The notes beneath the pieces were generated by a model, which had not been told where the DNA came from, did not search any database, and worked only from the letters and a program-made list of their open reading frames with translations. From contig JABAQN010000022.1 in the NCBI GenBank assembly GCA_019187495.1, positions 62,001 through 126,000 of the forward strand: a stretch of DNA of 64,000 nt. The letters run 5' to 3'. Every line of letters starts with the position of its first letter. Within the stretch, counting starts at the first letter, position 1. A program made the position numbers and the translations under genes. Positions 1 to 64,000 of the stretch are shown piece after piece. This DNA comes from Steroidobacteraceae bacterium (lineage in GTDB: Bacteria; Pseudomonadota; Gammaproteobacteria; Steroidobacterales; Steroidobacteraceae).

Positions 1-111
1 ACATACGCAAAATCATAGGGGGCGCCGCGCGGCGGGCGCGTGACCTGGCTCCCGATTTCACATTAATGGGCGGCGTCGCAGGGCCGCGTGGCGCGCCGTC
101 TGGTCGGACCG

Positions 112-681
112 TCAGTCGGCCCTGGGCGTGGTCTGGTTCGCCGCTTTCGCGGCCGGGCCGGACGCGTTGGCGGCCGCGTCGGGCGCCAGCGCGGCCGGCG
201 TGACCCCCTCCCCCACGATGACCGGAATTGCGAACGTGCGGGTCACCGACGACTTGTCGGTATCGACCAGCGCGACGGCCGACAGCGAAAATATGCCGTC
301 CCGCGCCGGCACGACCGTGAGCCGGTGAATGACCGGCACGCCCGCCTCGGCGCCCGCCGGCACCACCATTTCCTGCCCGTGGGTGATCTCGATACCGTCG
401 GTGTTCTGGACGATCACGCGGATGGTCGCCGCCGCATCGAGCGGGATCACGGCCAGGTCGATCTCGAGCGGACGCCCCGGTTCGGGGCGCGACAGCAACG
501 CGAATTTCAGGTCGACGGCGGCCGCCGACTTGCTGCCCGTGACGGCCGACACCATGTCGGATGACAGGGGCGACTGCGGCTGGGCCTTCGTCGCGGGCGC
601 CCTGGCGGGCGCTACGGGCGCGCGATCACACGCGCCCAGCATGCCGAGCGCGAGCAGCCATCCAGCGACCCTGTAGGACAT
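112..681 (-). CDS. Putative lipoprotein, unknown function
   Basis: The product has 189 residues. A short basic start is followed by a hydrophobic stretch and a lipobox ending LGAC with Cys18, so it is probably a lipid-anchored envelope protein; Asp follows the cysteine, which in enterobacteria tends to hold lipoproteins in the inner membrane. The mature part is Ala/Pro-rich at both ends, with a central region (about residues 60-150) of alternating hydrophobic residues that looks like a beta-sandwich. The ATG at 681 was chosen because it sits directly before the signal peptide; the frame stays open further upstream without signal character. It lies 52 bp downstream of srkA on the same strand and is probably co-transcribed. 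I do not recognise a family. Confidence 0.7.
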   Translation of the reverse strand: MSYRVAGWLLALGMLGACDRAPVAPARAPATKAQPQSPLSSDMVSAVTGSKSAAAVDLKFALLSRPEPGRPLEIDLAVIPLDAAATIRVIVQNTDGIEITHGQEMVVPAGAEAGVPVIHRLTVVPARDGIFSLSAVALVDTDKSSVTRTFAIPVIVGEGVTPAALAPDAAANASGPAAKAANQTTPRAD

Positions 682-733
682 CCGACACCCGCCCCCTCGA
701 AGCTGCGCGCACGTTATCACACGGCCCCGGCGT

Positions 734-1720
734 TCACATCGCAAGGAGCGGCGGCTCGTCGATCGCCGCTCGCTGCTCGAGCAGATCGAGGATGTGCCGC
801 TCCCAGAAACGCCGTTCACCGAACCACGGGAATGCCCGGGGAAACGCCGGATCGTCCCAGCGCTGCGCGAGCCAGGCCGTGTGATGGATCATGCGCAGGG
901 CGCGCAGCGGCTCGACGAGACGCAGTTCGCGGTAATCGAAATCGGCGAACTGTGCGTAACCTTCGGCCAGCGCTTCCCACGCACGGCGCGAGTCGGCGCC
1001 GCCCGGCAGCAGCATCCACAAATCCTGGATCGCGGGACCCGTCATGCAGTCGTCGAGATCGACGAATACCGGCCCCTGTTCGCCCCACAGCAGGTTCCCG
1101 AGGTGGCAGTCCCCGTGCAGCCGGATGGTCGCAACAGCCCCGACCGACTCCCACTCGCGGACCACCGCGGCAAGAATGTCCCGCGTGACTTCCGCGTAGC
1201 GATCCTCCAGCTCCTGCGGCACGAAGCCGCTCGCCTCCACCTGCCGGCGGGCGGCGAACCCGAGCCTTTCGGGGGTCAGCGACGGGCGCGCACGGAAGCG
1301 GCGCGCGGCGGCCGCCGCATGCAACCGGCCGAGCGTGCGGCCGAGCAGCGTGAAATCGGCGTCGGTGTCGAGTTCGGCGCCGCGCCCGCCGAGCCACGGA
1401 AAGAGCGCGAAGCGAAACTCCCCATGGCGCAGCAGCGTCTCGCCGTCGAAGGCGAGCGGCGCGGCGACCGCGAGGTCACGCCCGGCCAGTTCGTGCGCGA
1501 ATTCATGTTCCTCGACGATCTGCTCGTCGGACCAGCGCCGCGCCCGGTAGAATTTTGCGACGAGCGGCGCGCCCTGCGTGGCGCCCACCCGGTAGACGCG
1601 GTTCTCGTAACTGTTGAGGGCGAACAGCCGCCCGTCGACTTCGATGCCGCGCTCGCTCACCGCGTCGAGCACGAGGTCCGGGGTCAGGTTCGCAAACGGA
1701 GTCGAGGGTACATGGGACAT
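734..1720 (-). CDS. srkA: Stress response kinase SrkA (YihE/RdoA family)
   Basis: The product has 328 residues, the usual length for SrkA, an aminoglycoside-phosphotransferase-like Ser/Thr protein kinase linked to envelope stress and survival in enterobacteria. Visible family marks are LNSYENRVYRVG near residues 37-48, the Lys in VAKFYRARRW, the catalytic loop RLHGDCHLGNLLW, the metal-binding segment FVDLDDCMTGPAIQDLWMLL and the C-terminal FPWFGERRFW. The start matches the N-terminal spacing of E. coli SrkA. Its start codon overlaps that of the divergent galE: the two ATGs span 1712-1720. The downstream lipoprotein is its only apparent operon partner. Confidence 0.93.
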   Translation of the reverse strand: MSHVPSTPFANLTPDLVLDAVSERGIEVDGRLFALNSYENRVYRVGATQGAPLVAKFYRARRWSDEQIVEEHEFAHELAGRDLAVAAPLAFDGETLLRHGEFRFALFPWLGGRGAELDTDADFTLLGRTLGRLHAAAAARRFRARPSLTPERLGFAARRQVEASGFVPQELEDRYAEVTRDILAAVVREWESVGAVATIRLHGDCHLGNLLWGEQGPVFVDLDDCMTGPAIQDLWMLLPGGADSRRAWEALAEGYAQFADFDYRELRLVEPLRALRMIHHTAWLAQRWDDPAFPRAFPWFGERRFWERHILDLLEQRAAIDEPPLLAM

Positions 1721-2707
1721 CGAGGGATTCTAGTCACGGGCGGCGCCGGTTACATCGGCAGTCACACGGCGCTGCTGCTGCGCGAGCGCGGCGAGCGGGT
1801 CGTCGTGCTCGACAACCTCGTGACCGGCTTTCGCGAGGCCGTGCCCGAGGCGCCGCTCGTCGTCGGCGACGTGGGCGATGCGGCGCTCGTCGCGCGCGTG
1901 CTCGCCGAACACGATGTCGACACGGTGATGCATTTCGCGGCCCACACGGTCGTGCCCGAGTCGGTCGCCGATCCGCTCAAGTACTACCGCAACAACACCT
2001 GCGCGACGCGCTCGCTGCTCGAGAGCTGCGCTCGCGCCGGCATCGGCCGGTTCGTCTTCTCCTCGACCGCCGCCGTGTACGGCATTCCGGGCGGCCCGTT
2101 CGCCGACGAGACAACCCCGACGATGCCGATCAATCCCTACGGCACCTCGAAACTGATGTCCGAGTGGATGCTGCGCGACTTCGCGGCGGCCTCGGGCCTG
2201 CGCCACGTCGCGCTGCGCTACTTCAACGTGGCGGGCTCAGATCCGAAGGGGCGCATCGGCCAGTCGACCCGCGGCGCGACGCTGCTCGTCAAGGTTGCCT
2301 GCGAGGCGGCCGTCGGCAAGCGTCCGCACGTGTCGATCTTCGGCACTGATTACGCCACGCCCGACGGCACCGGCGTGCGCGATTACATCCATGTCGAGGA
2401 CCTCGCGCGCGCGCACCTGGACGCCCTCGATTACCTGCGCGCCGGCGGCGCCTCCGAAACGCTCAACTGCGGCTACGGCCATGGCTACAGCGTGCGCGAA
2501 GTGCTGGCGAGTGTCGCGCGGGTGTCCGGACACCCGCTCACCGTGCGCGAGGAACCGCGCCGTGCCGGCGACCCGCCGCAGCTGGTCGCGCGCGCCGACC
2601 GTATCCGCACCCTCCTCGGCTGGCGCCCCGCGCTCGACGATCTCGACACGATCGTGCGCACGACACTCGCCTGGGAGCGTCGCCTGATCGAGACACCCTG
2701 GGGCTGA
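1712..2707 (+). CDS. galE: UDP-glucose 4-epimerase
   Basis: The product has 331 residues and interconverts UDP-glucose and UDP-galactose in the cytoplasm, feeding galactose into surface glycans. It is an extended SDR: the nucleotide-binding motif TGGAGYIG is at residues 9-16, the Ser/Thr of the triad sits in FSSTAAVYG, and YGTSK supplies Tyr143 and Lys147. The usual GalE segments LRYFNVAGSDP and DGTGVRDYIHVEDLA are present. The only convincing ATG is at 1712, giving a 9-bp overlap with the divergent srkA start. It ends 43 bp before the glrK operon. Strict GalE is more likely than GalNAc or uronate epimerase, but specificity cannot be read from sequence alone. Confidence 0.92.
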   Translation: MGHRGILVTGGAGYIGSHTALLLRERGERVVVLDNLVTGFREAVPEAPLVVGDVGDAALVARVLAEHDVDTVMHFAAHTVVPESVADPLKYYRNNTCATRSLLESCARAGIGRFVFSSTAAVYGIPGGPFADETTPTMPINPYGTSKLMSEWMLRDFAAASGLRHVALRYFNVAGSDPKGRIGQSTRGATLLVKVACEAAVGKRPHVSIFGTDYATPDGTGVRDYIHVEDLARAHLDALDYLRAGGASETLNCGYGHGYSVREVLASVARVSGHPLTVREEPRRAGDPPQLVARADRIRTLLGWRPALDDLDTIVRTTLAWERRLIETPWG

Positions 2708-2750
2708 CGCCGTCGCGGCGCGCCGGCGGCGCTCAAGATAGAATGACCGG

Positions 2751-4217
2751 ATGCGTTGGGCCCGCCCCAAATCCCTGTCCGGCCTCATGCTGCTCGGCCT
2801 CGCGGTCATCGCGGTGCCACTCCTGATCGCCGTGCTGAATGCGGCCATTCAGATGCGCCAGATCGCCGCCACCAGCGAGAAGCTGGTCGTCGAAAGCGTA
2901 CGGGCGACGCGCGCCACGCAGGAGCTGTTCGCCGAGATCGCGGCGATCGAACGCGGCACGCGTGTCTACCAGGTGCTGCGCGACCCGAAGCTCACCGATT
3001 CGATCACCCGCAGCGAATCGCGCCTCACGACGACCCGCGGCGAGCTCGACCGGCACCTGCGCGGCCCGGACGCCACCAAGGCGCTCGCCGACCTCGCCGC
3101 CGCCCAGCACGAGTTGCGCGCGGGCCTCGCGCAACCGGCCCCGACCGATGCGACCTTCGCCTCGCTCCTCGGCCTCCTCGACCTGATGCAGGACGCCGCC
3201 GCGCGCATCGCCGCGACCGGCAACGCGCAGATCGACGCGGAACTCGCGCAACTGCGCGAACAGACGCGCCGCGCCCAGCGGCGGCTGCTGGTGCAAAGCT
3301 CGCTGCTCGTGCCGCTGTCGCTGATCGCGATACTCGCCCTCACGCTCTCGATCGGCCGGCCGCTGCGGCAGATCGACCGGGCGATCAGCGAGCTCGGGCG
3401 CGGCACCTTCACGCACCCGATCGCGGTGGCGGGCCCCCGCGACCTCGAGCGCCTCGGCCACCAGCTCGAGTGGCTGCGGATGCGGCTCCTCGATCTCGCG
3501 CAGGAGCGCAACCGGTTCCTGCGGCACATGTCCCATGAGCTGAAGACGCCGCTCGCGAATATCCGCGAGGGCACGGAGCTGCTGATGGACGGCGCGGTCG
3601 GCGAGCTCGACAGCGGCCAGCGCGAGGTCACCGCGATCCTGCGCGACAACGGCATCAAGCTGCAGCGGCTCATCGAGAACCTGCTGTCCTTCAGCGCCTG
3701 GCAGAGCCAGAGCGCGACGCTCGACGTCAGCGAATTCCGCCTGCGCCCGCTCGTGAAGCAGGTGCTCGAGAACCAGCAGTTGACGCTGCTGTCGCAGCGC
3801 GTGCGGCTCGATGTGCGCATCGACGACCTCGCGCTCACCGCCGATCGCGGCAAGCTGCGCCTGATCCTCGAGAACCTGTTGTCGAATGCGATCAAATACT
3901 CGCCCAAGGGCGGCGCCATCCACCTGCATGCGCGCGCCCACGACGCGAACTGGCAACTCGACATCGCCGACAGCGGCGTCGGCATCCCCGCCGAGGAGCG
4001 CGCACGGATCTTCGATGCGTTCTACACCGGCCAGCGGGTTCCCGGGGGTCATGTGAAGGGCACGGGCATCGGGCTCTCGGTCGTGCTCGAGTTCGTCAAT
4101 GCCCACGGCGGCACGATCGAGATCGTCGATGGCGAGTACCCGGGCGCGCACTTCTGCGTGCGCCTGCCACAGCGCGCGGCCGCGGTCGCCGTGACGGAGC
4201 AGGCGCATGCGGCGTAA
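2751..4217 (+). CDS. glrK: Sensor histidine kinase GlrK/QseE type
   Basis: The product has 488 residues and is an inner-membrane sensor kinase. TM1 is near residues 10-32, a helical periplasmic sensor follows, TM2 is near 182-202, then a HAMP segment, the dimerisation box RHMSHELKTPL with phospho-acceptor His262, the N box LSNAIKYSPKGG, the G1 box DSGVGIP and the G2 box GTGIGLSVV. In enterobacteria GlrK phosphorylates GlrR to control glmY in response to envelope signals. The assignment rests on the three-gene order with a QseG-like lipoprotein and GlrR. Its 3' end overlaps the next gene by 11 bp, implying translational coupling. Confidence 0.88.
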   Translation: MRWARPKSLSGLMLLGLAVIAVPLLIAVLNAAIQMRQIAATSEKLVVESVRATRATQELFAEIAAIERGTRVYQVLRDPKLTDSITRSESRLTTTRGELDRHLRGPDATKALADLAAAQHELRAGLAQPAPTDATFASLLGLLDLMQDAAARIAATGNAQIDAELAQLREQTRRAQRRLLVQSSLLVPLSLIAILALTLSIGRPLRQIDRAISELGRGTFTHPIAVAGPRDLERLGHQLEWLRMRLLDLAQERNRFLRHMSHELKTPLANIREGTELLMDGAVGELDSGQREVTAILRDNGIKLQRLIENLLSFSAWQSQSATLDVSEFRLRPLVKQVLENQQLTLLSQRVRLDVRIDDLALTADRGKLRLILENLLSNAIKYSPKGGAIHLHARAHDANWQLDIADSGVGIPAEERARIFDAFYTGQRVPGGHVKGTGIGLSVVLEFVNAHGGTIEIVDGEYPGAHFCVRLPQRAAAVAVTEQAHAA

Positions 4218-4842
4218 CCGGCGCGGCTCGATTGCAGTGACGGGCATCGCGGCGCTCGCGCTCGCCGGCTGCGACACGCTCGGCGGACTCGGCGGCCGAA
4301 GCGAACCGCCCGCGCCGGTCGTCGACCGCGCGCAGACCCAGGCGCTGCTGGTATCGGGCCATCTCGAGGTGCTGCAGCGGCTGCTGTCGAGCCGGCCCGC
4401 GGAACAGGCCGAAATCGTCGCGACCGCGCGGCGCGAGTTCGACGAGGCCGCAACGCCGAGCCGCCAGCTTCGCTATGCGCTGATCCTCGCGACGCCGGGC
4501 CATGCCTCGACCGACATCGCCGAGGCCGAGCGGCTGCTGCGCGAACTCACCGCGACGCCGGAATCGCTCGTACCGGCCGAGCGCGCGCTCGCGCGGCTCG
4601 AACTCTCGCAACTCGAGCGCCAGTCGCTGCTCGCCGCCGAAAACCGCCGGCTGCAGGCCGCGGTCGACCGCGCCGAGCGAGACCGAAACGCCACCGCGAG
4701 CCGGCGCCTGCAGGCCGAACTCGAAGAGAACGCGCGCCTCCGCAAAGCCCTCGACGAGGCGCAGAAGAAGCTCGATGCGATCGCCAACATCGAGCGCACG
4801 ATCACCGAACGCAAGCCCCAGTCCGAAGGACGTACTCCATGA
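4207..4842 (+). CDS. qseG: QseG/YfhG-like lipoprotein
   Basis: The product has 211 residues with a basic start (MRRNRR) and a lipobox LALAGC with Cys22; Asp follows the cysteine. Residues about 130-200 form a charged heptad-like coiled coil rich in Glu, Arg and Leu (ERQSLLAAENRRLQ and following). Position between glrK and glrR, lipidation and the coiled coil match QseG, which in E. coli binds the sensor domain of the kinase. It overlaps glrK by 11 bp and glrR by 4 bp. Sequence conservation in this family is low, so the name depends mainly on context. Confidence 0.75.
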   Translation: MRRNRRGSIAVTGIAALALAGCDTLGGLGGRSEPPAPVVDRAQTQALLVSGHLEVLQRLLSSRPAEQAEIVATARREFDEAATPSRQLRYALILATPGHASTDIAEAERLLRELTATPESLVPAERALARLELSQLERQSLLAAENRRLQAAVDRAERDRNATASRRLQAELEENARLRKALDEAQKKLDAIANIERTITERKPQSEGRTP

Positions 4843-6158
4843 ACCAGGCCGCCCGCACCGACGCATCCGGCAAGCGCAAAGCGAAAATCCTCGTCGTCGA
4901 CGACGATCCGGGCCTGCTGCGCCTGCTCACGATCCGGCTCCGTGCCGAGAACTACGAAGTCGAGGCCGTCGAAAACGGCGTCGCCGCCGTGGCGGCGGCG
5001 AGCCGCTTCCGGCCCGACCTCGTGATCACCGACCTGCGCATGGACCAGATGGACGGCATCGGCCTCCTGAAGGAATTGCAGAGCCGCTGGCCCGGGCTCA
5101 AGGTGATCCTGCTGACGGCGCACGGCACCATCCCCGATGCCGTGCAGGCGACGCAGATGGGCGCCTTCGGCTTTCTCACGAAACCGGTCGACAAGCAGGA
5201 ACTGCTCGATCACGTGCAGAAGGCGCTGCGCATCTCCGGCTTCACCGGCTCGGACGAAGACTGGCGGGCCGGGATCGTCACGCGCAGCCCGCTGATGGAA
5301 GAGAAGCTCGCCCAGGCGCACATGGTGGCGGGCACCGACGCGCGCGTGCTGATCACAGGCGAAAGCGGCACCGGCAAAGAGCTGCTCGCGCGCGCGGTCC
5401 ATGCGGCGAGCCCGCGGCGCAACAAGGCCTTCATCGCCGTCAGCTGCAGCGGCAGCGACGAGGCGGCGCTCGATACGGCGCTTTTCGGCGCGGGTGGCGC
5501 GATGGCCGCCGCCGAGGGCGGCACGCTGCTGCTCGACGAAATCGCCGACCTGCCGCTGACGCTGCAGGCAAAACTGCTGCGCTTCCTGCCCGACAGCCCC
5601 ACGCAGGACGCGGCCGGCGATGCGGCCAACGTGCGCGTGATCGCGAGCACGGCGAAGGATCCGCAGGCGCTCGTCGCCGCCGGGAGCTTCCGCGAGGATC
5701 TCTACTATCGCCTCAACGTCGTGCACATCGAGGTGCCGCCGCTCGCGCGGCGTCGCGAGGACATCCCGCTGCTCGTCGCGCACTTCCTCGCCCGCCTCTC
5801 GGCCGAGACCGGCCAGCGGCGGATCTACGCGCCCGAGGCGGTCGAACTCCTCGCCACGGCCGAGTGGCCCGGCAACGTGCGCCAGCTCGCGAACGTCGTG
5901 CGGCAGAACGTCGCGCTGTCGCAGACCCCGATCATGCCGGTCGAACTCGTGCAGCAGTCGCTCGGCGGCTCACCGGGACGCATGGTGTCGTTCGACGAGG
6001 CGCGCGATGAATTCACGCGCAGTTATCTCTCGCAGATCCTGCAGATCACCGGCGGCAACGTCTCGCAGGCCGCCCGGCTCGCGAAGCGCAACCGCACCGA
6101 TTTCTACAAGCTGCTCGGGCGGCATCAGTTGACGCCGGAGGATTTCAAGCAGCGCTGA
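4839..6158 (+). CDS. glrR: Response regulator GlrR, GAFTGA loop missing
   Basis: The product has 439 residues: a receiver domain (1-125; acidic cluster DDD21-23, phospho-acceptor Asp65 in VITDLRM, Lys in FLTKPVD), an AAA+ domain (Walker A GESGTGKE near 174-181, Walker B GGTLLLDEIADLP) and a Fis-type helix-turn-helix (ITGGNVSQAARLAKRNRTDF). The C-terminus closely follows GlrR. The oddity is in the AAA+ domain: between LDTALFG and AAAEGGTLLLDE, where sigma54 activators carry the GAFTGA loop, there is only AGGAMA, a loss of roughly 15 residues. This regulator may therefore not open sigma54 promoters by the standard mechanism. It is the last gene of the operon and overlaps qseG by 4 bp (ATGA). 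Confidence 0.88.
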   Translation: MNQAARTDASGKRKAKILVVDDDPGLLRLLTIRLRAENYEVEAVENGVAAVAAASRFRPDLVITDLRMDQMDGIGLLKELQSRWPGLKVILLTAHGTIPDAVQATQMGAFGFLTKPVDKQELLDHVQKALRISGFTGSDEDWRAGIVTRSPLMEEKLAQAHMVAGTDARVLITGESGTGKELLARAVHAASPRRNKAFIAVSCSGSDEAALDTALFGAGGAMAAAEGGTLLLDEIADLPLTLQAKLLRFLPDSPTQDAAGDAANVRVIASTAKDPQALVAAGSFREDLYYRLNVVHIEVPPLARRREDIPLLVAHFLARLSAETGQRRIYAPEAVELLATAEWPGNVRQLANVVRQNVALSQTPIMPVELVQQSLGGSPGRMVSFDEARDEFTRSYLSQILQITGGNVSQAARLAKRNRTDFYKLLGRHQLTPEDFKQR

Positions 6159-6182
6159 TCACTCCACCTGCCTGCAGGAAGC

Positions 6183-6223
6183 GGCGGGAGTGGTTCAGAT
6201 GCAGATTCTGAACCGCTTCCGCC
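6183..6223. terminator. Hairpin between convergent glrR and vapC
   Basis: Positions 6183-6199 pair with 6207-6223: 17 base pairs including two G-U pairs, with a 7-base loop (TGCAGAT). It sits 25 bp after the glrR stop and includes the stop codon of the convergent toxin gene, so it could end transcription from both sides. No T-run follows on either strand, so termination is inferred from structure and position. Confidence 0.55.
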
Positions 6224-6608
6224 CGGCGAGACGGTAGATCGAGAAATCGCGTTGATCTGTCGTCAATACGAGATTTGTCCCGATATCCTCCGCCAGCACC
6301 ACGAGGGAAGCGTCGGCGAAATCCATCGGGCAATCCGCATAACGTTTCATGAGATCCCGCGCACGCCGCACCGAATCCGCGGTCGCGGGAACAAGCAATG
6401 CACCTCCCGAGAGCACGAAATCGAGACAGGCCACAGCGCCACCCGAGACTCGCCCCAGAAGATGGGTCGACTCTGTCAGGACCGCTTCGGTCGTGACGAC
6501 CTGGCCCGTCCAGGTCTCGAAGAAATCCGTGAATTCCCGGTGCCGGCGCTGACCGCGATCGAGCAATGAAACGAGCGCGCCAGTATCGAGAAGCAGCTCA
6601 TTCGCCAC
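6195..6608 (-). CDS. VapC-like PIN-domain toxin
   Basis: The product has 137 residues, a normal size for VapC ribonucleases. PIN features are visible in order: LLDTGALVSLLD with Asp8, the second acidic position in TTEAVLTESTHLL, DFADASLVVLAE, and a terminal LVLTTDQRDFSIYR. Members cleave tRNA or other RNA with Mg2+ and are held inactive by the partner antitoxin. GTG at 6608 was chosen because the frame upstream has no PIN sequence and this start overlaps the antitoxin stop by 11 bp, typical of such pairs. The last codons lie inside the terminator-like hairpin. Confidence 0.82.
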   Translation of the reverse strand: MANELLLDTGALVSLLDRGQRRHREFTDFFETWTGQVVTTEAVLTESTHLLGRVSGGAVACLDFVLSGGALLVPATADSVRRARDLMKRYADCPMDFADASLVVLAEDIGTNLVLTTDQRDFSIYRLAGRKRFRICI

Positions 6609-6855
6609 GCGCCAAGGACTCGATGATGTACTTGCGATGCTGCTCCGCGAGATCGGGAAGACCCGAGTCCAGGGAGCCGATGAGTCCCCGGACGCGCTCG
6701 GCAGGCCTCGGACTGGATGCGGAAGATGATGCGCCCAGGTACTCGCGCAGCGCGGCACGCACGATGTCGGATGCCTTGCGACCCGACAACCGGCTGGCTC
6801 GCTCCAGGGCCCCCGAAAGGTCGGATGGCAGGCGAACGGTAAGTTGCGCGTCCAT
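6598..6855 (-). CDS. Ribbon-helix-helix (VapB/CopG-like) antitoxin
   Basis: The product has 85 residues. The N-terminal segment MDAQLTVRLPSDL plus the helices around RASRLSGRKASDIVRAAL form a ribbon-helix-helix DNA-binding fold. The C-terminal half (about residues 50-85) is charged and would wrap the toxin. It precedes the PIN gene with an 11-bp overlap. The start is the last of three in-frame ATGs; it falls just inside a perfect inverted repeat that also holds a good promoter, supporting autoregulation by the toxin-antitoxin complex. Confidence 0.8.
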   Translation of the reverse strand: MDAQLTVRLPSDLSGALERASRLSGRKASDIVRAALREYLGASSSASSPRPAERVRGLIGSLDSGLPDLAEQHRKYIIESLARGE

Positions 6856-6857
6856 GC

Positions 6858-6891
6858 AGTGCATTGTAATGCAATGCACTACACACGACAA
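6858..6891 (-). promoter_or_regulatory. Promoter and operator of the toxin-antitoxin pair
   Basis: Reading on the minus strand, TTGTCG (6891-6886) and TACAAT (6868-6863) are separated by 17 bp, a good sigma70 pair. The -10 lies inside a perfect 9-bp inverted repeat, AGTGCATTG and CAATGCACT (6858-6866 and 6872-6880), with a 5-base spacer. The predicted transcription start is next to the ATG at 6855, so the message may be leaderless. Operator overlapping promoter is the usual layout for ribbon-helix-helix autorepression. Confidence 0.6.
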
Positions 6892-6927
6892 GCCGGCCTG
6901 GATTCACGGGGATACGGGTATCGGCAC

Positions 6928-7041
6928 CGCCGCGAAGACATCCCGCTGCTGGTCGCGCACATCCTCGCGCGCCTCTCGGCCGAGAGCGGCACCCGCAACA
7001 TCTACGCGCCGGAGGCCGTCGAACTGCTCGCGACCGCCGAG
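6928..7041 (+). pseudogene. 114-bp fragment of a glrR homologue
   Basis: This stretch encodes REDIPLLVAHILARLSAE and continues to APEAVELLATAE, matching the glrR interval 5751-5864 without gaps. By my count 96 of 114 bases agree, and most differences are at third codon positions, so it came from a separately evolved coding copy rather than a recent duplication of the neighbour. Homology stops sharply after the GAG codon at 7041, 4 bp before the DUF4926 stop. No start, stop or remaining domains are present. It looks like a recombination scar. Confidence 0.75.
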
Positions 7042-7045
7042 CACT

Positions 7046-7306
7046 TTATCGATCCGCGTCTGCTCGAGCGGCCTGCCAGGCCGCGTCCAGCTGTCGAACG
7101 GCGAGCAAATCGTTGCGCCCAACCGGCCGCAGCTGATCTGAACCAAGTGTGACTACCGCGCGCGTCAGACCGGCAGCTGTGACAAATTCCACTTCCACAG
7201 CTTCCGCAGAGTAGACCTGCACGACCGCGCCAACATCGCCCTTCTTCAGGCCATGTCGAGGCAGATCTTCAGTCACCACAACGGTATCGAGCTCTTTAAA
7301 CTTCAC
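7046..7306 (-). CDS. DUF4926-domain protein
   Basis: The product has 86 residues. The N-terminal 60 (MKFKELDTVVVTEDLP, then HGLKKGDVGAVVQVY and VEVEFVTAAGLTRAVVTL) match the small SH3-like DUF4926 family, whose function is unknown and which often sits in small modules beside unrelated enzymes. The start is GTG at 7306, 3 bp after the nadE-like stop, with GAGG about 8 bases upstream as a ribosome site, so it is the last gene of the long minus-strand operon. Its 3' end abuts the glrR fragment, which may mark an insertion boundary. Confidence 0.72.
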   Translation of the reverse strand: MKFKELDTVVVTEDLPRHGLKKGDVGAVVQVYSAEAVEVEFVTAAGLTRAVVTLGSDQLRPVGRNDLLAVRQLDAAWQAARADADR

Positions 7307-7309
7307 TGC

Positions 7310-8299
7310 TCAGTCCTCTGGATAGGCAGTCATGAGTATCGGCGCCCCCGCCAGGTACCGCGTCGCGCGACGCTTCGCCTCGATGTCGGCATACACCGCC
7401 TTGGCGGCCTCCGTGGTGATCCCGAGCGCCGTACCGAGTTCGGCCGCATCGACCTTGTGCGCATACGCCCACAGCGCCAGATCCATCTGCGCGTACGGCA
7501 GCCCGAAATAGAACTCGTCCTGGCCCTGCGCGAGACTGTAGGTGTCGGTGGTCGGGATGGCGTTGCAGATCTCCTCGGGCAACTGCATGAAGCGCGCCAT
7601 CGCGTATACCTGCGACTTGTAGAGGTGCGCGATCGGCTTCACGTCGGCCGAGCCGTCGCCGTTCTTGACGAAGAAACCCTGGTCGTACTCGAGCCGGTTC
7701 GGCGTGCCGACCACCGCGTAGTTCAACCGGTCGGCATGGAAATACTCCATCGTCTTGCGCACGCGCTGCTTGAAGTTGGTCGCGGCGACGATCTGCAGGT
7801 ACTGCCGGTATTCGAGCCGCGCCTCGTGCATCAGGCCCGAGGGGTCCTGCGCGACGAGCTTGAAATGGTTGTAACGCCCCTCGAGGCCGCCCTCGAGGAC
7901 GATCTTGTTCTTCCAGCCCGCGCCATACGCGGGGTGCACGGCCCTGCAGACTTCCTCGATGCGCGCATAGCAGCCGAGCGCCTCGAGCGCGGGCGCAATG
8001 TCGAAGACTTCGTGCTCGATGCCGAGGTGCTTGGCGAGCAGGCGTCCGCGGTGCGTGCTCTGCGGCGACGAGACGCGCTCGGGCAACAGCAGGCCGTAGA
8101 CGCGCTTCGGCCCGACGGCGCGTACCGCGAGCGCCGCGCTCACCGAACTGTCGATGCCCCCCGAAATCGCGACCACGAGCCCGCGGCGATTGAGGTCAGT
8201 GGTGAGCGCCTGGCGCAAGCGCGCCGCGATGCGCTCGATTTCGGCGGTGAAGTCGAGCGCGAAGGCGCGCTCGGCCGAGAGCGGCTGTGTGGTCGTCAT
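7310..8299 (-). CDS. NadE-like ammonia-dependent PP-loop ligase
   Basis: The product has 329 residues with the ATP-pyrophosphatase motif SGGIDSS at 46-52 and NadE-type segments GTPNRLEYDQGF and VKNGDGSADVKPIAHLYKSQVY. The family adenylates a carboxylate (NaAD in NAD synthesis) and aminates it with ammonia. It is about 50 residues longer than E. coli NadE, lacks a glutaminase domain, and is translationally coupled (4-bp overlap) to an AMP ligase inside an EPS operon. A dedicated role in amidating a sugar or acyl carboxylate is therefore plausible. Housekeeping NAD synthase remains possible. Confidence 0.8.
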   Translation of the reverse strand: MTTTQPLSAERAFALDFTAEIERIAARLRQALTTDLNRRGLVVAISGGIDSSVSAALAVRAVGPKRVYGLLLPERVSSPQSTHRGRLLAKHLGIEHEVFDIAPALEALGCYARIEEVCRAVHPAYGAGWKNKIVLEGGLEGRYNHFKLVAQDPSGLMHEARLEYRQYLQIVAATNFKQRVRKTMEYFHADRLNYAVVGTPNRLEYDQGFFVKNGDGSADVKPIAHLYKSQVYAMARFMQLPEEICNAIPTTDTYSLAQGQDEFYFGLPYAQMDLALWAYAHKVDAAELGTALGITTEAAKAVYADIEAKRRATRYLAGAPILMTAYPED

Positions 8300-9834
8300 C
8301 CTGCTTCCTTCAGCATGAATCGTTTGATCTTCCCGGAGGCGGTTCGCGGCAAGCTTGCCACGAACGCGACGTCCTTCGGCACTTTGTAGACGGCGAGGCG
8401 CGCGCGGCAGTGCGCCTGCACGGCGCGCGAATCGAGCGTGGCACCCGCGCGGGGCACGACATACGCCTTGATCACCTCGCCGAGAATCTCGTCGGCGATG
8501 CCGATCGCCGCGCACTCGGCCACGCCGTCGAGCGCGAGCAGCACTTCCTCGATCTCGAGCGGGCTCACGCGATGCGCGCCAGTCTTGATCATCTCCGACG
8601 AGCGGCCGATCAGCGTCAGGTACCCGTCCGCATCGAGTCGCCCCAGATCACCCGTGTGCAGCCAGCCGCCGCGCAGCACCTTCGCGGTGGCCGCCGGGTT
8701 CTCCCAGTAGCCGAGCATCACATTGTCGCCGCGCGCGCAGACTTCGCCCTCGGTGCCTGTCGGGACCGGCCGGCCGTCGGCGTCCTGGACCTCGACCGTC
8801 ACACCCGGAATGCCGATCCCGACCGAGCCCGGCTTGTCGTCGAGCCGCTCCGGCGGCAGATAGCTGATGCGCGCCGTCGCCTCGGTCTGGCCGTACATCA
8901 CGAAGAGCCGCGCGGCGGGCAACGCCGCCCGCAGCCGCTGCGCGAGCGCCGGCGCCATCGCGCCTCCCGCCTGCGTGATATAGCGCAGCGATGAAAGATC
9001 GTAATCGGCGAGCTTCACCCGTTGCAGCAGGAGCGCATAGGTCGATGGCACGCCTGAAAATCCGGTCGCACGTTCCGTTGCCATCGCCTGCACGACCAGA
9101 TGCGGATAGGTCAACGAGTTCTCGATCACGATCGAGCCGCCCGCGGCGAGATGGGTATGCAACACCGAGTTGCCGAACGAGTAGTAGAACGGCAGGACAT
9201 TGACGATCCGGTCGGCCTCGGTGAGCTCGAGGTACTGCAGGATCGATTGCGTATTGGCGACGAGGTTGCGATGACTCAACGTGACACCACGCGGATCGCC
9301 GGTCGTGCCGGAGGTGTACATGATGGCTGCGGGAGCCGCGGGATCAGTGGCAGCGCACGCGTCGGATACATCGCCATTCCCGAGCCAGTCGCCCCACGCG
9401 ACGGCACCGGCGGGGGCCGCGCGGGCCGTCGTTGCGGCCACCGCCACGATGCAACGCAAGTCGCTGCCTTCGGCGACAACCGTCGCGAGCTCGGCGTGAT
9501 CCGGCGATGCGATCAACGCCGCAGCATTGCAGTGGGCAATCCTGCGCGCGATCTCGGCGCCGCGCATCGCGGTATTGAGGCCGACAACGATGCCACCCAT
9601 GTGCAGCACCGCGTAATAGGCCGCGACGTACTCGAGCGAGTTGTCGATCAGCAGCGCAACACGCTCGCCGGGTGCGATGCCGTCGCGGCGCAACGCCCGC
9701 GAGGCCGAAAGCACCGTCTGCCAGAGCGATTCGTACGTGGTTGCAACGCCGCGATGGCGCAGCGCCTCCCGCCCCGGATGCCGCCGCGCCGACTCCCGCA
9801 GCAGGTCGACCAGGCTGGCCGGACCGGCGGGCAC
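8296..9834 (-). CDS. AMP-dependent acyl ligase (ACP/CoA)
   Basis: The product has 512 residues of the ANL superfamily, activating a carboxylate as acyl-AMP and passing it to a thiol. Motifs in order: YTSGTTGDPRGVTLSHRN, YGQTEATARISYLPPE, HTGDLGRLDADGYL, the hinge region SEMIKTGAHRVSP, and the C-terminal catalytic lysine in PRTASGKIKRF. An acyl carrier protein gene lies 4 bp upstream, so the natural acceptor is probably that carrier. The substrate is unknown. It differs clearly from the second ligase at 30.1 kb, so the locus has two activation systems. Confidence 0.85.
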   Translation of the reverse strand: MPAGPASLVDLLRESARRHPGREALRHRGVATTYESLWQTVLSASRALRRDGIAPGERVALLIDNSLEYVAAYYAVLHMGGIVVGLNTAMRGAEIARRIAHCNAAALIASPDHAELATVVAEGSDLRCIVAVAATTARAAPAGAVAWGDWLGNGDVSDACAATDPAAPAAIMYTSGTTGDPRGVTLSHRNLVANTQSILQYLELTEADRIVNVLPFYYSFGNSVLHTHLAAGGSIVIENSLTYPHLVVQAMATERATGFSGVPSTYALLLQRVKLADYDLSSLRYITQAGGAMAPALAQRLRAALPAARLFVMYGQTEATARISYLPPERLDDKPGSVGIGIPGVTVEVQDADGRPVPTGTEGEVCARGDNVMLGYWENPAATAKVLRGGWLHTGDLGRLDADGYLTLIGRSSEMIKTGAHRVSPLEIEEVLLALDGVAECAAIGIADEILGEVIKAYVVPRAGATLDSRAVQAHCRARLAVYKVPKDVAFVASLPRTASGKIKRFMLKEAG

Positions 9835-9838
9835 CGGA

Positions 9839-10084
9839 CTACGCCTTCTTGCGTGCGATGAACGCCGCGATCCGGTTCACGGAATCGAGGTTGTCGGGAA
9901 TCATCTCGTTGTCATCCACCTTGATTCCGAAGGTCTCCTCGAGAAACAGCAGCACCTCGAGCATCCCGGTGGAATCGATGAGCCCGCGCGCGAGAAACGA
10001 ATCATCCATGCCAAGCAGCGACGTGTCGGTGCTGAAAAGGAAGTTTTCGAGGATGTACTGTCTGACCTGTTCGCCTGCCGACAT
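9839..10084 (-). CDS. Acyl carrier protein
   Basis: The product has 81 residues. The phosphopantetheine attachment serine is in GLIDSTGMLEVL, followed by the acidic helix FLEETFGIKVDDNEM typical of carrier proteins. The start at 10084 has a strong ribosome site (GGGAG 6 bases upstream); an earlier in-frame ATG lacks one. It sits between an asparagine synthetase and the AMP ligase, as in dedicated EPS carrier modules where a bound acyl or aminoacyl group is transferred to a sugar. Confidence 0.87.
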   Translation of the reverse strand: MSAGEQVRQYILENFLFSTDTSLLGMDDSFLARGLIDSTGMLEVLLFLEETFGIKVDDNEMIPDNLDSVNRIAAFIARKKA

Positions 10085-10117
10085 CGGCTGCTCCCTGACC
10101 CGAGGCACGCAATTTGA

Positions 10118-12058
10118 CTATAGGCCACCCGTCCCGGGAGTGACGCCGTCCACAAATAGCCGGTGCCACACCTGGGTCGACAGGATGCCGATGAACGTCA
10201 TGCTGTCCTTGTAGCTTACCGCACGGCCGGCCCGGACCTTGCGCACCAGCAGCTGCGTGCGACCCGGGTCGAAATAGCCCGCCTGCCGCAGGCTCGCCTC
10301 CGAAAGCGCATCCGCGACGAAATCGTCGCGCTCCGCTTCGAATGCCCGGCTGTCCGGGCTGCGGTAAGGCTGTTTCTTGCGCGTAAGGATAGCCGGAGGC
10401 AGACGCCCGTCCACCGCCCGCTTGAGCAGGTACTTCTCGTTCAGCACGTGCATCTTGAGGCGTGGGTCGAGCGAGTTCGCGAGCTCGATCACACGGTGGT
10501 CGAGATACGGGAATCGCCCCTCGACACTGTTTGCCATCAGCATGCGATCGCCCTGCGTCGAGAGCAAGTAGTTCGCGAGCAGCGTCTTCGCTTCCACGTA
10601 CTGCGACTGATTGAACGGATCCCAGGCGCCGAAACCCTCCGGCAGCGAACGCGCGAACGCGCCGACGGCCTCCTCGCCGATGCATTGCCGCGTCTCCTCG
10701 GAAAAGAGGGCCTTGCCCTGCGCGGTGGTCCGCCAGCGCGGCTCGTGCGCGAAGAACGCGGCGCCCGCTGCGTCGAGCCCCGAACCAAAGAACGCCTCGC
10801 TGTATGCCTGGCCGCGCGCCGCGGTGATGTCGAGGTAAGGATATAGGCGCTGCAGCAACCGGGCGCGCCACTTCGAACCAGGCTGCCTCGCCCAGAAGCG
10901 GCGGATCTTCGCTTCCTTGAACAGATCGTAGCCGCCGAACACCTCGTCCGACCCCTCGCCCGTCATCACGACCTTGCAGTCGCTCGCATGGGCGAGGCGC
11001 GACAGCGACATCAGCGGAATCGGCGCGCAGCGCAGGAATGGGGTCTCCGCCCGGTACACGGTCTGGACGAAACCGGCACGAATGTCCTCGTTCCCGACCC
11101 GGATCGTGCGATGGTGGACACCGAAGAATGCCGCCGCTTCCTGTTGATACACGCTCTCGTCGAGCCCGGGGTCCTCGAAAGCGAGCGAAAACGTGTTGGG
11201 CTTCACCCCACCCTCGCACATCAGCGCGACGAGTGCGGTGGAATCGAGCCCGCCTGAAAGATAGGCGCCCACCGGCACGTCCGCACGCAGGCGGATGCGC
11301 GTCGCATCGGTGAGCAGTGTGTCGAGTTCGCGCGCGAGGTCGGCGACCGCACCGCGCCGGTACTCGCCCGGCGCACTGAACGTCCAGTCCCAGTAACGCT
11401 CGATGTGAACGCGCCCCTGTTCGGCGACCAGCAGGTGCCCGGGCGGCAGCTGCTCGACCCCGTCGAACATTGTCGCGCTGCCGACCGGCGACCAGAACGT
11501 GAACACCTGATCGAGCGCGGCGCGGTTCAGCGTGGGCTTACGCGAAAGTCCCTTCAGCAACGACTTGATCTCGGACGCGAACACCAGGCGCCCGCCATCG
11601 CGCGCGTGGAAGAGCGGCAGGATGCCGGCACGGTCCCGCGCGAGCACCAGCCGGCGCGCGTTCACATCCCACAGCGCAATCGCGAACTGGCCGTTCAAGT
11701 GATCGACGAAGCGCAGGCCGTGCTCCTCGTAAAGATGCACGAGCACTTCGGTATCGGTGCGGGTATAGAAGCGATGGCCAGCCTTTTCAAGCGCCGCGCG
11801 CAATTCGACATAGTTGAAAATCTCGCCGTTGAAGACGACCTGGACCGTGCCGTCCTCGTTGTGGATCGGCTGCGCGCCACCGGCGAGATCGATGATCGAG
11901 AGACGCGCGTGGGCGAGGCCGGCGAGTTCCGGTTCCGCAAGGTAGGTGCCCTGCCCGTCCGGGCCGCGGTTGGCGAGCGGAGCGAGCATGGCGGCGAGCA
12001 CGTCCCGCCGCACCGGCGCGCCCGGTTCGAGATTCAGGATTCCGGCGATTCCGCACAT
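10118..12058 (-). CDS. Asparagine synthetase B-like amidotransferase
   Basis: The product has 646 residues. The class II glutaminase domain starts with catalytic Cys2 (MCGIAGI) and keeps the NRGPDGQG and VVFNGEIFNY segments. The synthetase domain has the PP-loop YLSGGLDSTALV and the downstream TGEGSDEVFGGYD. The enzyme would hydrolyse glutamine and use the ammonia to amidate an adenylated carboxylate. Position between an acetyltransferase and an acyl carrier protein suggests a glycan or carrier-bound substrate rather than free aspartate. It is one of six paralogues in the window. Confidence 0.88.
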   Translation of the reverse strand: MCGIAGILNLEPGAPVRRDVLAAMLAPLANRGPDGQGTYLAEPELAGLAHARLSIIDLAGGAQPIHNEDGTVQVVFNGEIFNYVELRAALEKAGHRFYTRTDTEVLVHLYEEHGLRFVDHLNGQFAIALWDVNARRLVLARDRAGILPLFHARDGGRLVFASEIKSLLKGLSRKPTLNRAALDQVFTFWSPVGSATMFDGVEQLPPGHLLVAEQGRVHIERYWDWTFSAPGEYRRGAVADLARELDTLLTDATRIRLRADVPVGAYLSGGLDSTALVALMCEGGVKPNTFSLAFEDPGLDESVYQQEAAAFFGVHHRTIRVGNEDIRAGFVQTVYRAETPFLRCAPIPLMSLSRLAHASDCKVVMTGEGSDEVFGGYDLFKEAKIRRFWARQPGSKWRARLLQRLYPYLDITAARGQAYSEAFFGSGLDAAGAAFFAHEPRWRTTAQGKALFSEETRQCIGEEAVGAFARSLPEGFGAWDPFNQSQYVEAKTLLANYLLSTQGDRMLMANSVEGRFPYLDHRVIELANSLDPRLKMHVLNEKYLLKRAVDGRLPPAILTRKKQPYRSPDSRAFEAERDDFVADALSEASLRQAGYFDPGRTQLLVRKVRAGRAVSYKDSMTFIGILSTQVWHRLFVDGVTPGTGGL

Positions 12059-12099
12059 GACAGCAATTGTCCCGGAATTTCAGATGCGAATGCCATCGA

Positions 12100-13251
12100 T
12101 CAGACGAACGATGTGTCGGCGAGCCGCAAGTCCCAGTTTGCGGAATCGAGCAACGATCGCGTGCCGAGCCGCAACCGCCCGCGATCGGGCGGCTGCACGA
12201 CCGGCCAGACGAGGATCGAAGGCAGCCCGCGCGCGGTTTGCTCCGCATCGATGGGCCGAAAGCCGCAGGCCGAGAGCGCAATGCGTCCGTCCGCCGGGGC
12301 GCTCCCGGCCCACGTGACCAGTTCCGAAGGTCGACCCGCCTCGAGCGCGAAACGCAGGAGAACTTCCCGAACAGCTGGCGTATCGACCTCCCAGTCGACG
12401 ATATGCGCGCGCCGGCGATTCGCGAGATCGGACAGGGGACGCTCGACGATCAGGAACCCGGCCAGCCGGCCGTCGCGCTCCGCCACGATGCAGCGATACT
12501 CATGCAATGGATTCCGGAAGCGCCACGCGATATACGCGGCATCGCGCAGCCGCCGGATGCGCCCGTCGTGAGGCAGCTTCGCCGCGAATTCCGCGATCGC
12601 CGCGGCGGGCAGCGCGCGCGCGACCGAGACCTGCACACCGCTGGCGGGATCGCGCGCGGGCATCGCGGCATCGAGTCGCGCGAAGAATCCGCTGGCCCGC
12701 TCACGGCCCAGAGTGCCCGCAGCCAATCGCCAGACCCACGGCAGGCGCGCCGCGGCGGACCGCAGCGCATCGAGCGCCCGCACCGCTGTTGGCAGACGGC
12801 CGAGCGGCTTTGCGGGCCCGACCGCCAACGCACCGTGCTTGAGTGACAGATGCTGCGTAGCTCGCATCGCGCTCAGCCCGAGGAAGAAGTCGATACCCCG
12901 CGTCTCGAGTTCGCCGCGCACGGCGCGATCCAGCAGCGTGAATAACCCACGGCCTTCGAACTCGCTCGCGACCACGAGATCATCGACGAGGTAGATCGAC
13001 ATTTCGATCCCGTCGGGGCCGGCGCACCAGCGCGAATCGTGCAGGGCCCGCATCGCCACAGGCTCATCGCCGTCGAGCACCAGGAACACGAGTGATGGGC
13101 GGCTCGGCGCGCCGGCGCCATAGCGCCAGTCGAAAAATCGCTCGTTGAGCGCGACATCGGTGCTCCACAGGCGCCGCTGCAGGCGTGCGATCGCAGCCCG
13201 GTGCCGATGCTCGTACAGCGAGACCGACAGACCCTGTGAGCGCACGCTCAC
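12100..13251 (-). CDS. GNAT-like N-acyltransferase
   Basis: The product has 383 residues with two acyltransferase-like halves. The first, about residues 30-150, contains FLVLDGDEPVAMRAL and LVVASEFEGRGLFTLLDRA, the latter resembling the acetyl-CoA loop; the second contains YIAWRFRNPLHEYRC and AGFLIVERPLS. A longer open frame exists upstream, but GTG at 13251 overlaps the stop of the preceding gene as GTGA, the same coupling used elsewhere in this operon. Likely role: N-acylation of an amino sugar or amino acid decoration. The substrate is unknown. Confidence 0.7.
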   Translation of the reverse strand: MSVRSQGLSVSLYEHRHRAAIARLQRRLWSTDVALNERFFDWRYGAGAPSRPSLVFLVLDGDEPVAMRALHDSRWCAGPDGIEMSIYLVDDLVVASEFEGRGLFTLLDRAVRGELETRGIDFFLGLSAMRATQHLSLKHGALAVGPAKPLGRLPTAVRALDALRSAAARLPWVWRLAAGTLGRERASGFFARLDAAMPARDPASGVQVSVARALPAAAIAEFAAKLPHDGRIRRLRDAAYIAWRFRNPLHEYRCIVAERDGRLAGFLIVERPLSDLANRRRAHIVDWEVDTPAVREVLLRFALEAGRPSELVTWAGSAPADGRIALSACGFRPIDAEQTARGLPSILVWPVVQPPDRGRLRLGTRSLLDSANWDLRLADTSFV

Positions 13252-14990
13252 GGCGCCGAACCTGGTGGACGATCCGGTGGGTATGTCACGAACGGCAACG
13301 CGCTCGAGAACAGGTGATCGTAGCGGCGTGTGCCGAAGCGCAGCAGGACTCTCGCGGCGCGCAGCACGGGGCGATTGAGCAGCCAGCCTGGAAACGGTCG
13401 CGCATTCATGACCTGCGCGGCGATCTCCCGGCTCCTGCGCCACATTGCACGTTGCTGTGCGGGCGTATGCCAGGCTTCCCATTGTGTCTTGAGTCCCGAC
13501 GGCAGCGGCAATGGGCACGGCTCCGAGCCCGGGTAAGCCTGCCACGGGATCCGTGCGGCCGCGCGCGGCATGAAGTCCATCAGGCGGTTGTACAGCCGAT
13601 GGCGCACGAATCGATCGATCGGATAGCGCAGCACCGATGCGACCAGGTCCGAATCATAGAATGGCATCACGAGCTCGATCCGGTGAAGATCGAGATCTTC
13701 ATAGTGCGGACGAATATTGCGCCGCGCTTCCTCGAGCAGTACGTAGAGATGAAAGCGACGTCCGCCGTCATCACCACCGATCCTTGCGAGTGCATCGCGA
13801 ATTCCGCCTTTCGGAAGCGCCATGACATGCTCGCGATTGCGGCGCGTGAACAGCCGCCGCGCGACCGCCACATTCTCGAGCCGGAGGTAGCGGGCAATGG
13901 CGCTGTCCACGTCACCCCCGCGCATCGATGCGATCACATCTTCGGTCAGGTTGACGGGCGCGAGCACGCGATCGCCGCCTTCGCCCGTCCAGAGCTGCTG
14001 CACCGGAGGCCTGTCGAGCGCCGCAACCTGTTCAACCCACGTTGCGTGCGCGGCAGCGAGACGGGACCAGAACTCGGAGACCTCGCCCGCGTAGGCGAAA
14101 TGACGCGCATCAATCGCGGCGGCGACATCGCGCGCGAGCACGTCGTCAGCCGTTCCGGCGGGGCCGAAGCCGATGGTGTGAAGATCGACGCCTTGTTCCC
14201 GCAGGCACAGCACGACGCAGCGCGAATCGAGCCCACCTGACAACAGCGACACGGCGCGCCGACCCGCGCCGAGCCGCGCCCTGACCGCACGGTCGAACCC
14301 GCTGCGCACGACTCCGCAGATGTCGTCGTCACTGGCCCCGCTTTCGGCCGCCGTGTCCCAATGCCAATAGTCCCGGACGCTGGTGCCATCCGACCGCAGC
14401 TCCACGATCCTGCCGGGCTCGAGACCGCGTACCGCGGCGAGACCGGTGCGCTCGCCGAGTGCACCGCCGAAACTCGCGATCTCGATCAGCCCTCGCATCT
14501 CACCCGCTCGCGGAACGAGACCGCATTCGAGGAGCGCCCGCAATGACGTTGCGAACACGATGAAGGGATCGAGCAGCGCGTAGTAGAGCGGCCGCAGCGC
14601 GAGCTTGTCCGGAATCAGCCATAGCCGCCTGTGCCTGCGATCGAAGTGGGCGGCACAGAAGGCCCCACGCGCCTCGGCGAGCGAGCCTTCGTCACCGTGC
14701 GCCCAGGCCGCGTGCAAGCGGTCGAAATCCTCCGCGCGCCTTTCGGGGCTGGCGTCCGGTCCGAGCAGCGGGTCGCCGGCGAGCAGCGAAATCGAGTCGG
14801 CGTCGATCCGGCGAGCTCCGCCGTCAAACGCCCCCGTGTCGATCGAAGCCATCGCGTAGCCGGCACCGGCGTCGATGTCGACTCGCTCGCCCGGGCGCCG
14901 GCTGAGGCGGTGCGCAAGCTGCGCGACGACAGCATCCGGTATGGCGCTGCCGACCGGCTCTCGCGCGATGACGCCTGCGAAAAGTGTCAC
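13248..14990 (-). CDS. Asparagine-synthetase-like, no glutaminase Cys
   Basis: The product has 580 residues. The C-terminal synthetase half keeps the PP-loop LLSGGLDSRCVV and a TGEGGDRVLAP segment. The N-terminus reads MTLFAGVIAR, so the catalytic Cys2 of the class II glutaminase is absent, and the domain is shortened and Asp-rich. It would need free ammonia or another amine donor, or act as an amide-bond cyclase/ligase like the beta-lactam and lasso-peptide synthetases of this fold. It is coupled by GTGA to the acetyltransferase and lies 78 bp after the deacetylase gene. Confidence 0.82.
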   Translation of the reverse strand: MTLFAGVIAREPVGSAIPDAVVAQLAHRLSRRPGERVDIDAGAGYAMASIDTGAFDGGARRIDADSISLLAGDPLLGPDASPERRAEDFDRLHAAWAHGDEGSLAEARGAFCAAHFDRRHRRLWLIPDKLALRPLYYALLDPFIVFATSLRALLECGLVPRAGEMRGLIEIASFGGALGERTGLAAVRGLEPGRIVELRSDGTSVRDYWHWDTAAESGASDDDICGVVRSGFDRAVRARLGAGRRAVSLLSGGLDSRCVVLCLREQGVDLHTIGFGPAGTADDVLARDVAAAIDARHFAYAGEVSEFWSRLAAAHATWVEQVAALDRPPVQQLWTGEGGDRVLAPVNLTEDVIASMRGGDVDSAIARYLRLENVAVARRLFTRRNREHVMALPKGGIRDALARIGGDDGGRRFHLYVLLEEARRNIRPHYEDLDLHRIELVMPFYDSDLVASVLRYPIDRFVRHRLYNRLMDFMPRAAARIPWQAYPGSEPCPLPLPSGLKTQWEAWHTPAQQRAMWRRSREIAAQVMNARPFPGWLLNRPVLRAARVLLRFGTRRYDHLFSSALPFVTYPPDRPPGSAP

Positions 14991-15068
14991 GGGGAACCGG
15001 GCGTGTACTCGGTGTGATTCGTGCGCAGCGCGCCGCTGGCGCGCGAGATGTTGCGACGCATCACCGGA

Positions 15069-15731
15069 TCATAGCGCGATCAGCCGGGCCTTTCGGACAC
15101 AAAAGGCCTCTGCATACCCGCTCGACGCACGGCATTCCACGCCCCGCAGCCGGGCGAGCCCCTTGAAGGTCTCGGCGGTAAACCAGTCGCGGCCGCGCTG
15201 GCTCGGGTAGGCCGCGCGCAGATGCGCGACTTTTCTCCCGAGTTGGGCGCCTGAGATCGGCACGTAGACGTTCGGCTCGAACGCGCTGCCATCCCATTTC
15301 GGAACTTCGTACTCCAATACCAGATGGTCACGAAACGTATTCCACACCATCTCGTTCACGATGCGGTGATCCTGATGTCGGTCTGCGCGCTCGTGGCAGA
15401 AGATGAGGTCCGGTGCGGGTCGCGCCTTCTGCGCCTCGAAGAACGCCTTGATCTCGCCATAGTGCGCCGGGAAGCACCCATCGGGAAATTCGCCGAATTC
15501 GAGCGCACCACGCTGTCGGGGCCCGATCAGGCGACGCATGGAATCCTGCGCTTCCCGCCTGCGCCGGGCACTGCCGCTCAGGACAACCCAGTCGACCCGC
15601 ACCCCGGCTTGCGTTCGCAGCAGCGCCTGCAGCGCGCCCGCGCAGCCGATTTCGATGTCGTCGCAATGCGCACCGACACACAGGATTCGCGCCTTGCCCT
15701 TGCGGGGCAGTTGGCCGACGAGATCGAGCAT
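15069..15731 (-). CDS. PIG-L/LmbE-type deacetylase
   Basis: The product has 220 residues. Zn-binding motifs are clear: GAHCDDIEIGCAG near the start and HERADRHQDHRIVNEM further on. The family removes N-acetyl groups from GlcNAc-containing molecules. The start at 15731 was chosen because the family begins directly before AHxDD; upstream frame is the antisense of rfbF. It lies 8 bp downstream of rfbF, so it probably works on a sugar or glycan made by this operon, exposing an amine for the acyl- or amide-forming enzymes downstream. Confidence 0.85.
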   Translation of the reverse strand: MLDLVGQLPRKGKARILCVGAHCDDIEIGCAGALQALLRTQAGVRVDWVVLSGSARRRREAQDSMRRLIGPRQRGALEFGEFPDGCFPAHYGEIKAFFEAQKARPAPDLIFCHERADRHQDHRIVNEMVWNTFRDHLVLEYEVPKWDGSAFEPNVYVPISGAQLGRKVAHLRAAYPSQRGRDWFTAETFKGLARLRGVECRASSGYAEAFCVRKARLIAL

Positions 15732-15739
15732 GCGCGCCT

Positions 15740-16549
15740 CTATGTCGCCTCTTCCGAGCCGTTGGCAGGATGGCGGTGCCAAAGCATCCACGGGCAATCG
15801 CCGCGTGCCTCCATCCGGTCGAAACTGATCTTGTCCTTGAACGTGTCCATGCAACGCCAGAAGCCGTCCCATCTGTACGTGCCCAGTTTCCGCGCAGCGA
15901 TCAGCCGCGCGAAGGGCTGCTCAACCAGTTCCTCGCCCTCCCCGATATAGTCGAAAATGGCATTTCGCATGACGAAGAACCCGCCATTGATCAGCAATTG
16001 CTGATCCGGCATGGCCCCGAGGCGCGTCACGATGCCCCTGTCGTCGGCATTCACGACATGAAAGCTCTGCCCGGTCGACACCGCAGCGAAGCTCGCGACG
16101 AGCTCCGGCTGACCGAGGAAGCGGTTCACGTGATCGTCGAGCGGCAGATCCGACAGGCCATCGGCGTAGTTCGCGAGGAATACGGCGTCTTCGCCGAGAT
16201 GCTTGCGCACGCGCAACAACCGCTGGCCGATATTGCTGTGAAGACCGGTATCGACGAAGGTGATCTGCCAGTCCGCGATATCGCGCTCGTGCACGCGGAC
16301 CACGCGACCCGCGCCATGCAGCGTGAAATCGTTCGACATCGCCTCGTTGTAGTTGAGGAAGTACTCGCGTATCAGGTCGCCCCGATACCCGAGGCAGAGG
16401 ATGAACTCGGTATGGCCGAAGTGCGCGTAATAGCGCATCAGGTGCCAGAGGATCGGGCGATAGCCGATCGTCGCGAGCGGCTTCGGAATCGTGTCCGAAT
16501 GCTCGCGCAGCCTCGTTCCGAGCCCGCCGCAGAACAGCACCACTTTCAT
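15740..16549 (-). CDS. rfbF: Glucose-1-phosphate cytidylyltransferase
   Basis: The product has 269 residues and makes CDP-glucose from CTP and glucose 1-phosphate. The nucleotidyltransferase signature GGLGTRLRE is at residues 8-16, the sugar-phosphate loop PKPLATIGYRPILWHLM follows, then FILCLGYRGDLIREYF and YADGLSDL, all typical of RfbF. It is the first gene of the long minus-strand operon, divergent from the epimerase gene. The next enzyme of the path, rfbG, is 9 kb away at 25.3 kb. Confidence 0.9.
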   Translation of the reverse strand: MKVVLFCGGLGTRLREHSDTIPKPLATIGYRPILWHLMRYYAHFGHTEFILCLGYRGDLIREYFLNYNEAMSNDFTLHGAGRVVRVHERDIADWQITFVDTGLHSNIGQRLLRVRKHLGEDAVFLANYADGLSDLPLDDHVNRFLGQPELVASFAAVSTGQSFHVVNADDRGIVTRLGAMPDQQLLINGGFFVMRNAIFDYIGEGEELVEQPFARLIAARKLGTYRWDGFWRCMDTFKDKISFDRMEARGDCPWMLWHRHPANGSEEAT

Positions 16550-16634
16550 GCCTCGCCCTCCTGGGCGCCGGAACCCGCGGCCATTTTGACGGTCATGGAC
16601 AGGAGTGCGCCCGAGTCCGCAACATCATAGGGCT

Positions 16635-16640
16635 TATAAT
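16635..16640 (+). promoter_or_regulatory. Candidate -10 box in divergent region
   Basis: A perfect TATAAT lies in the 142-bp gap between divergent rfbF and the epimerase gene, 52 bp before the epimerase ATG. No good -35 is present at 16-18 bp, so an activator or a different sigma contact would be needed. Nearby GTGACAC (16651) and GTGTCAT (16668) form a loose inverted repeat that could be an operator. Confidence 0.3.
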
Positions 16641-16691
16641 GGCACGAGCCGTGACACACTCCATGAATATGTCATACGTGTCATCCGACCG

Positions 16692-17252
16692 ATGAAGTTC
16701 GCCGCTTGCACGGTAGACGGCGCAAGGCTCGTCGAACCCACTCCACACGAAGACTTCCGGGGCCGCTTCATGCGCGCATGGTGTGCGATCGAGTTCGCGC
16801 AAAACGCGATCGATTTCACACCTGTCCAGGCAAACATGGGTTTCAGCCGCATGCGCGGCACCGTGCGCGGCATGCACTATCAGACTGCTCCGGCCCTCGA
16901 GGCCAAGCTCGTACGCTGCACGCGCGGCGCGATGTTCGATGTCGTCCTCGATCTGCGACCAGCGTCGCGCAGCTTTCGCGCCTGGTTCGGCGCAGTCCTG
17001 AGCGCCGCCAACGGCCAGATGCTCTACATACCGGAAGGCTGTGCCCACGGTTGTCAGTCGCTAGAGGACGAGACCGAGTTCCACTACATGGCATCCGCCC
17101 CCTTCTCGCCAGAACATGCGACCGGCGTACGCCACGACGACCCCGCCTTCGGAATAAACTGGCCATTGCCGGCGACCGCAGTCTCCGAACAGGACCGCAA
17201 TTGGCCGCTGTTCGGGTCCGGGATGGCACGAACGGCAAGGAGCAATGCATGA
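16692..17252 (+). CDS. RmlC-like 3,5-epimerase (cupin)
   Basis: The product has 186 residues, the normal size for a dTDP-4-dehydrorhamnose 3,5-epimerase. RmlC marks include RGMHYQ (active-site His), KLVRCTRGAMFDVVLDLR, YIPEGCAHGCQSL, the Tyr in EFHYMA and FSPEHATGVRHDDPAFGINWP. Divergence from rfbF and the presence of rfbG but no rmlD in the window suggest that it acts on CDP-4-keto-6-deoxyglucose, as in ascarylose-type pathways. ATG at 16692 places MKF before the conserved core. It overlaps the next gene by 4 bp. Confidence 0.83.
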   Translation: MKFAACTVDGARLVEPTPHEDFRGRFMRAWCAIEFAQNAIDFTPVQANMGFSRMRGTVRGMHYQTAPALEAKLVRCTRGAMFDVVLDLRPASRSFRAWFGAVLSAANGQMLYIPEGCAHGCQSLEDETEFHYMASAPFSPEHATGVRHDDPAFGINWPLPATAVSEQDRNWPLFGSGMARTARSNA

Positions 17253-18622
17253 CCACGACCACCAGGGCCGAAGCACCGCCCAGCCAATCCGTATACCACT
17301 TGCTTCAGGCCCGCGCAGCGGCGGGGAAGCCCATCCGGGTGGGTATCGTGGGAGCCGGCGCTACCGGGCGCGCGATTGCGCTGCAGCTCGGCACGCCGGT
17401 GCCGGGCATGCGCCTCGCGGCGATCGCCAACCGCACGCCCGCTCATGCCGAGCGCGCGCTGCGGGAAGCCGCGATCTCGGACTGGAAGGCGGTCGAAACC
17501 GCCGCGCAGGCCGATGCGGCGATCGAGCGTGGCCACACGGTGCTGGCAGACGATCCCGCCGCGGTCACCCGATCAGGCGCGATCGATCTCGTCGTCGAAG
17601 TGACCGGTAGCGTGGATTTTGGCGCCGGCGTCGCGCTCGATGCCTTCGCACATCGCAAGCCGGTCGTGCTCGTCAATGCCGAGCTCGACTCGTTGATCGG
17701 ACCGCTGCTCAAGCAACGTGCCGATGAAGCCGGCGTGGTGCTGACGCACACCGACGGCGACGAGCCCGGTGTCGCGATGACGCTGGTACGCTACTGCCAA
17801 TCGGTCGGGCTGCGCCCGGTGGCGGCCGGCAACATCAAGGGCATGGTCGACTACTACCGCAACCCGGATACGCAGGCGGGGTTCGCACAGACGCACGACC
17901 AGGACGTGCGCAAGGTGACCTCCTTCGCGGATTCGACCAAGCTGTCGATGGAGACAACGGTGCTCGCGAATGCCACCGGCTTCGGTGTGGCCAGGCGCGG
18001 CATGTGCGGTCCCGCCTGCCAGTATGTGCGGGAGCTCGCAAAGCTGCTGCCCCCTGGACCGATGCTTAACGGCGGCATCGTCGACTACTCGGTCGGCGCC
18101 GCCCCGCACACCGGCGGTTTCGTCGTCGTGCACGAGGACAATCCGCTCAAGCGCACCCAGCTCGCGTACTACAAACTCGGCGACGGGCCCTTCTACGTTT
18201 TCTACACGCCCTACCATCTGCCACACATCCAGCTGCCCTCGACGATCGCGCGGGCGGTGCTGCATGCCGACCCAACCGTTGCGCCACTCGCGGGACCCTC
18301 GTGCGAGGTCGTGACCGTGGCCAAACGCGACCTGCGCGTTGGCGAGCGACTCGACGGCATTGGCGGATTCACGAGTTACGGCCTGATCGACAATCACTCC
18401 GCGGCGCGCGCGATGAACGCATTGCCGATCGCCCTGTCGGAAGGCTGTGTCCTGCGTCGCAGCGTCCGCAGGGACGAGGCGCTCTCGTTCAACGACGTCG
18501 ACATGCCGGCACCGAGGCGCAGCGACGAGTTGTGGCTCGAACAGATGCGCCGTTGGCCCGCGGCAAGCCCGCTCGGCCTCGGCCCGGCCCAAGGCCTGCA
18601 ACGCGTCGCGGCGGGCCGCTGA
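17249..18622 (+). CDS. SAF-domain NAD(P) oxidoreductase (COG4091-like)
   Basis: The product has 457 residues. The N-terminal Rossmann fold (VGIVGAGATGRAIALQL, about 35-51) resembles homoserine dehydrogenase, and the C-terminal region (from about 340; AKRDLRVGERLDGIGG) resembles an SAF domain. This combination fits COG4091 predicted oxidoreductases, which occur in surface-sugar loci. The reaction is not established. Coupling by ATGA to a cupin epimerase and direct abutment to a flavoprotein suggest that the three modify one sugar or branched-chain precursor. True homoserine dehydrogenase is unlikely in this setting. Confidence 0.75.
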   Translation: MTTTTRAEAPPSQSVYHLLQARAAAGKPIRVGIVGAGATGRAIALQLGTPVPGMRLAAIANRTPAHAERALREAAISDWKAVETAAQADAAIERGHTVLADDPAAVTRSGAIDLVVEVTGSVDFGAGVALDAFAHRKPVVLVNAELDSLIGPLLKQRADEAGVVLTHTDGDEPGVAMTLVRYCQSVGLRPVAAGNIKGMVDYYRNPDTQAGFAQTHDQDVRKVTSFADSTKLSMETTVLANATGFGVARRGMCGPACQYVRELAKLLPPGPMLNGGIVDYSVGAAPHTGGFVVVHEDNPLKRTQLAYYKLGDGPFYVFYTPYHLPHIQLPSTIARAVLHADPTVAPLAGPSCEVVTVAKRDLRVGERLDGIGGFTSYGLIDNHSAARAMNALPIALSEGCVLRRSVRRDEALSFNDVDMPAPRRSDELWLEQMRRWPAASPLGLGPAQGLQRVAAGR

Positions 18623-19942
18623 GTGTCCGACATCGTCGTCATCGGCACCGGCATGGCCGGCTTCGGCGCGGCGCATCGCCTGCATGCCGAAGGCATCCGC
18701 CCCGTCGTGTACGACCAGAACCCGTACTTCGGCGGCCATACCGCATCGTTCAGGGATGCGGCGAGCGGTTTCCTGTTCGATCTCGGGCCGCATATTTCGT
18801 TTACGAAGGACGCGCGCATCCAGGAACTGCTCGCGGGTTTCGTGAACCAGCGGTTCGAGGCACTGCAGGTCAAGCTCGACAATTACTGGCGTGGGCTGCG
18901 CCTCACCCATCCGGTGCAGCTGCACTTGAACGGGCTGCCGAAGGATCTGATCGTCGAGATCATCGCCGACTTCGTCAAGGTGCATGATCAGCCCGAGCCG
19001 AAGATCGCGAACTATGAGGACTGGCTCGTGGCGAGCTACGGCCGCAGGTTCGCCGAGCTCTTCCCGATGCAGTACACGCGCAAGTACCACCTGACGAGCG
19101 CGAACAACATGAGCACGGAATGGCTCGGTCCGCGCATGTATCGCCCGAGTCTCGAGGAACTGCTGCGCGGCGCGCTCGCGCCGTGGGCGCCGGAAGTGCA
19201 TTACATCACCCACTTTCGCTATCCGAAGTCAGGCGGGTTCCAGTCCTATCTCGCCCCGTTTCCGGATCTCGCGGACATCCGCCTGAGCCACCAGGTCGTG
19301 AGCATCGATCCGAAGAGCAAGACGGTGCGCTTCGCGGACGGCAAGTCGATCGGATTCGGTGCCCTCGTGTCGTCGATTGCCCTGCCGGCGCTGATGCCGA
19401 TGATCGAGGGCACACCTGACGACGTGCTCGATGCGGCACGGCTGCTCGCCTGTTCGACCTGCGTGCTCGTCAATGTCGGTCTCGACCGCGCCGATCTGTC
19501 GGAAGGGCAGATCACCTACATCTACGACGCGGACATCTGCTTCACCCGCCTCAGCTTTCCGCACATGCTGTCCGCAACCAATGCGCCACCCGGCTGCGGC
19601 AGCATCCAGGCGGAGGTGTACTTCTCCGGCAAATATCGCCCGCTGGTGCAATCGACGGAAAGCATCATCGATCAGGTCATTGCCGATCTGCGACGTTGCG
19701 GCATCGTTCGGGAAAGCGACCGGATCCTGCATCGTGGCGCAAACGTCGTGCGCTACGCGAATGTCATTTTCGATCTCGATCGCAGTGCCGCGCTTTCCAC
19801 TGTGCACGGCTACCTCGACGAGATCGGCATCCAGTACTGCGGGCGCTACGGTGACTGGGGCTACATGTGGACCGACGAGAGCTTCATCAGTGGCGAACGC
19901 GCCGCCGAAGCGGCACTCTCGAGCAACAGCCGGGCCACATAA
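18623..19942 (+). CDS. FAD-dependent amine-oxidase/mutase-like flavoprotein
   Basis: The product has 439 residues and starts at GTG immediately after the upstream TGA. The first residues form the FAD-binding loop VVIGTGMAGFGAAHRL, followed by DQNPYFGGHTASF, as in UDP-galactopyranose mutases and protoporphyrinogen-oxidase-like proteins. The C-terminus (GYMWTDESFISGERAA) closes the FAD site. Families of this kind in glycan loci act as sugar-ring mutases or oxidases; which applies here is not clear. Overlapping translation with the SAF oxidoreductase implies a joint step. Confidence 0.75.
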   Translation: MSDIVVIGTGMAGFGAAHRLHAEGIRPVVYDQNPYFGGHTASFRDAASGFLFDLGPHISFTKDARIQELLAGFVNQRFEALQVKLDNYWRGLRLTHPVQLHLNGLPKDLIVEIIADFVKVHDQPEPKIANYEDWLVASYGRRFAELFPMQYTRKYHLTSANNMSTEWLGPRMYRPSLEELLRGALAPWAPEVHYITHFRYPKSGGFQSYLAPFPDLADIRLSHQVVSIDPKSKTVRFADGKSIGFGALVSSIALPALMPMIEGTPDDVLDAARLLACSTCVLVNVGLDRADLSEGQITYIYDADICFTRLSFPHMLSATNAPPGCGSIQAEVYFSGKYRPLVQSTESIIDQVIADLRRCGIVRESDRILHRGANVVRYANVIFDLDRSAALSTVHGYLDEIGIQYCGRYGDWGYMWTDESFISGERAAEAALSSNSRAT

Positions 19943-20845
19943 GTGCGTGACCACAGCGTCATGACGGTCGTCATGGCATCCCTGTGCGAGGAATCCAGGG
20001 CCATGGCGATCCGCCGCGCCTGTGAATCGGTTACGACGATGGCGGGCCACATTCCTTGCTCGCTCATCGTCGTCGCCAATGGGCACCGTGCCAGCCCGGC
20101 CGTGCTGGATTGGCTCGGAATGCGACCCGATGTACGCCTGGTACGGGTACGCTCCGGCTCTGCGCCGCTGGCCCGCCGCATCGGCGCCGAAATCGCCGAC
20201 AGCGAGTTCCTCGGGTTCCTCGATGACGACGACGAGATGCTACCCCGCACGCTCGAGCGCAAGCTGGCGTTCTTTCGCGACCATCCCGAAGTCGATGTCC
20301 TGGTTAGCGATGGACTGCGCGTCGATGGCGCAGCGGAATCGAGGATCCTTCCGCCCCCCGGCGCGCGCGGTGCCGATCACATCGAGACGATGATGCGCGC
20401 CGGATGGAGCGCCTGTTCGCTGACACTTCGAACCCGCACAGTCGACCTTGCCGCATTCGATCCGCTCTTTTGCCACATGGAGTGGACACTGACGGCGTTG
20501 CGGCTGGCGCGTCATCACGAGGTGGGGTTGCTCGACGAACCCACCTACCGCTACCACGGCGACACGCCCGGCTCGCTGTCGAAGAGTGTCGAACACAGCC
20601 TCGCCGCACCGGAGGTGTGGCGGCGATTGTGCGCATTGTACGCAGGAACGCGGCATGAAGAGGCGATGCGCCGTCGCCATGGCATCGAATGCCACAATGC
20701 GTCCTGGAAAAGCGCCGAACTCGGCAGGTTGCGCGATGCATGGCGGCTGCACGCAGAGTCCCTGCGGTCGCCTGGCGGCATCCGCGCCTATCTCACGTAT
20801 TCGAGAAAACTGCTGCGCGCCTCGCTGCGACAGGCACGATCCTGA
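19943..20845 (+). CDS. GT2-family glycosyltransferase
   Basis: The product has 300 residues with a GT-A fold. IADSEFLGFLDDDDEMLP carries the DxD-like metal-binding acidic cluster, and MEWTLTALRLARHHEVGLL the acceptor-side region. The N-terminus before SVMTVVMASL is unusual, so the start could be the GTG at 19943 (touching the previous stop) or the ATG at 19961. It transfers a sugar from a nucleotide donor in the cytoplasm, probably in repeat-unit assembly with the adjacent GT2. Specificity is unknown. Confidence 0.78.
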   Translation: MRDHSVMTVVMASLCEESRAMAIRRACESVTTMAGHIPCSLIVVANGHRASPAVLDWLGMRPDVRLVRVRSGSAPLARRIGAEIADSEFLGFLDDDDEMLPRTLERKLAFFRDHPEVDVLVSDGLRVDGAAESRILPPPGARGADHIETMMRAGWSACSLTLRTRTVDLAAFDPLFCHMEWTLTALRLARHHEVGLLDEPTYRYHGDTPGSLSKSVEHSLAAPEVWRRLCALYAGTRHEEAMRRRHGIECHNASWKSAELGRLRDAWRLHAESLRSPGGIRAYLTYSRKLLRASLRQARS

Positions 20846-21760
20846 ATGTCACGAATGACCAACTGTCGCATCACCGTCGGCCTGCCCGTTTACAACGGCG
20901 AAAAGTACCTCGCGGCCGCCATAGAGAGCCACCTTTCGCAATCGTTCGGCGACTTCGAACTCGTGATTTCGGACAACGGTTCGACCGACGCGACGGAGGA
21001 CATCTGTACGCGCTTCGCGAACCTGGATTCCAGGGTCCGGTACCTCAGGTCGCCCACCAACCGCGGCATCCTGTGGAATCACCGTCGCGTGATGGAGCCC
21101 ATCGGCGACGCGACGCCCTATTTTCGCTGGGCGGGCGCCGATGACATCCTCGAGCCCGGCCTGCTGGCCGCGATGGTCGCCGTGCTCGACAAGCGCCCCG
21201 AAGTCGAGGCCGTGATGCCGGGCACGAAGAATATCGATGAGAACGGCGCGATCATCCGCACGATGGATCGCACGCTGAATCTCGAGTCACCGGACGTGTA
21301 CCAGCGCGCCCGACAGATTCTCCTCGCGAACTACCAGCACGTCATCGCTTACGGTCTGTTGCGGGCACCGTCCCTGCGCCACATGCGCACCGGGCCGAAC
21401 TACATTGGCTGGGACCCGGTTTTCATCTGGGAACTGGCACTGCGCGGCCAGGTATTCCAGCTGGTGGAACCGGCGCTCCTGCGCCGCTTTCATCGCGGCT
21501 CGATATCGCGCGTCAAGACAGTCAAGGAAATGAAGAAGTGGGTGGAACCTGACGCGCGACCCGGCATGAACTTTCCCCATTGGACATGGGCCTACGAGCA
21601 TGCGCGCGCGCTGTTTGCGACGCCGCTCCCGGTGCGGGAACGGTCCCGGATCGCGGCTTTCCTGATGCGCGTCACGCTGTGGCAACGATCCGAGCTCATG
21701 CGCGATGTCACGCAGGCCGCGAAACGCGCGCTCGGTCTTTCCGACGAGTACACGTTCTAG
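20846..21760 (+). CDS. GT2-family glycosyltransferase
   Basis: The product has 304 residues. GT2 hallmarks are at the N-terminus: ITVGLPVYNGEKYLAAAIES, then LVISDNGSTDATEDIC, and the DxD-type acidic site in FRWAGADDILEPG. No membrane anchor is visible, so it is a cytoplasmic or peripheral enzyme adding a sugar to the lipid-linked repeat unit. It begins directly after the previous GT2 stop, and the two are likely successive steps. Confidence 0.85.
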   Translation: MSRMTNCRITVGLPVYNGEKYLAAAIESHLSQSFGDFELVISDNGSTDATEDICTRFANLDSRVRYLRSPTNRGILWNHRRVMEPIGDATPYFRWAGADDILEPGLLAAMVAVLDKRPEVEAVMPGTKNIDENGAIIRTMDRTLNLESPDVYQRARQILLANYQHVIAYGLLRAPSLRHMRTGPNYIGWDPVFIWELALRGQVFQLVEPALLRRFHRGSISRVKTVKEMKKWVEPDARPGMNFPHWTWAYEHARALFATPLPVRERSRIAAFLMRVTLWQRSELMRDVTQAAKRALGLSDEYTF

Positions 21761-21770
21761 CATTTAGGGG

Positions 21771-23054
21771 ATGTCAGCGGCATTCAAAAGCTACGCCAAA
21801 AGCACGGTCGCCTGTGTCACGCTCGTCGTGTCCGGCATCACGGCCGCCGCATTCGCCCCTGGCCTGCTGCCAGGAAACATGGGTGTCATGGTCGCGGGGA
21901 TCGCCGCGCTCGTTGCGGCAGCGAGTGCACCCTTCGCGGCGGCCTGCTTCGTCGTACTGTCGCGATTCCGCCGCATCCGGAAAGGCGAGCGCGACTTGTT
22001 CCTGGAATTGAACCGCACGCGCGAACCGCGAGCCATTGAACAGGCGAGCGCGCCGCGACGGACAACCTTGCGCCGCTGGCTGGCACGTCGGACCCTCGGC
22101 CATGACCTGATCGTCGGAGACCTCGTCGAGGTGCGCCCCTGGACCGAAATTCGCGCCACACTCGACGAACGGGGCTGCCTCGAGGAACTCCCGTTCATGC
22201 CGGAAATGCTCGCGATGTGTGGCCAACAGGCGCGGATATTCCGCGGCATGCATCGGCTGTTCGACTACCGGAAATCGCGTCGCATGCGGCACATGCGGGG
22301 CGCCGTACTGCTGGTCGGTGCCACTTGCGATGGCTCGGGTCATGGGGGCTGCGAGGCGGCCTGCCACACGATCTGGAAAGCAGCCTGGCTGCGACGATTC
22401 GAGCCGGAGCGGGACACTACTAGCCTTGTACCGCCCGCCGGCCATGAAGTGCCGGCGAATGCGGCCGAAATCCTCGCCGCGGGCACCCGCGCACCGCGCT
22501 ACGCCTGTCAATTGACCCAACTCCATGCGGCCTCGGAACCGGTCGGCCACTCGTTTCCGCTCGACTTCTGGCGGCCGCTCATCGCGGGGAATGTGGCGCC
22601 GAAGGCATTCGTCGCGGGATGGCTCACGCACCTCTTCAACGAACTGCAGCACTACCGCGGCGGCATCGGCTTCCCCGCATTCGAAACCGATGCTCGCAGC
22701 GAGGCACCATGCCCCGAAATCCCGTTCGCGCCGGGCGACTCCGTCAAAGTCAAGTCATCGGCCGCCATTCGCCGGACGCTGAACGATCAGCTGACGCACC
22801 GGGGAATGGGATTCGAGCCCGACATGCTGAAACATTGCGGCAGGTGCTATCGCATCGAAGCCGGGATCGGCAAGCTGATCGATATCGTCAGCGGCGAGAT
22901 GCGCATCATGAAGACACCCGCTTTCCTGCTTCGGGGAGTGCATTTCTCCGGCGAGCGACAACTGTTCAACTCCCAGTATGAACCGCTGTTCTGGCGCGCC
23001 GCGTGGCTGGACCGGGCGCTTCCCGGCCGCGAGGCATCCGACGATGTCGATTGA
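21771..23054 (+). CDS. Membrane protein with two related unknown domains
   Basis: The product has 427 residues. Two hydrophobic segments (about 12-32 and 38-60) precede a soluble part containing two copies of one domain: copy 1 near 115-220 (VEVRPWTEIRATLDERGCLE, PFMPEMLAMCGQ, CDGSGHGGCEAAC, WKAAWLRR) and copy 2 near 320-418 (VKVKSSAAIRRTL, FEPDMLKHCGRCYRIE, LFWRAAWLDR). Copy 1 keeps a Cys/His-rich CDGxxHGGCxxxC cluster; copy 2 has lost it. I know similar domains only as uncharacterised proteins in glycan loci. It overlaps the flippase gene by 11 bp, so a role at the membrane in assembly is inferred. Confidence 0.7.
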   Translation: MSAAFKSYAKSTVACVTLVVSGITAAAFAPGLLPGNMGVMVAGIAALVAAASAPFAAACFVVLSRFRRIRKGERDLFLELNRTREPRAIEQASAPRRTTLRRWLARRTLGHDLIVGDLVEVRPWTEIRATLDERGCLEELPFMPEMLAMCGQQARIFRGMHRLFDYRKSRRMRHMRGAVLLVGATCDGSGHGGCEAACHTIWKAAWLRRFEPERDTTSLVPPAGHEVPANAAEILAAGTRAPRYACQLTQLHAASEPVGHSFPLDFWRPLIAGNVAPKAFVAGWLTHLFNELQHYRGGIGFPAFETDARSEAPCPEIPFAPGDSVKVKSSAAIRRTLNDQLTHRGMGFEPDMLKHCGRCYRIEAGIGKLIDIVSGEMRIMKTPAFLLRGVHFSGERQLFNSQYEPLFWRAAWLDRALPGREASDDVD

Positions 23055-24504
23055 GCGCAAGGCCATCTCCGCCCTGAAATGGGCGACCGCCGCGAAGTTC
23101 GTCGCACAGACGGTCAGTTGGGCGGGCACCCTCGTGGTCGTGCGGCTGCTGACGCCCGACGACTATGGCCTGATGGCCAAAGTCGGCGTCATCTGCGCGA
23201 TCGCAGCCGCCATTGCCGAACTCGGCCTCGAGGCGGCAATCGTGCGCTGGGCCGATCTTGCCCGCGATGACCTGCGGAAGATCTACGGCGTATCGCTCCT
23301 TTTCGGCGCGGGCATGACACTTGCCGTGGCCGCGGCGGCACCGCTCTTCGCCCATCTCTTCCACGAGCCGCGCCTGACGTGGCCGATCGCCTGCGCCTCG
23401 CTGCAGATCATGATCGGTGCGATCGCCATCGTGCCGAGCGGCATGTGGACACGCGACCTCGAGTTCCGGCCGCTCGCAAAGATCGAAATGTCCGTCGGCG
23501 TCATCAATATCGCCGTGACGCTGCTGCTCGCGTATCTCGGCATGGGCGTATGGGCGCTGGTGCTCGGCGCGCTGGCGGGTGCCGTGGTGCGCAGCTCGGC
23601 GCTGCTCGCCTTTGGCCGGCGCGTGAAGCCGCTATTCTCGGCACGCGGCATCGGCGAGCACCTGAAATTCGGCCTCACGCTCGTCGGCAACCGCGTCAGC
23701 TACATCGCCCTCGTGCAATCCGATATCGTGATCGGCAGCGCCTTCCTGTCGACGACCGAAATTGGCCGCTATTCCGTGGCCATGCAGCTCGCAACGCTGC
23801 CGATGTCGAAGTTGATGGGCACGATCAACCAGATCATGCTGCCGGCGATTGCCCGCCAGCAGGACGATCTCCCGCGTGTGCGCCAGAACCTGCTCAAGTC
23901 GATCGGGCTGATTTCGACGATTACCTTTCCGTCGGTGTGGGGCATCTCCGCCGTGTCGCCCGAACTCGTGAGGGTGCTCTTTGGCGAGAAATGGCTCGAG
24001 ATGGTGCCGGCTCTCGCGATCCTGCCGCTCATCGTGCCGATCCGCATGGCGAGCGCCATGCTGTACACGACTTCCCTCGCGCTCGGCAATCGCGTGCTCG
24101 ACCTGCGTAACACGATCATCAACTTCATCCTGCTTCCCACGGGTTTCTACATCGGCGCCCACTGGGGACTGACCGGCCTGTCGGCGTCCTGGCTGATCTC
24201 GGTGCCACTGGCCTACGCGTTCACCTTGCCGGCCGTGGCACGCGCGGTCGGCGTGCGCATGACCGAACTGCTGGCCGCCTGTGCGGCGCCCGCAGTGGCT
24301 GCAGGAGTCATGTATGGCGCAGTGGTGGCCCTGCGCCTGGCGCTGCATGGGTGGCCCGCCGTCGTCACACTGGGCGTACTGAGTGTCGCCGGCGCGCTCG
24401 TCTATTTTCTCGTCATGGGACTGATAGCACGTCACCACCTCGTGACCGTGCGCAACTTCATCAGATCGATGGTCGGCGGGAACCGCTCGCCGAATGCCGC
24501 TTGA
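23044..24504 (+). CDS. Wzx-type polysaccharide flippase (MOP superfamily)
   Basis: The product has 486 residues with about 12-14 hydrophobic segments along its length. The start MSIERKAISALKWATAAKF and the following LVVVRLLTPDDYGLMAKV are typical of the polysaccharide transport branch (PF13440/PF01943). It would move lipid-linked repeat units across the inner membrane. ATG at 23044 lies inside the end of the previous gene; a longer in-frame extension upstream lacks family character. It is the last gene of the plus-strand block. Confidence 0.9.
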   Translation: MSIERKAISALKWATAAKFVAQTVSWAGTLVVVRLLTPDDYGLMAKVGVICAIAAAIAELGLEAAIVRWADLARDDLRKIYGVSLLFGAGMTLAVAAAAPLFAHLFHEPRLTWPIACASLQIMIGAIAIVPSGMWTRDLEFRPLAKIEMSVGVINIAVTLLLAYLGMGVWALVLGALAGAVVRSSALLAFGRRVKPLFSARGIGEHLKFGLTLVGNRVSYIALVQSDIVIGSAFLSTTEIGRYSVAMQLATLPMSKLMGTINQIMLPAIARQQDDLPRVRQNLLKSIGLISTITFPSVWGISAVSPELVRVLFGEKWLEMVPALAILPLIVPIRMASAMLYTTSLALGNRVLDLRNTIINFILLPTGFYIGAHWGLTGLSASWLISVPLAYAFTLPAVARAVGVRMTELLAACAAPAVAAGVMYGAVVALRLALHGWPAVVTLGVLSVAGALVYFLVMGLIARHHLVTVRNFIRSMVGGNRSPNAA

Positions 24505-24517
24505 GCGGATCGGGAAG

Positions 24518-25279
24518 CTAGAGGTTTCCCGCCTCGAAGTGCTTCCAGCCGTAGTTCGCCGGCGTCGACGCGTCGACCGGCCAGAAGCCGACGCCCGGCT
24601 GACCCTCCGCCCACGTCGTGTTCGGAGAACTCGCGCCGACCATCCAGTCGTTCTTGTAGACCTTGATGACGCCGCCCGATATTTCGGCGCGCAGCACGTC
24701 GCCATCGACAGGTGCGCCGGGCCCGGGACCTTCAAAACCGAGCGTCGTGTAATCGCCGAGTGGCCCATTCCAGCGAACGACCGCGAAATCGCCGTCGTGC
24801 CCCCACAGCACTTCATAGCCGCGCGCATTGTGCGCGGTGATCTCGAAGCGCAGCAGCAACTCCACTTCGTGCTTCGACCCGGCGGGCGAATAGCCGGCCG
24901 CGCGGTAAACGGTTCCTTGTGCGAACTGGTTCGGTTGAAAAACCGCAAGCGAGCGGTTCAGGTGCGCGATGCTGTCATCGTAGCGGCTGCCGGAGGCGCC
25001 CGAGCGCACCGACGCGAAGGCCCGGCCGAAAGCGGTCTGGGGGTTGTTCCAGTCCAGCCCCACGGCTTTCCCGCAGATCCACCTGCCGCCCTCGGACAGC
25101 GGGTTCTCGACGAGCGGGAAATCGGTGACATAGTTGCCGCCGGCGGCCGGGCGGCATGCGGTGGACGTGGAGCCGCCTCCCACGACAGCGCTTTCCGGTG
25201 GCGGACACGGCCGCTGCGCACGCACGAGCAGTGGCGCGAGCGCGCCGGCGGAGCCGAGAATGAAGTCCCTGCGTCTCAT
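24518..25279 (-). CDS. Tat-exported CPPP protein, lectin-like
   Basis: The product has 253 residues. It begins MRRRDFILGSAG, a twin-arginine signal ending near VRAQ, followed by RPCPPPESAVVGGGSTSTAC, a segment shared with two other proteins in this window (45.6 and 57.9 kb). The rest is rich in beta-prone sequence (KHEVELLLRFEITA, DFAVVRWNG, GVIKVYKNDWMVG) and resembles concanavalin-like or DUF1080 jelly rolls that bind or cleave glycans. It follows rfbG by 28 bp on the same strand. Binding or lyase activity is inferred only. Confidence 0.72.
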   Translation of the reverse strand: MRRRDFILGSAGALAPLLVRAQRPCPPPESAVVGGGSTSTACRPAAGGNYVTDFPLVENPLSEGGRWICGKAVGLDWNNPQTAFGRAFASVRSGASGSRYDDSIAHLNRSLAVFQPNQFAQGTVYRAAGYSPAGSKHEVELLLRFEITAHNARGYEVLWGHDGDFAVVRWNGPLGDYTTLGFEGPGPGAPVDGDVLRAEISGGVIKVYKNDWMVGASSPNTTWAEGQPGVGFWPVDASTPANYGWKHFEAGNL

Positions 25280-25307
25280 GCTGCCTCCACACCCGCCATG
25301 CCTCGCA

Positions 25308-26390
25308 TCATCTGTCGAGCGGGCACAGATGCAAATAGTCGTCGATCTGCGACTCGCACAGCCGGCGGGCATCCTCCCCGGCGTGGAACCGGCGAAACCA
25401 GTCCGTGGTCCATGAAACCGCCATTTCCAGTGGCAACCGCCCCGACCATCCCAGGCGGCGATGCGCCTTCTGCGAGTTCAATCGCAACTCCATCGCCTCG
25501 TGCGGATAGACGGCCGTGTCTGGCGTCCATGCCGGCTGCACACTCCACGGAGCGGCCAGAAGCTCCACCACACGCGCGACCGGCTGCATGTCGGCATCTG
25601 CCGGACCGAAATTCCAGCCTTCGGAGACGCTGCGCGGGTTGCCATACAGCGCTTCCGCGAGCGTCAGGTAACCATCCAGACAATCGAGGACATGCTGCCA
25701 CGGTCGGGTCGCGGTCGGATTGCGCAGCACCACGGGCTCCCCACGGGCGAATGCGCCGATCGAATCGGGTATCAGTTGATGCGGCGTCCAGTCACCGCCT
25801 CCGATCACATTGCCCGCACGCGCACTCGCAATCCCGATACGCTCGCCGGCCGGACTCGAAGCATCGAAAAAGGAATCCCGGTACGCATTCGCCACGAGCT
25901 CGGCGCAGGCTTTGCTGCTCGAGTAGGGATCGCGCCCACCGAGCCTGTCGATCTCGCGGTACCCCCACTCCCAGCCGCGGTTCTCGTACACCTTGTCGGT
26001 CGTGACGTTCACGACTGCGCATCGACCGGTCAATCGACGCACGCTGTCGAGCACACTGGCCGTTCCGACGACATTCGTGGAGAAAGTGTCGACGGGATCC
26101 GCATACGCATCGAGCACGACCGATTGGGCCGCGAGATGCAGGACAATATCGGGCGCAAATCGCGCGACCGCTTCCGCCAGCTTGCCGCGCTCGCGGATAT
26201 CGCCAGTGGTCGACTCCACCGAATCGGCGACACGCCCCAGTTCGTAAAGGCTCGGGTTCGTGGGCGGCGGCAACGAGTAGCCCTGCACTTGCGAACCGAG
26301 CCGCCGCAACCACAGGCATAGCCAGCTGCCCTTGAACCCCGTGTGGCCCGTAACGAACACCTTCTTGCTGCGCCAGAACTGCCGGTTCAT
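25308..26390 (-). CDS. rfbG: CDP-glucose 4,6-dehydratase
   Basis: The product has 360 residues. This SDR converts CDP-glucose to CDP-4-keto-6-deoxyglucose. Marks are VFVTGHTGFKGSWLCLWL near the start (nucleotide binding, with the RfbG-specific HTGFKGSWL), LHLAAQSVVLDAYADP, VTTDKVYENRGW, and the catalytic Tyr/Lys in DPYSSSKACAEL. It uses the product of rfbF, which is 9 kb away. The ATG at 26390 gives the family N-terminus MNRQFWRSKK. The divergent neighbour is an acyltransferase. Confidence 0.92.
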   Translation of the reverse strand: MNRQFWRSKKVFVTGHTGFKGSWLCLWLRRLGSQVQGYSLPPPTNPSLYELGRVADSVESTTGDIRERGKLAEAVARFAPDIVLHLAAQSVVLDAYADPVDTFSTNVVGTASVLDSVRRLTGRCAVVNVTTDKVYENRGWEWGYREIDRLGGRDPYSSSKACAELVANAYRDSFFDASSPAGERIGIASARAGNVIGGGDWTPHQLIPDSIGAFARGEPVVLRNPTATRPWQHVLDCLDGYLTLAEALYGNPRSVSEGWNFGPADADMQPVARVVELLAAPWSVQPAWTPDTAVYPHEAMELRLNSQKAHRRLGWSGRLPLEMAVSWTTDWFRRFHAGEDARRLCESQIDDYLHLCPLDR

Positions 26391-26502
26391 GTGCGCAGTT
26401 TCCCCGAACGTCGCGGCCAAAGGCAAAGCCGGACGCCTTTCCGGGCGTTGGATATACTTTGTGCCCGGGGCAATTCTGGCCGCGAAGGTGGGTCAGACAA
26501 TT

Positions 26503-27051
26503 ATGTTCAGACGTCACTACTGGTGGTGGCGCCACGAGCTGCGCGAGCTGGCGCGATGGTACGCGGCGCGCCTGCCCGGGAGCATCGGAGACCGTGTTCG
26601 CTCCGCGGTGCTCGGGCGGCAGCTCGCCGCCCTCGGTGAGCGCACACGGATCGGCTACGGCTTTCGGATCACGAGCCCCGAGCTCGTGCGGATCGGAGCG
26701 CGCTGCGATTTCAACGAAGGGGTCTTCATCACCGGCGGAGGCGGGGTGACTATCGGCGACTACGTGGGGCTCGGGCCTGGCGTGAAAATCTGGTCCGTGA
26801 ACCATCGCTATGAAGACCCGGACACGCCGTGGATCCTTCAAGGCCACGACAAGCTGCCGGTCGTGATCGAGGACGATGTCTGGCTCGGTGCAAACTGCTT
26901 CGTGATGCCGGGTCTCACGGTCGGCAAGGGCTCGATACTGTCGGCCGGTACGGTACTGATGAAATCCGTCCCGGCCTATGCGATTGTTGCCGGCAACCCC
27001 GGACGTCTCGTGGGCTGGCGCAAGCAGCCAGCCACTCCCGAGAAGGTGTAA
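26503..27051 (+). CDS. Hexapeptide-repeat O-acetyltransferase
   Basis: The product has 182 residues of the left-handed beta-helix acyltransferase family. Repeats run through VRIGARCDFNEGVFI, VTIGDYVGLGPGVKI, the catalytic His in WSVNHRYEDPD, VVIEDDVWLGANCFV and VGKGSILSAGTVLMK to a terminal VAGNPGRLVGW. Such enzymes transfer acetyl from acetyl-CoA to sugar hydroxyls. ATG at 26503 was preferred to upstream starts because the repeats begin soon after and the longer frame runs into rfbG. It is 3 bp from the SGNH-like gene, so one may add and the other remove or move acyl groups. Confidence 0.85.
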   Translation: MFRRHYWWWRHELRELARWYAARLPGSIGDRVRSAVLGRQLAALGERTRIGYGFRITSPELVRIGARCDFNEGVFITGGGGVTIGDYVGLGPGVKIWSVNHRYEDPDTPWILQGHDKLPVVIEDDVWLGANCFVMPGLTVGKGSILSAGTVLMKSVPAYAIVAGNPGRLVGWRKQPATPEKV

Positions 27052-27054
27052 GCA

Positions 27055-27948
27055 ATGAAATCACCAACCCGCATCCGCCGCGCTGCCGGCACCCTGCTCT
27101 TCCTGGCAATCACGGCGGCGGCAGTCAGCAGTTGCGCCCGGCAACCGCGCGAGGAGAAACCCGTGTCGATGGATCAAGTGCGCGCCGACCTGCTGACCAT
27201 GGCCGAGAGTCGCGTGTTCTTCGGCCACCACTCCGTCGGCAACAATATCCTGAAGGGAATTCGGACGCTCGCTGACAGGGCCGGCGTGCCGCTGCGGATC
27301 GAGGAAGTCGCCATCGGGCATCCCGCGCCGCAGGGTCCGGGCCTGTTTCACGCCAAGGTCGGCGAGAATCTCGACCCGGACGCCAAGATCGCAGGTTTCG
27401 CGCAGGCGCTGGGTGACGCGAATGAAGCACCCTACGACGTCGCGACATTCAAGTTCTGCTATGTCGATCTCGACGAGGGCTCGAAAGAGCGCTCGCCCGA
27501 CAAGCTGTTCACGCGCTACTCGAGCGAAATGAGCGCGATCGAGACCGCGCATCCTGGCGTCAGCATCCTGCATGCGACGATGCCGCTCATGGCTGAGCCG
27601 CCTGGCAGGAAGACCCGGCTGAAGCGCCTCCTCGGCCTGTCGACCGTCACGGATGCCGCAAACCTCGATCGCGGCGAGTTCAACCAGCGGGTGCGGGATC
27701 GTTACGCCGGGGACAAGCTGCTCGACGTCGCCCGCTTCGAGGCGACCCGGCCGGACGGCACGGTCGCCGGGTTTCCAGTGGGCGGACGCGAAGTCGAAAT
27801 GCTGGTGCTCGACTACACGAGCGATGGCGGCCATCTGAATGCGCTGGGGCAGGAAAGAGTCGCGGCCGACTTTATCCACTCGATCGCCGAGGCGCTGCGT
27901 CACCGTGGCGCTGTGCAGTCACCAGCCTTGACGACGCCTTCTCCCTGA
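27055..27948 (+). CDS. SGNH/GDSL-like lipoprotein
   Basis: The product has 297 residues with a basic start and a lipobox ending VSSC (Cys27). The mature protein contains RVFFGHHSVGNNILKGI near residue 55, a segment characteristic of a group of SGNH-like hydrolases, and GGHLNALGQERVAADFI near the C-terminus, which could hold the catalytic His. It would be a lipid-anchored envelope esterase or acyl-transfer protein acting on polysaccharide. Coupled to the O-acetyltransferase gene by a 3-bp gap. The reaction is inferred. Confidence 0.7.
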   Translation: MKSPTRIRRAAGTLLFLAITAAAVSSCARQPREEKPVSMDQVRADLLTMAESRVFFGHHSVGNNILKGIRTLADRAGVPLRIEEVAIGHPAPQGPGLFHAKVGENLDPDAKIAGFAQALGDANEAPYDVATFKFCYVDLDEGSKERSPDKLFTRYSSEMSAIETAHPGVSILHATMPLMAEPPGRKTRLKRLLGLSTVTDAANLDRGEFNQRVRDRYAGDKLLDVARFEATRPDGTVAGFPVGGREVEMLVLDYTSDGGHLNALGQERVAADFIHSIAEALRHRGAVQSPALTTPSP

Positions 27949-27968
27949 TTGTCATCGGCCGCTGATGG

Positions 27969-29879
27969 TCAGCCGCTGCGCACGGCGGCCCCATTGGCTG
28001 CCTGGATGGGCCAGTTCCGGGTGCCATCGAGCCACAGGCACATCTGCGCCACGTCAAACAGGCGCGGACCTTCGCTGCGCTCGCCCCGGCGGTGCGCCTC
28101 GAGCGCCGCGGTCACGGCGTCGTTGTTCCACAGGCCGGATTCCCGCACCACGCGGCTCGCGAGCAAGTCCCGCAGCGGCTCGAACAAAGGTCCTCTGAAC
28201 CACGCGGCCACCGAGGTCGGGAACCCGTATTTGCGAGTCTGCGCACGCACCGCTTCCGGAATCCGGCCTCGCATCGCTTCGCGCAGCAGATGCTTCGTGT
28301 AGGGGCCGCTCAACTTCCATTCCGGCCCCGCACCGAAGGCGAAATTCACGAGCCGATGGTCGAGGAACGGCAGACGCACCTCGATGCCATGCGCCATGGA
28401 ATTGCGATCGTCCACCCGCAGGTAGAGCGGCAGCGACGCCACTTCCACGGAAGCCCGAAGTGCCCCATCGAGACCCCGGGGTGCCACTTCCCGACCCGCT
28501 TCCCAATGAGCCTTCACTTCCTTCGAGACCCATGGATCGCCTGCCACGCGCGCACGCCGGCGCACGTGTGACAGTGAAGAGTAACCAGGCAGCTTTGCCA
28601 ACAATTGCTGCACGGCAATGGCGAATGCGCGCGCCTCGATCCTGCGAGGAACGCCACCCTGAACCGCAGCGAATGCCCTGATCTCCTGCCGGACCGCGCG
28701 CAGGCGCCGGGCGCGAATCAGCTCCGACCAGTAGTCGTAGAAGAAGTTGCCGTAGCCGGCGAGCACCTCATCCGCGCCCTGACCGTTGAGCAGTACGCGC
28801 ACATCGTGCGATCGGGCCAGCTCCATCAGCTTGTATCCGACCACCGACGTGAACGAATGCACCGGTTCGTCCTGATGCCACAGGTGGCGCTCGACGGACG
28901 ACCAGAGCTCGCCGGGTTGCGCCTCGAGCGGCACTTGCCGGATGCGTGTCTGCTGCAGTGTTGCCGCAATCTGCGCGGTTTCGTCGAACTCCGGAGACAG
29001 ATAACAGAACGCGTGCAAGTCCTCGACGTTTCCGCCGTTGTTCGCCCAATGATGCGCCATGCGACACGCAATCGACGTCGAATCGAGACCGCCCGAAAGC
29101 TGGACACCGATGAGCACATCACTACGCAGGCGCAATCGGATCGCGTCATCAAGAAGCGCACCGTACTCCCTCACGGGCTCCGTTTCGTCGCCACGCGCGG
29201 GATCCAGTGACCAATAGCGCCGCGTGCGCAGTCGCCCCGCGGCATCCACTTCGAATGAGGTGCCGGCCGCGATCTGCGTGACCCCCTCATAGAATGTCCG
29301 TTCGCTGTCATCCAGCCGGTCTTCGAGCAGAAAGCGCGCAATCGAGCGCCGGTCCGGCGAGAGCCGGGCAACCCCCGAGTCCCGAATGGCCTTGATCTCC
29401 GACGCAAACACCAGGTGCCGGGCGTCGCGCCAAGTGTAGAGCGGCTTGACTCCGAAGCGATCCCGCGCGCCGAAGATTCGCCGGGCGACCCTGTCATACA
29501 CCAGGAAAGCCCACATGCCGTTCAGGCGCTCGAGGCAGCGCTCGCCCCACTCCCGATAGGCGGCCAGCAATACCTCGGTATCGCCGGAGGATCGAAACAC
29601 ATGGCCGAGCGAGCGCAACTCCTGGCGCAGCTCGACGTAATTGTGGATCGCGCCGTTGAATACGAGTACAAGGCGTCCGTCCGCGCTGTGCATCGGCTGA
29701 TGCCCCGATGCGGCGAGGTCCAGAATGGCGAGACGGCGAAAGCCCACGGCAAAGGCGCCCTCGCACCAAGACCCTTCCGCATCCGGTCCCCGGTGGGCGA
29801 GTAGCGCGGTCATGCGGGCGACCACACCCGACCCGGGTTTTCCCCCGTTCAGCGAAACGATCGCCGCGAAACCACACAC
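27969..29879 (-). CDS. Asparagine synthetase B-like amidotransferase
   Basis: The product has 636 residues from GTG at 29879. This start places Cys second (MCGFAAIVS), as the class II glutaminase needs; an upstream ATG at 29915 would bury the nucleophile, so I prefer GTG. AHRGPDAEG and LVFNGAIHNYVEL complete the glutaminase site, and the synthetase domain has VQLSGGLDSTSIA and NGQGADEVLAGYGNF. It converges with the SGNH gene, with 20 bp between stops. It probably amidates a glycan or carrier-bound carboxylate; one of the three paralogues with intact Cys2. Confidence 0.87.
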   Translation of the reverse strand: MCGFAAIVSLNGGKPGSGVVARMTALLAHRGPDAEGSWCEGAFAVGFRRLAILDLAASGHQPMHSADGRLVLVFNGAIHNYVELRQELRSLGHVFRSSGDTEVLLAAYREWGERCLERLNGMWAFLVYDRVARRIFGARDRFGVKPLYTWRDARHLVFASEIKAIRDSGVARLSPDRRSIARFLLEDRLDDSERTFYEGVTQIAAGTSFEVDAAGRLRTRRYWSLDPARGDETEPVREYGALLDDAIRLRLRSDVLIGVQLSGGLDSTSIACRMAHHWANNGGNVEDLHAFCYLSPEFDETAQIAATLQQTRIRQVPLEAQPGELWSSVERHLWHQDEPVHSFTSVVGYKLMELARSHDVRVLLNGQGADEVLAGYGNFFYDYWSELIRARRLRAVRQEIRAFAAVQGGVPRRIEARAFAIAVQQLLAKLPGYSSLSHVRRRARVAGDPWVSKEVKAHWEAGREVAPRGLDGALRASVEVASLPLYLRVDDRNSMAHGIEVRLPFLDHRLVNFAFGAGPEWKLSGPYTKHLLREAMRGRIPEAVRAQTRKYGFPTSVAAWFRGPLFEPLRDLLASRVVRESGLWNNDAVTAALEAHRRGERSEGPRLFDVAQMCLWLDGTRNWPIQAANGAAVRSG

Positions 29880-30011
29880 CGCTATGGATCCTTCCTTTGC
29901 AAGTGCCCGCGTCACGCCCCTCCTTGTGTATGGAACACGAATCGGCCGCGGTGCTCAAGCAGGCGTCGAATTATGTCGGCACGGAGCTGCAGCACGGCGT
30001 GAAATGGGCAT

Positions 30012-30065
30012 GCGATGACCAACATTCGGCTGCCCGGTGCCCGGCGATGCTAACATTCGGCTGCC
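30012..30065 (+). repeat. Direct repeat pair upstream of AMP ligase
   Basis: The 14-mer AACATTCGGCTGCC occurs at 30021-30034 and 30052-30065, each preceded by GCGATG 2-3 bases earlier. The pair is 31 bp apart, about three helix turns, and ends 43 bp before the ligase ATG. This would suit a dimeric regulator, but no regulator is identified. Confidence 0.45.
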
Positions 30066-30108
30066 GCCGCTCGCGGCGCTCGATTCGGCTGTATACACAA
30101 GAGACTGC

Positions 30109-31698
30109 ATGAGCGAGTTACTCTTCGAGCTGCCGCTCCGTTCGGCCGAAAACGCACCCCATTCGCACGCGCTCGTCCACAGGGACAAATTCGTCGACTA
30201 CGCGTCGCTCGCCCAGTCCGTGAGGGATTTTTCCGCCGCCGCGACCCGTCGTCTCGGCCTCGGCAAACTCGAGCGAATCGCGGTCTATCTGCCCAAGGTT
30301 CCCGAGACCGTGATCGCGATGTTCGGCGCGGCGCACGCCGGTTGCGTGTTCGTCCCCGTAAATCCGTTGCTGAAGCCCGCGCAAGTCGGTCACATCCTGC
30401 GTGACTGCAACGTGCGCGCACTCGTCACTTCTGCGGAGCGCGCCAGCACGCTCGCCGAGGAGCTGCAAAGCTGCATCGATCTGCGGCATGTCGTGCTCAC
30501 CACATCGGACGGGCCGTCACTGCCTGCGGCTCACTACGCCACGCATCGCTGGCGCGAACTGACAGCTTCGCCCGACCATGCGAAGCCGCATCGCGTGATC
30601 GACACCGACATGGTGTCGATTTTCTATACCTCGGGCAGCACCGGGAAGCCGAAGGGAGTGGTGCTGTCGCATCGAAACATGGTGACCGGCGCGCACAGCG
30701 TCGCAGGTTACCTCGGCAATGCACCAGAAGACCGGTTGCTTGCGGTGCTGCCGTTCAGCTTCGACTACGGGTTCAGCCAGCTCTCCACCGCGTTTCATGT
30801 CGGCGCGAGCGTGACGCTGATGGATTATCTGCTTCCCCGCGACATCCTGAAGGCGCTGGCGCACGGGCGCATCACGGGCCTCGCGGGCGTGCCGCCACTC
30901 TGGGCACAACTCGCCGACCTGCGGTGGCCGGAAGCGGCTGGCGGGCATTTGCGCTACATCACGAATTCGGGCGGTGCAATGCCGGGCTCCACATTGCAGA
31001 AGTTGCGCGATGCGCTGCCTCGCACCCAGGTCTTCCTGATGTACGGGCTCACGGAGGCCTTTCGCTCCACTTTTCTGCCACCGTCCGAAATCGACAAGCG
31101 CCCCGGCTCGATGGGCAGGGCCATTCCAAATGCCGAGATTCGCGTCGTGCGCCCCGACGGCAGCGTGTGCGCGCCGGGCGAGCCGGGCGAACTCGTGCAT
31201 CGCGGATCACTGGTATCACTCGGCTACTGGAATGATCCTGCCAAGACCGCCGAGCGCTTCAAGCCGTGCCCGGGCCAGGACCCTGGCCTCGTCCTCACGG
31301 AACTGGCCGTGTGGTCGGGGGATACCGTGAAGGCCGACAAAGACGGGTTTCTTTACTTCATCGGCCGCCGCGACGAGATGATCAAGACGTCCGGCTACCG
31401 CGTCAGCCCCGGCGAGGTGGAAGAGGTGGTGTTCGCCACGGGGCTCGTGGCTGATGCCGCGGCCATCGGCGTCCCCCATCCGACTCTCGGCCAGGCGATC
31501 GTGCTGGTGGCGGCGCCCGCCGACGGCCACAGCGCGGATGATGCGCCGCTGCTCGATGCGCTACGCAAGGAGCTGCCGGCTTTCATGGTGCCCGCACAGA
31601 TCTCGTGGCGGAAATCGCTGCCCCGAAATCCGAACGGCAAGTATGACCGCGCGGGGCTTGCGGCCGAGATGAAATCACTGTTCACGGTGGAGGGATAG
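30109..31698 (+). CDS. XrtA-associated AMP-forming acyl ligase
   Basis: The product has 529 residues of the ANL superfamily and resembles the exosortase-A-associated ligase family (TIGR03098). Motifs: FYTSGSTGKPKGVVLSHRN, MYGLTEAFRSTFLPPSE, SGDTVKADKDGFLYF, RRDEMIKTSGYRVSPGEV and PRNPNGKYDRAGL with the catalytic lysine. Starting at ATG 30109 gives the family N-terminus MSELLFELP. It overlaps the PLP decarboxylase gene by one base (TAGTG), the same pairing seen in XrtA loci. It probably loads an amino- or carboxy-acid onto the carrier protein encoded at 49.7 kb. Confidence 0.85.
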   Translation: MSELLFELPLRSAENAPHSHALVHRDKFVDYASLAQSVRDFSAAATRRLGLGKLERIAVYLPKVPETVIAMFGAAHAGCVFVPVNPLLKPAQVGHILRDCNVRALVTSAERASTLAEELQSCIDLRHVVLTTSDGPSLPAAHYATHRWRELTASPDHAKPHRVIDTDMVSIFYTSGSTGKPKGVVLSHRNMVTGAHSVAGYLGNAPEDRLLAVLPFSFDYGFSQLSTAFHVGASVTLMDYLLPRDILKALAHGRITGLAGVPPLWAQLADLRWPEAAGGHLRYITNSGGAMPGSTLQKLRDALPRTQVFLMYGLTEAFRSTFLPPSEIDKRPGSMGRAIPNAEIRVVRPDGSVCAPGEPGELVHRGSLVSLGYWNDPAKTAERFKPCPGQDPGLVLTELAVWSGDTVKADKDGFLYFIGRRDEMIKTSGYRVSPGEVEEVVFATGLVADAAAIGVPHPTLGQAIVLVAAPADGHSADDAPLLDALRKELPAFMVPAQISWRKSLPRNPNGKYDRAGLAAEMKSLFTVEG

Positions 31699-32936
31699 TG
31701 ACTTCGGTGACATTCAGGCAACACGCCGCGCACCCGTGGTTTGCGGTGGATGGCGATCAGCTGCTGATCGGTGGTCGCTCGATCACCGACATCGCGGCAC
31801 AGGCCGGACAGACGCCCTTTTACGTATACGACCGTGGCGTCATGACGCGCAAGATGCACGAACTGCGCGCCGCACTGCCCTGCGAAGTACACGTGCACTA
31901 CGCGATGAAGGCCAACCCGATGCCGGCTGTCGTGAGTCACATGCTCGGCCTCGTCGACGGGCTCGACGTGGCTTCCGCCGGCGAGATGCGGGTGGCGCTC
32001 GACGCCGGCGCGGCTTCCGATCTCGTGAGCTTCGCGGGGCCCGGCAAGACCGACTCCGAGCTCGCACGCGCCGCCGCCGCCGGCATCACGGTGAACATCG
32101 AATCGGAGCGCGAGATTCGTGTGCTGGCAGCCATCGGCACGGGTACGGGACGGCGGCCGCGAGTCGCCGTGCGCGTCAATCCGGATTTCGAACTCAAGAC
32201 TTCCGGCATGAAAATGGGGGGTGGCCCGAAGCAGTTCGGTATCGATGCCGAGCGTGTGCCGGATGTGCTCGCCGCCATCGGCGCAGCACCGCTCGAGTTC
32301 CAGGGCTTCCATATTTTCAGCGGCTCGCAGAACCTGCGCGCCGAGGCGATCGTCGAGGCCCAGCAGAAGTCAGTGGCGCTCGCGCTGCGCCTCGCGCAGC
32401 ATGCGCCGTCCCCGGTGCGCACGCTCAATATCGGTGGTGGCTTCGGTATCCCCTACTTTCCGGACGAGCGACCGCTCGAGATCGCGCCCATCGCGACCAA
32501 CCTGCGCGAACTGGTGACTCGAGTTGCCCGGGCGCTGCCAGGTGCGCAGTTAGTGCTCGAACTCGGGCGCTACCTCGTCGGTGAGTCGGGCGCGTATGTT
32601 TGCCGGGTCATCGACCGCAAAGTCTCGCGCGGGCAGGTATTTCTCGTCTGCGACGGCGGGTTGCACCATCATCTCGCCGCCTCGGGGAATTTCGGACAGG
32701 TGCTTCGCAAGAACTACCCGGTGCTGATCGGCAATCGCGTACAGGGTGGTGCGCGCGAGATTGCCTCGGTTGTCGGTCCGCTGTGTACGCCGCTCGACCT
32801 GCTCGCGGACCGGATGGACCTTTCCCGCGCGGAGGAAGGCGACCTGGTCGTCGTCCTGCAAAGCGGCGCCTATGGGCTGAGTGCGAGCCCACGGGCGTTT
32901 CTCAATCACCCACCCGCGGTCGAATTGCTCGTCTAG
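31698..32936 (+). CDS. XrtA-associated PLP-dependent decarboxylase
   Basis: The product has 412 residues of fold type III (alanine-racemase/DapDC-like), resembling TIGR03099. The PLP lysine is in HYAMKANPMP near residue 74; FHIFSGSQNL, the glycine loop LNIGGGFGIPYF and GPLCTPLDLLAD (second-subunit Cys) follow. The family resembles diaminopimelate/ornithine decarboxylases, so the product may be an amine or decarboxylated amino acid attached to the glycan. The start is GTG, overlapping the ligase stop. Substrate unknown. Confidence 0.87.
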   Translation: MTSVTFRQHAAHPWFAVDGDQLLIGGRSITDIAAQAGQTPFYVYDRGVMTRKMHELRAALPCEVHVHYAMKANPMPAVVSHMLGLVDGLDVASAGEMRVALDAGAASDLVSFAGPGKTDSELARAAAAGITVNIESEREIRVLAAIGTGTGRRPRVAVRVNPDFELKTSGMKMGGGPKQFGIDAERVPDVLAAIGAAPLEFQGFHIFSGSQNLRAEAIVEAQQKSVALALRLAQHAPSPVRTLNIGGGFGIPYFPDERPLEIAPIATNLRELVTRVARALPGAQLVLELGRYLVGESGAYVCRVIDRKVSRGQVFLVCDGGLHHHLAASGNFGQVLRKNYPVLIGNRVQGGAREIASVVGPLCTPLDLLADRMDLSRAEEGDLVVVLQSGAYGLSASPRAFLNHPPAVELLV

Positions 32937-32941
32937 CCCGC

Positions 32942-34198
32942 TTGGCCCTCCGCAACGCGCTGCTGATTGCCTTCCAGTTTCCGCCGATGCGCGGCAGTAG
33001 TGCCGTTCAGCGCACGCTGCGATTTGCTCAACACCTGCCGAAAGCCGGCTGGAAGCCCATCGTGCTCACCGCCACGCCGGGCGCCTACGATGCAGTGAGC
33101 ACCGGGGTCGACAGCGATACCGGGTCCATTGAAGTGCACCGCGCGCTCGCGCTCGACGCCGCGCGACACTTGAGCCTGTTCGGCCGCTACCCGCAGCGCC
33201 TCGCCCTGCCGGATCGCTGGCGCACGTGGGCGTACAGGGCGGTACCCACGGCGATACGCCTGGCTCGCGAGCGGAAGGTCGATGTCGTATGGAGCACCTT
33301 TCCAATCGCTACTGCTCATCAGATCGGACTCGCAGTGGCGGAGCGCACCGGGTTGCCCTGGATTGCGGAGTTTCGTGATCCGATGTGGCAGGGCGACTAT
33401 CCGCCGGATCCCAGAGTCAATGCGTCCTGGAAGGAACTCGAGGAGCGGGTATTTCGGTGCGCCAGCCGTGTGATCGTCACGACGCGGGGCGCCGCTCGCG
33501 ATTATCGAGCGCGTTTCCCTGAGGTGGACGACGGCTTCATTCGAATCGTGGAAAATGGGTTCGACGAGGACGCATTCGCCAGTGCGGAATCGCGGCTCGG
33601 CTCGCCCGCCGTAATCGCACCGGCCGCGGGAAGGCGGCTCACTCTGCTGCACAGCGGCGTGATCTATCCAAGCGAGCGCGATCCGGCTTGTCTCTTCGAT
33701 GCGCTTGCCTCGTTCAAGTCGCGTGGCGACGCCATGGCGGGCCGACTGACGCTGAAGCTGCGTGCAACGAGCAATGACGCGCTGTTTCGGCGCATGATCG
33801 AAGGAAGGGGGATTGAAGACATGGTGCAACTCGAGCCCCCGATCGACTATGTCTCTGCGCTCGAGGAGATGCTCACGACGGACGGACTGCTGATCCTGCA
33901 AGCTGCCAACTGCAACACGCAGGTGCCTGCCAAACTTTACGAGTACTTCCGCGCGGGTCGTCCGATCGTTGCGCTGACGGATCCCGCAGGCGACACCGCG
34001 GCTGCGCTGAACGAGGCGGCGGCCGGCATCATCGCGCCGCTCGACTCGGCTGCCGCCATCGCCGCCGCGCTGCGCGAGTTCGTGCGCCGGTGCGACGCGC
34101 AGGAGTGGCGTCCATTGAGTCGACTTTCGGCGGGCCGCTATTCGCGTGAACATCGCACCGCCGAACTCGCAGAAGTCTTCGGGGAACTTCAGCCATGA
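32942..34198 (+). CDS. GT4-family glycosyltransferase
   Basis: The product has 418 residues from a probable TTG start 5 bp after the decarboxylase stop. The conserved N-terminus LLIAFQFPPMRGSSAVQRTL follows directly, and no ATG lies before it. The C-terminal GT-B donor domain contains LLHSGVIYPSERDP and QVPAKLYEYFRAGRPIVAL. It probably extends the lipid-linked repeat unit in the cytoplasm. It overlaps the following membrane-protein gene by 4 bp (ATGA). Confidence 0.8.
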   Translation: MALRNALLIAFQFPPMRGSSAVQRTLRFAQHLPKAGWKPIVLTATPGAYDAVSTGVDSDTGSIEVHRALALDAARHLSLFGRYPQRLALPDRWRTWAYRAVPTAIRLARERKVDVVWSTFPIATAHQIGLAVAERTGLPWIAEFRDPMWQGDYPPDPRVNASWKELEERVFRCASRVIVTTRGAARDYRARFPEVDDGFIRIVENGFDEDAFASAESRLGSPAVIAPAAGRRLTLLHSGVIYPSERDPACLFDALASFKSRGDAMAGRLTLKLRATSNDALFRRMIEGRGIEDMVQLEPPIDYVSALEEMLTTDGLLILQAANCNTQVPAKLYEYFRAGRPIVALTDPAGDTAAALNEAAAGIIAPLDSAAAIAAALREFVRRCDAQEWRPLSRLSAGRYSREHRTAELAEVFGELQP

Positions 34199-35802
34199 AT
34201 GGCGAATCCGGCGCCGTGCGGGCGTATCGACCACTGCTCGCACTCATCGTGGTCGGTGGCCTCGCCATACGATTGCTGCATTTCGCGCTTCCGCTCGGCA
34301 GCGACGATCAGGTCTGGATCAAGGTCGCGCGCGAGATTGCTGGCGGCCAGCCCCATACCGACCTCCCCGTCTACTACACGCGGCTCGTGTGGACCTGGCT
34401 GCTCATCGGCTGGGGCACGCTCGGATCCCTGACTCTCGAATGGGCTTCGGTGCTGATGTTCATGCTCGGCGCGCTGACCATCCTCCTGGTCGCCGCGGCC
34501 GCGCGCGCTGCGTTCGATGCCCGTGCTGCGCTCCTCGCGGCACTCGTCTACGCCGCACATCCGCTCGCGATCACCTTCGATACCGCGGCGCTGCCCGACG
34601 GTCTCGCCGTGTGCCTGCTCGCGGCGACGATCGCCGCTTTCATCCACTATTTGAAGGAACGTCGCGCTCGAACGCTGCTGATTTGCGGGTTGATCATCGG
34701 CCTGCAGTTTGGTGTCAAGAACTATTTCATGCTCGTCAGCCTTCCCTGCGCTCTAACGATCTTCGCATCGCCGCTTCCGTGGCGACAGCGCTGCGCGCAG
34801 ATCGGCATTCTCGCGGGCGGCGCAAGTGCGGGGCTCGCCGTGGCACTCCTGATCGGTGCGCTCTCAGGCGTCGGTCTCGGCTCGCATATCGAAGGCGCGG
34901 GGCACTACGTTGACTACATATCACAGGGCGGTGGCAGTGAAAGCGTGCGCAGCGATCTCGTGCGATTCGCGGCACTTCTCGTCGGCCGCGGGGAGGTGCT
35001 CACAGTTCTCTTCTTCGGTTTTGGCGCGGCGATTGGCTGCCTCACGCTGTTCGGCCTCATTGCGACTGCTGTCGGGGCACGGCGCAACCCAGTCCTCTTG
35101 TTCATCGCGGCAACCGTCTTGCTGTTCGTGCTTTTTCTGATGCTGATGCCCGTCCGCCTGTCGCCTCTGACATTCACTCAATTCCACGAACGCTATCTCA
35201 CGGTCGTCCTGCCTGCGCTGTCGATCGCGACAGGTGCGGCGCTCGCGGCGGCGTGGCAGGCGCTGACCGCCCGGCCGCTGAAGATAGCCGCCGCGGGCAT
35301 GCTGCTCGCCGTGGTGGCTTACGGCGGCTGGGTACCGAACGGGATGCATGACCGCTATGGCGTCCTCGAAATGCGGGGCCTCGCGCGGGCGCTCGGGATG
35401 GCCCCCGGCACGCACACACAGGTGCTGCTGCTACCCATCCACTTTCGACGCCTCGTCCCGGACAGCTTCTACGAGCGGGGCGTGACGCTTCGATATGTCG
35501 ACTTTGCTTCCACCGCGAGCCTCGATTCAGCGTTCGATGCGATTGCAGCCGACCCGACGGTGGCGATCATTGCGTTTCGCAAGCCGTTTCGGACCCTGAG
35601 CGAAAGGCTGCGCACGGGAGACTACAGCGACGCGACATCGGACGCGCTCGAGGCCGGGTTGGTGCCCACCGCGCGCTCGCGCGGTTATTCGATCGAAGCC
35701 GTGCGAGTGCCCTACGACAGCCTGCGGGTATGGCTCGCCCGGGCCGGTGTCGACACGCGCGGCCAGTTGGTCGCCTGGCTCATCCGAAAGCCGGTGACAT
35801 GA
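34195..35802 (+). CDS. GT39/ArnT-like membrane glycosyltransferase
   Basis: The product has 535 residues with about 10-11 hydrophobic segments up to residue 390 and a soluble C-terminal domain. An acidic residue pair in the first loop (LGSDDQVWIKVAREI) fits the catalytic loop of polyprenyl-phosphate-sugar transferases such as ArnT/PMT. ATGA couplings join it to the GT4 upstream and to GtrA downstream. GtrA proteins move polyprenyl-phosphate sugars across the membrane, so the pair would add a branch residue on the periplasmic face. Acceptor and sugar are unknown. Confidence 0.77.
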   Translation: MNGESGAVRAYRPLLALIVVGGLAIRLLHFALPLGSDDQVWIKVAREIAGGQPHTDLPVYYTRLVWTWLLIGWGTLGSLTLEWASVLMFMLGALTILLVAAAARAAFDARAALLAALVYAAHPLAITFDTAALPDGLAVCLLAATIAAFIHYLKERRARTLLICGLIIGLQFGVKNYFMLVSLPCALTIFASPLPWRQRCAQIGILAGGASAGLAVALLIGALSGVGLGSHIEGAGHYVDYISQGGGSESVRSDLVRFAALLVGRGEVLTVLFFGFGAAIGCLTLFGLIATAVGARRNPVLLFIAATVLLFVLFLMLMPVRLSPLTFTQFHERYLTVVLPALSIATGAALAAAWQALTARPLKIAAAGMLLAVVAYGGWVPNGMHDRYGVLEMRGLARALGMAPGTHTQVLLLPIHFRRLVPDSFYERGVTLRYVDFASTASLDSAFDAIAADPTVAIIAFRKPFRTLSERLRTGDYSDATSDALEAGLVPTARSRGYSIEAVRVPYDSLRVWLARAGVDTRGQLVAWLIRKPVT

Positions 35803-36179
35803 CGGCCCTGCGCCAGTTTTCGCGCTATGTCGCGATAGGTGCCATCACGAACCTGCTGCTGTATGCGGCATACCTGCTCCTCACCGAATGGGGGGCGGCG
35901 CCCCGGGCGGCCATGACCGTGACCTACATTGCCGGCGTGGCATCGAGCTTCCATCTGAACAGGCGGTGGACTTTCGATAGCGGCCTGCCGTACCTGCAGA
36001 CACTGCGCCGCTTCATCGCGCTCTACGCATCCGGTTATGTACTCAATTTCATCGGCCTCCTGCTGCTGGTCGATGTGCTCGGGCTGCCCCACCAGCTGGT
36101 GCAGATCGCGATCATGGGGGCGCTTGTCGTATACTTTTTCCTGCTGTTTCGCGTCTGGGTGTTCAGGTCCACCTTGTAG
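35799..36179 (+). CDS. GtrA-family membrane protein
   Basis: The product has 126 residues with four transmembrane helices. The start FSRYVAIGAITNLLLYAAYL and the central VASSFHLNRRWTF are typical of GtrA (PF04138). Members are thought to flip undecaprenyl-phosphate-linked glucose or arabinose. The start at 35799 overlaps the preceding stop as ATGA, which removes a 23-residue upstream extension lacking family similarity. It most likely serves the preceding GT39-like enzyme. Confidence 0.88.
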   Translation: MTALRQFSRYVAIGAITNLLLYAAYLLLTEWGAAPRAAMTVTYIAGVASSFHLNRRWTFDSGLPYLQTLRRFIALYASGYVLNFIGLLLLVDVLGLPHQLVQIAIMGALVVYFFLLFRVWVFRSTL

Positions 36180-36206
36180 CTCCGCCGATTGCGGCAGGGG
36201 GCGGTC

Positions 36207-36824
36207 ATGGCTCAAGTCACCTCGGGACTACGCGCGATCCTGTCCATACCTGCGATCTACGAGCTGTTCGAGAATGTCGTCGGCGCGCGGCGCTGTCGCG
36301 CGGCGTTCATCCGGGACCATGTCCGGCCCGAGGCGGGCGAGCGGGTGCTCGATGTCGGTTGCGGGACCGCCGCGATCCTCGCCCATCTGCCAGAGGTCGA
36401 CTATTGCGGGTACGATATCAGCAAAGACTACGTCGAGGCAGCCGGGAGGCGCTTCGGCGGGCGCGGCCGCTTCGTCGCCTCGCTGCTGACCGAGCACTCG
36501 CTCGCAGGTGAGCCGCCTTTCGATCTCGTGCTGGCCATCGGCCTGCTGCACCACCTCGCGGACGACGAAGCCGTGCAGTTGCTCGGGATCTGCCGCGCGG
36601 CCATCGCGCAGCACGGTCGCCTGGTCACGCTCGATCCCTGCTTCGACAGCGCGCAATCGGCCATCGCGCGGCGGATCATTGCATTCGATCGTGGCCAGAA
36701 TGTGCGAACGCTCGACGCCTATCGCCGGCTCGCGTCGCACTCCTTCCCGAGAACGAGGGCGCAGCTGCGCAACGATCTGCTGCGAATTCCATACACGCAC
36801 GCGGTTCTCGAGTGCCGCGCGTAA
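36207..36824 (+). CDS. Class I SAM-dependent methyltransferase
   Basis: The product has 205 residues. The SAM-binding motif I is VLDVGCGTAAIL, followed by YCGYDISKDYVEAA and the post-motif LVLAIGLLHHLADDEAV. ATG at 36207 is preceded by AGGGGGC as a ribosome site; a start 18 bp upstream is possible but has none. It is the last gene of the plus-strand block, 4 bp from the end of the convergent operon. A role in methylating the sugar or a decoration is inferred from context. Confidence 0.83.
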   Translation: MAQVTSGLRAILSIPAIYELFENVVGARRCRAAFIRDHVRPEAGERVLDVGCGTAAILAHLPEVDYCGYDISKDYVEAAGRRFGGRGRFVASLLTEHSLAGEPPFDLVLAIGLLHHLADDEAVQLLGICRAAIAQHGRLVTLDPCFDSAQSAIARRIIAFDRGQNVRTLDAYRRLASHSFPRTRAQLRNDLLRIPYTHAVLECRA

Positions 36825-36828
36825 CCCC

Positions 36829-38550
36829 TCAGCGCCAGTCGAACCGGCCCTCGCTGCGCTTCCAGACATCGCAATAGGTGCGCGCAACGTCTATCGCATA
36901 GCCATAGTCGCCGCCCAACGCGCGCCGCAGCCGCACGTACTGCAGGTACCCGCGATTCAGGACTGAAGGAAACGGCCGCGTGGCGAGAATCGAACCAAGC
37001 GGCGCCGACCATGCATTGCGATCGGACAACACGTACTTGCCCGATGCTTCCCATTGGGTCGGAAAGGCTTGATGCGAGGGCACCGGGCAAGCCTTGTGGC
37101 CGGGATATACCTGCCACGGCACACTGCGCGCCGCGGGATCGAACTGCTCCATCCACTGGTAATAAAGGTCGTGATAAAGCGCCCACTCGAGGGGCACCGC
37201 CAGCATCAATTCGAGGAACTGGGCATCGAAGTACGGCACGTGAAACTGCATGCCGTGCGACCCCGCATTGTCCCAGTGCGCGTGCAGGTGACGACGCTGA
37301 TCATTCATCATCTCGAACAGATGGAATGTCCGCGCGGGATCTTCGCACGGAAACTCGCGCAGTTGCTCGAGCACGCCCTCGACGAGCTCTTCGCGCAGAC
37401 GCGCGAGATCTTCTCGCCTGTAAAGGCGCTCGATGAGCCGCCACCCCATGCGACGGATGAAGAACTCCACGCCCTCGCGCATCCTGCCGGCGCGAAAGTG
37501 CGCAATCAATTCCTCGTCCCAGAAAACGGCGCCGAAACCGGTGCTGCCACCCACACCGACAAATACCCAATGCGGACGTTCTATCGGCCCCTCGCTCCTG
37601 ATCCCGCCCGAACGCCACGCCTCGCTCAATTGCCAATACAGGTTCGGCACCCGTCCGCGCTCGAGCGGCAGCGACGAGTGCTCGCAACCGAGCGCTTCCG
37701 CGACCGCGCCGCTGTAGACCTGGTCCTGGGTATCGATCGGGGAGAAATTGCAGCTGACGACCGCGACACCCTGCTCGCGCAGCGCCGTCGCGATCATCCG
37801 CGAATCGAGACCGCCGCTGAGCAGACTCAACACGCGTCTGTCCGATCCACGCCGACGGCGAATCGAGGCGCGAAACCGTGCCGCAAGCTCCGTGACAGCC
37901 TCCTCACGGCTGCCGCGCCATATTTCCAGCGTGTTCCAGCGCCAGTAGTAGTCCGATCGAGCGTGCCGCGCGCCGACGCGAAGGCGCTCGCCCGGGCGAA
38001 ATACACGCACGTCGCGATAGGGTGTTCGATCACCGAGGGGCCATCCAAAGAATGCAATCTCGGTGACGGATCGCATGCTCATCACCTTGCGAACCGCGGG
38101 AAGGCGCTCCATGACCTTCAGCGAGCTCGAGAACCAGACGCGATCCTCGGCGCAATAGACGAACAGCGCACGCTTTCCGAACTTGTCGGTCACCAACCGG
38201 AGCGTATCCGTCGCGGCATCGTGCACCGCATAGCCGAATTCACCCGAGATGGCCTCGAGTTGCGGCGAATCGCTGCCTGATTCCGTCCGCAGCAGGGCCC
38301 GATTCGATGCATCGTCATGCCCATCGCGGTAGAGACTGCCCCAAAGCAGCGAGAGTGAACCGTCCTCTTCCTCGATCGGTACCCCCACCGAACCGTCTAG
38401 CGTGACCCACGCCAGCTGCAACCGTGCCGTGCACGCAAACCCCGCGCTGTCGGTGGGGCCGATCTGGAGTGCCCGGCGCAACTGCGCAAGCTGCTCCAGT
38501 CCCAGCCGGGCCGCCGCCGTCCGTGCGTACGCTCCAACCACGAATGCCAT
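36829..38550 (-). CDS. Asparagine-synthetase-like, degenerate sites
   Basis: The product has 573 residues. The PP-loop LLSGGLDSRMIA is intact, but the N-terminus MAFVVGAYAR has no Cys2, so glutamine cannot be hydrolysed. The second synthetase loop, usually GDGGDE or GEGADE, reads VGVGGSTGFGAV, so acidic residues that bind pyrophosphate-Mg are lost. It shares the motif IPWQAYPG/VPWQVYPG near the C-terminus with the paralogue at 13.2 kb, indicating a common subgroup. It ends the dTDP-amino-sugar operon, 13 bp after an acetyltransferase gene. Function is uncertain: amide synthesis with another donor, or a non-catalytic role. Confidence 0.78.
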   Translation of the reverse strand: MAFVVGAYARTAAARLGLEQLAQLRRALQIGPTDSAGFACTARLQLAWVTLDGSVGVPIEEEDGSLSLLWGSLYRDGHDDASNRALLRTESGSDSPQLEAISGEFGYAVHDAATDTLRLVTDKFGKRALFVYCAEDRVWFSSSLKVMERLPAVRKVMSMRSVTEIAFFGWPLGDRTPYRDVRVFRPGERLRVGARHARSDYYWRWNTLEIWRGSREEAVTELAARFRASIRRRRGSDRRVLSLLSGGLDSRMIATALREQGVAVVSCNFSPIDTQDQVYSGAVAEALGCEHSSLPLERGRVPNLYWQLSEAWRSGGIRSEGPIERPHWVFVGVGGSTGFGAVFWDEELIAHFRAGRMREGVEFFIRRMGWRLIERLYRREDLARLREELVEGVLEQLREFPCEDPARTFHLFEMMNDQRRHLHAHWDNAGSHGMQFHVPYFDAQFLELMLAVPLEWALYHDLYYQWMEQFDPAARSVPWQVYPGHKACPVPSHQAFPTQWEASGKYVLSDRNAWSAPLGSILATRPFPSVLNRGYLQYVRLRRALGGDYGYAIDVARTYCDVWKRSEGRFDWR

Positions 38551-38563
38551 TTGTGCAATCGCC

Positions 38564-39319
38564 TCAGTGGATGAAATTGATGTGGATCGTGTACTGCGAA
38601 GTCGTCAGCGTGAATCCCTCGGTGACCCAGACCCGCTGAACGGCACGATTGTCGATCTGGGTCGCGATGACCGTGGCGCCTGCGCCCGCATCGATGAATG
38701 CATCGATCGTCGCGCGCAGCAAATCGCGATAGACGCCCCGCCCGCGATGCTGCGGAAGGACACCGTTCAGCACGACCACGCCCGCCTCGGCGTTCACCTG
38801 CACGGTCGTGAAGGCGCACGGCTCGCCGTCGAGTTCCGCGATCAGGCAGCGACGCTCGCCATCCCCCATGTGCGCGCGCGCCCATTCCTTGTAGCCATCG
38901 GTCACCGGAAATGAAGCGAGCTGAGGGTTCGTCGCGTAGTGTGTGCGGTAGCCGGCAAAAATGCGCTCGACCATCACATCGAGCAACGGTCCATCGGTAC
39001 TGGTCGACGGGCGCAGGCGAAAACCGCGACTGGATTTTCCCGCAGTCCGGCCACGGTCGACGTTGTCGCGCGTATAGACCACCCGACAGTCGCCCAGCAC
39101 GAATTGCCCGCCGAGCGCCGCCAGGTCGGTCACGAGCTCGGCGCGATCCGTCGGAATCCGCACGATGGCGAGATCCGGCCGCTCCTCGCGGATCGCATCG
39201 ATCATGAGCGAACCATCTCCCGTGCCGAGTTCGTAGCGCCTCACCCGCCGCGCGAAGCGTGCGGACTCGAGCGGTGAATCGGTTGCCTGGAAACCCTGCA
39301 CACGACCCCGCGCAGCCAT
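38564..39319 (-). CDS. WecD-like GNAT acetyltransferase
   Basis: The product has 251 residues with a C-terminal GNAT domain: RCLIAELDGEPCAFTTVQV, then VVVLNGVLPQHRGRGVYRDL (acetyl-CoA loop QHRGRG) and AVQRVWVTEGF. The gene follows wecE by 3 bp and corresponds to WecD/RffC, which acetylates the 4-amine of dTDP-4-amino-4,6-dideoxygalactose. The start may be ATG 39319 or the GTG at 39322 just before it. The N-terminal 100 residues are poorly conserved, as in WecD. Confidence 0.8.
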   Translation of the reverse strand: MAARGRVQGFQATDSPLESARFARRVRRYELGTGDGSLMIDAIREERPDLAIVRIPTDRAELVTDLAALGGQFVLGDCRVVYTRDNVDRGRTAGKSSRGFRLRPSTSTDGPLLDVMVERIFAGYRTHYATNPQLASFPVTDGYKEWARAHMGDGERRCLIAELDGEPCAFTTVQVNAEAGVVVLNGVLPQHRGRGVYRDLLRATIDAFIDAGAGATVIATQIDNRAVQRVWVTEGFTLTTSQYTIHINFIH

Positions 39320-39322
39320 CAC

Positions 39323-40483
39323 TCAGGCCGCAAGGCCGCGGCAATCGACGCCATAGAACACGAACACTTCGCGCACCACCGAAACCACGTCGGCATCCGA
39401 CATGTCGTAGTAGAGCGGCAACCGCAACAGGCGCGCGCTCAGGTCTTCAGTGACCCGAAGGCTTCCTTCGCGCCAGCCCAGTGCCGCCCCGACCGGCGAG
39501 GTATGCAACGGGACATAGTGGAAGGTCGCCATGTAGCCCGCCCCGCGCAGGTGTTCCATCAGCGCGCCGCGCCGGGCTGCACCCTCCACCAGCACGTAGA
39601 ACATGTGATGGTTGCTGGCACACTCGGCGGGCACGACCGGCAAACGCAGAAGTTCACGTTCCGCGAGCGGCGCGAGCAACCGCGCGTAGGTGGCGCTGAG
39701 CTCACCTCGTCGCGCCGTGATCCGTTCGCCGGCCTCGAGCTGCCCGAGGAGATACGCTGCGAGGATATCCGACGGCACGTAGGACGACCCGAGGTCGACC
39801 CAGGTGTACTTATCCACCTGGCCGCGCAGAAACTGGCTGCGGTTCGTCCCTTTCTCGCGAAGAATTTCGGCGCGCTTCGCAAAGCTATCGTTGTTCACAA
39901 GCAGCGCACCGCCCTCGCCGCAGGAAATGTTCTTCGTTTCGTGAAAGCTGTAGCAGCCGAGGTCGCCGAGCGTACCGAGTGCGCGACCCTTGTAAGTCGC
40001 GAACACGCCCTGTGCCGCATCTTCGACGACTGTCAGCCCCCGACGGCGCGCGATCTCCATGATGGTGTCCATCTCGCAGGCGATGCCGGCGTAGTGCACC
40101 GGCCAGATGGATCGGGTTCGAGTCGTGATCGCGGCCTCGATCTGCGCCTCGTCGAGATTGAGCGTATCGGGCCGGATGTCGACGAACACGCAGCGCGCTC
40201 CGCGAAGGGCAACCGCGTTCGCCGTCGACACGAACGTGTACGACGGCATGATCACCTCGTCCCCCGCCTCCAGACCACACAGCAGCGCCGACATCTCGAG
40301 CGCCGCCGTGCACGATGTGGTCAGCAGTGCGTGCCGAGCAGCGAACTTCGCCTCGAGCAGTGCCTGGGCGCGCTTGCCAAACGGACCATCGCCGCACATG
40401 TGGCCAGACGCGATCGCCTCCCGAACATAGGCGGCGTCGGCGCCGACCGTGCAGGGACGATTGAATGGCACTTTCGGCGTCAC
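39323..40483 (-). CDS. wecE: dTDP-4-amino-4,6-dideoxygalactose transaminase
   Basis: The product has 386 residues of the DegT/DnrJ/EryC1 family. It starts with KVPFNRPCTVGADAAYV, as in WecE. PLP contacts appear in TTSCTAALEMSALL and VVEDAAQGVFATYKG, and the Schiff-base lysine is in SFHETKNISCGEGGALL. It aminates dTDP-4-keto-6-deoxyglucose made by the rmlA-rmlB pair in the same operon, giving the Fuc4N precursor. It overlaps the upstream glycosyltransferase gene by 4 bp. Confidence 0.92.
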   Translation of the reverse strand: MTPKVPFNRPCTVGADAAYVREAIASGHMCGDGPFGKRAQALLEAKFAARHALLTTSCTAALEMSALLCGLEAGDEVIMPSYTFVSTANAVALRGARCVFVDIRPDTLNLDEAQIEAAITTRTRSIWPVHYAGIACEMDTIMEIARRRGLTVVEDAAQGVFATYKGRALGTLGDLGCYSFHETKNISCGEGGALLVNNDSFAKRAEILREKGTNRSQFLRGQVDKYTWVDLGSSYVPSDILAAYLLGQLEAGERITARRGELSATYARLLAPLAERELLRLPVVPAECASNHHMFYVLVEGAARRGALMEHLRGAGYMATFHYVPLHTSPVGAALGWREGSLRVTEDLSARLLRLPLYYDMSDADVVSVVREVFVFYGVDCRGLAA

Positions 40484-41448
40484 GATCGCACCGGCGCTTC
40501 CAGGCGGACGCCCAGGCGTTCCGGTCCTGCGGATGCCATCTCGCGCACCACATAGGCCGGGCGATCCATGCTTCTGAAGTGCATGCGCGCGAGATACTCG
40601 CCGAAGATTCCCAGCGCAAAGAGCTGCGCCCCCGAAAAAATGGTCACGATCGAGGCGAGGAAGGCAAATCCCGGTACCGCCGAGCCGTGCAGCAGGTAGT
40701 TCACGAGCACGTATCCCATCGTCACGAATCCGACCAGCACGAACGCAAAGCCGATGAAACTCGCGACCTGGAGTGGCAATGTGCTGAACCCCGTCATCAG
40801 ATTGACCGCGTGGCGCATCAAGGCGCCGAGCGTGTAGCCGGAGGCCCCCGCGGTGCGCGGGCGGTGCGCAACCCGCACGATGGCGAAACGGGTGGTCGCC
40901 CAGGTGAGCAGCACATCGATCGATACGGACGGGCTGCGGTAGTTACGGAATCCTTCGCGCAGTTGCGTACGAAAAAGCCGGAACGCGCTCACATGCCGTG
41001 CCGTCTCCGCACCCATCGCGCTCGCCAGAGCGAGCTTCGTCAGCTGCGACGCGAGGCGCCGCAGGACGCCGTGCCGCTCGCGCTCGGGGAACCCGTAGAC
41101 AACGTCGACCTCCTCAGTCAGAGCGGCAAGCAGCTTCGGGATCTCCTCCACCGGGTGCTGCAAGTCATCGTCCATGGTGACGACCAAGTCGTACTGCGCC
41201 GCGCGAATGCCGCACAGGAGAGCGTTATGCTGGCCGAAATTGCGATTCAGCCGAATGCCGCGGACGCGCGGGTCGGCCGCCGCAAAGTCCGCGATCAGTG
41301 CCCATGAGTGGTCCCCGCCGCAGTCCTCGACATAGATAACTTCGAAGTCGTCGACCAGCGCCTCGAGAGCCGGCACGAGCTGGCGATGCAGTTCCGGAAG
41401 CGTCTGCTCGGCACGATAGACGGGAACCACCACCGACAGGGTGCTCAC
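40480..41448 (-). CDS. GT2 polyprenyl-phosphate glycosyltransferase
   Basis: The product has 322 residues. The GT-A domain is N-terminal (LSVVVPVYRAEQTLPELH, YVEDCGGDHSWALI, DLVVTMDDDLQHPVEEIP) and two transmembrane segments lie near residues 235-300, as in ArnC, GtrB and DPM synthases. It would load a sugar, possibly Fuc4NAc, onto undecaprenyl phosphate. GTG at 41448 overlaps the rmlB stop (GTGA). Upstream in-frame residues lack family similarity. Confidence 0.85.
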   Translation of the reverse strand: MSTLSVVVPVYRAEQTLPELHRQLVPALEALVDDFEVIYVEDCGGDHSWALIADFAAADPRVRGIRLNRNFGQHNALLCGIRAAQYDLVVTMDDDLQHPVEEIPKLLAALTEEVDVVYGFPERERHGVLRRLASQLTKLALASAMGAETARHVSAFRLFRTQLREGFRNYRSPSVSIDVLLTWATTRFAIVRVAHRPRTAGASGYTLGALMRHAVNLMTGFSTLPLQVASFIGFAFVLVGFVTMGYVLVNYLLHGSAVPGFAFLASIVTIFSGAQLFALGIFGEYLARMHFRSMDRPAYVVREMASAGPERLGVRLEAPVRS

Positions 41449-42500
41449 GCGCGGGCCCCATACTGCTGTTCGTAATAATCGATGTACGCCCCGGAGCGTA
41501 TTCTCTCCGCCCACGCCCGGTTTTCCCAGTACCAGCGCACGACCACCGGAAGCGCTGTATCGAGGGAGTGAAGCGGCCGCCAGCCGAGCTCCCGCTGCAG
41601 TGCGGCAGCGTTCATGGCATAGCGACGGTCATGCCCCGGTCGATCCGCGACATGTCGGATGAGCTTTGCGCTGGTTCCTGGCGGACGGCCCCGCAGTTGA
41701 TCCACCTCGCGAACGATGCCCCGCACGATATCGATGTTGGTCCGTTCACACGCACCGCCCACGACATAGGTGGCTCCCACCCGTCCACCCGCCAGCATCG
41801 CGAGCAGCGCTCGACAATGGTCCTCCACGTGCAGCCAGTCGCGCACCTGCAAGCCATCTCCGTACACCGGCAATTCACGGCCGTCGAAGGCGTTCAGGAT
41901 CATCAGCGGAATCAGCTTTTCGGGAAACTGCCATGGGCCGTAGTTGTTCGAACAGTTGCTGATGATCGCGGGCAGACCGTAGGTATGCTGCCAGGCGCGG
42001 ACGAGGTGATCAGCGGCCGCCTTGGATGCGGAATACGGGCTGTTCGGCCGATAAGGGCTCTGCTCGGTGAACGGGGGATCTTCGGGTGCGAGCGAGCCGA
42101 ATACTTCATCAGTCGAGACGTGCAGGAAAAGGTGCGCGCCCGCCCGATCCCTCCAGCTGAGTCGCGCAGCGTCGAGCAGCACCGCGGTGCCCTCGACATT
42201 GGTGCGGATGAACGGCCCGGCGCCCAGAATCGAGCGGTCCACGTGACTCTCGGCTGCGAAATGAACAACCCGATCGAAACGGTGCTTCGCAAAGAGCTCT
42301 GACACGAGCCCGGCATCGCAGATGTCGCCGCGACAGAACTCCACGTTGCCATTGCCGATCAGTTCCGAAATGTTCTCGAGATTGCCCGCATAGGTCAGGG
42401 CATCGAGCACCACGAGGCGCGCGTTCCCCTCCGCGGCAGCGAGGCGCACGAAATTCGCGCCGATGAAACCGGCCGCTCCCGTGATGAGCCAGGCGCTCAT
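41445..42500 (-). CDS. rmlB: dTDP-glucose 4,6-dehydratase
   Basis: The product has 351 residues. It is an extended SDR with ITGAAGFIGANFVRLA at the N-terminus, HFAAESHVDRSI, the catalytic HVSTDEVFGSL and the Tyr/Lys pair in PNSPYSASKAAADHLV, all standard for RmlB. It makes dTDP-4-keto-6-deoxyglucose for the wecE product. It overlaps rmlA by 4 bp and the GT2 gene by 4 bp. Confidence 0.94.
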   Translation of the reverse strand: MSAWLITGAAGFIGANFVRLAAAEGNARLVVLDALTYAGNLENISELIGNGNVEFCRGDICDAGLVSELFAKHRFDRVVHFAAESHVDRSILGAGPFIRTNVEGTAVLLDAARLSWRDRAGAHLFLHVSTDEVFGSLAPEDPPFTEQSPYRPNSPYSASKAAADHLVRAWQHTYGLPAIISNCSNNYGPWQFPEKLIPLMILNAFDGRELPVYGDGLQVRDWLHVEDHCRALLAMLAGGRVGATYVVGGACERTNIDIVRGIVREVDQLRGRPPGTSAKLIRHVADRPGHDRRYAMNAAALQRELGWRPLHSLDTALPVVVRWYWENRAWAERIRSGAYIDYYEQQYGARA

Positions 42501-43225
42501 GACAGAATCGCGTTGCCGTTCGACAGCAGCAGTTCGTTCGCCTGCTGCAGGGATTCGAAGGTGCCGGCATCGGTCCAGCGTCCGGTCACGAAGCTGTACT
42601 GCAGTTCGCCGCGCGCGATGTAGCGATTGTTCACCGCCGTGATTTCGAGTTCGCCACGTGCCGACGGCTCGATGCCGTCGATGATGTCGAAGACCCGCTC
42701 GTCATAGGCATAGCAGCCGACCACGGCGTGATTGCTCCTGGGTGCCTTCGGCTTCTCCTCGATCTCGAGTATCAGCTTCTCGTCGAGCGCCGCAACACCG
42801 AAGCGCTCCGGGTCTCCCACCTCCTTGAGCATCACCCTCGCACCACGTTCCTGTACGCGGAAGGCATCGACGAACGGAGCGATCGAATGCTCGAAGATGT
42901 TGTCACCGAGCATCACCACACTCGAGTCGTCGGCGGCGAAACCGCGCGCGAGCTGCAGCGCATGCGCGATGCCGCCAGCCTCCTCCTGCACCCGGTAGGT
43001 GAATTGGCAACCGAACCGCCGGCCCGAGCCGAGCGAGTTCACGATCGAGCCCATGTGGTGGGTCGAGGTGATCACCATGATGTCGGTGATCCGCGCGCCT
43101 ACCAGCTGTCGCACCGGATGCCAGATCATCGGCTCCCGGCCCACCGGCAAGAGGTGCTTGTTGGTGATTTCCGTCAGGGGATTGAGGCGCGTCCCCAGAC
43201 CCCCGGCCAGGATGATGCCCTTCAT
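42497..43225 (-). CDS. rmlA: Glucose-1-phosphate thymidylyltransferase, short form
   Basis: The product has 242 residues and makes dTDP-glucose. Signature segments are MKGIILAGGLGTRLNPLTE, NKHLLPVGREPMI and VVMLGDNIFEHSI. It is about 50 residues shorter than classic RmlA, matching the short subfamily that lacks the C-terminal regulatory extension. It is the first gene of the dTDP-sugar operon. Upstream lies a 217-bp divergent gap. Confidence 0.9.
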   Translation of the reverse strand: MKGIILAGGLGTRLNPLTEITNKHLLPVGREPMIWHPVRQLVGARITDIMVITSTHHMGSIVNSLGSGRRFGCQFTYRVQEEAGGIAHALQLARGFAADDSSVVMLGDNIFEHSIAPFVDAFRVQERGARVMLKEVGDPERFGVAALDEKLILEIEEKPKAPRSNHAVVGCYAYDERVFDIIDGIEPSARGELEITAVNNRYIARGELQYSFVTGRWTDAGTFESLQQANELLLSNGNAILS

Positions 43226-43442
43226 AAGTTATTCTACGTCCAGTGAAGCCCCCGTTGCCGGCAACGATAATGAATTTCAGCTTGTCGTGGAAGCTGGACT
43301 GCCGACTGACGCCGGCATCGGAACGCTCGTAGTTTTCAGAGTCTGCATATTTGACAATGCGCACTCCACGAGATGCTACGCGGTCTCTCGCGTTGCGTGC
43401 TTCCGGTCACGCATCGCGCCAACTTCTGTATCCGAACCGGAA

Positions 43443-44564
43443 GTGCTTGCTATATTGCCGTCGCCCACCCTGGATACTGAAAGCCACGCAGATTTGGAAG
43501 TTGCCGTTTACAACTCGCTCGAAGACCTACCGGCGAGTGCCCGAAGTCTGTGCGAATCCATGGCCAAAGAGCGATGGTTCGACTCGCTTGCATGGTTCCA
43601 ATGCCTACAGCGCACCGCCATCGACCAGACGGTGCAGCCAAGAATCTATGTCGTCACGGCAGCGCATGGATCGGCCATCGCATGTTTGTTCTGCTGCATC
43701 CGATGTCCCGGAAGCCGCGAACTCACCAGCCTGAGCAATTATTACACCATGGAGTTTGGTCCGGTCGCCGAGGCCGGTGCCGATATGGCAAGGGTCTGTG
43801 CCGCTCTCGCGTCATTCATTGCATCTGAACGGCCCCGTTGGCATACGGTACGGCTTGACTATCTGAAGAAGTCAAGTGCCGCAGCCGCAGCCATGATCAG
43901 GGCGCTCGATCATGCAGGCTATGCCGTGCATCATCATCATCAGTACGAGAATTGGTTTCTCGATTGCCCAGCTACCAGCTTCGATGAATATTTCGCTAAG
44001 CGCCCGTCGCGCTTGCGCAATACGGTTGAGCGCAAGAGTCGTAAACTACAGAAATCCTACCAAGTCAAATTCGTGCTTTATGGCCAACGGCAGGAAGATC
44101 TTGACCAGGGTGTTCGCGATTATGTGGCCGTTTACAACTCGAGCTGGAAGCAGCCCGAGCCACACCCGGAGTTTATTCCCGATCTGGCACGCCGACTCGC
44201 CGCAATAGACTGCTTGCGCCTCGGCGTTCTCTACGTGGACGGGAAGCCCGCTGCGGCGCAGTTCTGGATCACTACCCGTACAGAAGCGTGCATTTACAAG
44301 CTCGCCTACGATGAGCAATTCTCGGAAATGTCGGTGGGCGCAGTACTGTCGCGCGAAATGTTCCGGCAGGCGCTTGATGTCGACCACGTGACGCGCATCG
44401 ACTATGGCGTGGGGTCCGAGGCGTACAAGCGCGAATGGATGGCCGGAATGCAGGAAATATTCGGCATCCACGCTTATTCGCGTCAATCCCCCAGTGGAAT
44501 CGCGCGAAATTTCGCGGCCCACCTGAAGACGCAAGCGAAGCGACTGGCCATGCGCCCGCGTTGA
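43443..44564 (+). CDS. FemAB/BioF2-like GNAT acyltransferase
   Basis: The product has 373 residues. Its central part (FDEYFAKRPSRLRNTVERK, then VAVYNSSWKQPEPHPEF and LGVLYVDGKPAAAQFWI) matches the acetyltransferase domain PF13480 found with XrtA/EPS loci, related to FemAB aminoacyl transferases. It may transfer an acyl or aminoacyl group to a sugar amine. The start is uncertain: GTG at 43443 is the first plausible codon before VAVYNSLEDLP. Third codon positions look less GC-rich than in neighbouring operons, hinting at separate ancestry. Confidence 0.78.
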   Translation: MLAILPSPTLDTESHADLEVAVYNSLEDLPASARSLCESMAKERWFDSLAWFQCLQRTAIDQTVQPRIYVVTAAHGSAIACLFCCIRCPGSRELTSLSNYYTMEFGPVAEAGADMARVCAALASFIASERPRWHTVRLDYLKKSSAAAAAMIRALDHAGYAVHHHHQYENWFLDCPATSFDEYFAKRPSRLRNTVERKSRKLQKSYQVKFVLYGQRQEDLDQGVRDYVAVYNSSWKQPEPHPEFIPDLARRLAAIDCLRLGVLYVDGKPAAAQFWITTRTEACIYKLAYDEQFSEMSVGAVLSREMFRQALDVDHVTRIDYGVGSEAYKREWMAGMQEIFGIHAYSRQSPSGIARNFAAHLKTQAKRLAMRPR

Positions 44565-44584
44565 CTCGCGCCCGCACGACGGGG

Positions 44585-45229
44585 CTACTTTGCTTTTCTA
44601 TTGCCCGAGGCTTCTGCTGCGGCGATCTTCCTCTTCAACCCGGACAGGGGATAACCCCCGCCGTAGGCCACTTTCGCAAGCTGCTTGGCGCGCTCCAATT
44701 CACCTGTATCGACGAAGAACAATCCAGCGACATAGTTGATCTCGATCGATTCTGGAGCCAGCCGGAGTGCCTTCTCATACTGCTCGCGCGCCTTCTCGCG
44801 CTCACCGGTCTTGTAGAGATAATTGGCGAAGATCACGTGCACGGCCTCATCGTCGGGACGAAATGCGATAGCACGGTGGAAATAGCAATCCACGGACGGA
44901 ATCGAATCATCGATCGGAATTCGCCCACCTTCGATCACGTAGCGCGCGATCGCGCTCAGCGCACGATGGTGATTCGGAAATGCCCGCAGTGTATATTTCA
45001 AATCGTCGAGTACCGTACCGGTGCTGCCGTGCCGCAGGGACTCGACGTCTGGCGTGAAGTGGAAGGTCTCGACAATCGGCAGGTTATCCCGCTTGTTGAC
45101 CGGGTCACGGTAATCGAACGGACCATATGCGTTCCGCAGCGTTCCGCAGCCGGGTACGTCCTGCGCCTGCAGCATTACGCTCCAAGCCAGCGAAACACAG
45201 GCGACAGCCATCAACGCAGCCAATCTCAC
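44585..45229 (-). CDS. Exported TPR-repeat protein
   Basis: The product has 214 residues. The N-terminal 22 form a signal peptide (MRLAALMAVACVSLAW and on to LQAQ), then VPGCGTLRNAYGPFDYRDP, and TPR-like helices cover about residues 75-195 (FANYLYKTGEREKAREQYEK). GTG at 45229 was chosen over an earlier TTG because GGGAG lies 7 bases upstream and the signal peptide starts there. It is presumably periplasmic and may scaffold the export machinery. Convergent with the FemAB-like gene. Confidence 0.72.
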   Translation of the reverse strand: MRLAALMAVACVSLAWSVMLQAQDVPGCGTLRNAYGPFDYRDPVNKRDNLPIVETFHFTPDVESLRHGSTGTVLDDLKYTLRAFPNHHRALSAIARYVIEGGRIPIDDSIPSVDCYFHRAIAFRPDDEAVHVIFANYLYKTGEREKAREQYEKALRLAPESIEINYVAGLFFVDTGELERAKQLAKVAYGGGYPLSGLKRKIAAAEASGNRKAK

Positions 45230-45592
45230 GACGTCGCTCCCAGCGCCTCCGCCATAGCCCAGGGAGGATAATACCCATGGCAAGCCAGCAGTTGAAACTT
45301 AAAGCTTCTCGCGCCAGCTCAGATGAAGCTATCTTCCCGATTGGCATAGTCCGGCCAGCCGCATTTCCCGCCACCCTGCGCGGCCACACCGGAAGCCGCC
45401 GCCGAACTGTGATCTGAGTCACCTTTGCGCCCCTTTTCATCTTCGCATGCGCTGGCAATGAACCGCCGACGGCCGTGACGCCGTCCTTGTCGTTGGATTG
45501 CGACATGGCCACCGCGTGCTTGCACCGATATAGTATGAACGGGGCGTGCTCGTTGCTTGCGCGTCGGCCACGAATCATCTGGAGAGCGGAAC
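45230..45592. other. Divergent intergenic region, 363 bp
   Basis: This gap separates the divergent TPR gene and the second CPPP protein gene. It contains a CRP-like palindrome at 45408-45423 and a TATAGT at 45529-45534 that could be a -10 for the plus-strand gene, without a convincing -35. Short open frames inside it look like chance frames, and no RNA gene is recognised. Confidence 0.5.
45408..45423. promoter_or_regulatory. CRP/FNR-like palindrome
   Basis: TGTGATCTGAGTCACC has the TGTGA-N6-TCACA layout with one mismatch in the second arm. It lies about 180 bp from each divergent start codon, between the TPR gene and the CPPP protein gene, so it could control both. No CRP-family gene is in the window, so this rests on the site alone. 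Confidence 0.4.
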
Positions 45593-46789
45593 ATGTCTAC
45601 TCGCAGGAACTTCTTGATGACGTCAGTAGGACTGGTCAGTGCTGCGGCGCCATTGATGGGCAGATCGCAAGCACTCCCTTGCCCGCCGCCCCAAGTTTCT
45701 GCTGGTGCTACCAATCCCACCGCAACGGCCTGCACCTCCTCGAACATGCCTGCGTATATCGCGTCAATGTCCCCGTTCCAAGTGCGCTCGCTGATCGGCA
45801 ACTATGCGCCTTCGAACGGCACGTCGACGCTGCGATCGCTCATGCCTTCGATGTGGTCCGGCAACGACGACATCATGCGCCCGTGGAGCGGCGGTGCGAA
45901 ATCCACAAGCGGCACGAAGATGTATGTGCACGGCGGCGGGCACAGCGATTCTTCGAACAACAGCCTGACGAGCTTTGATTTTGCCGGCAATTCTCAACCG
46001 ACGGGCTGGAGACTGGAGAATACCGGCCAGACCGGCGTGACATCGGACTTCGCGACCGGTTCGACCGGGGCACCGATATCCGTGCATACCTACGATGGCA
46101 TGGTCGACATGGGGGCGGATTTGTACCGCTTCGGAGGTTCTTCCTATCCCTCGGGCGGCTTCACGGTACAGATGCTTCGCTACAACAAGGCGGCATCGAC
46201 ATGGACTCGCCTTCCGAACTGGGCATCGTCTGCGCCACAATTCGCAGGTATGGCGGTCGGTAATCCCTCGACAGGAAAGATCCTGCTCATGGATCGTTTT
46301 GTAAGCTACTTTACGTACGCGTTTTACCGTGTTGCGACCAACGACTGGTCGACGCGGCGCAACGCGTCGGCGCAATGGGTAGGAGATGGCAGCGCTGCGT
46401 TCGACCCGGTGACGAATACGGGGCTCGTTATCGGAGCCAACAACGAGTCGGGCGTGTTCGCATTCTCGATAGGCATCAACTGGTCGGCCGAGACCATCAC
46501 ACAGACCGCACGATCCATAAATGGTATAGGTAGTGGTTGCGCGCTGATCTGGGATCCAACGCGCGCTTGCTACTGGTCCTTCGGCAGCAGCAACAACAAT
46601 TCGACGCTCTTCGAAATCAACCCAACGACATTCGCGGTAACGCCACACACGCTGACAGGGGATGCGCCGCTATTACCTGAGTCGAGTAGCCACGGACATT
46701 TTGGCCGATGGGTATTCCTGAACTCGTGGCGCGCAATAGGTTCAGTTTCGAGCCGCACTTCGCCGGCGTTTATTGTACGCTTGCCCTGA
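45593..46789 (+). CDS. Tat-exported CPPP protein, propeller-like
   Basis: The product has 398 residues. The N-terminus MSTRRNFLMTSVG is a twin-arginine signal ending near GRSQ, followed by ALPCPPPQVSAG and a second Cys (TATAC), as in the proteins at 25 and 57.9 kb. The body has repeated patterns such as GGAKSTSGTKMYVHGGGHSD, LYRFGGSSYPSGG, LLMDRFVSYFTYAFYR and CYWSFGSSNNN, suggesting a Kelch-like beta-propeller. ATG at 45593 has GGAG 8 bases upstream. Likely secreted and glycan-facing; catalytic activity unknown. Confidence 0.75.
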   Translation: MSTRRNFLMTSVGLVSAAAPLMGRSQALPCPPPQVSAGATNPTATACTSSNMPAYIASMSPFQVRSLIGNYAPSNGTSTLRSLMPSMWSGNDDIMRPWSGGAKSTSGTKMYVHGGGHSDSSNNSLTSFDFAGNSQPTGWRLENTGQTGVTSDFATGSTGAPISVHTYDGMVDMGADLYRFGGSSYPSGGFTVQMLRYNKAASTWTRLPNWASSAPQFAGMAVGNPSTGKILLMDRFVSYFTYAFYRVATNDWSTRRNASAQWVGDGSAAFDPVTNTGLVIGANNESGVFAFSIGINWSAETITQTARSINGIGSGCALIWDPTRACYWSFGSSNNNSTLFEINPTTFAVTPHTLTGDAPLLPESSSHGHFGRWVFLNSWRAIGSVSSRTSPAFIVRLP

Positions 46790-46802
46790 TACGCTTCAGG
46801 GC
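46783..46802. terminator. Hairpin between convergent genes
   Basis: GCCCTGA (46783-46789) and TCAGGGC (46796-46802) form a perfect 7-bp stem with a 6-base loop. It contains the stop codons of both convergent genes, so it could end both transcripts. No T-run is seen. Confidence 0.45.
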
Positions 46803-48097
46803 TGCCCGACGACCTTCTGCGTCACCGGTCCCGCGGCGATGGTCGGCATAGCTCTGAGACTTGCAAGGAGCGCCAGTAACCAGATCTGGACCTCCGACTT
46901 GAGGAAATCCGCAAACTGTCCGCCGATGAAGACGACTACCAGACCACCGCAGACAGCGGTCATCAGGCTGACGTGCATTAGCGGCCGCTTGAGCATTGCC
47001 CAGCGACGGGCGAGCAAGCAGCACTTGCACACCCACAGCCAAAGCAGTGCGAACAGAATCGCACCCGGGAGACCCTGCTCGACCAGTGTACTGATGAACG
47101 TGTTGTGCGAGGAACGCGCGCCCGTCTGATCCAAGTAGATCGGATCCAGGTAGGCAGGGCTCAGCACGGCGAATCCTCGATGGCCGACGCCCAGCGGATG
47201 CGCAGCAAACATGTGCACTCCGGCTTTCATCTGCACGATCCGGCCTTCGGCGCTATTGTCGATATTCTCGTCCTGCTTGACCGCCGATTCAATCGTCTGC
47301 ATGCGCGCCCAGAACGTGTCGGACGCCACGACGCCGAAAGCCAAAACACCGACGATCGCGAGTCCATAGAACAGCCTGGTGTTCTCACGCGGACGCAGCG
47401 CAAATATCGTCAGCCCACCCATGAACAGCGCCAGGAAGGCGCCGCGGCTGCCCGTCTTGACAACCATGTTGAGAATGAGAGGAGCGGAGAGAATCGCCAA
47501 ATAGCGCCGCCAGTCGCGCAGAGCAAAAATCAGCATGGCGCTGACAACTGCGATGGCCGCCGCGTGCATACCGAGCGTGTTGGAGTCGTCGATGCCCGGC
47601 CCGCCGACGCCATCGAGTCTTCCTCCCGGCGCATCCGTACCGAGCGCGATCAGGCCGAGATAGAAACAGCCGATTACGTGCGCCAGCAGAAAATCCCTTG
47701 CGAGTTCCGGCCTATCGATAAGCCGGTACACCATGTAATAAACGATGATGTATTTCGTAAATATGAAAGCGCATTCGAAATGTAGCGCCGGATCCAGCGC
47801 CCACGGACTCTGAATCCAGAGCCAAGTGGAATAGGCGACCAGGAACGCGGCGGGAAACGACTTGTGCCAGGAAGGCCGCGCCGGGTCCGGCTTGAGGCGC
47901 AGCATAGCGACCGCCGTGACGATGGCCGCGAGTTGCGACCAGCGCAAGTCGGGCAGTCCCTGCCCCCACCATCGACTCGGGGCATCCAGGTAGAACACCG
48001 CAATATAGGTGTACAGCCCATAGATCGGATTTCGGAACAGCGCGAGGCCGAGGCCCGTAATGAAGCATGCCAGGAATACGGTCGCGGTCAGGGACAT
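46796..48097 (-). CDS. XrtA-associated O-antigen ligase-like protein
   Basis: The product has 433 residues with about 11-12 transmembrane segments and a periplasmic loop containing GRIVQMKAGVHMFAAHPLGV. The N-terminus (GLGLALFRNPIYGLYTYI, then FYLDAPSRWWGQGLP) matches the exosortase-A-associated putative O-ligase family (TIGR03097). It probably polymerises the repeat or joins glycan to an acceptor at the outer face. ATG at 48097 lies within the end of the hydrolase 1 gene (10-bp overlap), making it the fourth gene of this operon. Confidence 0.85.
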   Translation of the reverse strand: MSLTATVFLACFITGLGLALFRNPIYGLYTYIAVFYLDAPSRWWGQGLPDLRWSQLAAIVTAVAMLRLKPDPARPSWHKSFPAAFLVAYSTWLWIQSPWALDPALHFECAFIFTKYIIVYYMVYRLIDRPELARDFLLAHVIGCFYLGLIALGTDAPGGRLDGVGGPGIDDSNTLGMHAAAIAVVSAMLIFALRDWRRYLAILSAPLILNMVVKTGSRGAFLALFMGGLTIFALRPRENTRLFYGLAIVGVLAFGVVASDTFWARMQTIESAVKQDENIDNSAEGRIVQMKAGVHMFAAHPLGVGHRGFAVLSPAYLDPIYLDQTGARSSHNTFISTLVEQGLPGAILFALLWLWVCKCCLLARRWAMLKRPLMHVSLMTAVCGGLVVVFIGGQFADFLKSEVQIWLLALLASLRAMPTIAAGPVTQKVVGQP

Positions 48098-48951
48098 GAG
48101 CCGCTTCCAAACTGCTTCGCGAGCCAACGGCCGCAGCGCTGATTTAATTGCTCGAGATGGGGGCCGCCCGAGAAGGTGTGGTCGGCATCGGCCATGTCCA
48201 CAATTTCGACGCTCGGCCGAGACAGCGCGTCTTTCCAGGCTCGGTCGCGGCGGCAAAGAGCCCGAAACTCGTCTGCGGTCAGGTCGCGGCCGCTTTGCAC
48301 GACCATCACCGGCCCCGTGAACTGTGCAAGACCCGCACGCATGGAATCGATATAACCTGATGGCTCCGTATGATTTGGGCGCTGGACCGCTCGCTTGAGA
48401 TTGCCGATCAGCGCCCCGAGCGACCTGAAGAAATCGAAGTCGCCCCCCACCAACTTGCGCCAGAAGTCGACTTGACGCAGCCTTGAAGTGTAGTAGCGCT
48501 TGACGACCACTTCGGCCTCCGACCGTGCGGACCTCACCCACGGATTTATCAAGACAAGCCCTACGACCCTTGCGTCACTGCCGCAATATGCGAGGGCCGC
48601 GGAAGCCGCATCGCAGAGCCCAAACAGTACGATACCTCGCCGCGGGTGACAGGTGCGGTACAGGGCGTCTATCGCAGATCTGATGTCGCTCGAAATGTGC
48701 TCGAAACCCTTGAATTCTCCTTCGCTGTCGCCCATGCCGCGATAGTCGAACCGCAGCACAGGGTAGCCCGCCGCCGCCATCGAGCGTGCGCTCGAGACGA
48801 ACTGCCGGTGACTGCCGACGCGGTACTGCGGCCCGCCGACGACAACCAGAACAGCTACCTCGAATGGACCCGCAGCAGCGCGATGGAGTATGCCCACGAG
48901 AGTGCTCCCCTCGCACGGGAACAACAGCGGCTCTTCGATACCCTCGCTCAC
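48088..48951 (-). CDS. XrtA-associated hydrolase 1 (alpha/beta fold)
   Basis: The product has 287 residues of the alpha/beta hydrolase fold, resembling TIGR03100. PQYRVGSHRQFV forms the oxyanion region, FDYRGMGDSEG follows, the nucleophile elbow is LFGLCDAAS with Cys113 in place of Ser, and the catalytic His is in DADHTFSG. It may be a thioesterase or acyltransferase working with the adjacent carrier protein. It overlaps hydrolase 2 by 4 bp. Confidence 0.84.
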   Translation of the reverse strand: MSEGIEEPLLFPCEGSTLVGILHRAAAGPFEVAVLVVVGGPQYRVGSHRQFVSSARSMAAAGYPVLRFDYRGMGDSEGEFKGFEHISSDIRSAIDALYRTCHPRRGIVLFGLCDAASAALAYCGSDARVVGLVLINPWVRSARSEAEVVVKRYYTSRLRQVDFWRKLVGGDFDFFRSLGALIGNLKRAVQRPNHTEPSGYIDSMRAGLAQFTGPVMVVQSGRDLTADEFRALCRRDRAWKDALSRPSVEIVDMADADHTFSGGPHLEQLNQRCGRWLAKQFGSGSCP

Positions 48952-49751
48952 GAAGCCGCCACCAGTGCGGGATTCGTCACGATCTCGGTCGCCATCCAGA
49001 ATGGCTCACCCGTCACCTGCATGTGCTCGACCTTGCAGCCGATCGCGCGCGCCTTGTCGATCGCACGCTGCGTGCCCGGCGCCATGGGAGCAGTCGCGTC
49101 GGCCACCACGTCGAGCCAACGAATCGGCGCGAAAGATGGAGTTAGCGCCGCCGCCAGATCGAGGGTTTCGAGATCCGCGCACAATGCGCCTGAAAGCGTG
49201 TACCCAGCAACTTCCACGGTCTTCCCGGCCTGCAATCTGGCTCGCAGTTCGGCGACCGTTTCGTTGCGGTCCTGCTCCATGCGCGATGCCATCACGCGCA
49301 CGCGCAGGAACTGATCGATCATGCGCGCACCATTCATCACCGGCTGCCAGAAGACGGCGTGCGAGAGATCCAAATCGCGCTGCCGGGCCAGCAATGCTGC
49401 CAGTATCGCGCCCATCCGGATGCCGAGCATCGAAGTCACGCGCCAGCCCTGGGTCGCGCTCCACTCGGCAGCGGCAGCGAGATTTTCGATCCAGCTTGCG
49501 ACACGCGCCGCGGCGAACTCACCGTCGCTGTCCCCGGTCCCGAAAAGATCGATGCAGAGTACGCCCCTGCCCCTGCTGCGCTCGTGGCGCGCGAAATCCG
49601 TAACGAGCTTGCGGCTCTTGTTCATCTCCTCGGCAAACGGCGGCACGACCAGCACACACTCACCGCTGTTCTGGGTGGGCGTACGCAGCAGCGCGAACAG
49701 GCGATGGCCTGCTTCTCCGATGAACTCCGCACGCACGCCGCCTGCGATCAC
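48948..49751 (-). CDS. XrtA-associated hydrolase 2 (alpha/beta fold)
   Basis: The product has 267 residues, resembling TIGR03101. The fold is clear from VVPPFAEEMNKSRKLV and CIDLFGTGDSDGEF, but the nucleophile elbow reads LGIRMGA with Arg112 where Ser is expected, so classic hydrolase chemistry is unlikely. It may bind or position the acyl-carrier substrate for hydrolase 1. Coupled by ATGA to both neighbours (carrier protein and hydrolase 1). Confidence 0.82.
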   Translation of the reverse strand: MIAGGVRAEFIGEAGHRLFALLRTPTQNSGECVLVVPPFAEEMNKSRKLVTDFARHERSRGRGVLCIDLFGTGDSDGEFAAARVASWIENLAAAAEWSATQGWRVTSMLGIRMGAILAALLARQRDLDLSHAVFWQPVMNGARMIDQFLRVRVMASRMEQDRNETVAELRARLQAGKTVEVAGYTLSGALCADLETLDLAAALTPSFAPIRWLDVVADATAPMAPGTQRAIDKARAIGCKVEHMQVTGEPFWMATEIVTNPALVAAS

Positions 49752-49999
49752 TGGCCGAGCTTGTCTGCCAGGAAGCGGGCGAGCGTGCCGACCGTCGCAA
49801 ATGTGTCCGCCGATATCTCATCGTCCTCGACCCGGATGTCGTACTGCTCCTCCATCATCGTGATCACGGTGACTACCGCCATTGAATCGAGCTCGGCAAT
49901 GGCGCCAAGCAGCGCGCTGCCTTCGGTGAGTCGATCTGCCCGCTCGCCTAGCTGCAGGGCCGATTTGAGCAGGTTCCTGACGCCATCCACGGTATCCAA
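49748..49999 (-). CDS. Acyl carrier protein (XrtA-associated)
   Basis: The product has 83 residues. The phosphopantetheine serine is in IAELDSMAVVTVI, followed by the recognition helix MMEEQYDIRVEDDEI. It differs from the carrier at 10 kb in the attachment motif (DSM against DST), so the two probably serve different ligases. It starts the operon carrier-hydrolase 2-hydrolase 1-ligase, overlapping hydrolase 2 by 4 bp. The divergent 112-bp gap before the next gene should hold its promoter, with TACAAT on the minus strand near 50030-50035. Confidence 0.85.
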   Translation of the reverse strand: MDTVDGVRNLLKSALQLGERADRLTEGSALLGAIAELDSMAVVTVITMMEEQYDIRVEDDEISADTFATVGTLARFLADKLGQ

Positions 50000-50111
50000 G
50001 GGAAGTTTCTCCTATTGTCGAACGGACATATTGTAGCGACTGCGACCTGGTCGACCGCACACTGGTTCAAAGTTTGCTAAGGTTCACTGTTGCACGGTTG
50101 AGCGGTACTGA

Positions 50112-51920
50112 ATGAGCCAGATTTTCGGTTATGTGGGCCGGTGGAGCACGTTCGACCCGGCCGTTTTGCGCCAACATTTGCCCGAGCACCTCGGTACCAG
50201 CGAGATCATCCCCTTCCCGGCGCTGATCGCCGCCCGGGAGACGGCACGCAGCGGCAACCTGCTGGTCGCTCTCCGCGGCCAGCCTGTCTGGGCGCGCGAC
50301 GGCCGCTATACGCGGGACGGCGCCGACTGCGAGGGCATACTTGCGGCCTACGCAGCACAGGGCCCGAAATTGCTCGATGGCCTGCGTGGCCGGTTCGCAG
50401 TCACAATCATCGACGGCGATCGCCGGCGCGTCTCGCTCGCGATCGACCCGATGGGCATCGAACGAATGTGCTGGGCAGTCGTTGGTGGGGGCCTCGTGTT
50501 CGGCGACTCCGCCGAGGCAATCGCCAATTTCCCGCCGCTGCGTGCGTCGCTGCGCGCTCAGGCCGTGCATGACTTCCTGCTGATGCACATGATTCCCGCG
50601 CCGGACACTGCCTTCGACGGCGTGCACAAGCTCGAGCCGGGCATGAAGCTCGTATTCGAGGATGGCCGTGCGAGCTTGGACCGGTACTGGACACCACAAT
50701 TCAGCGAGCACCGCAGCGAGTCACCGGAAGCGTTGAAGAAAGGCCTGCGCGACACGCTCGATGCCGCAGTCGCGGGCTGCAGACCTGACGCCCAAACGGG
50801 GGCATTCCTGAGCGGCGGCCTCGACAGCTCCACGGTCGCCGGCGTACTCGGCAAGGTCAGTGGGCGGCCGCCCCGTACCTTCTCGATCGGCTTCGGCGTC
50901 GAGTCGCATGACGAGATTCGCTACGCACGAATCTCCGCGAAACACTTCGGCTGCGATGCCACCGAGTACAACGTCACGGCCGATGATATCGTGATGGCCT
51001 TCGACCGGATCGCCTCGGCCTACGATGAGCCGTTCGGCAATTCCTCCGCCGTACCAACCCTGTTCTGTGCGCAGCTCGCCGCCGAGGCGGGCATCAGCCA
51101 CCTGCTGGCCGGTGACGGCGGCGATGAGTTGTTCGGAGGTAACGAACGGTATGCCAAGCAGCAAGTTTTCGAAACCTACGGCCGGATTCCGGCCTGGGCC
51201 CGGCGCGGCATCCTGGAACCGTTAAGTGGCCGGATCGCGCCCGAGAGCCCCATCACGCCGCTGCGCAAGCTGCGCAGCTACATCGATCAGGCGCGCATTC
51301 CGCTGCCGGAACGACTCGAAACCTGGAACTTGTTCTACCGCACACCGCAAGCCGAAATCTTCGAGCCGGAGTTCGTGGCCAATATCGATGCACGCCGGCC
51401 CATCGAAGCAATGGCACGTGTTTATCACGGGGTGCCGGAGTGCACGCTGCTGAACCGCATGCTGCATTACGACTGGCACTTCACGCTCGCCGACAGCGAC
51501 CTGCGAAAAGTGATCACGATGTGTGATCTGGCCGGCGTGCAGGTGTCGTTCCCGATGCTGGATGCCGAGCTGATCGACCTTTCCGTGCGCGTGCCGACGC
51601 GCGCGAAGATGGAAGGCCGCGAGCTGCGCAGCTTCTACAAACGGGCGTTGTCCGGCTTCCTGCCCCAAGCAGTCATCGACAAGCAGAAGCACGGCTTCGG
51701 GCTGCCGTTCGGCGAATGGCTCAAGGAACACGCGGCGCTACGCGAACTGATTTTCGGCCACCTGCAGCGACTCGGTCGGCGCGGCATCGTCAAGCAATCC
51801 TTCCTCGACAGGATTGTCAACGAGCATGCCGCCGGCGACTCCGGCTACTACGGCTACGCGATATGGGACTTCGCGATGTTCGAGGCCTGGCTCGCGGCGC
51901 ACCGGCCTCGGGGAATCTGA
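50112..51920 (+). CDS. Asparagine-synthetase-like, no glutaminase Cys
   Basis: The product has 602 residues. The synthetase domain is complete (AFLSGGLDSSTVAG and AGDGGDELFGGNERY), including the C-terminal QKHGFGLPFGEWL. The N-terminus MSQIFGYVGR has Ser rather than Cys at position 2, so the glutaminase is predicted inactive even though the rest of that domain is full length. It needs a separate amine donor or ammonia source. It diverges from the carrier/hydrolase operon, suggesting shared control and possibly a shared substrate. Confidence 0.84.
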   Translation: MSQIFGYVGRWSTFDPAVLRQHLPEHLGTSEIIPFPALIAARETARSGNLLVALRGQPVWARDGRYTRDGADCEGILAAYAAQGPKLLDGLRGRFAVTIIDGDRRRVSLAIDPMGIERMCWAVVGGGLVFGDSAEAIANFPPLRASLRAQAVHDFLLMHMIPAPDTAFDGVHKLEPGMKLVFEDGRASLDRYWTPQFSEHRSESPEALKKGLRDTLDAAVAGCRPDAQTGAFLSGGLDSSTVAGVLGKVSGRPPRTFSIGFGVESHDEIRYARISAKHFGCDATEYNVTADDIVMAFDRIASAYDEPFGNSSAVPTLFCAQLAAEAGISHLLAGDGGDELFGGNERYAKQQVFETYGRIPAWARRGILEPLSGRIAPESPITPLRKLRSYIDQARIPLPERLETWNLFYRTPQAEIFEPEFVANIDARRPIEAMARVYHGVPECTLLNRMLHYDWHFTLADSDLRKVITMCDLAGVQVSFPMLDAELIDLSVRVPTRAKMEGRELRSFYKRALSGFLPQAVIDKQKHGFGLPFGEWLKEHAALRELIFGHLQRLGRRGIVKQSFLDRIVNEHAAGDSGYYGYAIWDFAMFEAWLAAHRPRGI

Positions 51921-52052
51921 CCTGCATGGTGGCGCCCCGTGGATTGCACGATGGGTGATAGTCAAACAAAAGCGCGTTTGCTAACTTCGTCGCCTCATCC
52001 GCGCGCCGGATTTACCGCTATATCTGTGTAGAACGTCCCCTTCAGCTCGAGT

Positions 52053-53651
52053 ATGCCCCATAAACTAGTCGTATTCACGGATAACCCGACGTATTCGGTT
52101 CGAAAAGGCATTGCCGAAATCAATCGTCGTTTTCCGAACATGGCCTGGCTGATTCTTCTGCACTCGCCCAACCGGAGTGTCCTGCAATTGCTCCGAAGTC
52201 AATGGCGGAACCTGCGACGTAACGGTTTTAGATGGATTCCCTATCAGGTCGCCGACATTGCGCGACGTTTCAGTGCACGTCCGGAGATGGACGAGAACCA
52301 TAGCACCGTCGGCCACCGAAATTCGCTATCTGCATTGCGATCACTTGCCAACATTCGTTTTGAACAAGTGAACGACTTGCACGCAGACAGTACACTGGAG
52401 ATGGTGAAGGCCTTCTCACCTGATCTTGGCCTTTCGCTCGCAGCTCCGATACTGCGTCGCCCCCTGTTTTCGATTCCACGCCTGGGCACACTAAACCTGC
52501 ACAAAGGAAAGCTTCCGGATTACCGTGGAATGCCGCCCGCATTCTGGGAGCTGTGGAACGACGAAGCTTCCGTCGGCTGCAGCGTACATTGGGTAGACGA
52601 TAAGTTGGATACCGGGAGGGTCATTAAGCAGTCTGCTCTTGAGCGCGAGAGGTTTTCGACGCTGCGTGGACTGCAATTGGCTCTCGACGAATTGGGAGTC
52701 ACACTCACGCGTGACGCCGTTGGAGACATTCTCGAGGGAAGGGCCAAGTCTATAGATCAGCCGCCCGGCGGCACAACATATCGCAAGCCGACCCTGACAC
52801 AAATAGCCGAGCTCGATCGCAAGATCCGGCGCCAACAACCAGTGGCATCGTGCGCCACCGTCAGGCAGTTCATGAAGAACACCGCCAGCACGCTCGCATT
52901 CTTCGCGTGGCGTACCGGTCTGCACCGGCTAGTAGCGCCCCGGGTCACGGTCATTCTCTATCACCGGGTGAGCGATGCGGCGCGCGATAATCTGACCGTG
53001 GGAATCGAGCAATTCGATCGTCACATGGCGATGCTCGCGAAATACTGCCAGGTCGTTTCCGTCGACGAGATCATTTCCTATCGTGTCGTCCCGAGGACGA
53101 CTAAACCACTCGTCTGCGTGACATTCGACGACGGCTACCTCGACAACTACTTGAACGCCGTGCCAATCATGGTTCGACATCGAGTTCCCGGCGCTTTTTT
53201 CGTGTCCACCGGAATTATCGACAGGGCTGGTAGGTTTCCGCACGACGTGCAGCGCGGCAACCCTGCGCTGCCGGTCATGAGCTGGCAACAGCTGCGGGAT
53301 ATAAGGGAACAGGGCTTTACCATCGGATCCCACTCCGTCAATCACATCGATTGCGCAGCCGAGCCGGAGGAAACGGTCTGGAACGAGTTGGTTCAGTCGG
53401 CGGAAGATCTGCGGCGCGAGGTCGGTCTGACAGACGTGATCTTCGCATATCCATACGGAGGGCCTCAGCACATGACTCCCGAGAGACTGAGTCTCGTCAA
53501 GAACGCCGGCTACGTGGCTTGCCTCTCTGCTTACGGCGGCGCGAACGTCGGCTCGGTCGATTCGTTCAACGTGCTTCGGCGCGGAATCAACTGGGAGTTC
53601 TCCGATCAATCCTTCCTGTTCGCATGCCTCGGATTGACTCGAGCACGATGA
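52053..53651 (+). CDS. Formyltransferase-polysaccharide deacetylase fusion
   Basis: The product has 532 residues with two enzymes in one chain. Residues 1 to about 265 match formyltransferases: LNLHKGKLPDYRGMPPAFWE (catalytic Asn/His region) and VGCSVHWVDDKLDTGRVI. Residues from about 285 form a NodB deacetylase: VTVILYHRVS, VTFDDGYLDNY (metal Asp), IGSHSVNHIDC (metal His pair) and FAYPYGG. It could N-formylate an amino sugar and deacetylate a glycan. Cytoplasmic formylation and the usual outer location of NodB proteins conflict, since no signal peptide is seen. Codon third positions are visibly less GC-rich than in neighbours. Confidence 0.83.
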   Translation: MPHKLVVFTDNPTYSVRKGIAEINRRFPNMAWLILLHSPNRSVLQLLRSQWRNLRRNGFRWIPYQVADIARRFSARPEMDENHSTVGHRNSLSALRSLANIRFEQVNDLHADSTLEMVKAFSPDLGLSLAAPILRRPLFSIPRLGTLNLHKGKLPDYRGMPPAFWELWNDEASVGCSVHWVDDKLDTGRVIKQSALERERFSTLRGLQLALDELGVTLTRDAVGDILEGRAKSIDQPPGGTTYRKPTLTQIAELDRKIRRQQPVASCATVRQFMKNTASTLAFFAWRTGLHRLVAPRVTVILYHRVSDAARDNLTVGIEQFDRHMAMLAKYCQVVSVDEIISYRVVPRTTKPLVCVTFDDGYLDNYLNAVPIMVRHRVPGAFFVSTGIIDRAGRFPHDVQRGNPALPVMSWQQLRDIREQGFTIGSHSVNHIDCAAEPEETVWNELVQSAEDLRREVGLTDVIFAYPYGGPQHMTPERLSLVKNAGYVACLSAYGGANVGSVDSFNVLRRGINWEFSDQSFLFACLGLTRAR

Positions 53652-54781
53652 GCCCGCCACTCGTGCTCCACGTCATTCACCATTTGGTGATCGGCGGCTT
53701 GGAGAACGGTCTGGTCAATCTCATCAACCGCATGCCGCCGTCGCATTTCCGCCATGCGGTTGCCTGCATCGAGGATTATTCGGACTTTCGGAACCGATTG
53801 ACGCGACCGGACGTCGAAGTAATTGCGTTGCACCGTTCGGTGATCGGCATCTGGGAGCTGCGCCGACAGCTATTCAAGCTGTGTCGTCGGCTGCGGCCGA
53901 CGATCGTCCATTCGAGAAACATTTCTGGTCTCGATGCCGTGTTGCCTGCGTTCCTGGCGCGCGTGCCGTACTACATTCATGGCGAACATGGTTGGAGCAC
54001 CGACGATCTGGGCGGTCGCGGCATGAAAGCCGCGTTCCTGCGTCGCGTTCATTCTCCGTTCGTCGATCGGTATATCACGGTGTCGAGGCATATCGAGCAT
54101 TATCTGAAGGCGCGTGTGGGTATCGCCGATTCGCGAATCACGCAGATCTACAACGGGGTGGACACCGATCGATTCATGCCGGCCCTTGCGCGAACACGCC
54201 AGATTTTGCCCCAGGGTTTTGCGGATGCCAGCATGGTGGTGATCGGTACCGTTGGCAGAATTCAGCGCATCAAGGATCAGGAAACGTTGATCCGCGCGTT
54301 CGCGGCCCTCTCGCACGAGCCCGCATTCGCGAATCGGGCAAGGCTCGCGATCGTCGGCGACGGTCCGTTGCTCGGACATTTGCGCGAGCTTGTCGCTTCG
54401 CTCGGAATCGCACCGAACGTTTGGTTTCCGGGCGCCGCAACCAACGTACCGGATATCATGCGCACGTTGGATGTGTTCGTTCTCCCGTCGCTGCTCGAGG
54501 GGATTTCCAACACAATCCTCGAGGCGATGGCGACCGGACTGCCCGTTCTCGCGACGGCCGTCGGCGGCAACCCGGAACTGGTGCAGGAAGGCCGCACAGG
54601 CCGGCTATTTCAACCTCGCGACATTGGAACTCTGGCAAAGCTGCTCGGCGACTACGTCGCCGATTCGACTCTGCGCCAGAACCACGCACGCAATGCGCGC
54701 GCTGTCGCCGTCGAGCAGTTCGGCTTGAACACGATGGTCAGAAGGTACGAAGCCGTCTACAGGGAAGCTCCGCGCAGGTAG
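53648..54781 (+). CDS. XrtA-associated GT4 glycosyltransferase
   Basis: The product has 377 residues resembling the exosortase-associated transferase family TIGR03088. HVIHHLVIGGLENGLVNLIN at the N-terminus, YYIHGEHGWSTDD, GTVGRIQRIKDQETLIRAF and EGISNTILEAMATGLPVLAT are clear GT-B signatures. It overlaps the fusion gene by ATGA. A second member of the family, damaged, lies at the right edge of the window. It is cytoplasmic and adds a sugar to the lipid-linked unit. Confidence 0.87.
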   Translation: MSPPLVLHVIHHLVIGGLENGLVNLINRMPPSHFRHAVACIEDYSDFRNRLTRPDVEVIALHRSVIGIWELRRQLFKLCRRLRPTIVHSRNISGLDAVLPAFLARVPYYIHGEHGWSTDDLGGRGMKAAFLRRVHSPFVDRYITVSRHIEHYLKARVGIADSRITQIYNGVDTDRFMPALARTRQILPQGFADASMVVIGTVGRIQRIKDQETLIRAFAALSHEPAFANRARLAIVGDGPLLGHLRELVASLGIAPNVWFPGAATNVPDIMRTLDVFVLPSLLEGISNTILEAMATGLPVLATAVGGNPELVQEGRTGRLFQPRDIGTLAKLLGDYVADSTLRQNHARNARAVAVEQFGLNTMVRRYEAVYREAPRR

Positions 54782-55000
54782 CGTCGCCACGCCCGGGTAC
54801 GGGGAGCCTGGAGCAGATATTGTCGGAAGAGCACGGGAAGTATCCGTTTGGAACGAAATACCAGCGAGCACTCCTGCTCAAGCAGCGAGCGAATCCGGGC
54901 AGGAGACCGCCTTGGTGTCATGGAGTGCGTCCTTCGCTTCAGGATCCGAGCGGTCGAACTGGTCCTGCGTTGCGTAGATGTGGAGGCGCTGTCCCACTAG
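54782..55000. other. Gene-free stretch before insertion element
   Basis: This covers 219 bp between the GT4 stop and the left end of the insertion sequence. No recognised gene, RNA or terminator is seen. If the insertion is removed, a short minus-strand frame beginning MLVGQRLHIY would run 41 codons through the target, but I find no family for it. Confidence 0.45.
54997..55000. repeat. Target-site duplication, left copy
   Basis: CTAG immediately before the left terminal repeat; the second copy is at 56701-56704. A 4-bp duplication fits the IS1380 family. Confidence 0.8.
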
Positions 55001-55020
55001 CCTGCGCCATGCATGAAGAG
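55001..55020 (+). repeat. Left terminal inverted repeat of the IS
   Basis: Begins CCTGC and matches the right end at 14 of 20 positions. The first five bases are identical in both ends. Confidence 0.75.
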
Positions 55021-55220
55021 ATCGATTCTCGTGATCATGGATCGGTGCCTTGCGAGGTTGAGGCGTGATATCGATGCAGGGCGATGATTGTGTCATCGGT
55101 TGCGGTCGCGATCACCGATTTGTCACGGCGCGAGTCGGTTGGGGTGAGATTTCGGCGACGGGTGTTCGACGTGGCCCTCGTCGGTCACGGTACACGGCGG
55201 TGAGCGTCAGTCCGACGGCG

Positions 55221-56597
55221 CTACGCGGGCGCGGCGCCGAGGCTTCTGGCGATGATCTGCCAGTCGTGGCGGTGAGCGGCGGTGGCGGGCAGGTGCAGTA
55301 CGATGCGCCGCACCGAGGATTCGACCCAGGCGCCGAGCTTGCAGAGGTGCTCGCGCAGGGTGCTGACCTGGGCGCGGCGCAAGGCGGTCCGCGCGGCGCG
55401 CAGGCGCAATTCCTGATACAGCGCGTAGGCGGCGGCGGTCAGGAGTCCGCGCAGCTGATTGGCGAGGAAGCGAGTGCAACTGGTGCGATCGATCTCGAGC
55501 CCGTGGTGCAGCTCTTTTATCCTGTTCTCGACATCCCCGCGGGCGCAGTAGATCGCCTCGTACAGATGCTGGGGCGAGTGCTTCAAGTTGGTCACCACGA
55601 AGCGCGGGTTGTCCTTGGGCTCGCGGCCGGGATGGCGCACGACTTCGGCCTTGATGATCACCCGCCGACGCTCGGGCCAGGTACCGGCCGCGTAGCGGCA
55701 CTCGCCGTAGAGGTGCGCGGTCTGCCCCGATTCGCGCGACAGCCGTCGGGCGCTGCCCATCAGCCGCGCCGCGCGGCGCTTGAGGACCTTGTTTTTGGCC
55801 ATCGCCACCACGTACTCGAGGGCCTCGCGCTCGAGGAACGCGAAGATCTCGGGCGTGGCGTAACCGCCATCGAGCCGCACCCGCAGCCGCGCCCGCGGGA
55901 ACGCGGTGCGCAACCGCGGCAGCAGCCGCGACAGGATCCCGAGTGCACCGACCGCGGCAGCGACATTGCCGGGACGCAGCACGTAGGCGAACAGGTACTG
56001 CTCGGGCTCGTCGTTGAAGGTGAGGAACCCGGCCACCGGCAGGTAGCACCAGCTGTCGTAGTGGCCGTTGAAGAACGTGAGCTGCTGCGCGCCGTGCGTC
56101 GGATCGTCGGTGGGATCGAGATCGATCGTGATCCGCTTGACCTTACGCTTGAGGCGCCGACGGTGTCGCTCGATCACCGCGTCGGCCAGGGCGATCCCCA
56201 TCCGATACAGGTCCGCTCGCCGCACCGCGTTCTCGAACCGCGACAAGGTCGGCTGCGAGGCAAGCTCCTCGTCACCGACCGGATCGCGACCACCGAGCAG
56301 CTTCTGGATCGGGTCGGCTGCCAGGCGGCTCGCGTCATTGCCATCCGGATAGCCGCAGGCGATTGCGTACAGACGCTGGCGCAGCAGATCACCGATGGCG
56401 TGGCGGATCTTGCCGCACTGGCGCCGATCCTCGATGCCGCCGATCAATGCCTCCGTGAGGCCGACCCGCCGGTCACACGCCTGCAGCAGAATCGCTCCGC
56501 CGTCGGAGCTGGCGTGCCGTTGGTCAAACTTCGCCACCACCGGCTTGTCGCCCAAATCTGAAAACAGGACAGACTGTCGTGTGCTATCGTTGTTCAC
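55221..56597 (-). CDS. IS1380-family transposase
   Basis: The product has about 458 residues of the DDE_Tnp_1 group. The N-terminus (SSDGGAILLQACDRRVGL, then RQRLYAIACGYPDGNDA) is characteristic of IS1380. Catalytic acids lie in RITIDLDPTDDPTHG (first Asp), RVRLDGGYATPEI (second Asp) and RGDVENRIKELHHG (Glu). GTG at 56597 was chosen by comparison with the family; an in-frame GTG at 56648 would add 17 residues. No frameshift or stop is seen, so the element may be active. Confidence 0.92.
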   Translation of the reverse strand: MNNDSTRQSVLFSDLGDKPVVAKFDQRHASSDGGAILLQACDRRVGLTEALIGGIEDRRQCGKIRHAIGDLLRQRLYAIACGYPDGNDASRLAADPIQKLLGGRDPVGDEELASQPTLSRFENAVRRADLYRMGIALADAVIERHRRRLKRKVKRITIDLDPTDDPTHGAQQLTFFNGHYDSWCYLPVAGFLTFNDEPEQYLFAYVLRPGNVAAAVGALGILSRLLPRLRTAFPRARLRVRLDGGYATPEIFAFLEREALEYVVAMAKNKVLKRRAARLMGSARRLSRESGQTAHLYGECRYAAGTWPERRRVIIKAEVVRHPGREPKDNPRFVVTNLKHSPQHLYEAIYCARGDVENRIKELHHGLEIDRTSCTRFLANQLRGLLTAAAYALYQELRLRAARTALRRAQVSTLREHLCKLGAWVESSVRRIVLHLPATAAHRHDWQIIARSLGAAPA

Positions 56598-56680
56598 GCA
56601 AAAGCCTCTTGAGTGCCGAAAAGCCTTGTTGCAAAGCTTTTTTAGCACAATGGAGGCTTTTGTTTCTCAGTACCTCACAC

Positions 56681-56700
56681 CGCTTCGCGCATAAAGCAGG
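56681..56700 (-). repeat. Right terminal inverted repeat of the IS
   Basis: The complement reads CCTGCTTTATGCGCGAAGCG, matching the left end. It is followed directly by CTAG at 56701-56704. Confidence 0.75.
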
Positions 56701-56704
56701 CTAG
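56701..56704. repeat. Target-site duplication, right copy
   Basis: CTAG directly after the right terminal repeat, identical to the copy at 54997-55000. Confidence 0.8.
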
Positions 56705-56789
56705 CATCGGTTGCGTACCCGTCGCCGGCTCTCGCGTAACGTAATGTGGTTTCGCGCACGGTCCGTGGATTCCTGATCCACGCTGCCCG

Positions 56790-57974
56790 TCAGGCTGTCG
56801 GGCAGGGGATGAACTGCTTCGAGAAAATGACCTGATCGTAGTCGAAATCGAATGCCGTGGTCGTGAACGTCGACCCGTTATGATAGATCGCGAGAATCAG
56901 TGCATTCCAACCCGGCAGACCCGGCGCACCCACGCTATTCGATCCTCCGTCAAAGTGCCCCGTATAGAGTGTGTCCCATATCTTGGTGTAGCTCGTCTCG
57001 CCCTGATGCGCCGCCCAGACCTCGATGCGCGTGCGGTTGCTGCCGGTGCCGCCGTTCGTGCCCGGCGTGACGTGGTATAGCAGCGTATCCCACCCTCCCG
57101 AGTATCGCCATGCGACGTTCAGGTTGGAGATGGTGACGGACTCGTTGTCTTGCGAGCCGCCGAATGGGTTGTAATTGTATCCGCCATACATGCGATGGCG
57201 ACCGTACTTGCCGACGACATCCTCGCCTGCGGCCTGACCGTAGGTCACTATTTCCTGTGCCGTGTACGAGCTGTTCGTGGTCGTGAACCAGACATTCTTA
57301 CCGGTGATATAACTGTAGTTACCCGAATCTGGCGGCGGCCCCGGCCGCTGCGCGCGTCGCACGCGGACCTGCAGCCAGAAATCGTGCCCCTGAAACTTGC
57401 CGGAATACGACGCCTGATGCGCCGGATGCATGTACCAGCCCGGGTTAGATTCATTACCCCAGTTGTAAAGCACGCTACCATTCTGTGTCGCGACGAATGC
57501 GACGGGTGCTATCGTGCCGCTCGCGCCCGGATCATCTACCCCGCGACCGTTGCCCGCACCTGTCAGCGGATTGAACGGTCGATGCCAATAAGATCCACCG
57601 CGACCAGACGCATTACCGAGCGGATACGCGAGCCGCATGAACCCACCGCCGTCCGCGCCACCGCTCGCCTGATGCGTGACGTACTGACCACCAGGCCCAA
57701 GTCCGCCAGGATCGTTTCCCGGACCATTGGTCCAGCGGAACTGGTTGACCTCGGCCGCCGAATCAAAGTTGTGATGCCAGACGACACCCGCGCCGGCGAT
57801 GCGCGCAGCCCAATCCGCCGCCACCGATTCGTTCGCACAGGTTGTGGACGCGGTAGTGCCACCACCAGCGCTGACGCCGGGTGGAGGGCAGGGCTTTGAT
57901 TGCCCGAAGCCCACGACGGGAATCGCCGCTCCCGCCATCGTGGCGGTGCTCACCAGGAAGTCTCTTCGCTTCAT
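56790..57974 (-). CDS. Tat-exported CPPP protein, beta-rich
   Basis: The product has 394 residues. The Tat signal MKRRDFLVSTATM ends near VGFGQ and is followed by SKPCPPPGVSAGGGTTASTTC, the fullest version of the segment shared with the proteins at 25 and 45.6 kb. The body is rich in Gly, Asn, Tyr and Trp (VWHHNFDSAAEVNQFRW, SYWHRPFNPL, FWLQVRVRRAQRPG), with an overall look of a large jelly-roll lectin or polysaccharide lyase. A ribosome site AGGAGC precedes the ATG at 57974. Activity is not established. Confidence 0.75.
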   Translation of the reverse strand: MKRRDFLVSTATMAGAAIPVVGFGQSKPCPPPGVSAGGGTTASTTCANESVAADWAARIAGAGVVWHHNFDSAAEVNQFRWTNGPGNDPGGLGPGGQYVTHQASGGADGGGFMRLAYPLGNASGRGGSYWHRPFNPLTGAGNGRGVDDPGASGTIAPVAFVATQNGSVLYNWGNESNPGWYMHPAHQASYSGKFQGHDFWLQVRVRRAQRPGPPPDSGNYSYITGKNVWFTTTNSSYTAQEIVTYGQAAGEDVVGKYGRHRMYGGYNYNPFGGSQDNESVTISNLNVAWRYSGGWDTLLYHVTPGTNGGTGSNRTRIEVWAAHQGETSYTKIWDTLYTGHFDGGSNSVGAPGLPGWNALILAIYHNGSTFTTTAFDFDYDQVIFSKQFIPCPTA

Positions 57975-58148
57975 CGATTTGCTCCTACACCGTCTTGCGC
58001 GGCCGCTGGCAAAGTAGAAGTTTCCTCCGTACCCGGCCATCCTTCAAAGCTAAACTGGCGCCTAAGTTAGTGAACCAGCCCACAAAATGCACGATGTCGC
58101 CAGAAGCACACAGTCTGGGGCCCGCCTCGGGACGCGTCACCCGCAGGA

Positions 58149-59114
58149 TCATCGGAGACGGTACCAGGAGGCAAGATATGAACGAGTGACCTGCCACGCG
58201 AGGCGGGAAGCGGGTGAATCGCAGAAGCTGACACGGGGCAGAGCGAAAGGATTCGACTCGCGGGTCGCACAACTCCATTCGGTCGAAACTGCAAGCTTGA
58301 ACTTTGCCTCACGCGCAATGCGCATGTGGGCCGCGTGAAAATCCCGCCCCGGCCGGCCGTTCGGATAGGCGAAGGAGGTCGGTCGCCTTCCTGTCGCACG
58401 CTCGAGCCAGTCGGCACCGTCGGCAATTTCGCCGCGGGCTTCATCCTCCGTCAGAGTCGCGAGGATCGGATGATTGACCGTGTGCCCGCCGACATCGATG
58501 CCGGCCCGTACAAGGCAATGCAGCTCGCACTCGTTCAGCATCAACCTTGGCGGTGGCGCCGCGGCTACTCGTTGATACAACTCGCGCGCATCGTCCCAGC
58601 GCTGCTGTAGCGATCGGTACTTGAAGGCTTCAAGTAACTTGGTCACGAGCGGTGCTCGATCGGCCAACGGAGGCAAAGCTACGCTCCCGAGGCCTACCAT
58701 CGACAGATCCATTGCTGCCGTGGCCTGCCGCATGGCCTCGATCAGGAGATCGTTCCACATGATGCCGCTCTCGATCGCGCTCTGCACGACGAACACCGTC
58801 GCCGGCAGGCTGTATCGTCGCAACACCGGCGCTGCGACGTCGAGATTGTTACGATAGCCGTCGTCGAAGGTGATGCAGACCGCCGCCGCCGGCAACGTGC
58901 CTTCCTGTAGCCGCCGCGCCGCTTCGGGCAACGGCAGCACGGCGCAAAGCGTCGCCAGCACCTCCATCTGCGCGGTAAAGCGCTCCGCATCCGGCTCAGA
59001 CGGCAGTAGCGGGTCGGGGCGTTCGAGCACACGGTGGTAGGTCAGAATCATTAGCCGTCCGCGCTCTCCACCCGGTGCTGCCAGGCGCAGTAACCGCCGT
59101 AGAAACGCATTCAT
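58149..59114 (-). CDS. Polysaccharide deacetylase (NodB domain)
   Basis: The product has 321 residues. NodB motifs in order: LMILTYHRVLE, VCITFDDGYRNN (metal Asp), VGGHTVNHPIL (metal His pair) and SFAYPNGRPG. It removes N-acetyl groups from a glycan or sugar precursor. ATG at 59114 overlaps the stop of the upstream glycosyltransferase gene (ATGA), so this is the last gene of the XrtA-type operon. No signal peptide is evident, as is common for XrtA-associated deacetylases. Confidence 0.87.
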   Translation of the reverse strand: MNAFLRRLLRLAAPGGERGRLMILTYHRVLERPDPLLPSEPDAERFTAQMEVLATLCAVLPLPEAARRLQEGTLPAAAVCITFDDGYRNNLDVAAPVLRRYSLPATVFVVQSAIESGIMWNDLLIEAMRQATAAMDLSMVGLGSVALPPLADRAPLVTKLLEAFKYRSLQQRWDDARELYQRVAAAPPPRLMLNECELHCLVRAGIDVGGHTVNHPILATLTEDEARGEIADGADWLERATGRRPTSFAYPNGRPGRDFHAAHMRIAREAKFKLAVSTEWSCATRESNPFALPRVSFCDSPASRLAWQVTRSYLASWYRLR

Positions 59115-60331
59115 GATCCGCGACCCCGGACGAGAGCGCCGAGACACGCACTCTCGAAACTGCGGGCAGCGACGATGTGGCCGCAATTATCCTCGACGAA
59201 CTGGCGCGCAGCCACAGATATGGCGACGCGCCGCTCTCGGTCCGATAGAAGGGACACGACGGCATTGGCAATCGCTTCGGCGTCATCGGCAACGACGCAG
59301 TTGACTCCGCTCTCCACCGGCAAACCTTCAACGCCGATGGCCGTCGAAACGACGACCGGTCCCATTGCCATCGATTCGAATACCTTGAGGCGCGTGCCTC
59401 CCCCCACCTGCAGCGGCACAACCGATACGGCAGCCCCGCCGACGATAGGCCGCACGTCGTCGACGAAGCCTGTGAACCGCCAATTCAACCCACGCCGCGT
59501 AGCCTCGGCGACCAACGCCGCCGGTGGCGCACGCCCAACGACCGTCATGGTCGCGTCGGGCACCCGGGCCACGATAGTCGCCCACACTTCGTTCATGAAG
59601 TACCGCATGGCCCCCTGGTTCGCGAGCCAATCCATCGAGCCGCAGAACACGATGTCGGCATCCCGTGCCGGTGGCGAATAGCGGAAAAACTCCAAGTCGA
59701 CGCCGGTTGGGATGACATGCACGTCGCGTATGCCGTACTCCTTCTCGAGCAGACGACTGTCTTCCCGTGAGACTGCCACGACCACGTCGAAAGCGCCGAG
59801 CGCCTGCGCCTCAAAGGCGCGCATCTTGCGGAGCTGATTGCGCCAGATGGCTCGCATCCACACATTCCGCGCCACCTCGAGATGGCGAGCGAAGATCTGC
59901 GCCTCGACGTTGTGCGTGAAGATGACCGACGGCACCTCGATCTGCTGCGGAGCAAGAACCGCTCCATGCAGGAAATCGAACACGACGACATCGGGTTGCG
60001 CCCCGAGTGCATGGGTCACGGCCGCAGCAGCCACGTCCGAGCGGTCGACACGCACAGGCATCGGCAGTGCGTCAAACAAGTGCCACGCACGGCTCAACAT
60101 GCCGCGCCAGCCGGCCGGCGATGCGGGCCAGAAGTCGAACTCGTCGCAGACCTGCTCGAGGTCCTCGCAATGCCGCGTGACGAGATCCGGCGTCGCGGGC
60201 GACAATAATCTTATGTGGAACGATCCGCCCTTCATGCCTCGCAGCACTTGAGTCGTGCGGATCTTGCCGCCGGAATCGACCGGAAACAGAAACCGCGGCG
60301 AGACGAAAAGCAGTATCCGCCGGCAGTTCAT
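59111..60331 (-). CDS. XrtA-associated GT4 glycosyltransferase (TIGR03087-like)
   Basis: The product has 406 residues. The N-terminus ILLFVSPRFLFPVDSGGKIR is characteristic of the PEP-CTERM/EpsH1-associated transferase family. The donor domain contains IVFCGSMDWLANQGAMRYF and VVPLQVGGGTRLKVFESMAMG. ATG at 60331 overlaps the previous gene by 4 bp. It is cytoplasmic and acts in repeat-unit synthesis alongside the GT4 at 60.3 kb. Confidence 0.86.
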   Translation of the reverse strand: MNCRRILLFVSPRFLFPVDSGGKIRTTQVLRGMKGGSFHIRLLSPATPDLVTRHCEDLEQVCDEFDFWPASPAGWRGMLSRAWHLFDALPMPVRVDRSDVAAAAVTHALGAQPDVVVFDFLHGAVLAPQQIEVPSVIFTHNVEAQIFARHLEVARNVWMRAIWRNQLRKMRAFEAQALGAFDVVVAVSREDSRLLEKEYGIRDVHVIPTGVDLEFFRYSPPARDADIVFCGSMDWLANQGAMRYFMNEVWATIVARVPDATMTVVGRAPPAALVAEATRRGLNWRFTGFVDDVRPIVGGAAVSVVPLQVGGGTRLKVFESMAMGPVVVSTAIGVEGLPVESGVNCVVADDAEAIANAVVSLLSDRERRVAISVAARQFVEDNCGHIVAARSFESACLGALVRGRGS

Positions 60332-61500
60332 TGCAGCCGGTCCTCGATGTAAGCCAATACTTCGCGGCCCACGGTGGACCAACCGCCGACTTCAAGCCGT
60401 GCCGAGATCATCCGGTGATCCCAGTCGCGCCCGAGCGCGAGCTCGATCGCGCGAGCCATCGCTTCGTCGTCACCCACGGGCACGAGCGTCCCATTCTCGC
60501 CGTCCTTGATGAAATGCGGATTGTCGCCGACCGGTGTCGTGACGACCGGCGTGCCGGTCGCCAGGGACTCGAGGATGGCATTGCAGCAGCCCTCCCTGCG
60601 GGTACCAAGGGCAAAGACATCGGCGGCCCGCAGCCAGTCAGCCACCCTGACCGGCTCGACCGCACCAACAAACTGAACGTGTCTCTCGACTCCGAGATCC
60701 ACGGCGAGGCGGCGCAGCGTCGTCGGGTACTCTGGCTCGTAGTCTGCGCCGCCGATGATCGCGAGGCGCACGGGCCGACCACGCCTTCGCAATCTGCCGA
60801 TCGCACGCAGCACGACGTCGTGCCGCTTGAGCGACACGAGATGGCCCACGCTCACGACGAGTTCACCGTCCGTTGACATCGACAGCGCCTGGCGGGCGGA
60901 CATCTTGTCCCCAGGCCGGAAAATCTCCCGATCCACCGCGTTTGGAATCACGACGATGCGCTCTGCAGGCACGCCGTGATCCAGCATCTTGTCGCGCAGC
61001 GAATGACTCACGCTGATGCATCCATTCGCGGCTATGAGCGCTTCGGTGATCTGTTTGCCGATCCCGGGCATCTCCATGCGTTCGGCTTCGAAGCCCCGTA
61101 TCGTGACGAACACCGGCAGACCGAGGCGCCGCGCCGCGCGCACGCAACCCACACCATCAGGATAGCCAAAGTGCGCATCGACGACATCGATCGGTTTCTG
61201 GCGATGCCACATACGCAGGCGCGGCAGAATGGCACGCTCGAGCCAACGGGCATCGAGTGGTTTCAGCAAGCCTGGCAAGTACCACATCGCCGCATGATGA
61301 ATCGTCCGGCCGTGAATCTCGCGAGTCGGCGACCGCGCCCAATCCGGCAGGCGCCGAAGCGGTGGCAGGCATGGAACGGGCTGCAGGATCCGAATGTCGG
61401 ATGTCTCGGCCATCGCCGCCAAACGGCGCAGGACGAATACGCCGGCGCCCGGGGCCGTCGGGATAGGCAAGGTACGGCACACGCTCGCAACTCTCAGCAT
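60328..61500 (-). CDS. GT4-family glycosyltransferase
   Basis: The product has 390 residues with a GT-B fold. The acceptor half contains IDVVDAHFGYPDGVGCV and FVTIRGFEAERM; the donor half contains IVVIPNAVDREIFRPGD, SVGHLVSLKRHDVVLRAI and EGCCNAILESLATGTPVVTT (catalytic Glu region). ATG at 61500 overlaps the amidotransferase stop by 7 bp. It belongs to the same XrtA-type operon; donor sugar is not predictable. Confidence 0.87.
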   Translation of the reverse strand: MLRVASVCRTLPIPTAPGAGVFVLRRLAAMAETSDIRILQPVPCLPPLRRLPDWARSPTREIHGRTIHHAAMWYLPGLLKPLDARWLERAILPRLRMWHRQKPIDVVDAHFGYPDGVGCVRAARRLGLPVFVTIRGFEAERMEMPGIGKQITEALIAANGCISVSHSLRDKMLDHGVPAERIVVIPNAVDREIFRPGDKMSARQALSMSTDGELVVSVGHLVSLKRHDVVLRAIGRLRRRGRPVRLAIIGGADYEPEYPTTLRRLAVDLGVERHVQFVGAVEPVRVADWLRAADVFALGTRREGCCNAILESLATGTPVVTTPVGDNPHFIKDGENGTLVPVGDDEAMARAIELALGRDWDHRMISARLEVGGWSTVGREVLAYIEDRLQ

Positions 61501-63395
61501 GCCCCGGCCCCATGCCTGCGCAGGAACGTCTCGAACATCATCAATGTCCACAGCGGAGCGCTGTAATCGCGGCGCCCGCTTTCGTGCGCGGTCACGATCT
61601 CCTCGAGCACGCGGCTTTCGAAGAGCCCTGTCGCCGCGAGCGCTTCACCGAGCACGGCATTTCGCACCCGCTCGCGCAGCGGCCCACGGAACCAGCGGTT
61701 GAGCGGCACCGCGAAGCCCATCTTGGGGCGATACAGTACGTCGTGCGGCAACCAGGGCTCCATGCCCTTCTTGAGCAGGTATTTCGCCTCGCCGCGGCGA
61801 ATCTTGCTGCTTGACGGCAGCGTCGCGAGCCACTCGACGAGCGGATGATCCATGAGCGGCTCGCGCACCTCGAGCGAATGCGCCATGCTGGCACGATCGA
61901 CCTTCGTGTTGATATCACCCACCAGGTAAGTCTTCAGGTCGAGATACTGGATCAGCGCGAGTGGGTCGTCGGTGCCGGCGCGCGCTGCATGGCGGGCAAA
62001 CAGATCATCGACGCGATAGCCGCCGAGCGAGGCTTGCAGTTGCGTCGAGAACAACCGTGCACGCATCGGTGCGCGAATGATGGAGACACTCTGCAGGTAG
62101 GCTTCGACCGAGGTACGCGCGAGCGACTCGAACGTCGTCTTGGCGCGAAATATCCGCGGCGCCCAGTCGGCCTTCGGATATACGCGCCCGAGTAGCCCGA
62201 AGACCGGCCTGCGAAAGCCGAGCGGCAGCACCGAGCGCATCTTCTCTTCCATCAGATGCAGCTGATAGCGTCGATATCCCCCGAAGTTCTCGTCGCCTCC
62301 GTCGCCCGACAGCGCGACGGTCACATGCTTGCGCGCAAGCTGGCACACGCGGTAGGTCGGAATCGCGGAGCTGTCGGCATAGGGTTCGTCGTAGGTTACC
62401 GCGAGCGTGTCAATCAGGTCGAAGTCATCGCTCGCCACCCGGTCGACGAAATGGCGTGTCCGGTAGCGGTCGGCGACCATCTGCGCGAAACGAGTTTCGT
62501 CAAACGCCGGGTCGTCGAAGGAAATCGAACAGGTATTGACCGGCGCGTCGCTGATGCGCGCCATCACCGAGACAACCGCGCTCGAGTCGACGCCACCGGA
62601 GAGGAACGCGCCGAGCGGCACTTCCGAAATCATGCGCAGGCGGATCGACTCATGCAGGCGTCGATCGAGCTCGGCCTTCGCGTCCTCGAAGCCGATGGGG
62701 TTGTCGAGTGTGAAGCGAACGTCCCAGTATTCGCGGGGTTCAGGCACTGCTTCGCCGCGCCGTAGCGTGAGCGCATGGGCCGGTGGGAGCTTGCGAACGC
62801 TTGTGTAGATGGTGCGCGGTTCGGCCGCGTAGCCGACGGCGAAATAATCCTCGACCGCGCAGGGGTCGATAGTACGGATCACACCGGGGTGCAGCAGGAC
62901 TGCTTTAAGCTCGGAGCCGAATACGCACTGGCCGTCGGGAAGCAACGCGTAAAATAGCGGCTTTACGCCGAGCCGGTCGCGGGCGAGAAAGAGAGTCTCC
63001 TTGCTACGGTCCCACAGCGCGAATGCGAACATGCCTCGGAAGCGCTCGACGCAGGCTTCACCCCATGCTTCCCACGCGTGCACGATCACTTCGGTGTCGC
63101 TCTTGGTGTGAAACACGTGCCCGAGCGCCTGCAGTTCGGGGATCAGCGACTGGTAGTTGTAGATCTCGCCGTTGTAGACGACGACGACCGAGCCGTCCTC
63201 GTTGTAGAGCGGCTGCTGGCCCGTGGCGATGTCGATGATCGACAGGCGCCGGTGGCCGAGCGCGACGCCCGGCTCGAAATGCTCGCCTTCGCCGTCCGGG
63301 CCGCGATGCGCGATCGAATTGTTCATGCGTTTGAGCAACGCGCGATCGGGTTCGCGGCGGCCCCGCAGGTCGACAAATCCCGTAAGTCCACACAT
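61494..63395 (-). CDS. XrtA-associated amidotransferase (AsnB-like)
   Basis: The product has 633 residues, resembling TIGR03108. The glutaminase nucleophile is Cys2 (MCGLTGFVDL), with HRGPDGEGE and YNGEIYNYQSL. The synthetase domain shows AFLSGGVDSSAVVS, ALSGDGGDENFGGYRRY and KMGFAVPLNRWFRG. Placement between two XrtA-type glycosyltransferases is the canonical order. It likely amidates a uronic acid or an acyl group of the polymer. It is the sixth paralogue in the window. Confidence 0.9.
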   Translation of the reverse strand: MCGLTGFVDLRGRREPDRALLKRMNNSIAHRGPDGEGEHFEPGVALGHRRLSIIDIATGQQPLYNEDGSVVVVYNGEIYNYQSLIPELQALGHVFHTKSDTEVIVHAWEAWGEACVERFRGMFAFALWDRSKETLFLARDRLGVKPLFYALLPDGQCVFGSELKAVLLHPGVIRTIDPCAVEDYFAVGYAAEPRTIYTSVRKLPPAHALTLRRGEAVPEPREYWDVRFTLDNPIGFEDAKAELDRRLHESIRLRMISEVPLGAFLSGGVDSSAVVSVMARISDAPVNTCSISFDDPAFDETRFAQMVADRYRTRHFVDRVASDDFDLIDTLAVTYDEPYADSSAIPTYRVCQLARKHVTVALSGDGGDENFGGYRRYQLHLMEEKMRSVLPLGFRRPVFGLLGRVYPKADWAPRIFRAKTTFESLARTSVEAYLQSVSIIRAPMRARLFSTQLQASLGGYRVDDLFARHAARAGTDDPLALIQYLDLKTYLVGDINTKVDRASMAHSLEVREPLMDHPLVEWLATLPSSSKIRRGEAKYLLKKGMEPWLPHDVLYRPKMGFAVPLNRWFRGPLRERVRNAVLGEALAATGLFESRVLEEIVTAHESGRRDYSAPLWTLMMFETFLRRHGAGAC

Positions 63396-63400
63396 GGCCG

Positions 63401-64000
63401 TCAGTTCCGCATCATGAGGTCATCGTAAAGGGCGGTGTAGCCCCGCACCATCGCACCCATCGAAAAGCTCGCGAGGCTGCGCTCGCGCGCGGCGGCGCCG
63501 TGCGCGACACGCGGCTGGTCGTCGTCCAGGTAGTGCAGGATTGTCGCGCCGAGGCCATCGCCTCGAGGATCGTGTTCGAGATCCCCTCGTTCACCGACGG
63601 CAACACGAATATGTCAAAGCCGCGCAGCAGCGCCGGCGCATCACTGCGGGCCCCGCCAAACCACACGAGTGGCGCAATGCCAAGCGCCTGGGCGCGCTCA
63701 CGGAGAGCCCCCTCCTCAGGGCCGCCCCCCACGATCGCGAGCCGCAGACGACCCGAAATCGCGTCAGGGGCCCCTGCAAGCCCGGCGAAGGTTTCGAGCA
63801 GCGCCCCCTGGTTCTTGATGCGGTCGAAACGCCCGATCGTGCCGATCGCGACGGGGCGGTCCGCCTCACCGGTGGGCCACGGCCAGTCGGCCGGGATTAA
63901 GCGTTCCGCATCGACATCGTTGTAGATCTGCCGGATTCGCGCCGGGGCCGCGCCCACCCGCACCTCGAGCCATTGAGCGATATCCTTCGAGACCGCCACG
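63401..64000 (-). pseudogene. TIGR03088-like glycosyltransferase, frameshifted, partial
   Basis: Only the 3' part is in the window. It reads correctly through IGTIGRFDRIKNQGALLETF to EGISNTILEAMA, then switches to nonsense ending at 63412. In the next frame the expected C-terminus appears (TILHYLDDDQPRVAHGAAA, SLASFSMGAMVRGYTALYDD) and ends at 63401, 5 bp before the amidotransferase gene. Compared with the intact copy at 53.6 kb, about 35 codons after LEAMA, holding the donor-site segment TGLPVLATAVGGN, are missing and the join is out of frame. It is therefore a deletion or an assembly error. Confidence 0.8.

Follow-up and report, generated by a model that had tools for sequence, protein, structure and literature searches.

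The closest described counterparts of the leader reported here are PEP-CTERM/XrtA sorting, lipoprotein signals followed by a stalk, and the receptor-binding or depolymerase tail proteins of phages. PEP-CTERM/XrtA sorting likewise equips a wide range of unrelated bodies with a common short tag in EPS producers, and the leader genes lie in loci of that kind; the leader tag is, however, N-terminal, linked to a Tat signal and flanked by Cys. The three leader proteins of the window (the whole 64,000-nucleotide stretch from a Steroidobacteraceae bacterium analysed here) gave no PEP-CTERM match in NCBIfam at E 1, and their C-termini (KHFEAGNL, SPAFIVRLP and KQFIPCPTA), inspected by eye, have no hydrophobic segment with a basic tail. 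Lipoprotein signals share the N-terminal position, and a body of the same jelly-roll type is so equipped in a Bdellovibrionota MAG; unlike them, the leader has Pro before Cys, a Tat-type signal and an invariant second Cys. Phage tail proteins resemble it in that an N-terminal attachment part is swapped on a polysaccharide-recognising body, whereas in the leader proteins that part is a leader for export, encoded among bacterial EPS genes, and enzyme activity of their bodies is putative.

The sequence-only reading of this DNA had proposed that three exported proteins share a Tat signal, a PCPPP segment and a second Cys on unrelated bodies. These elements are present in all three proteins, each combining RRxF, PCPPP and C-x16-C spacing (Table 1), and the bodies indeed appear unrelated: no cross-family BLAST match was found at E 0.01, and profile-profile alignment with hhalign between body families is restricted to the leader. 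By eye, a GGAG-type stretch lies upstream of all three start codons. The earlier reading named no strand; two of the three genes are on the minus strand. At the leader-bearing EPS locus PrsK scores over its cut-off alongside the four exosortase-system models of Table 1, and an exosortase gene lies 14.6 kb beyond the window end (TIGR02602 over cut-off; TIGR03109 187.8 versus 208 bits).

Table 1. Features of the window, with positions counted from its first letter
Feature	Position	Strand	Remarks
Leader protein 1 ('lamg')	24518..25279	-	253 aa; body without any family match
C-x16-C segment, leader protein 1	25154..25207	-	C25-C42
Exosortase A system acyl-CoA ligase	30037..31698	+	TIGR03098, over cut-off
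Exosortase A system PLP decarboxylase	31698..32936	+	TIGR03099, over cut-off
Exported-looking TPR protein adjoining kelch gene	44585..45283	-	co-occurs with kelch body, also where leader is absent
Leader protein 2	45593..46789	+	398 aa; kelch-like propeller body
C-x16-C segment, leader protein 2	45680..45733	+	C30-C47
Exosortase A system hydrolase 2	48948..49751	-	TIGR03101, over cut-off
Leader protein 3	56790..57974	-	394 aa; ConA-like jelly-roll body
C-x16-C segment, leader protein 3	57837..57890	-	C29-C46
XrtA/PEP-CTERM system amidotransferase	61494..63395	-	TIGR03108, over cut-off

Interrogation of the 3.57-Mb genome of origin with a leader profile returned three strong matches only, the window proteins themselves (E 5.6e-32 to 1.4e-27); the next best, at E 0.004, was a 712-aa frame that lacks the two Cys. 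The CPPP motif alone means little as a signal, because DNA coding for it is common in this genome (168 matches, 80 forward and 88 reverse). Whole-leader profiles built from two body families recover the third, finding the window proteins at E 6.8e-16, 1.0e-9 and 1.5e-10. When the Tat half is removed from these leave-one-family-out profiles the held-out family is still mostly recovered; a single member each of the lamg and kelch families then escapes, and the window kelch protein falls to E 0.17, so that an unrelated frame (E 0.064) ranks above it.

Beyond the window, the leader was found on 21 proteins in 10 genomes, every one of them in an XrtA-type EPS locus and together representing at least four body types; an exosortase lies on the leader's own contig in seven of the 10. 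These counts, drawn from 1956 genome look-ups (repeats included), are lower bounds, the first-stage search having scored part of the candidates in many genomes. The table of 20 proteins used below leaves out a partial protein of genome G003 and L115, which may represent a further genome. A class-level search gave matches in 6 genomes at E 3e-5 to 8e-4, taken from their scores rather than read singly. Plasmids searched with one leader and with leader protein 1 yielded no match. The earlier suggestion of a sorting, anchoring or disulfide tag specific to this EPS system is supported in part: within the genomes searched, strong matches sit in XrtA-type EPS loci on varied bodies, with a further body type in other genera, rather than on random Tat proteins, while a role in sorting or anchoring is putative. 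One leader genome, G057, also encodes a distant kelch-like Tat protein without the CPPP segment.

Both leader Cys occur in all 20 tabulated proteins, at a spacing of 16 in 15 of them, and with the central Gly-Gly they are conserved over four body types and two families of bacteria. The twin-arginine motif reads RRxF or RRxV/L in all 19 leaders having a full start, and the Pfam TAT_signal model matches 10 of 17 leaders with E-values no higher than 5, the lowest being 1.6e-4; member 1 is below the cut-off. In the jelly and kelch families, conservation of the segment behind the Tat signal equals or exceeds that of the body; in the lamg family it is lower. As the sequence-only reading had surmised, no describing family exists among the Pfam and NCBIfam models searched, none of which matches this segment, and no known domain reaching into the body accounts for it. 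Against the PDB the leader profile gave nothing above chance level (best E 0.22); several of the hits were to antibody light-chain N-termini. Leader pLDDT is below 50 in the jelly-roll model, where the body is folded from about residue 50, and a hairpin model of the C-x16-C segment is weak (pLDDT 65, pTM 0.24). A disulfide between the two leader Cys is likely, since both are invariant and one member, the kelch protein of G001, has no other Cys.

The bodies were assigned with differing success. That of leader protein 2 is kelch-like, with Pfam matches below cut-offs and a profile that retrieves kelch chains from the PDB at E 1.2e-4. Leader protein 3 carries a ConA-like jelly roll according to a low-confidence structure model, which aligns with 2zzj at VIA Z 13.7 and 3.4 A over 211 residues; its fold resembles that of polysaccharide lyase family 20 (glucuronan lyase), but identity is 10% and many ConA-like families score about equally. 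The body of leader protein 1, a putative jelly roll in the sequence-only reading, matched no family and no PDB entry. Leader proteins of G057 and G251 have a putatively PcRGLX-like (PL26) body: the PcRGLX N-terminal domain scores 19.5 and 20.7 bits where the cut-off is 22.1, and a PDB search gave no match. The kelch profile was built from the window's genus and misses distant kelch proteins of G040, G056 and G676; hhalign gave no support for relating the L119 kelch proteins to the window kelch family, and the jelly profile matched neither a G040 protein, whose body is unassigned, nor the second L119 'jelly' gene.

Two neighbours were considered as receptor for the leader and rejected. The TPR protein is present in all nine genomes where the kelch profile found that body, also in G067, G093, G097, G107 and G128, which gave no strong leader; it tracks the kelch body, not the leader, although the Fisher values for this association take no account of relatedness between the genomes. 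An Ig-FN3 lipoprotein is present in nine of nine leader genomes given, and also in G067, G086, G097 and G110; a single genome can have as many as 29 matches. It is retained solely for the strand-tag reading considered below.

Three of the bodies (jelly roll, kelch and PcRGLX-like) recur without the leader on phage contigs, where jelly roll and kelch are adjacent or fused. The body of leader protein 3 is 81% identical to that on phage contig L175. Fusion of kelch and jelly roll is documented by a single phage protein, of L177, because the giant kelch proteins of G093 and G107 show no match to the jelly profile. The leader motif is absent from all seven phage proteins tested, and homology between phage and host bodies begins near the leader end. 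No lamg body was found on viral contigs, and the named phages of INPHARED gave no match to leader protein 3 or to the phage kelch. In other bacteria the jelly or kelch body follows lipoprotein-type or plain Sec starts; the jelly body of the Bdellovibrionota MAG contig has a lipoprotein-type start and a Pro/Thr-rich stalk, and a kelch body of G097 has no leader. Because the same bodies occur without it on phage contigs and in other bacteria, the leader is, judged from sequence, a separable host delivery module; on several EPS proteins it looks like a swappable delivery tag.

We reason, at a probability of about 0.5, that the leader serves as a transferable N-terminal module for delivery, with a disulfide hairpin that docks diverse bodies at an EPS partner. 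Host cells would place it on proteins of XrtA-type EPS loci; the Tat signal, recognised by RRxF, would export the protein, and cleavage at an AxA-like site would leave a mature N-terminus QxxPC. The two Cys would then close a short hairpin, of consensus roughly C-[PAM]-P-[PASG]-x-[VLM]-[SA]-[AVI]-x-G-G-x-[ST]-[AST]-[ST]-T-x-C, predicted to stand apart from the fold of the body, which it most likely docks on a common EPS export or matrix partner. Polysaccharide made by the cell itself may be what the bodies bind or cleave, as suggested by their fold and their place on phage tail proteins. Speaking against this account are the weak hairpin model, the lower conservation of the lamg segment than of its body, the members lost once the Tat half is removed, and the kelch-like Tat protein of G057 that lacks CPPP.

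The competing account that survives best, which we consider unlikely though worth weighing, holds that the leader is the inherited 5' end of a handy Tat gene, re-used to export captured bodies such as phage tail domains, with the CPPP part having no role. That the Tat half alone likewise recovers held-out families speaks for it, as do the sharing of bodies with phages and the lamg leaders, which are more variable than their body (mean identity 0.57 in the segment versus 0.77); against it stand the two Cys and Gly-Gly, constant over four body types and two bacterial families, a passive spacer being unlikely to hold C-x16-C. Less probable still is that the segment serves the bodies themselves, as a structural cap or strand needed for folding or oligomers, and not as a docking tag. 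Packing of a hairpin against a beta-rich body is conceivable, and body alignment begins directly behind the segment; yet one and the same cap would hardly suit unrelated folds, the jelly bodies of phages and Bdellovibrionota and the kelch body of G097 exist without it, and the model displays no confident packing.

Equally improbable, in our estimate, is a different form of docking, in which the leader is one of several strand-type tags for mobile polysaccharide-acting bodies: its N-terminal PPxxVSV-GG hairpin would plug into an Ig-FN3 acceptor by donor-strand complementation, and bodies would swap between phage tail and host EPS locus by plug exchange alone. Some of the exported proteins encoded in sister XrtA loci, including kelch and jelly proteins, end in an apparent lone FN3 strand A, a PPTNLxV-type tail, and lie near lipoproteins whose Ig-FN3 part seems to be without that strand. 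Its absence is suggested by Pfam in G000 (match from position 16 of 84) and not in G067 (match from position 5); G097 has no fn3 match. The tail pattern occurs in 5 of 1957 ORF ends against 0.2 expected, a count that is descriptive because the pattern was written after the first four tails had been seen; one of the five (L126, 198 aa) is judged spurious, and two tails of G067 fall outside the strict pattern. Lipidation of the first Cys, making an unusual Tat lipoprotein anchor, is very improbable: the lipoprotein-type start and stalk of the Bdellovibrionota homolog imply that anchoring at the N end is tolerated, but the preceding residue is Pro in 18 of 20 proteins and Ser in two (the lipobox prefers Gly, Ala or Ser), an AxA-like site lies upstream by eye, and the second Cys is invariant.

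Should the leader be a docking tag, XrtA EPS loci would possess, besides their known C-terminal sorting tags, a route that works through the N-terminus and Tat, and the tag could help to show by what means EPS-acting proteins stay on the cell surface. Bodies up to 81% identical connect phage tail regions and host EPS loci. One pair of proteins seems to serve both cell and phage, possibly on a shared polysaccharide, and the bodies are therefore candidate enzymes or lectins with a predictable substrate.

The three genes of the window proposed by the sequence-only reading to encode a common N-terminal leader on different bodies are genuine, with one on the plus and two on the minus strand. Each protein begins with a Tat-type signal, likely cleaved to give mature starts of QRPCPPP, QALPCPPP and QSKPCPPP, and in all three a second Cys lies 16 residues past the first. 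A profile of the three leaders, searched against the genome of origin (G000, 3.57 Mb), matched them at E 5.6e-32, 1.0e-30 and 1.4e-27; the fourth-best match (E 0.004) fell on a 712-aa transporter-like frame lacking a Cys pair. CPPP-coding DNA by itself is frequent in this genome (80 forward and 88 reverse matches), and Pfam models recognized in the leaders only Tat signals plus one chance-like match (DEC-1_N, E 0.16).

Several lines of comparison define the leader as common to otherwise dissimilar proteins. When whole families were aligned with hhalign, jelly and lamg proteins matched over residues 1-47 (E 3.2e-12) and jelly and kelch proteins over residues 1-59 (E 5.4e-12), with nothing beyond; BLAST between bodies of different families found no similarity at E 0.01. 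In hold-out tests, profiles built from two body families of the window's genus were used to search 3543 ORFs for the third. The whole leader recovered the window's jelly, kelch and lamg proteins at E 6.8e-16, 1.0e-9 and 1.5e-10, together with the remaining members of each held-out family. With the Tat half removed, the corresponding values were 3.9e-5, 0.17 and 4.0e-5, and within the genus 4/4 jelly, 3/4 kelch and 3/4 lamg proteins were recovered at E ≤0.5; the best unrelated frames (E 0.042 to 0.067) ranked ahead of the window's kelch protein. The segment behind the Tat signal is thus itself a shared feature, with kelch as the weakest case.

Overlapping sets of 148 relatives and of 217 family, 346 order, 369 class and 398 phylum genomes were interrogated to inventory the leader. 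Strong leaders (E 3.2e-14 or better) occur at 18 places in nine of the 217 family genomes; the order search added two adjacent genes in a genome of a different family (G676; E 3.5e-10 and 6.1e-7), and a second gene of G040, under thresholds, was recognized on reading its locus, for a total of 21 proteins in 10 genomes, including five of the seven in the window's genus. Apart from G000, the class sample yielded weak matches only, and the phylum sample none at E 1e-6. A fourth body type follows the leader in G057 (728 aa) and G251 (713 aa), with sub-threshold matches to the PcRGLX N-terminal domain (E 9e-4 and 4e-4). The body of the first G040 leader protein, which the jelly profile did not match, is possibly a fifth.

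Both Cys are present in 20/20 tabulated proteins, spaced by 16 in 15 and by 14, 15, 15, 18 and 18 in the others; among the 15, Pro at +2 (15/15), Gly at +9 (13/15), Gly at +10 (12/15) and Thr at +15 (13/15) recur. The kelch protein of G001 has these two Cys and no further one. The Gly-Gly pair, near the middle of the 16 residues, falls where a hairpin turn would be expected, and an AlphaFold2 model of a 34-residue segment, with short strands at 10-12 and 16-18 (mean pLDDT 65, pTM 0.24), is compatible with a hairpin, not proof of one. Leader protein 3 modelled at full length (mean pLDDT 51) scores below 50 over residues 1-47, and its body is predicted to be a ConA-like jelly roll starting at about residue 50.

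The suggested clustering of leader genes at exopolysaccharide (EPS) loci was borne out: homologues of the window's locus adjoin them in all 10 leader genomes. Four window genes exceed NCBIfam cut-offs for the exosortase A (XrtA) system; PrsK and the exosortase itself lie outside, the latter 14.6 kb past the window's end and scoring over cut-off for TIGR02602 and 187.8 versus 208 bits for TIGR03109. The exosortase shares the leader contig in 7/10 genomes (about 12 to 53 kb off) and lies on a different contig in G003 and G056; none was found in G040. The window's locus also contains several amidotransferase paralogues. Close to leader protein 1 is a gene of lipoprotein-like type that is conserved in G004 and G005 and had no NCBIfam match and no Pfam match over cut-off.

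Coordinates of features in the window and on other contigs
Feature	Location	Strand	Remarks
Leader protein 1	24518-25279	-	253 aa, lamg body
Leader protein 2	45593-46789	+	398 aa, kelch-like body
Leader protein 3	56790-57974	-	394 aa, jelly body
TIGR03098	30037-31698	+	XrtA-system gene
TIGR03099	31698-32936	+	XrtA-system gene
TIGR03101	48948-49751	-	XrtA-system gene
TIGR03108	61494-63395	-	XrtA-system gene; asparagine-synthase-type amidotransferase
Amidotransferase paralogue	36829-38550	-	asparagine-synthase type
Amidotransferase paralogue	50112-51920	+	asparagine-synthase type
Amidotransferase paralogue	10118-12058	-	going by start sequence
Amidotransferase paralogue	27969-29915	-	going by start sequence
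Lipoprotein-like gene	27055-27948	+	
Candidate IS1380-type transposase	55221-56648	-	adjoins leader protein 3; start judged by eye
Lipoprotein-type starts	L119:3107-6830	-	FNNCG, Pro/Thr-rich stalk
Lipoprotein-type starts	L119:9635-11035	+	as above; four genes in all, two body sorts
Kelch giant, G093	L147, ORF from 401	+	2814 aa
Kelch giant, G093	L152, ORF from 9187	minus-strand numbering	1356 aa
FN3-like tail, G067	L151, ORFs from 3900 and 5000	+	
FN3-like tail, G097	L153, ORFs 374 and 3545	minus-strand numbering	
FN3-like tail, G110	L127:11956-13311	+	
FN3-like tail, G251	L172, ORF from 15080	+	

The bodies also occur behind other starts. The kelch body, present in 9/148 genomes of the order, follows Sec-type starts in G067 and G097 and a lipoprotein-like start in G128, and forms part of giant frames (1356 to 2815 aa) in G093 and G107, in every case without the leader. 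Two secreted giants of G093 begin with the kelch domain and end in a tail that we take to be GlyGly-CTERM-like; the longer, with many Ig-like repeats by eye, sits in an EPS locus. A leaderless jelly body occurs in G067 (E 3.6e-11), and another (52%) on a Bdellovibrionota-binned contig (L119), where a Pro/Thr-rich stalk joins it to a lipoprotein-type start. Three genes nearby encode starts of this type too, so that here as well a single leader serves more than one sort of body; two of their products, kelch-like by eye, match the phage kelch protein of L179 (E 1e-28 and 2e-14) and showed no resemblance to the window's kelch family by hhalign.

Phage contigs are a further setting. An IMG/VR search with leader protein 2 retrieved contig 3300048834_000097, in which terminase- and head-tail-adaptor-like genes precede two adjacent genes, the first for a 635-aa protein with a C-terminal jelly body and the next for a 361-aa kelch protein. 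Five further viral contigs (L175 to L179) have the jelly body or its start, with terminase and/or portal (L175 to L178) or a lytic tail protein (L179) by PHROGs. A kelch-like gene follows the jelly gene in L175, the two are adjacent in L179, and they are fused in a single 800-aa protein in L177. The leader motif was absent from all seven phage proteins tested, that of L175 being cut at the contig start. The L175 body is 81% identical to leader protein 3 across 349 residues, and the jelly tree places it with G000 and G004 (100/99), and L180 with G005 (97/96); from these positions we infer that jelly bodies passed between phage and the window's genus at least twice, in one direction or the other; the tree's deep rows are long. 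PcRGLX-like bodies occur on two more viral contigs, L182 (terminase, portal, protease and head genes) and L181 (tail protein), where homology sets in only past the leader, from residues 68-71. A search of viral contigs for the lamg body gave no match.

The exported-looking TPR protein whose gene adjoins the window's kelch gene is encoded in 15/148 genomes, among them all nine kelch genomes (5/5 of those outside the window's genus). Since it accompanies the kelch body also in genomes with no strong leader, it is at best a partner of that body. Separately, exported-looking proteins of different kinds bear a lone tail resembling FN3 strand A (PPTNLxV type; PPxxxGxRxQ in G067); in the four checked, the sequence past the stop does not continue an FN3 domain. 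The same genomes encode Ig-FN3 proteins, in some of which FN3 seems to begin at strand B; the two look like a donor-strand tag and its acceptor.

PEP-CTERM sequences are C-terminal tags in EPS-producing bacteria (PMC1569441), and the passages of that paper covered describe no N-terminal Cys segment; nor was a paper on such a leader among those listed in the literature searches, most subscription journals being outside their coverage. The same bodies ride on several kinds of ends, of which the Tat signal with C-x16-C is the kind found in this lineage's EPS loci; this marks the leader as an independent module, whose most likely role is that of a tag for delivery or for docking to a hypothetical receptor.
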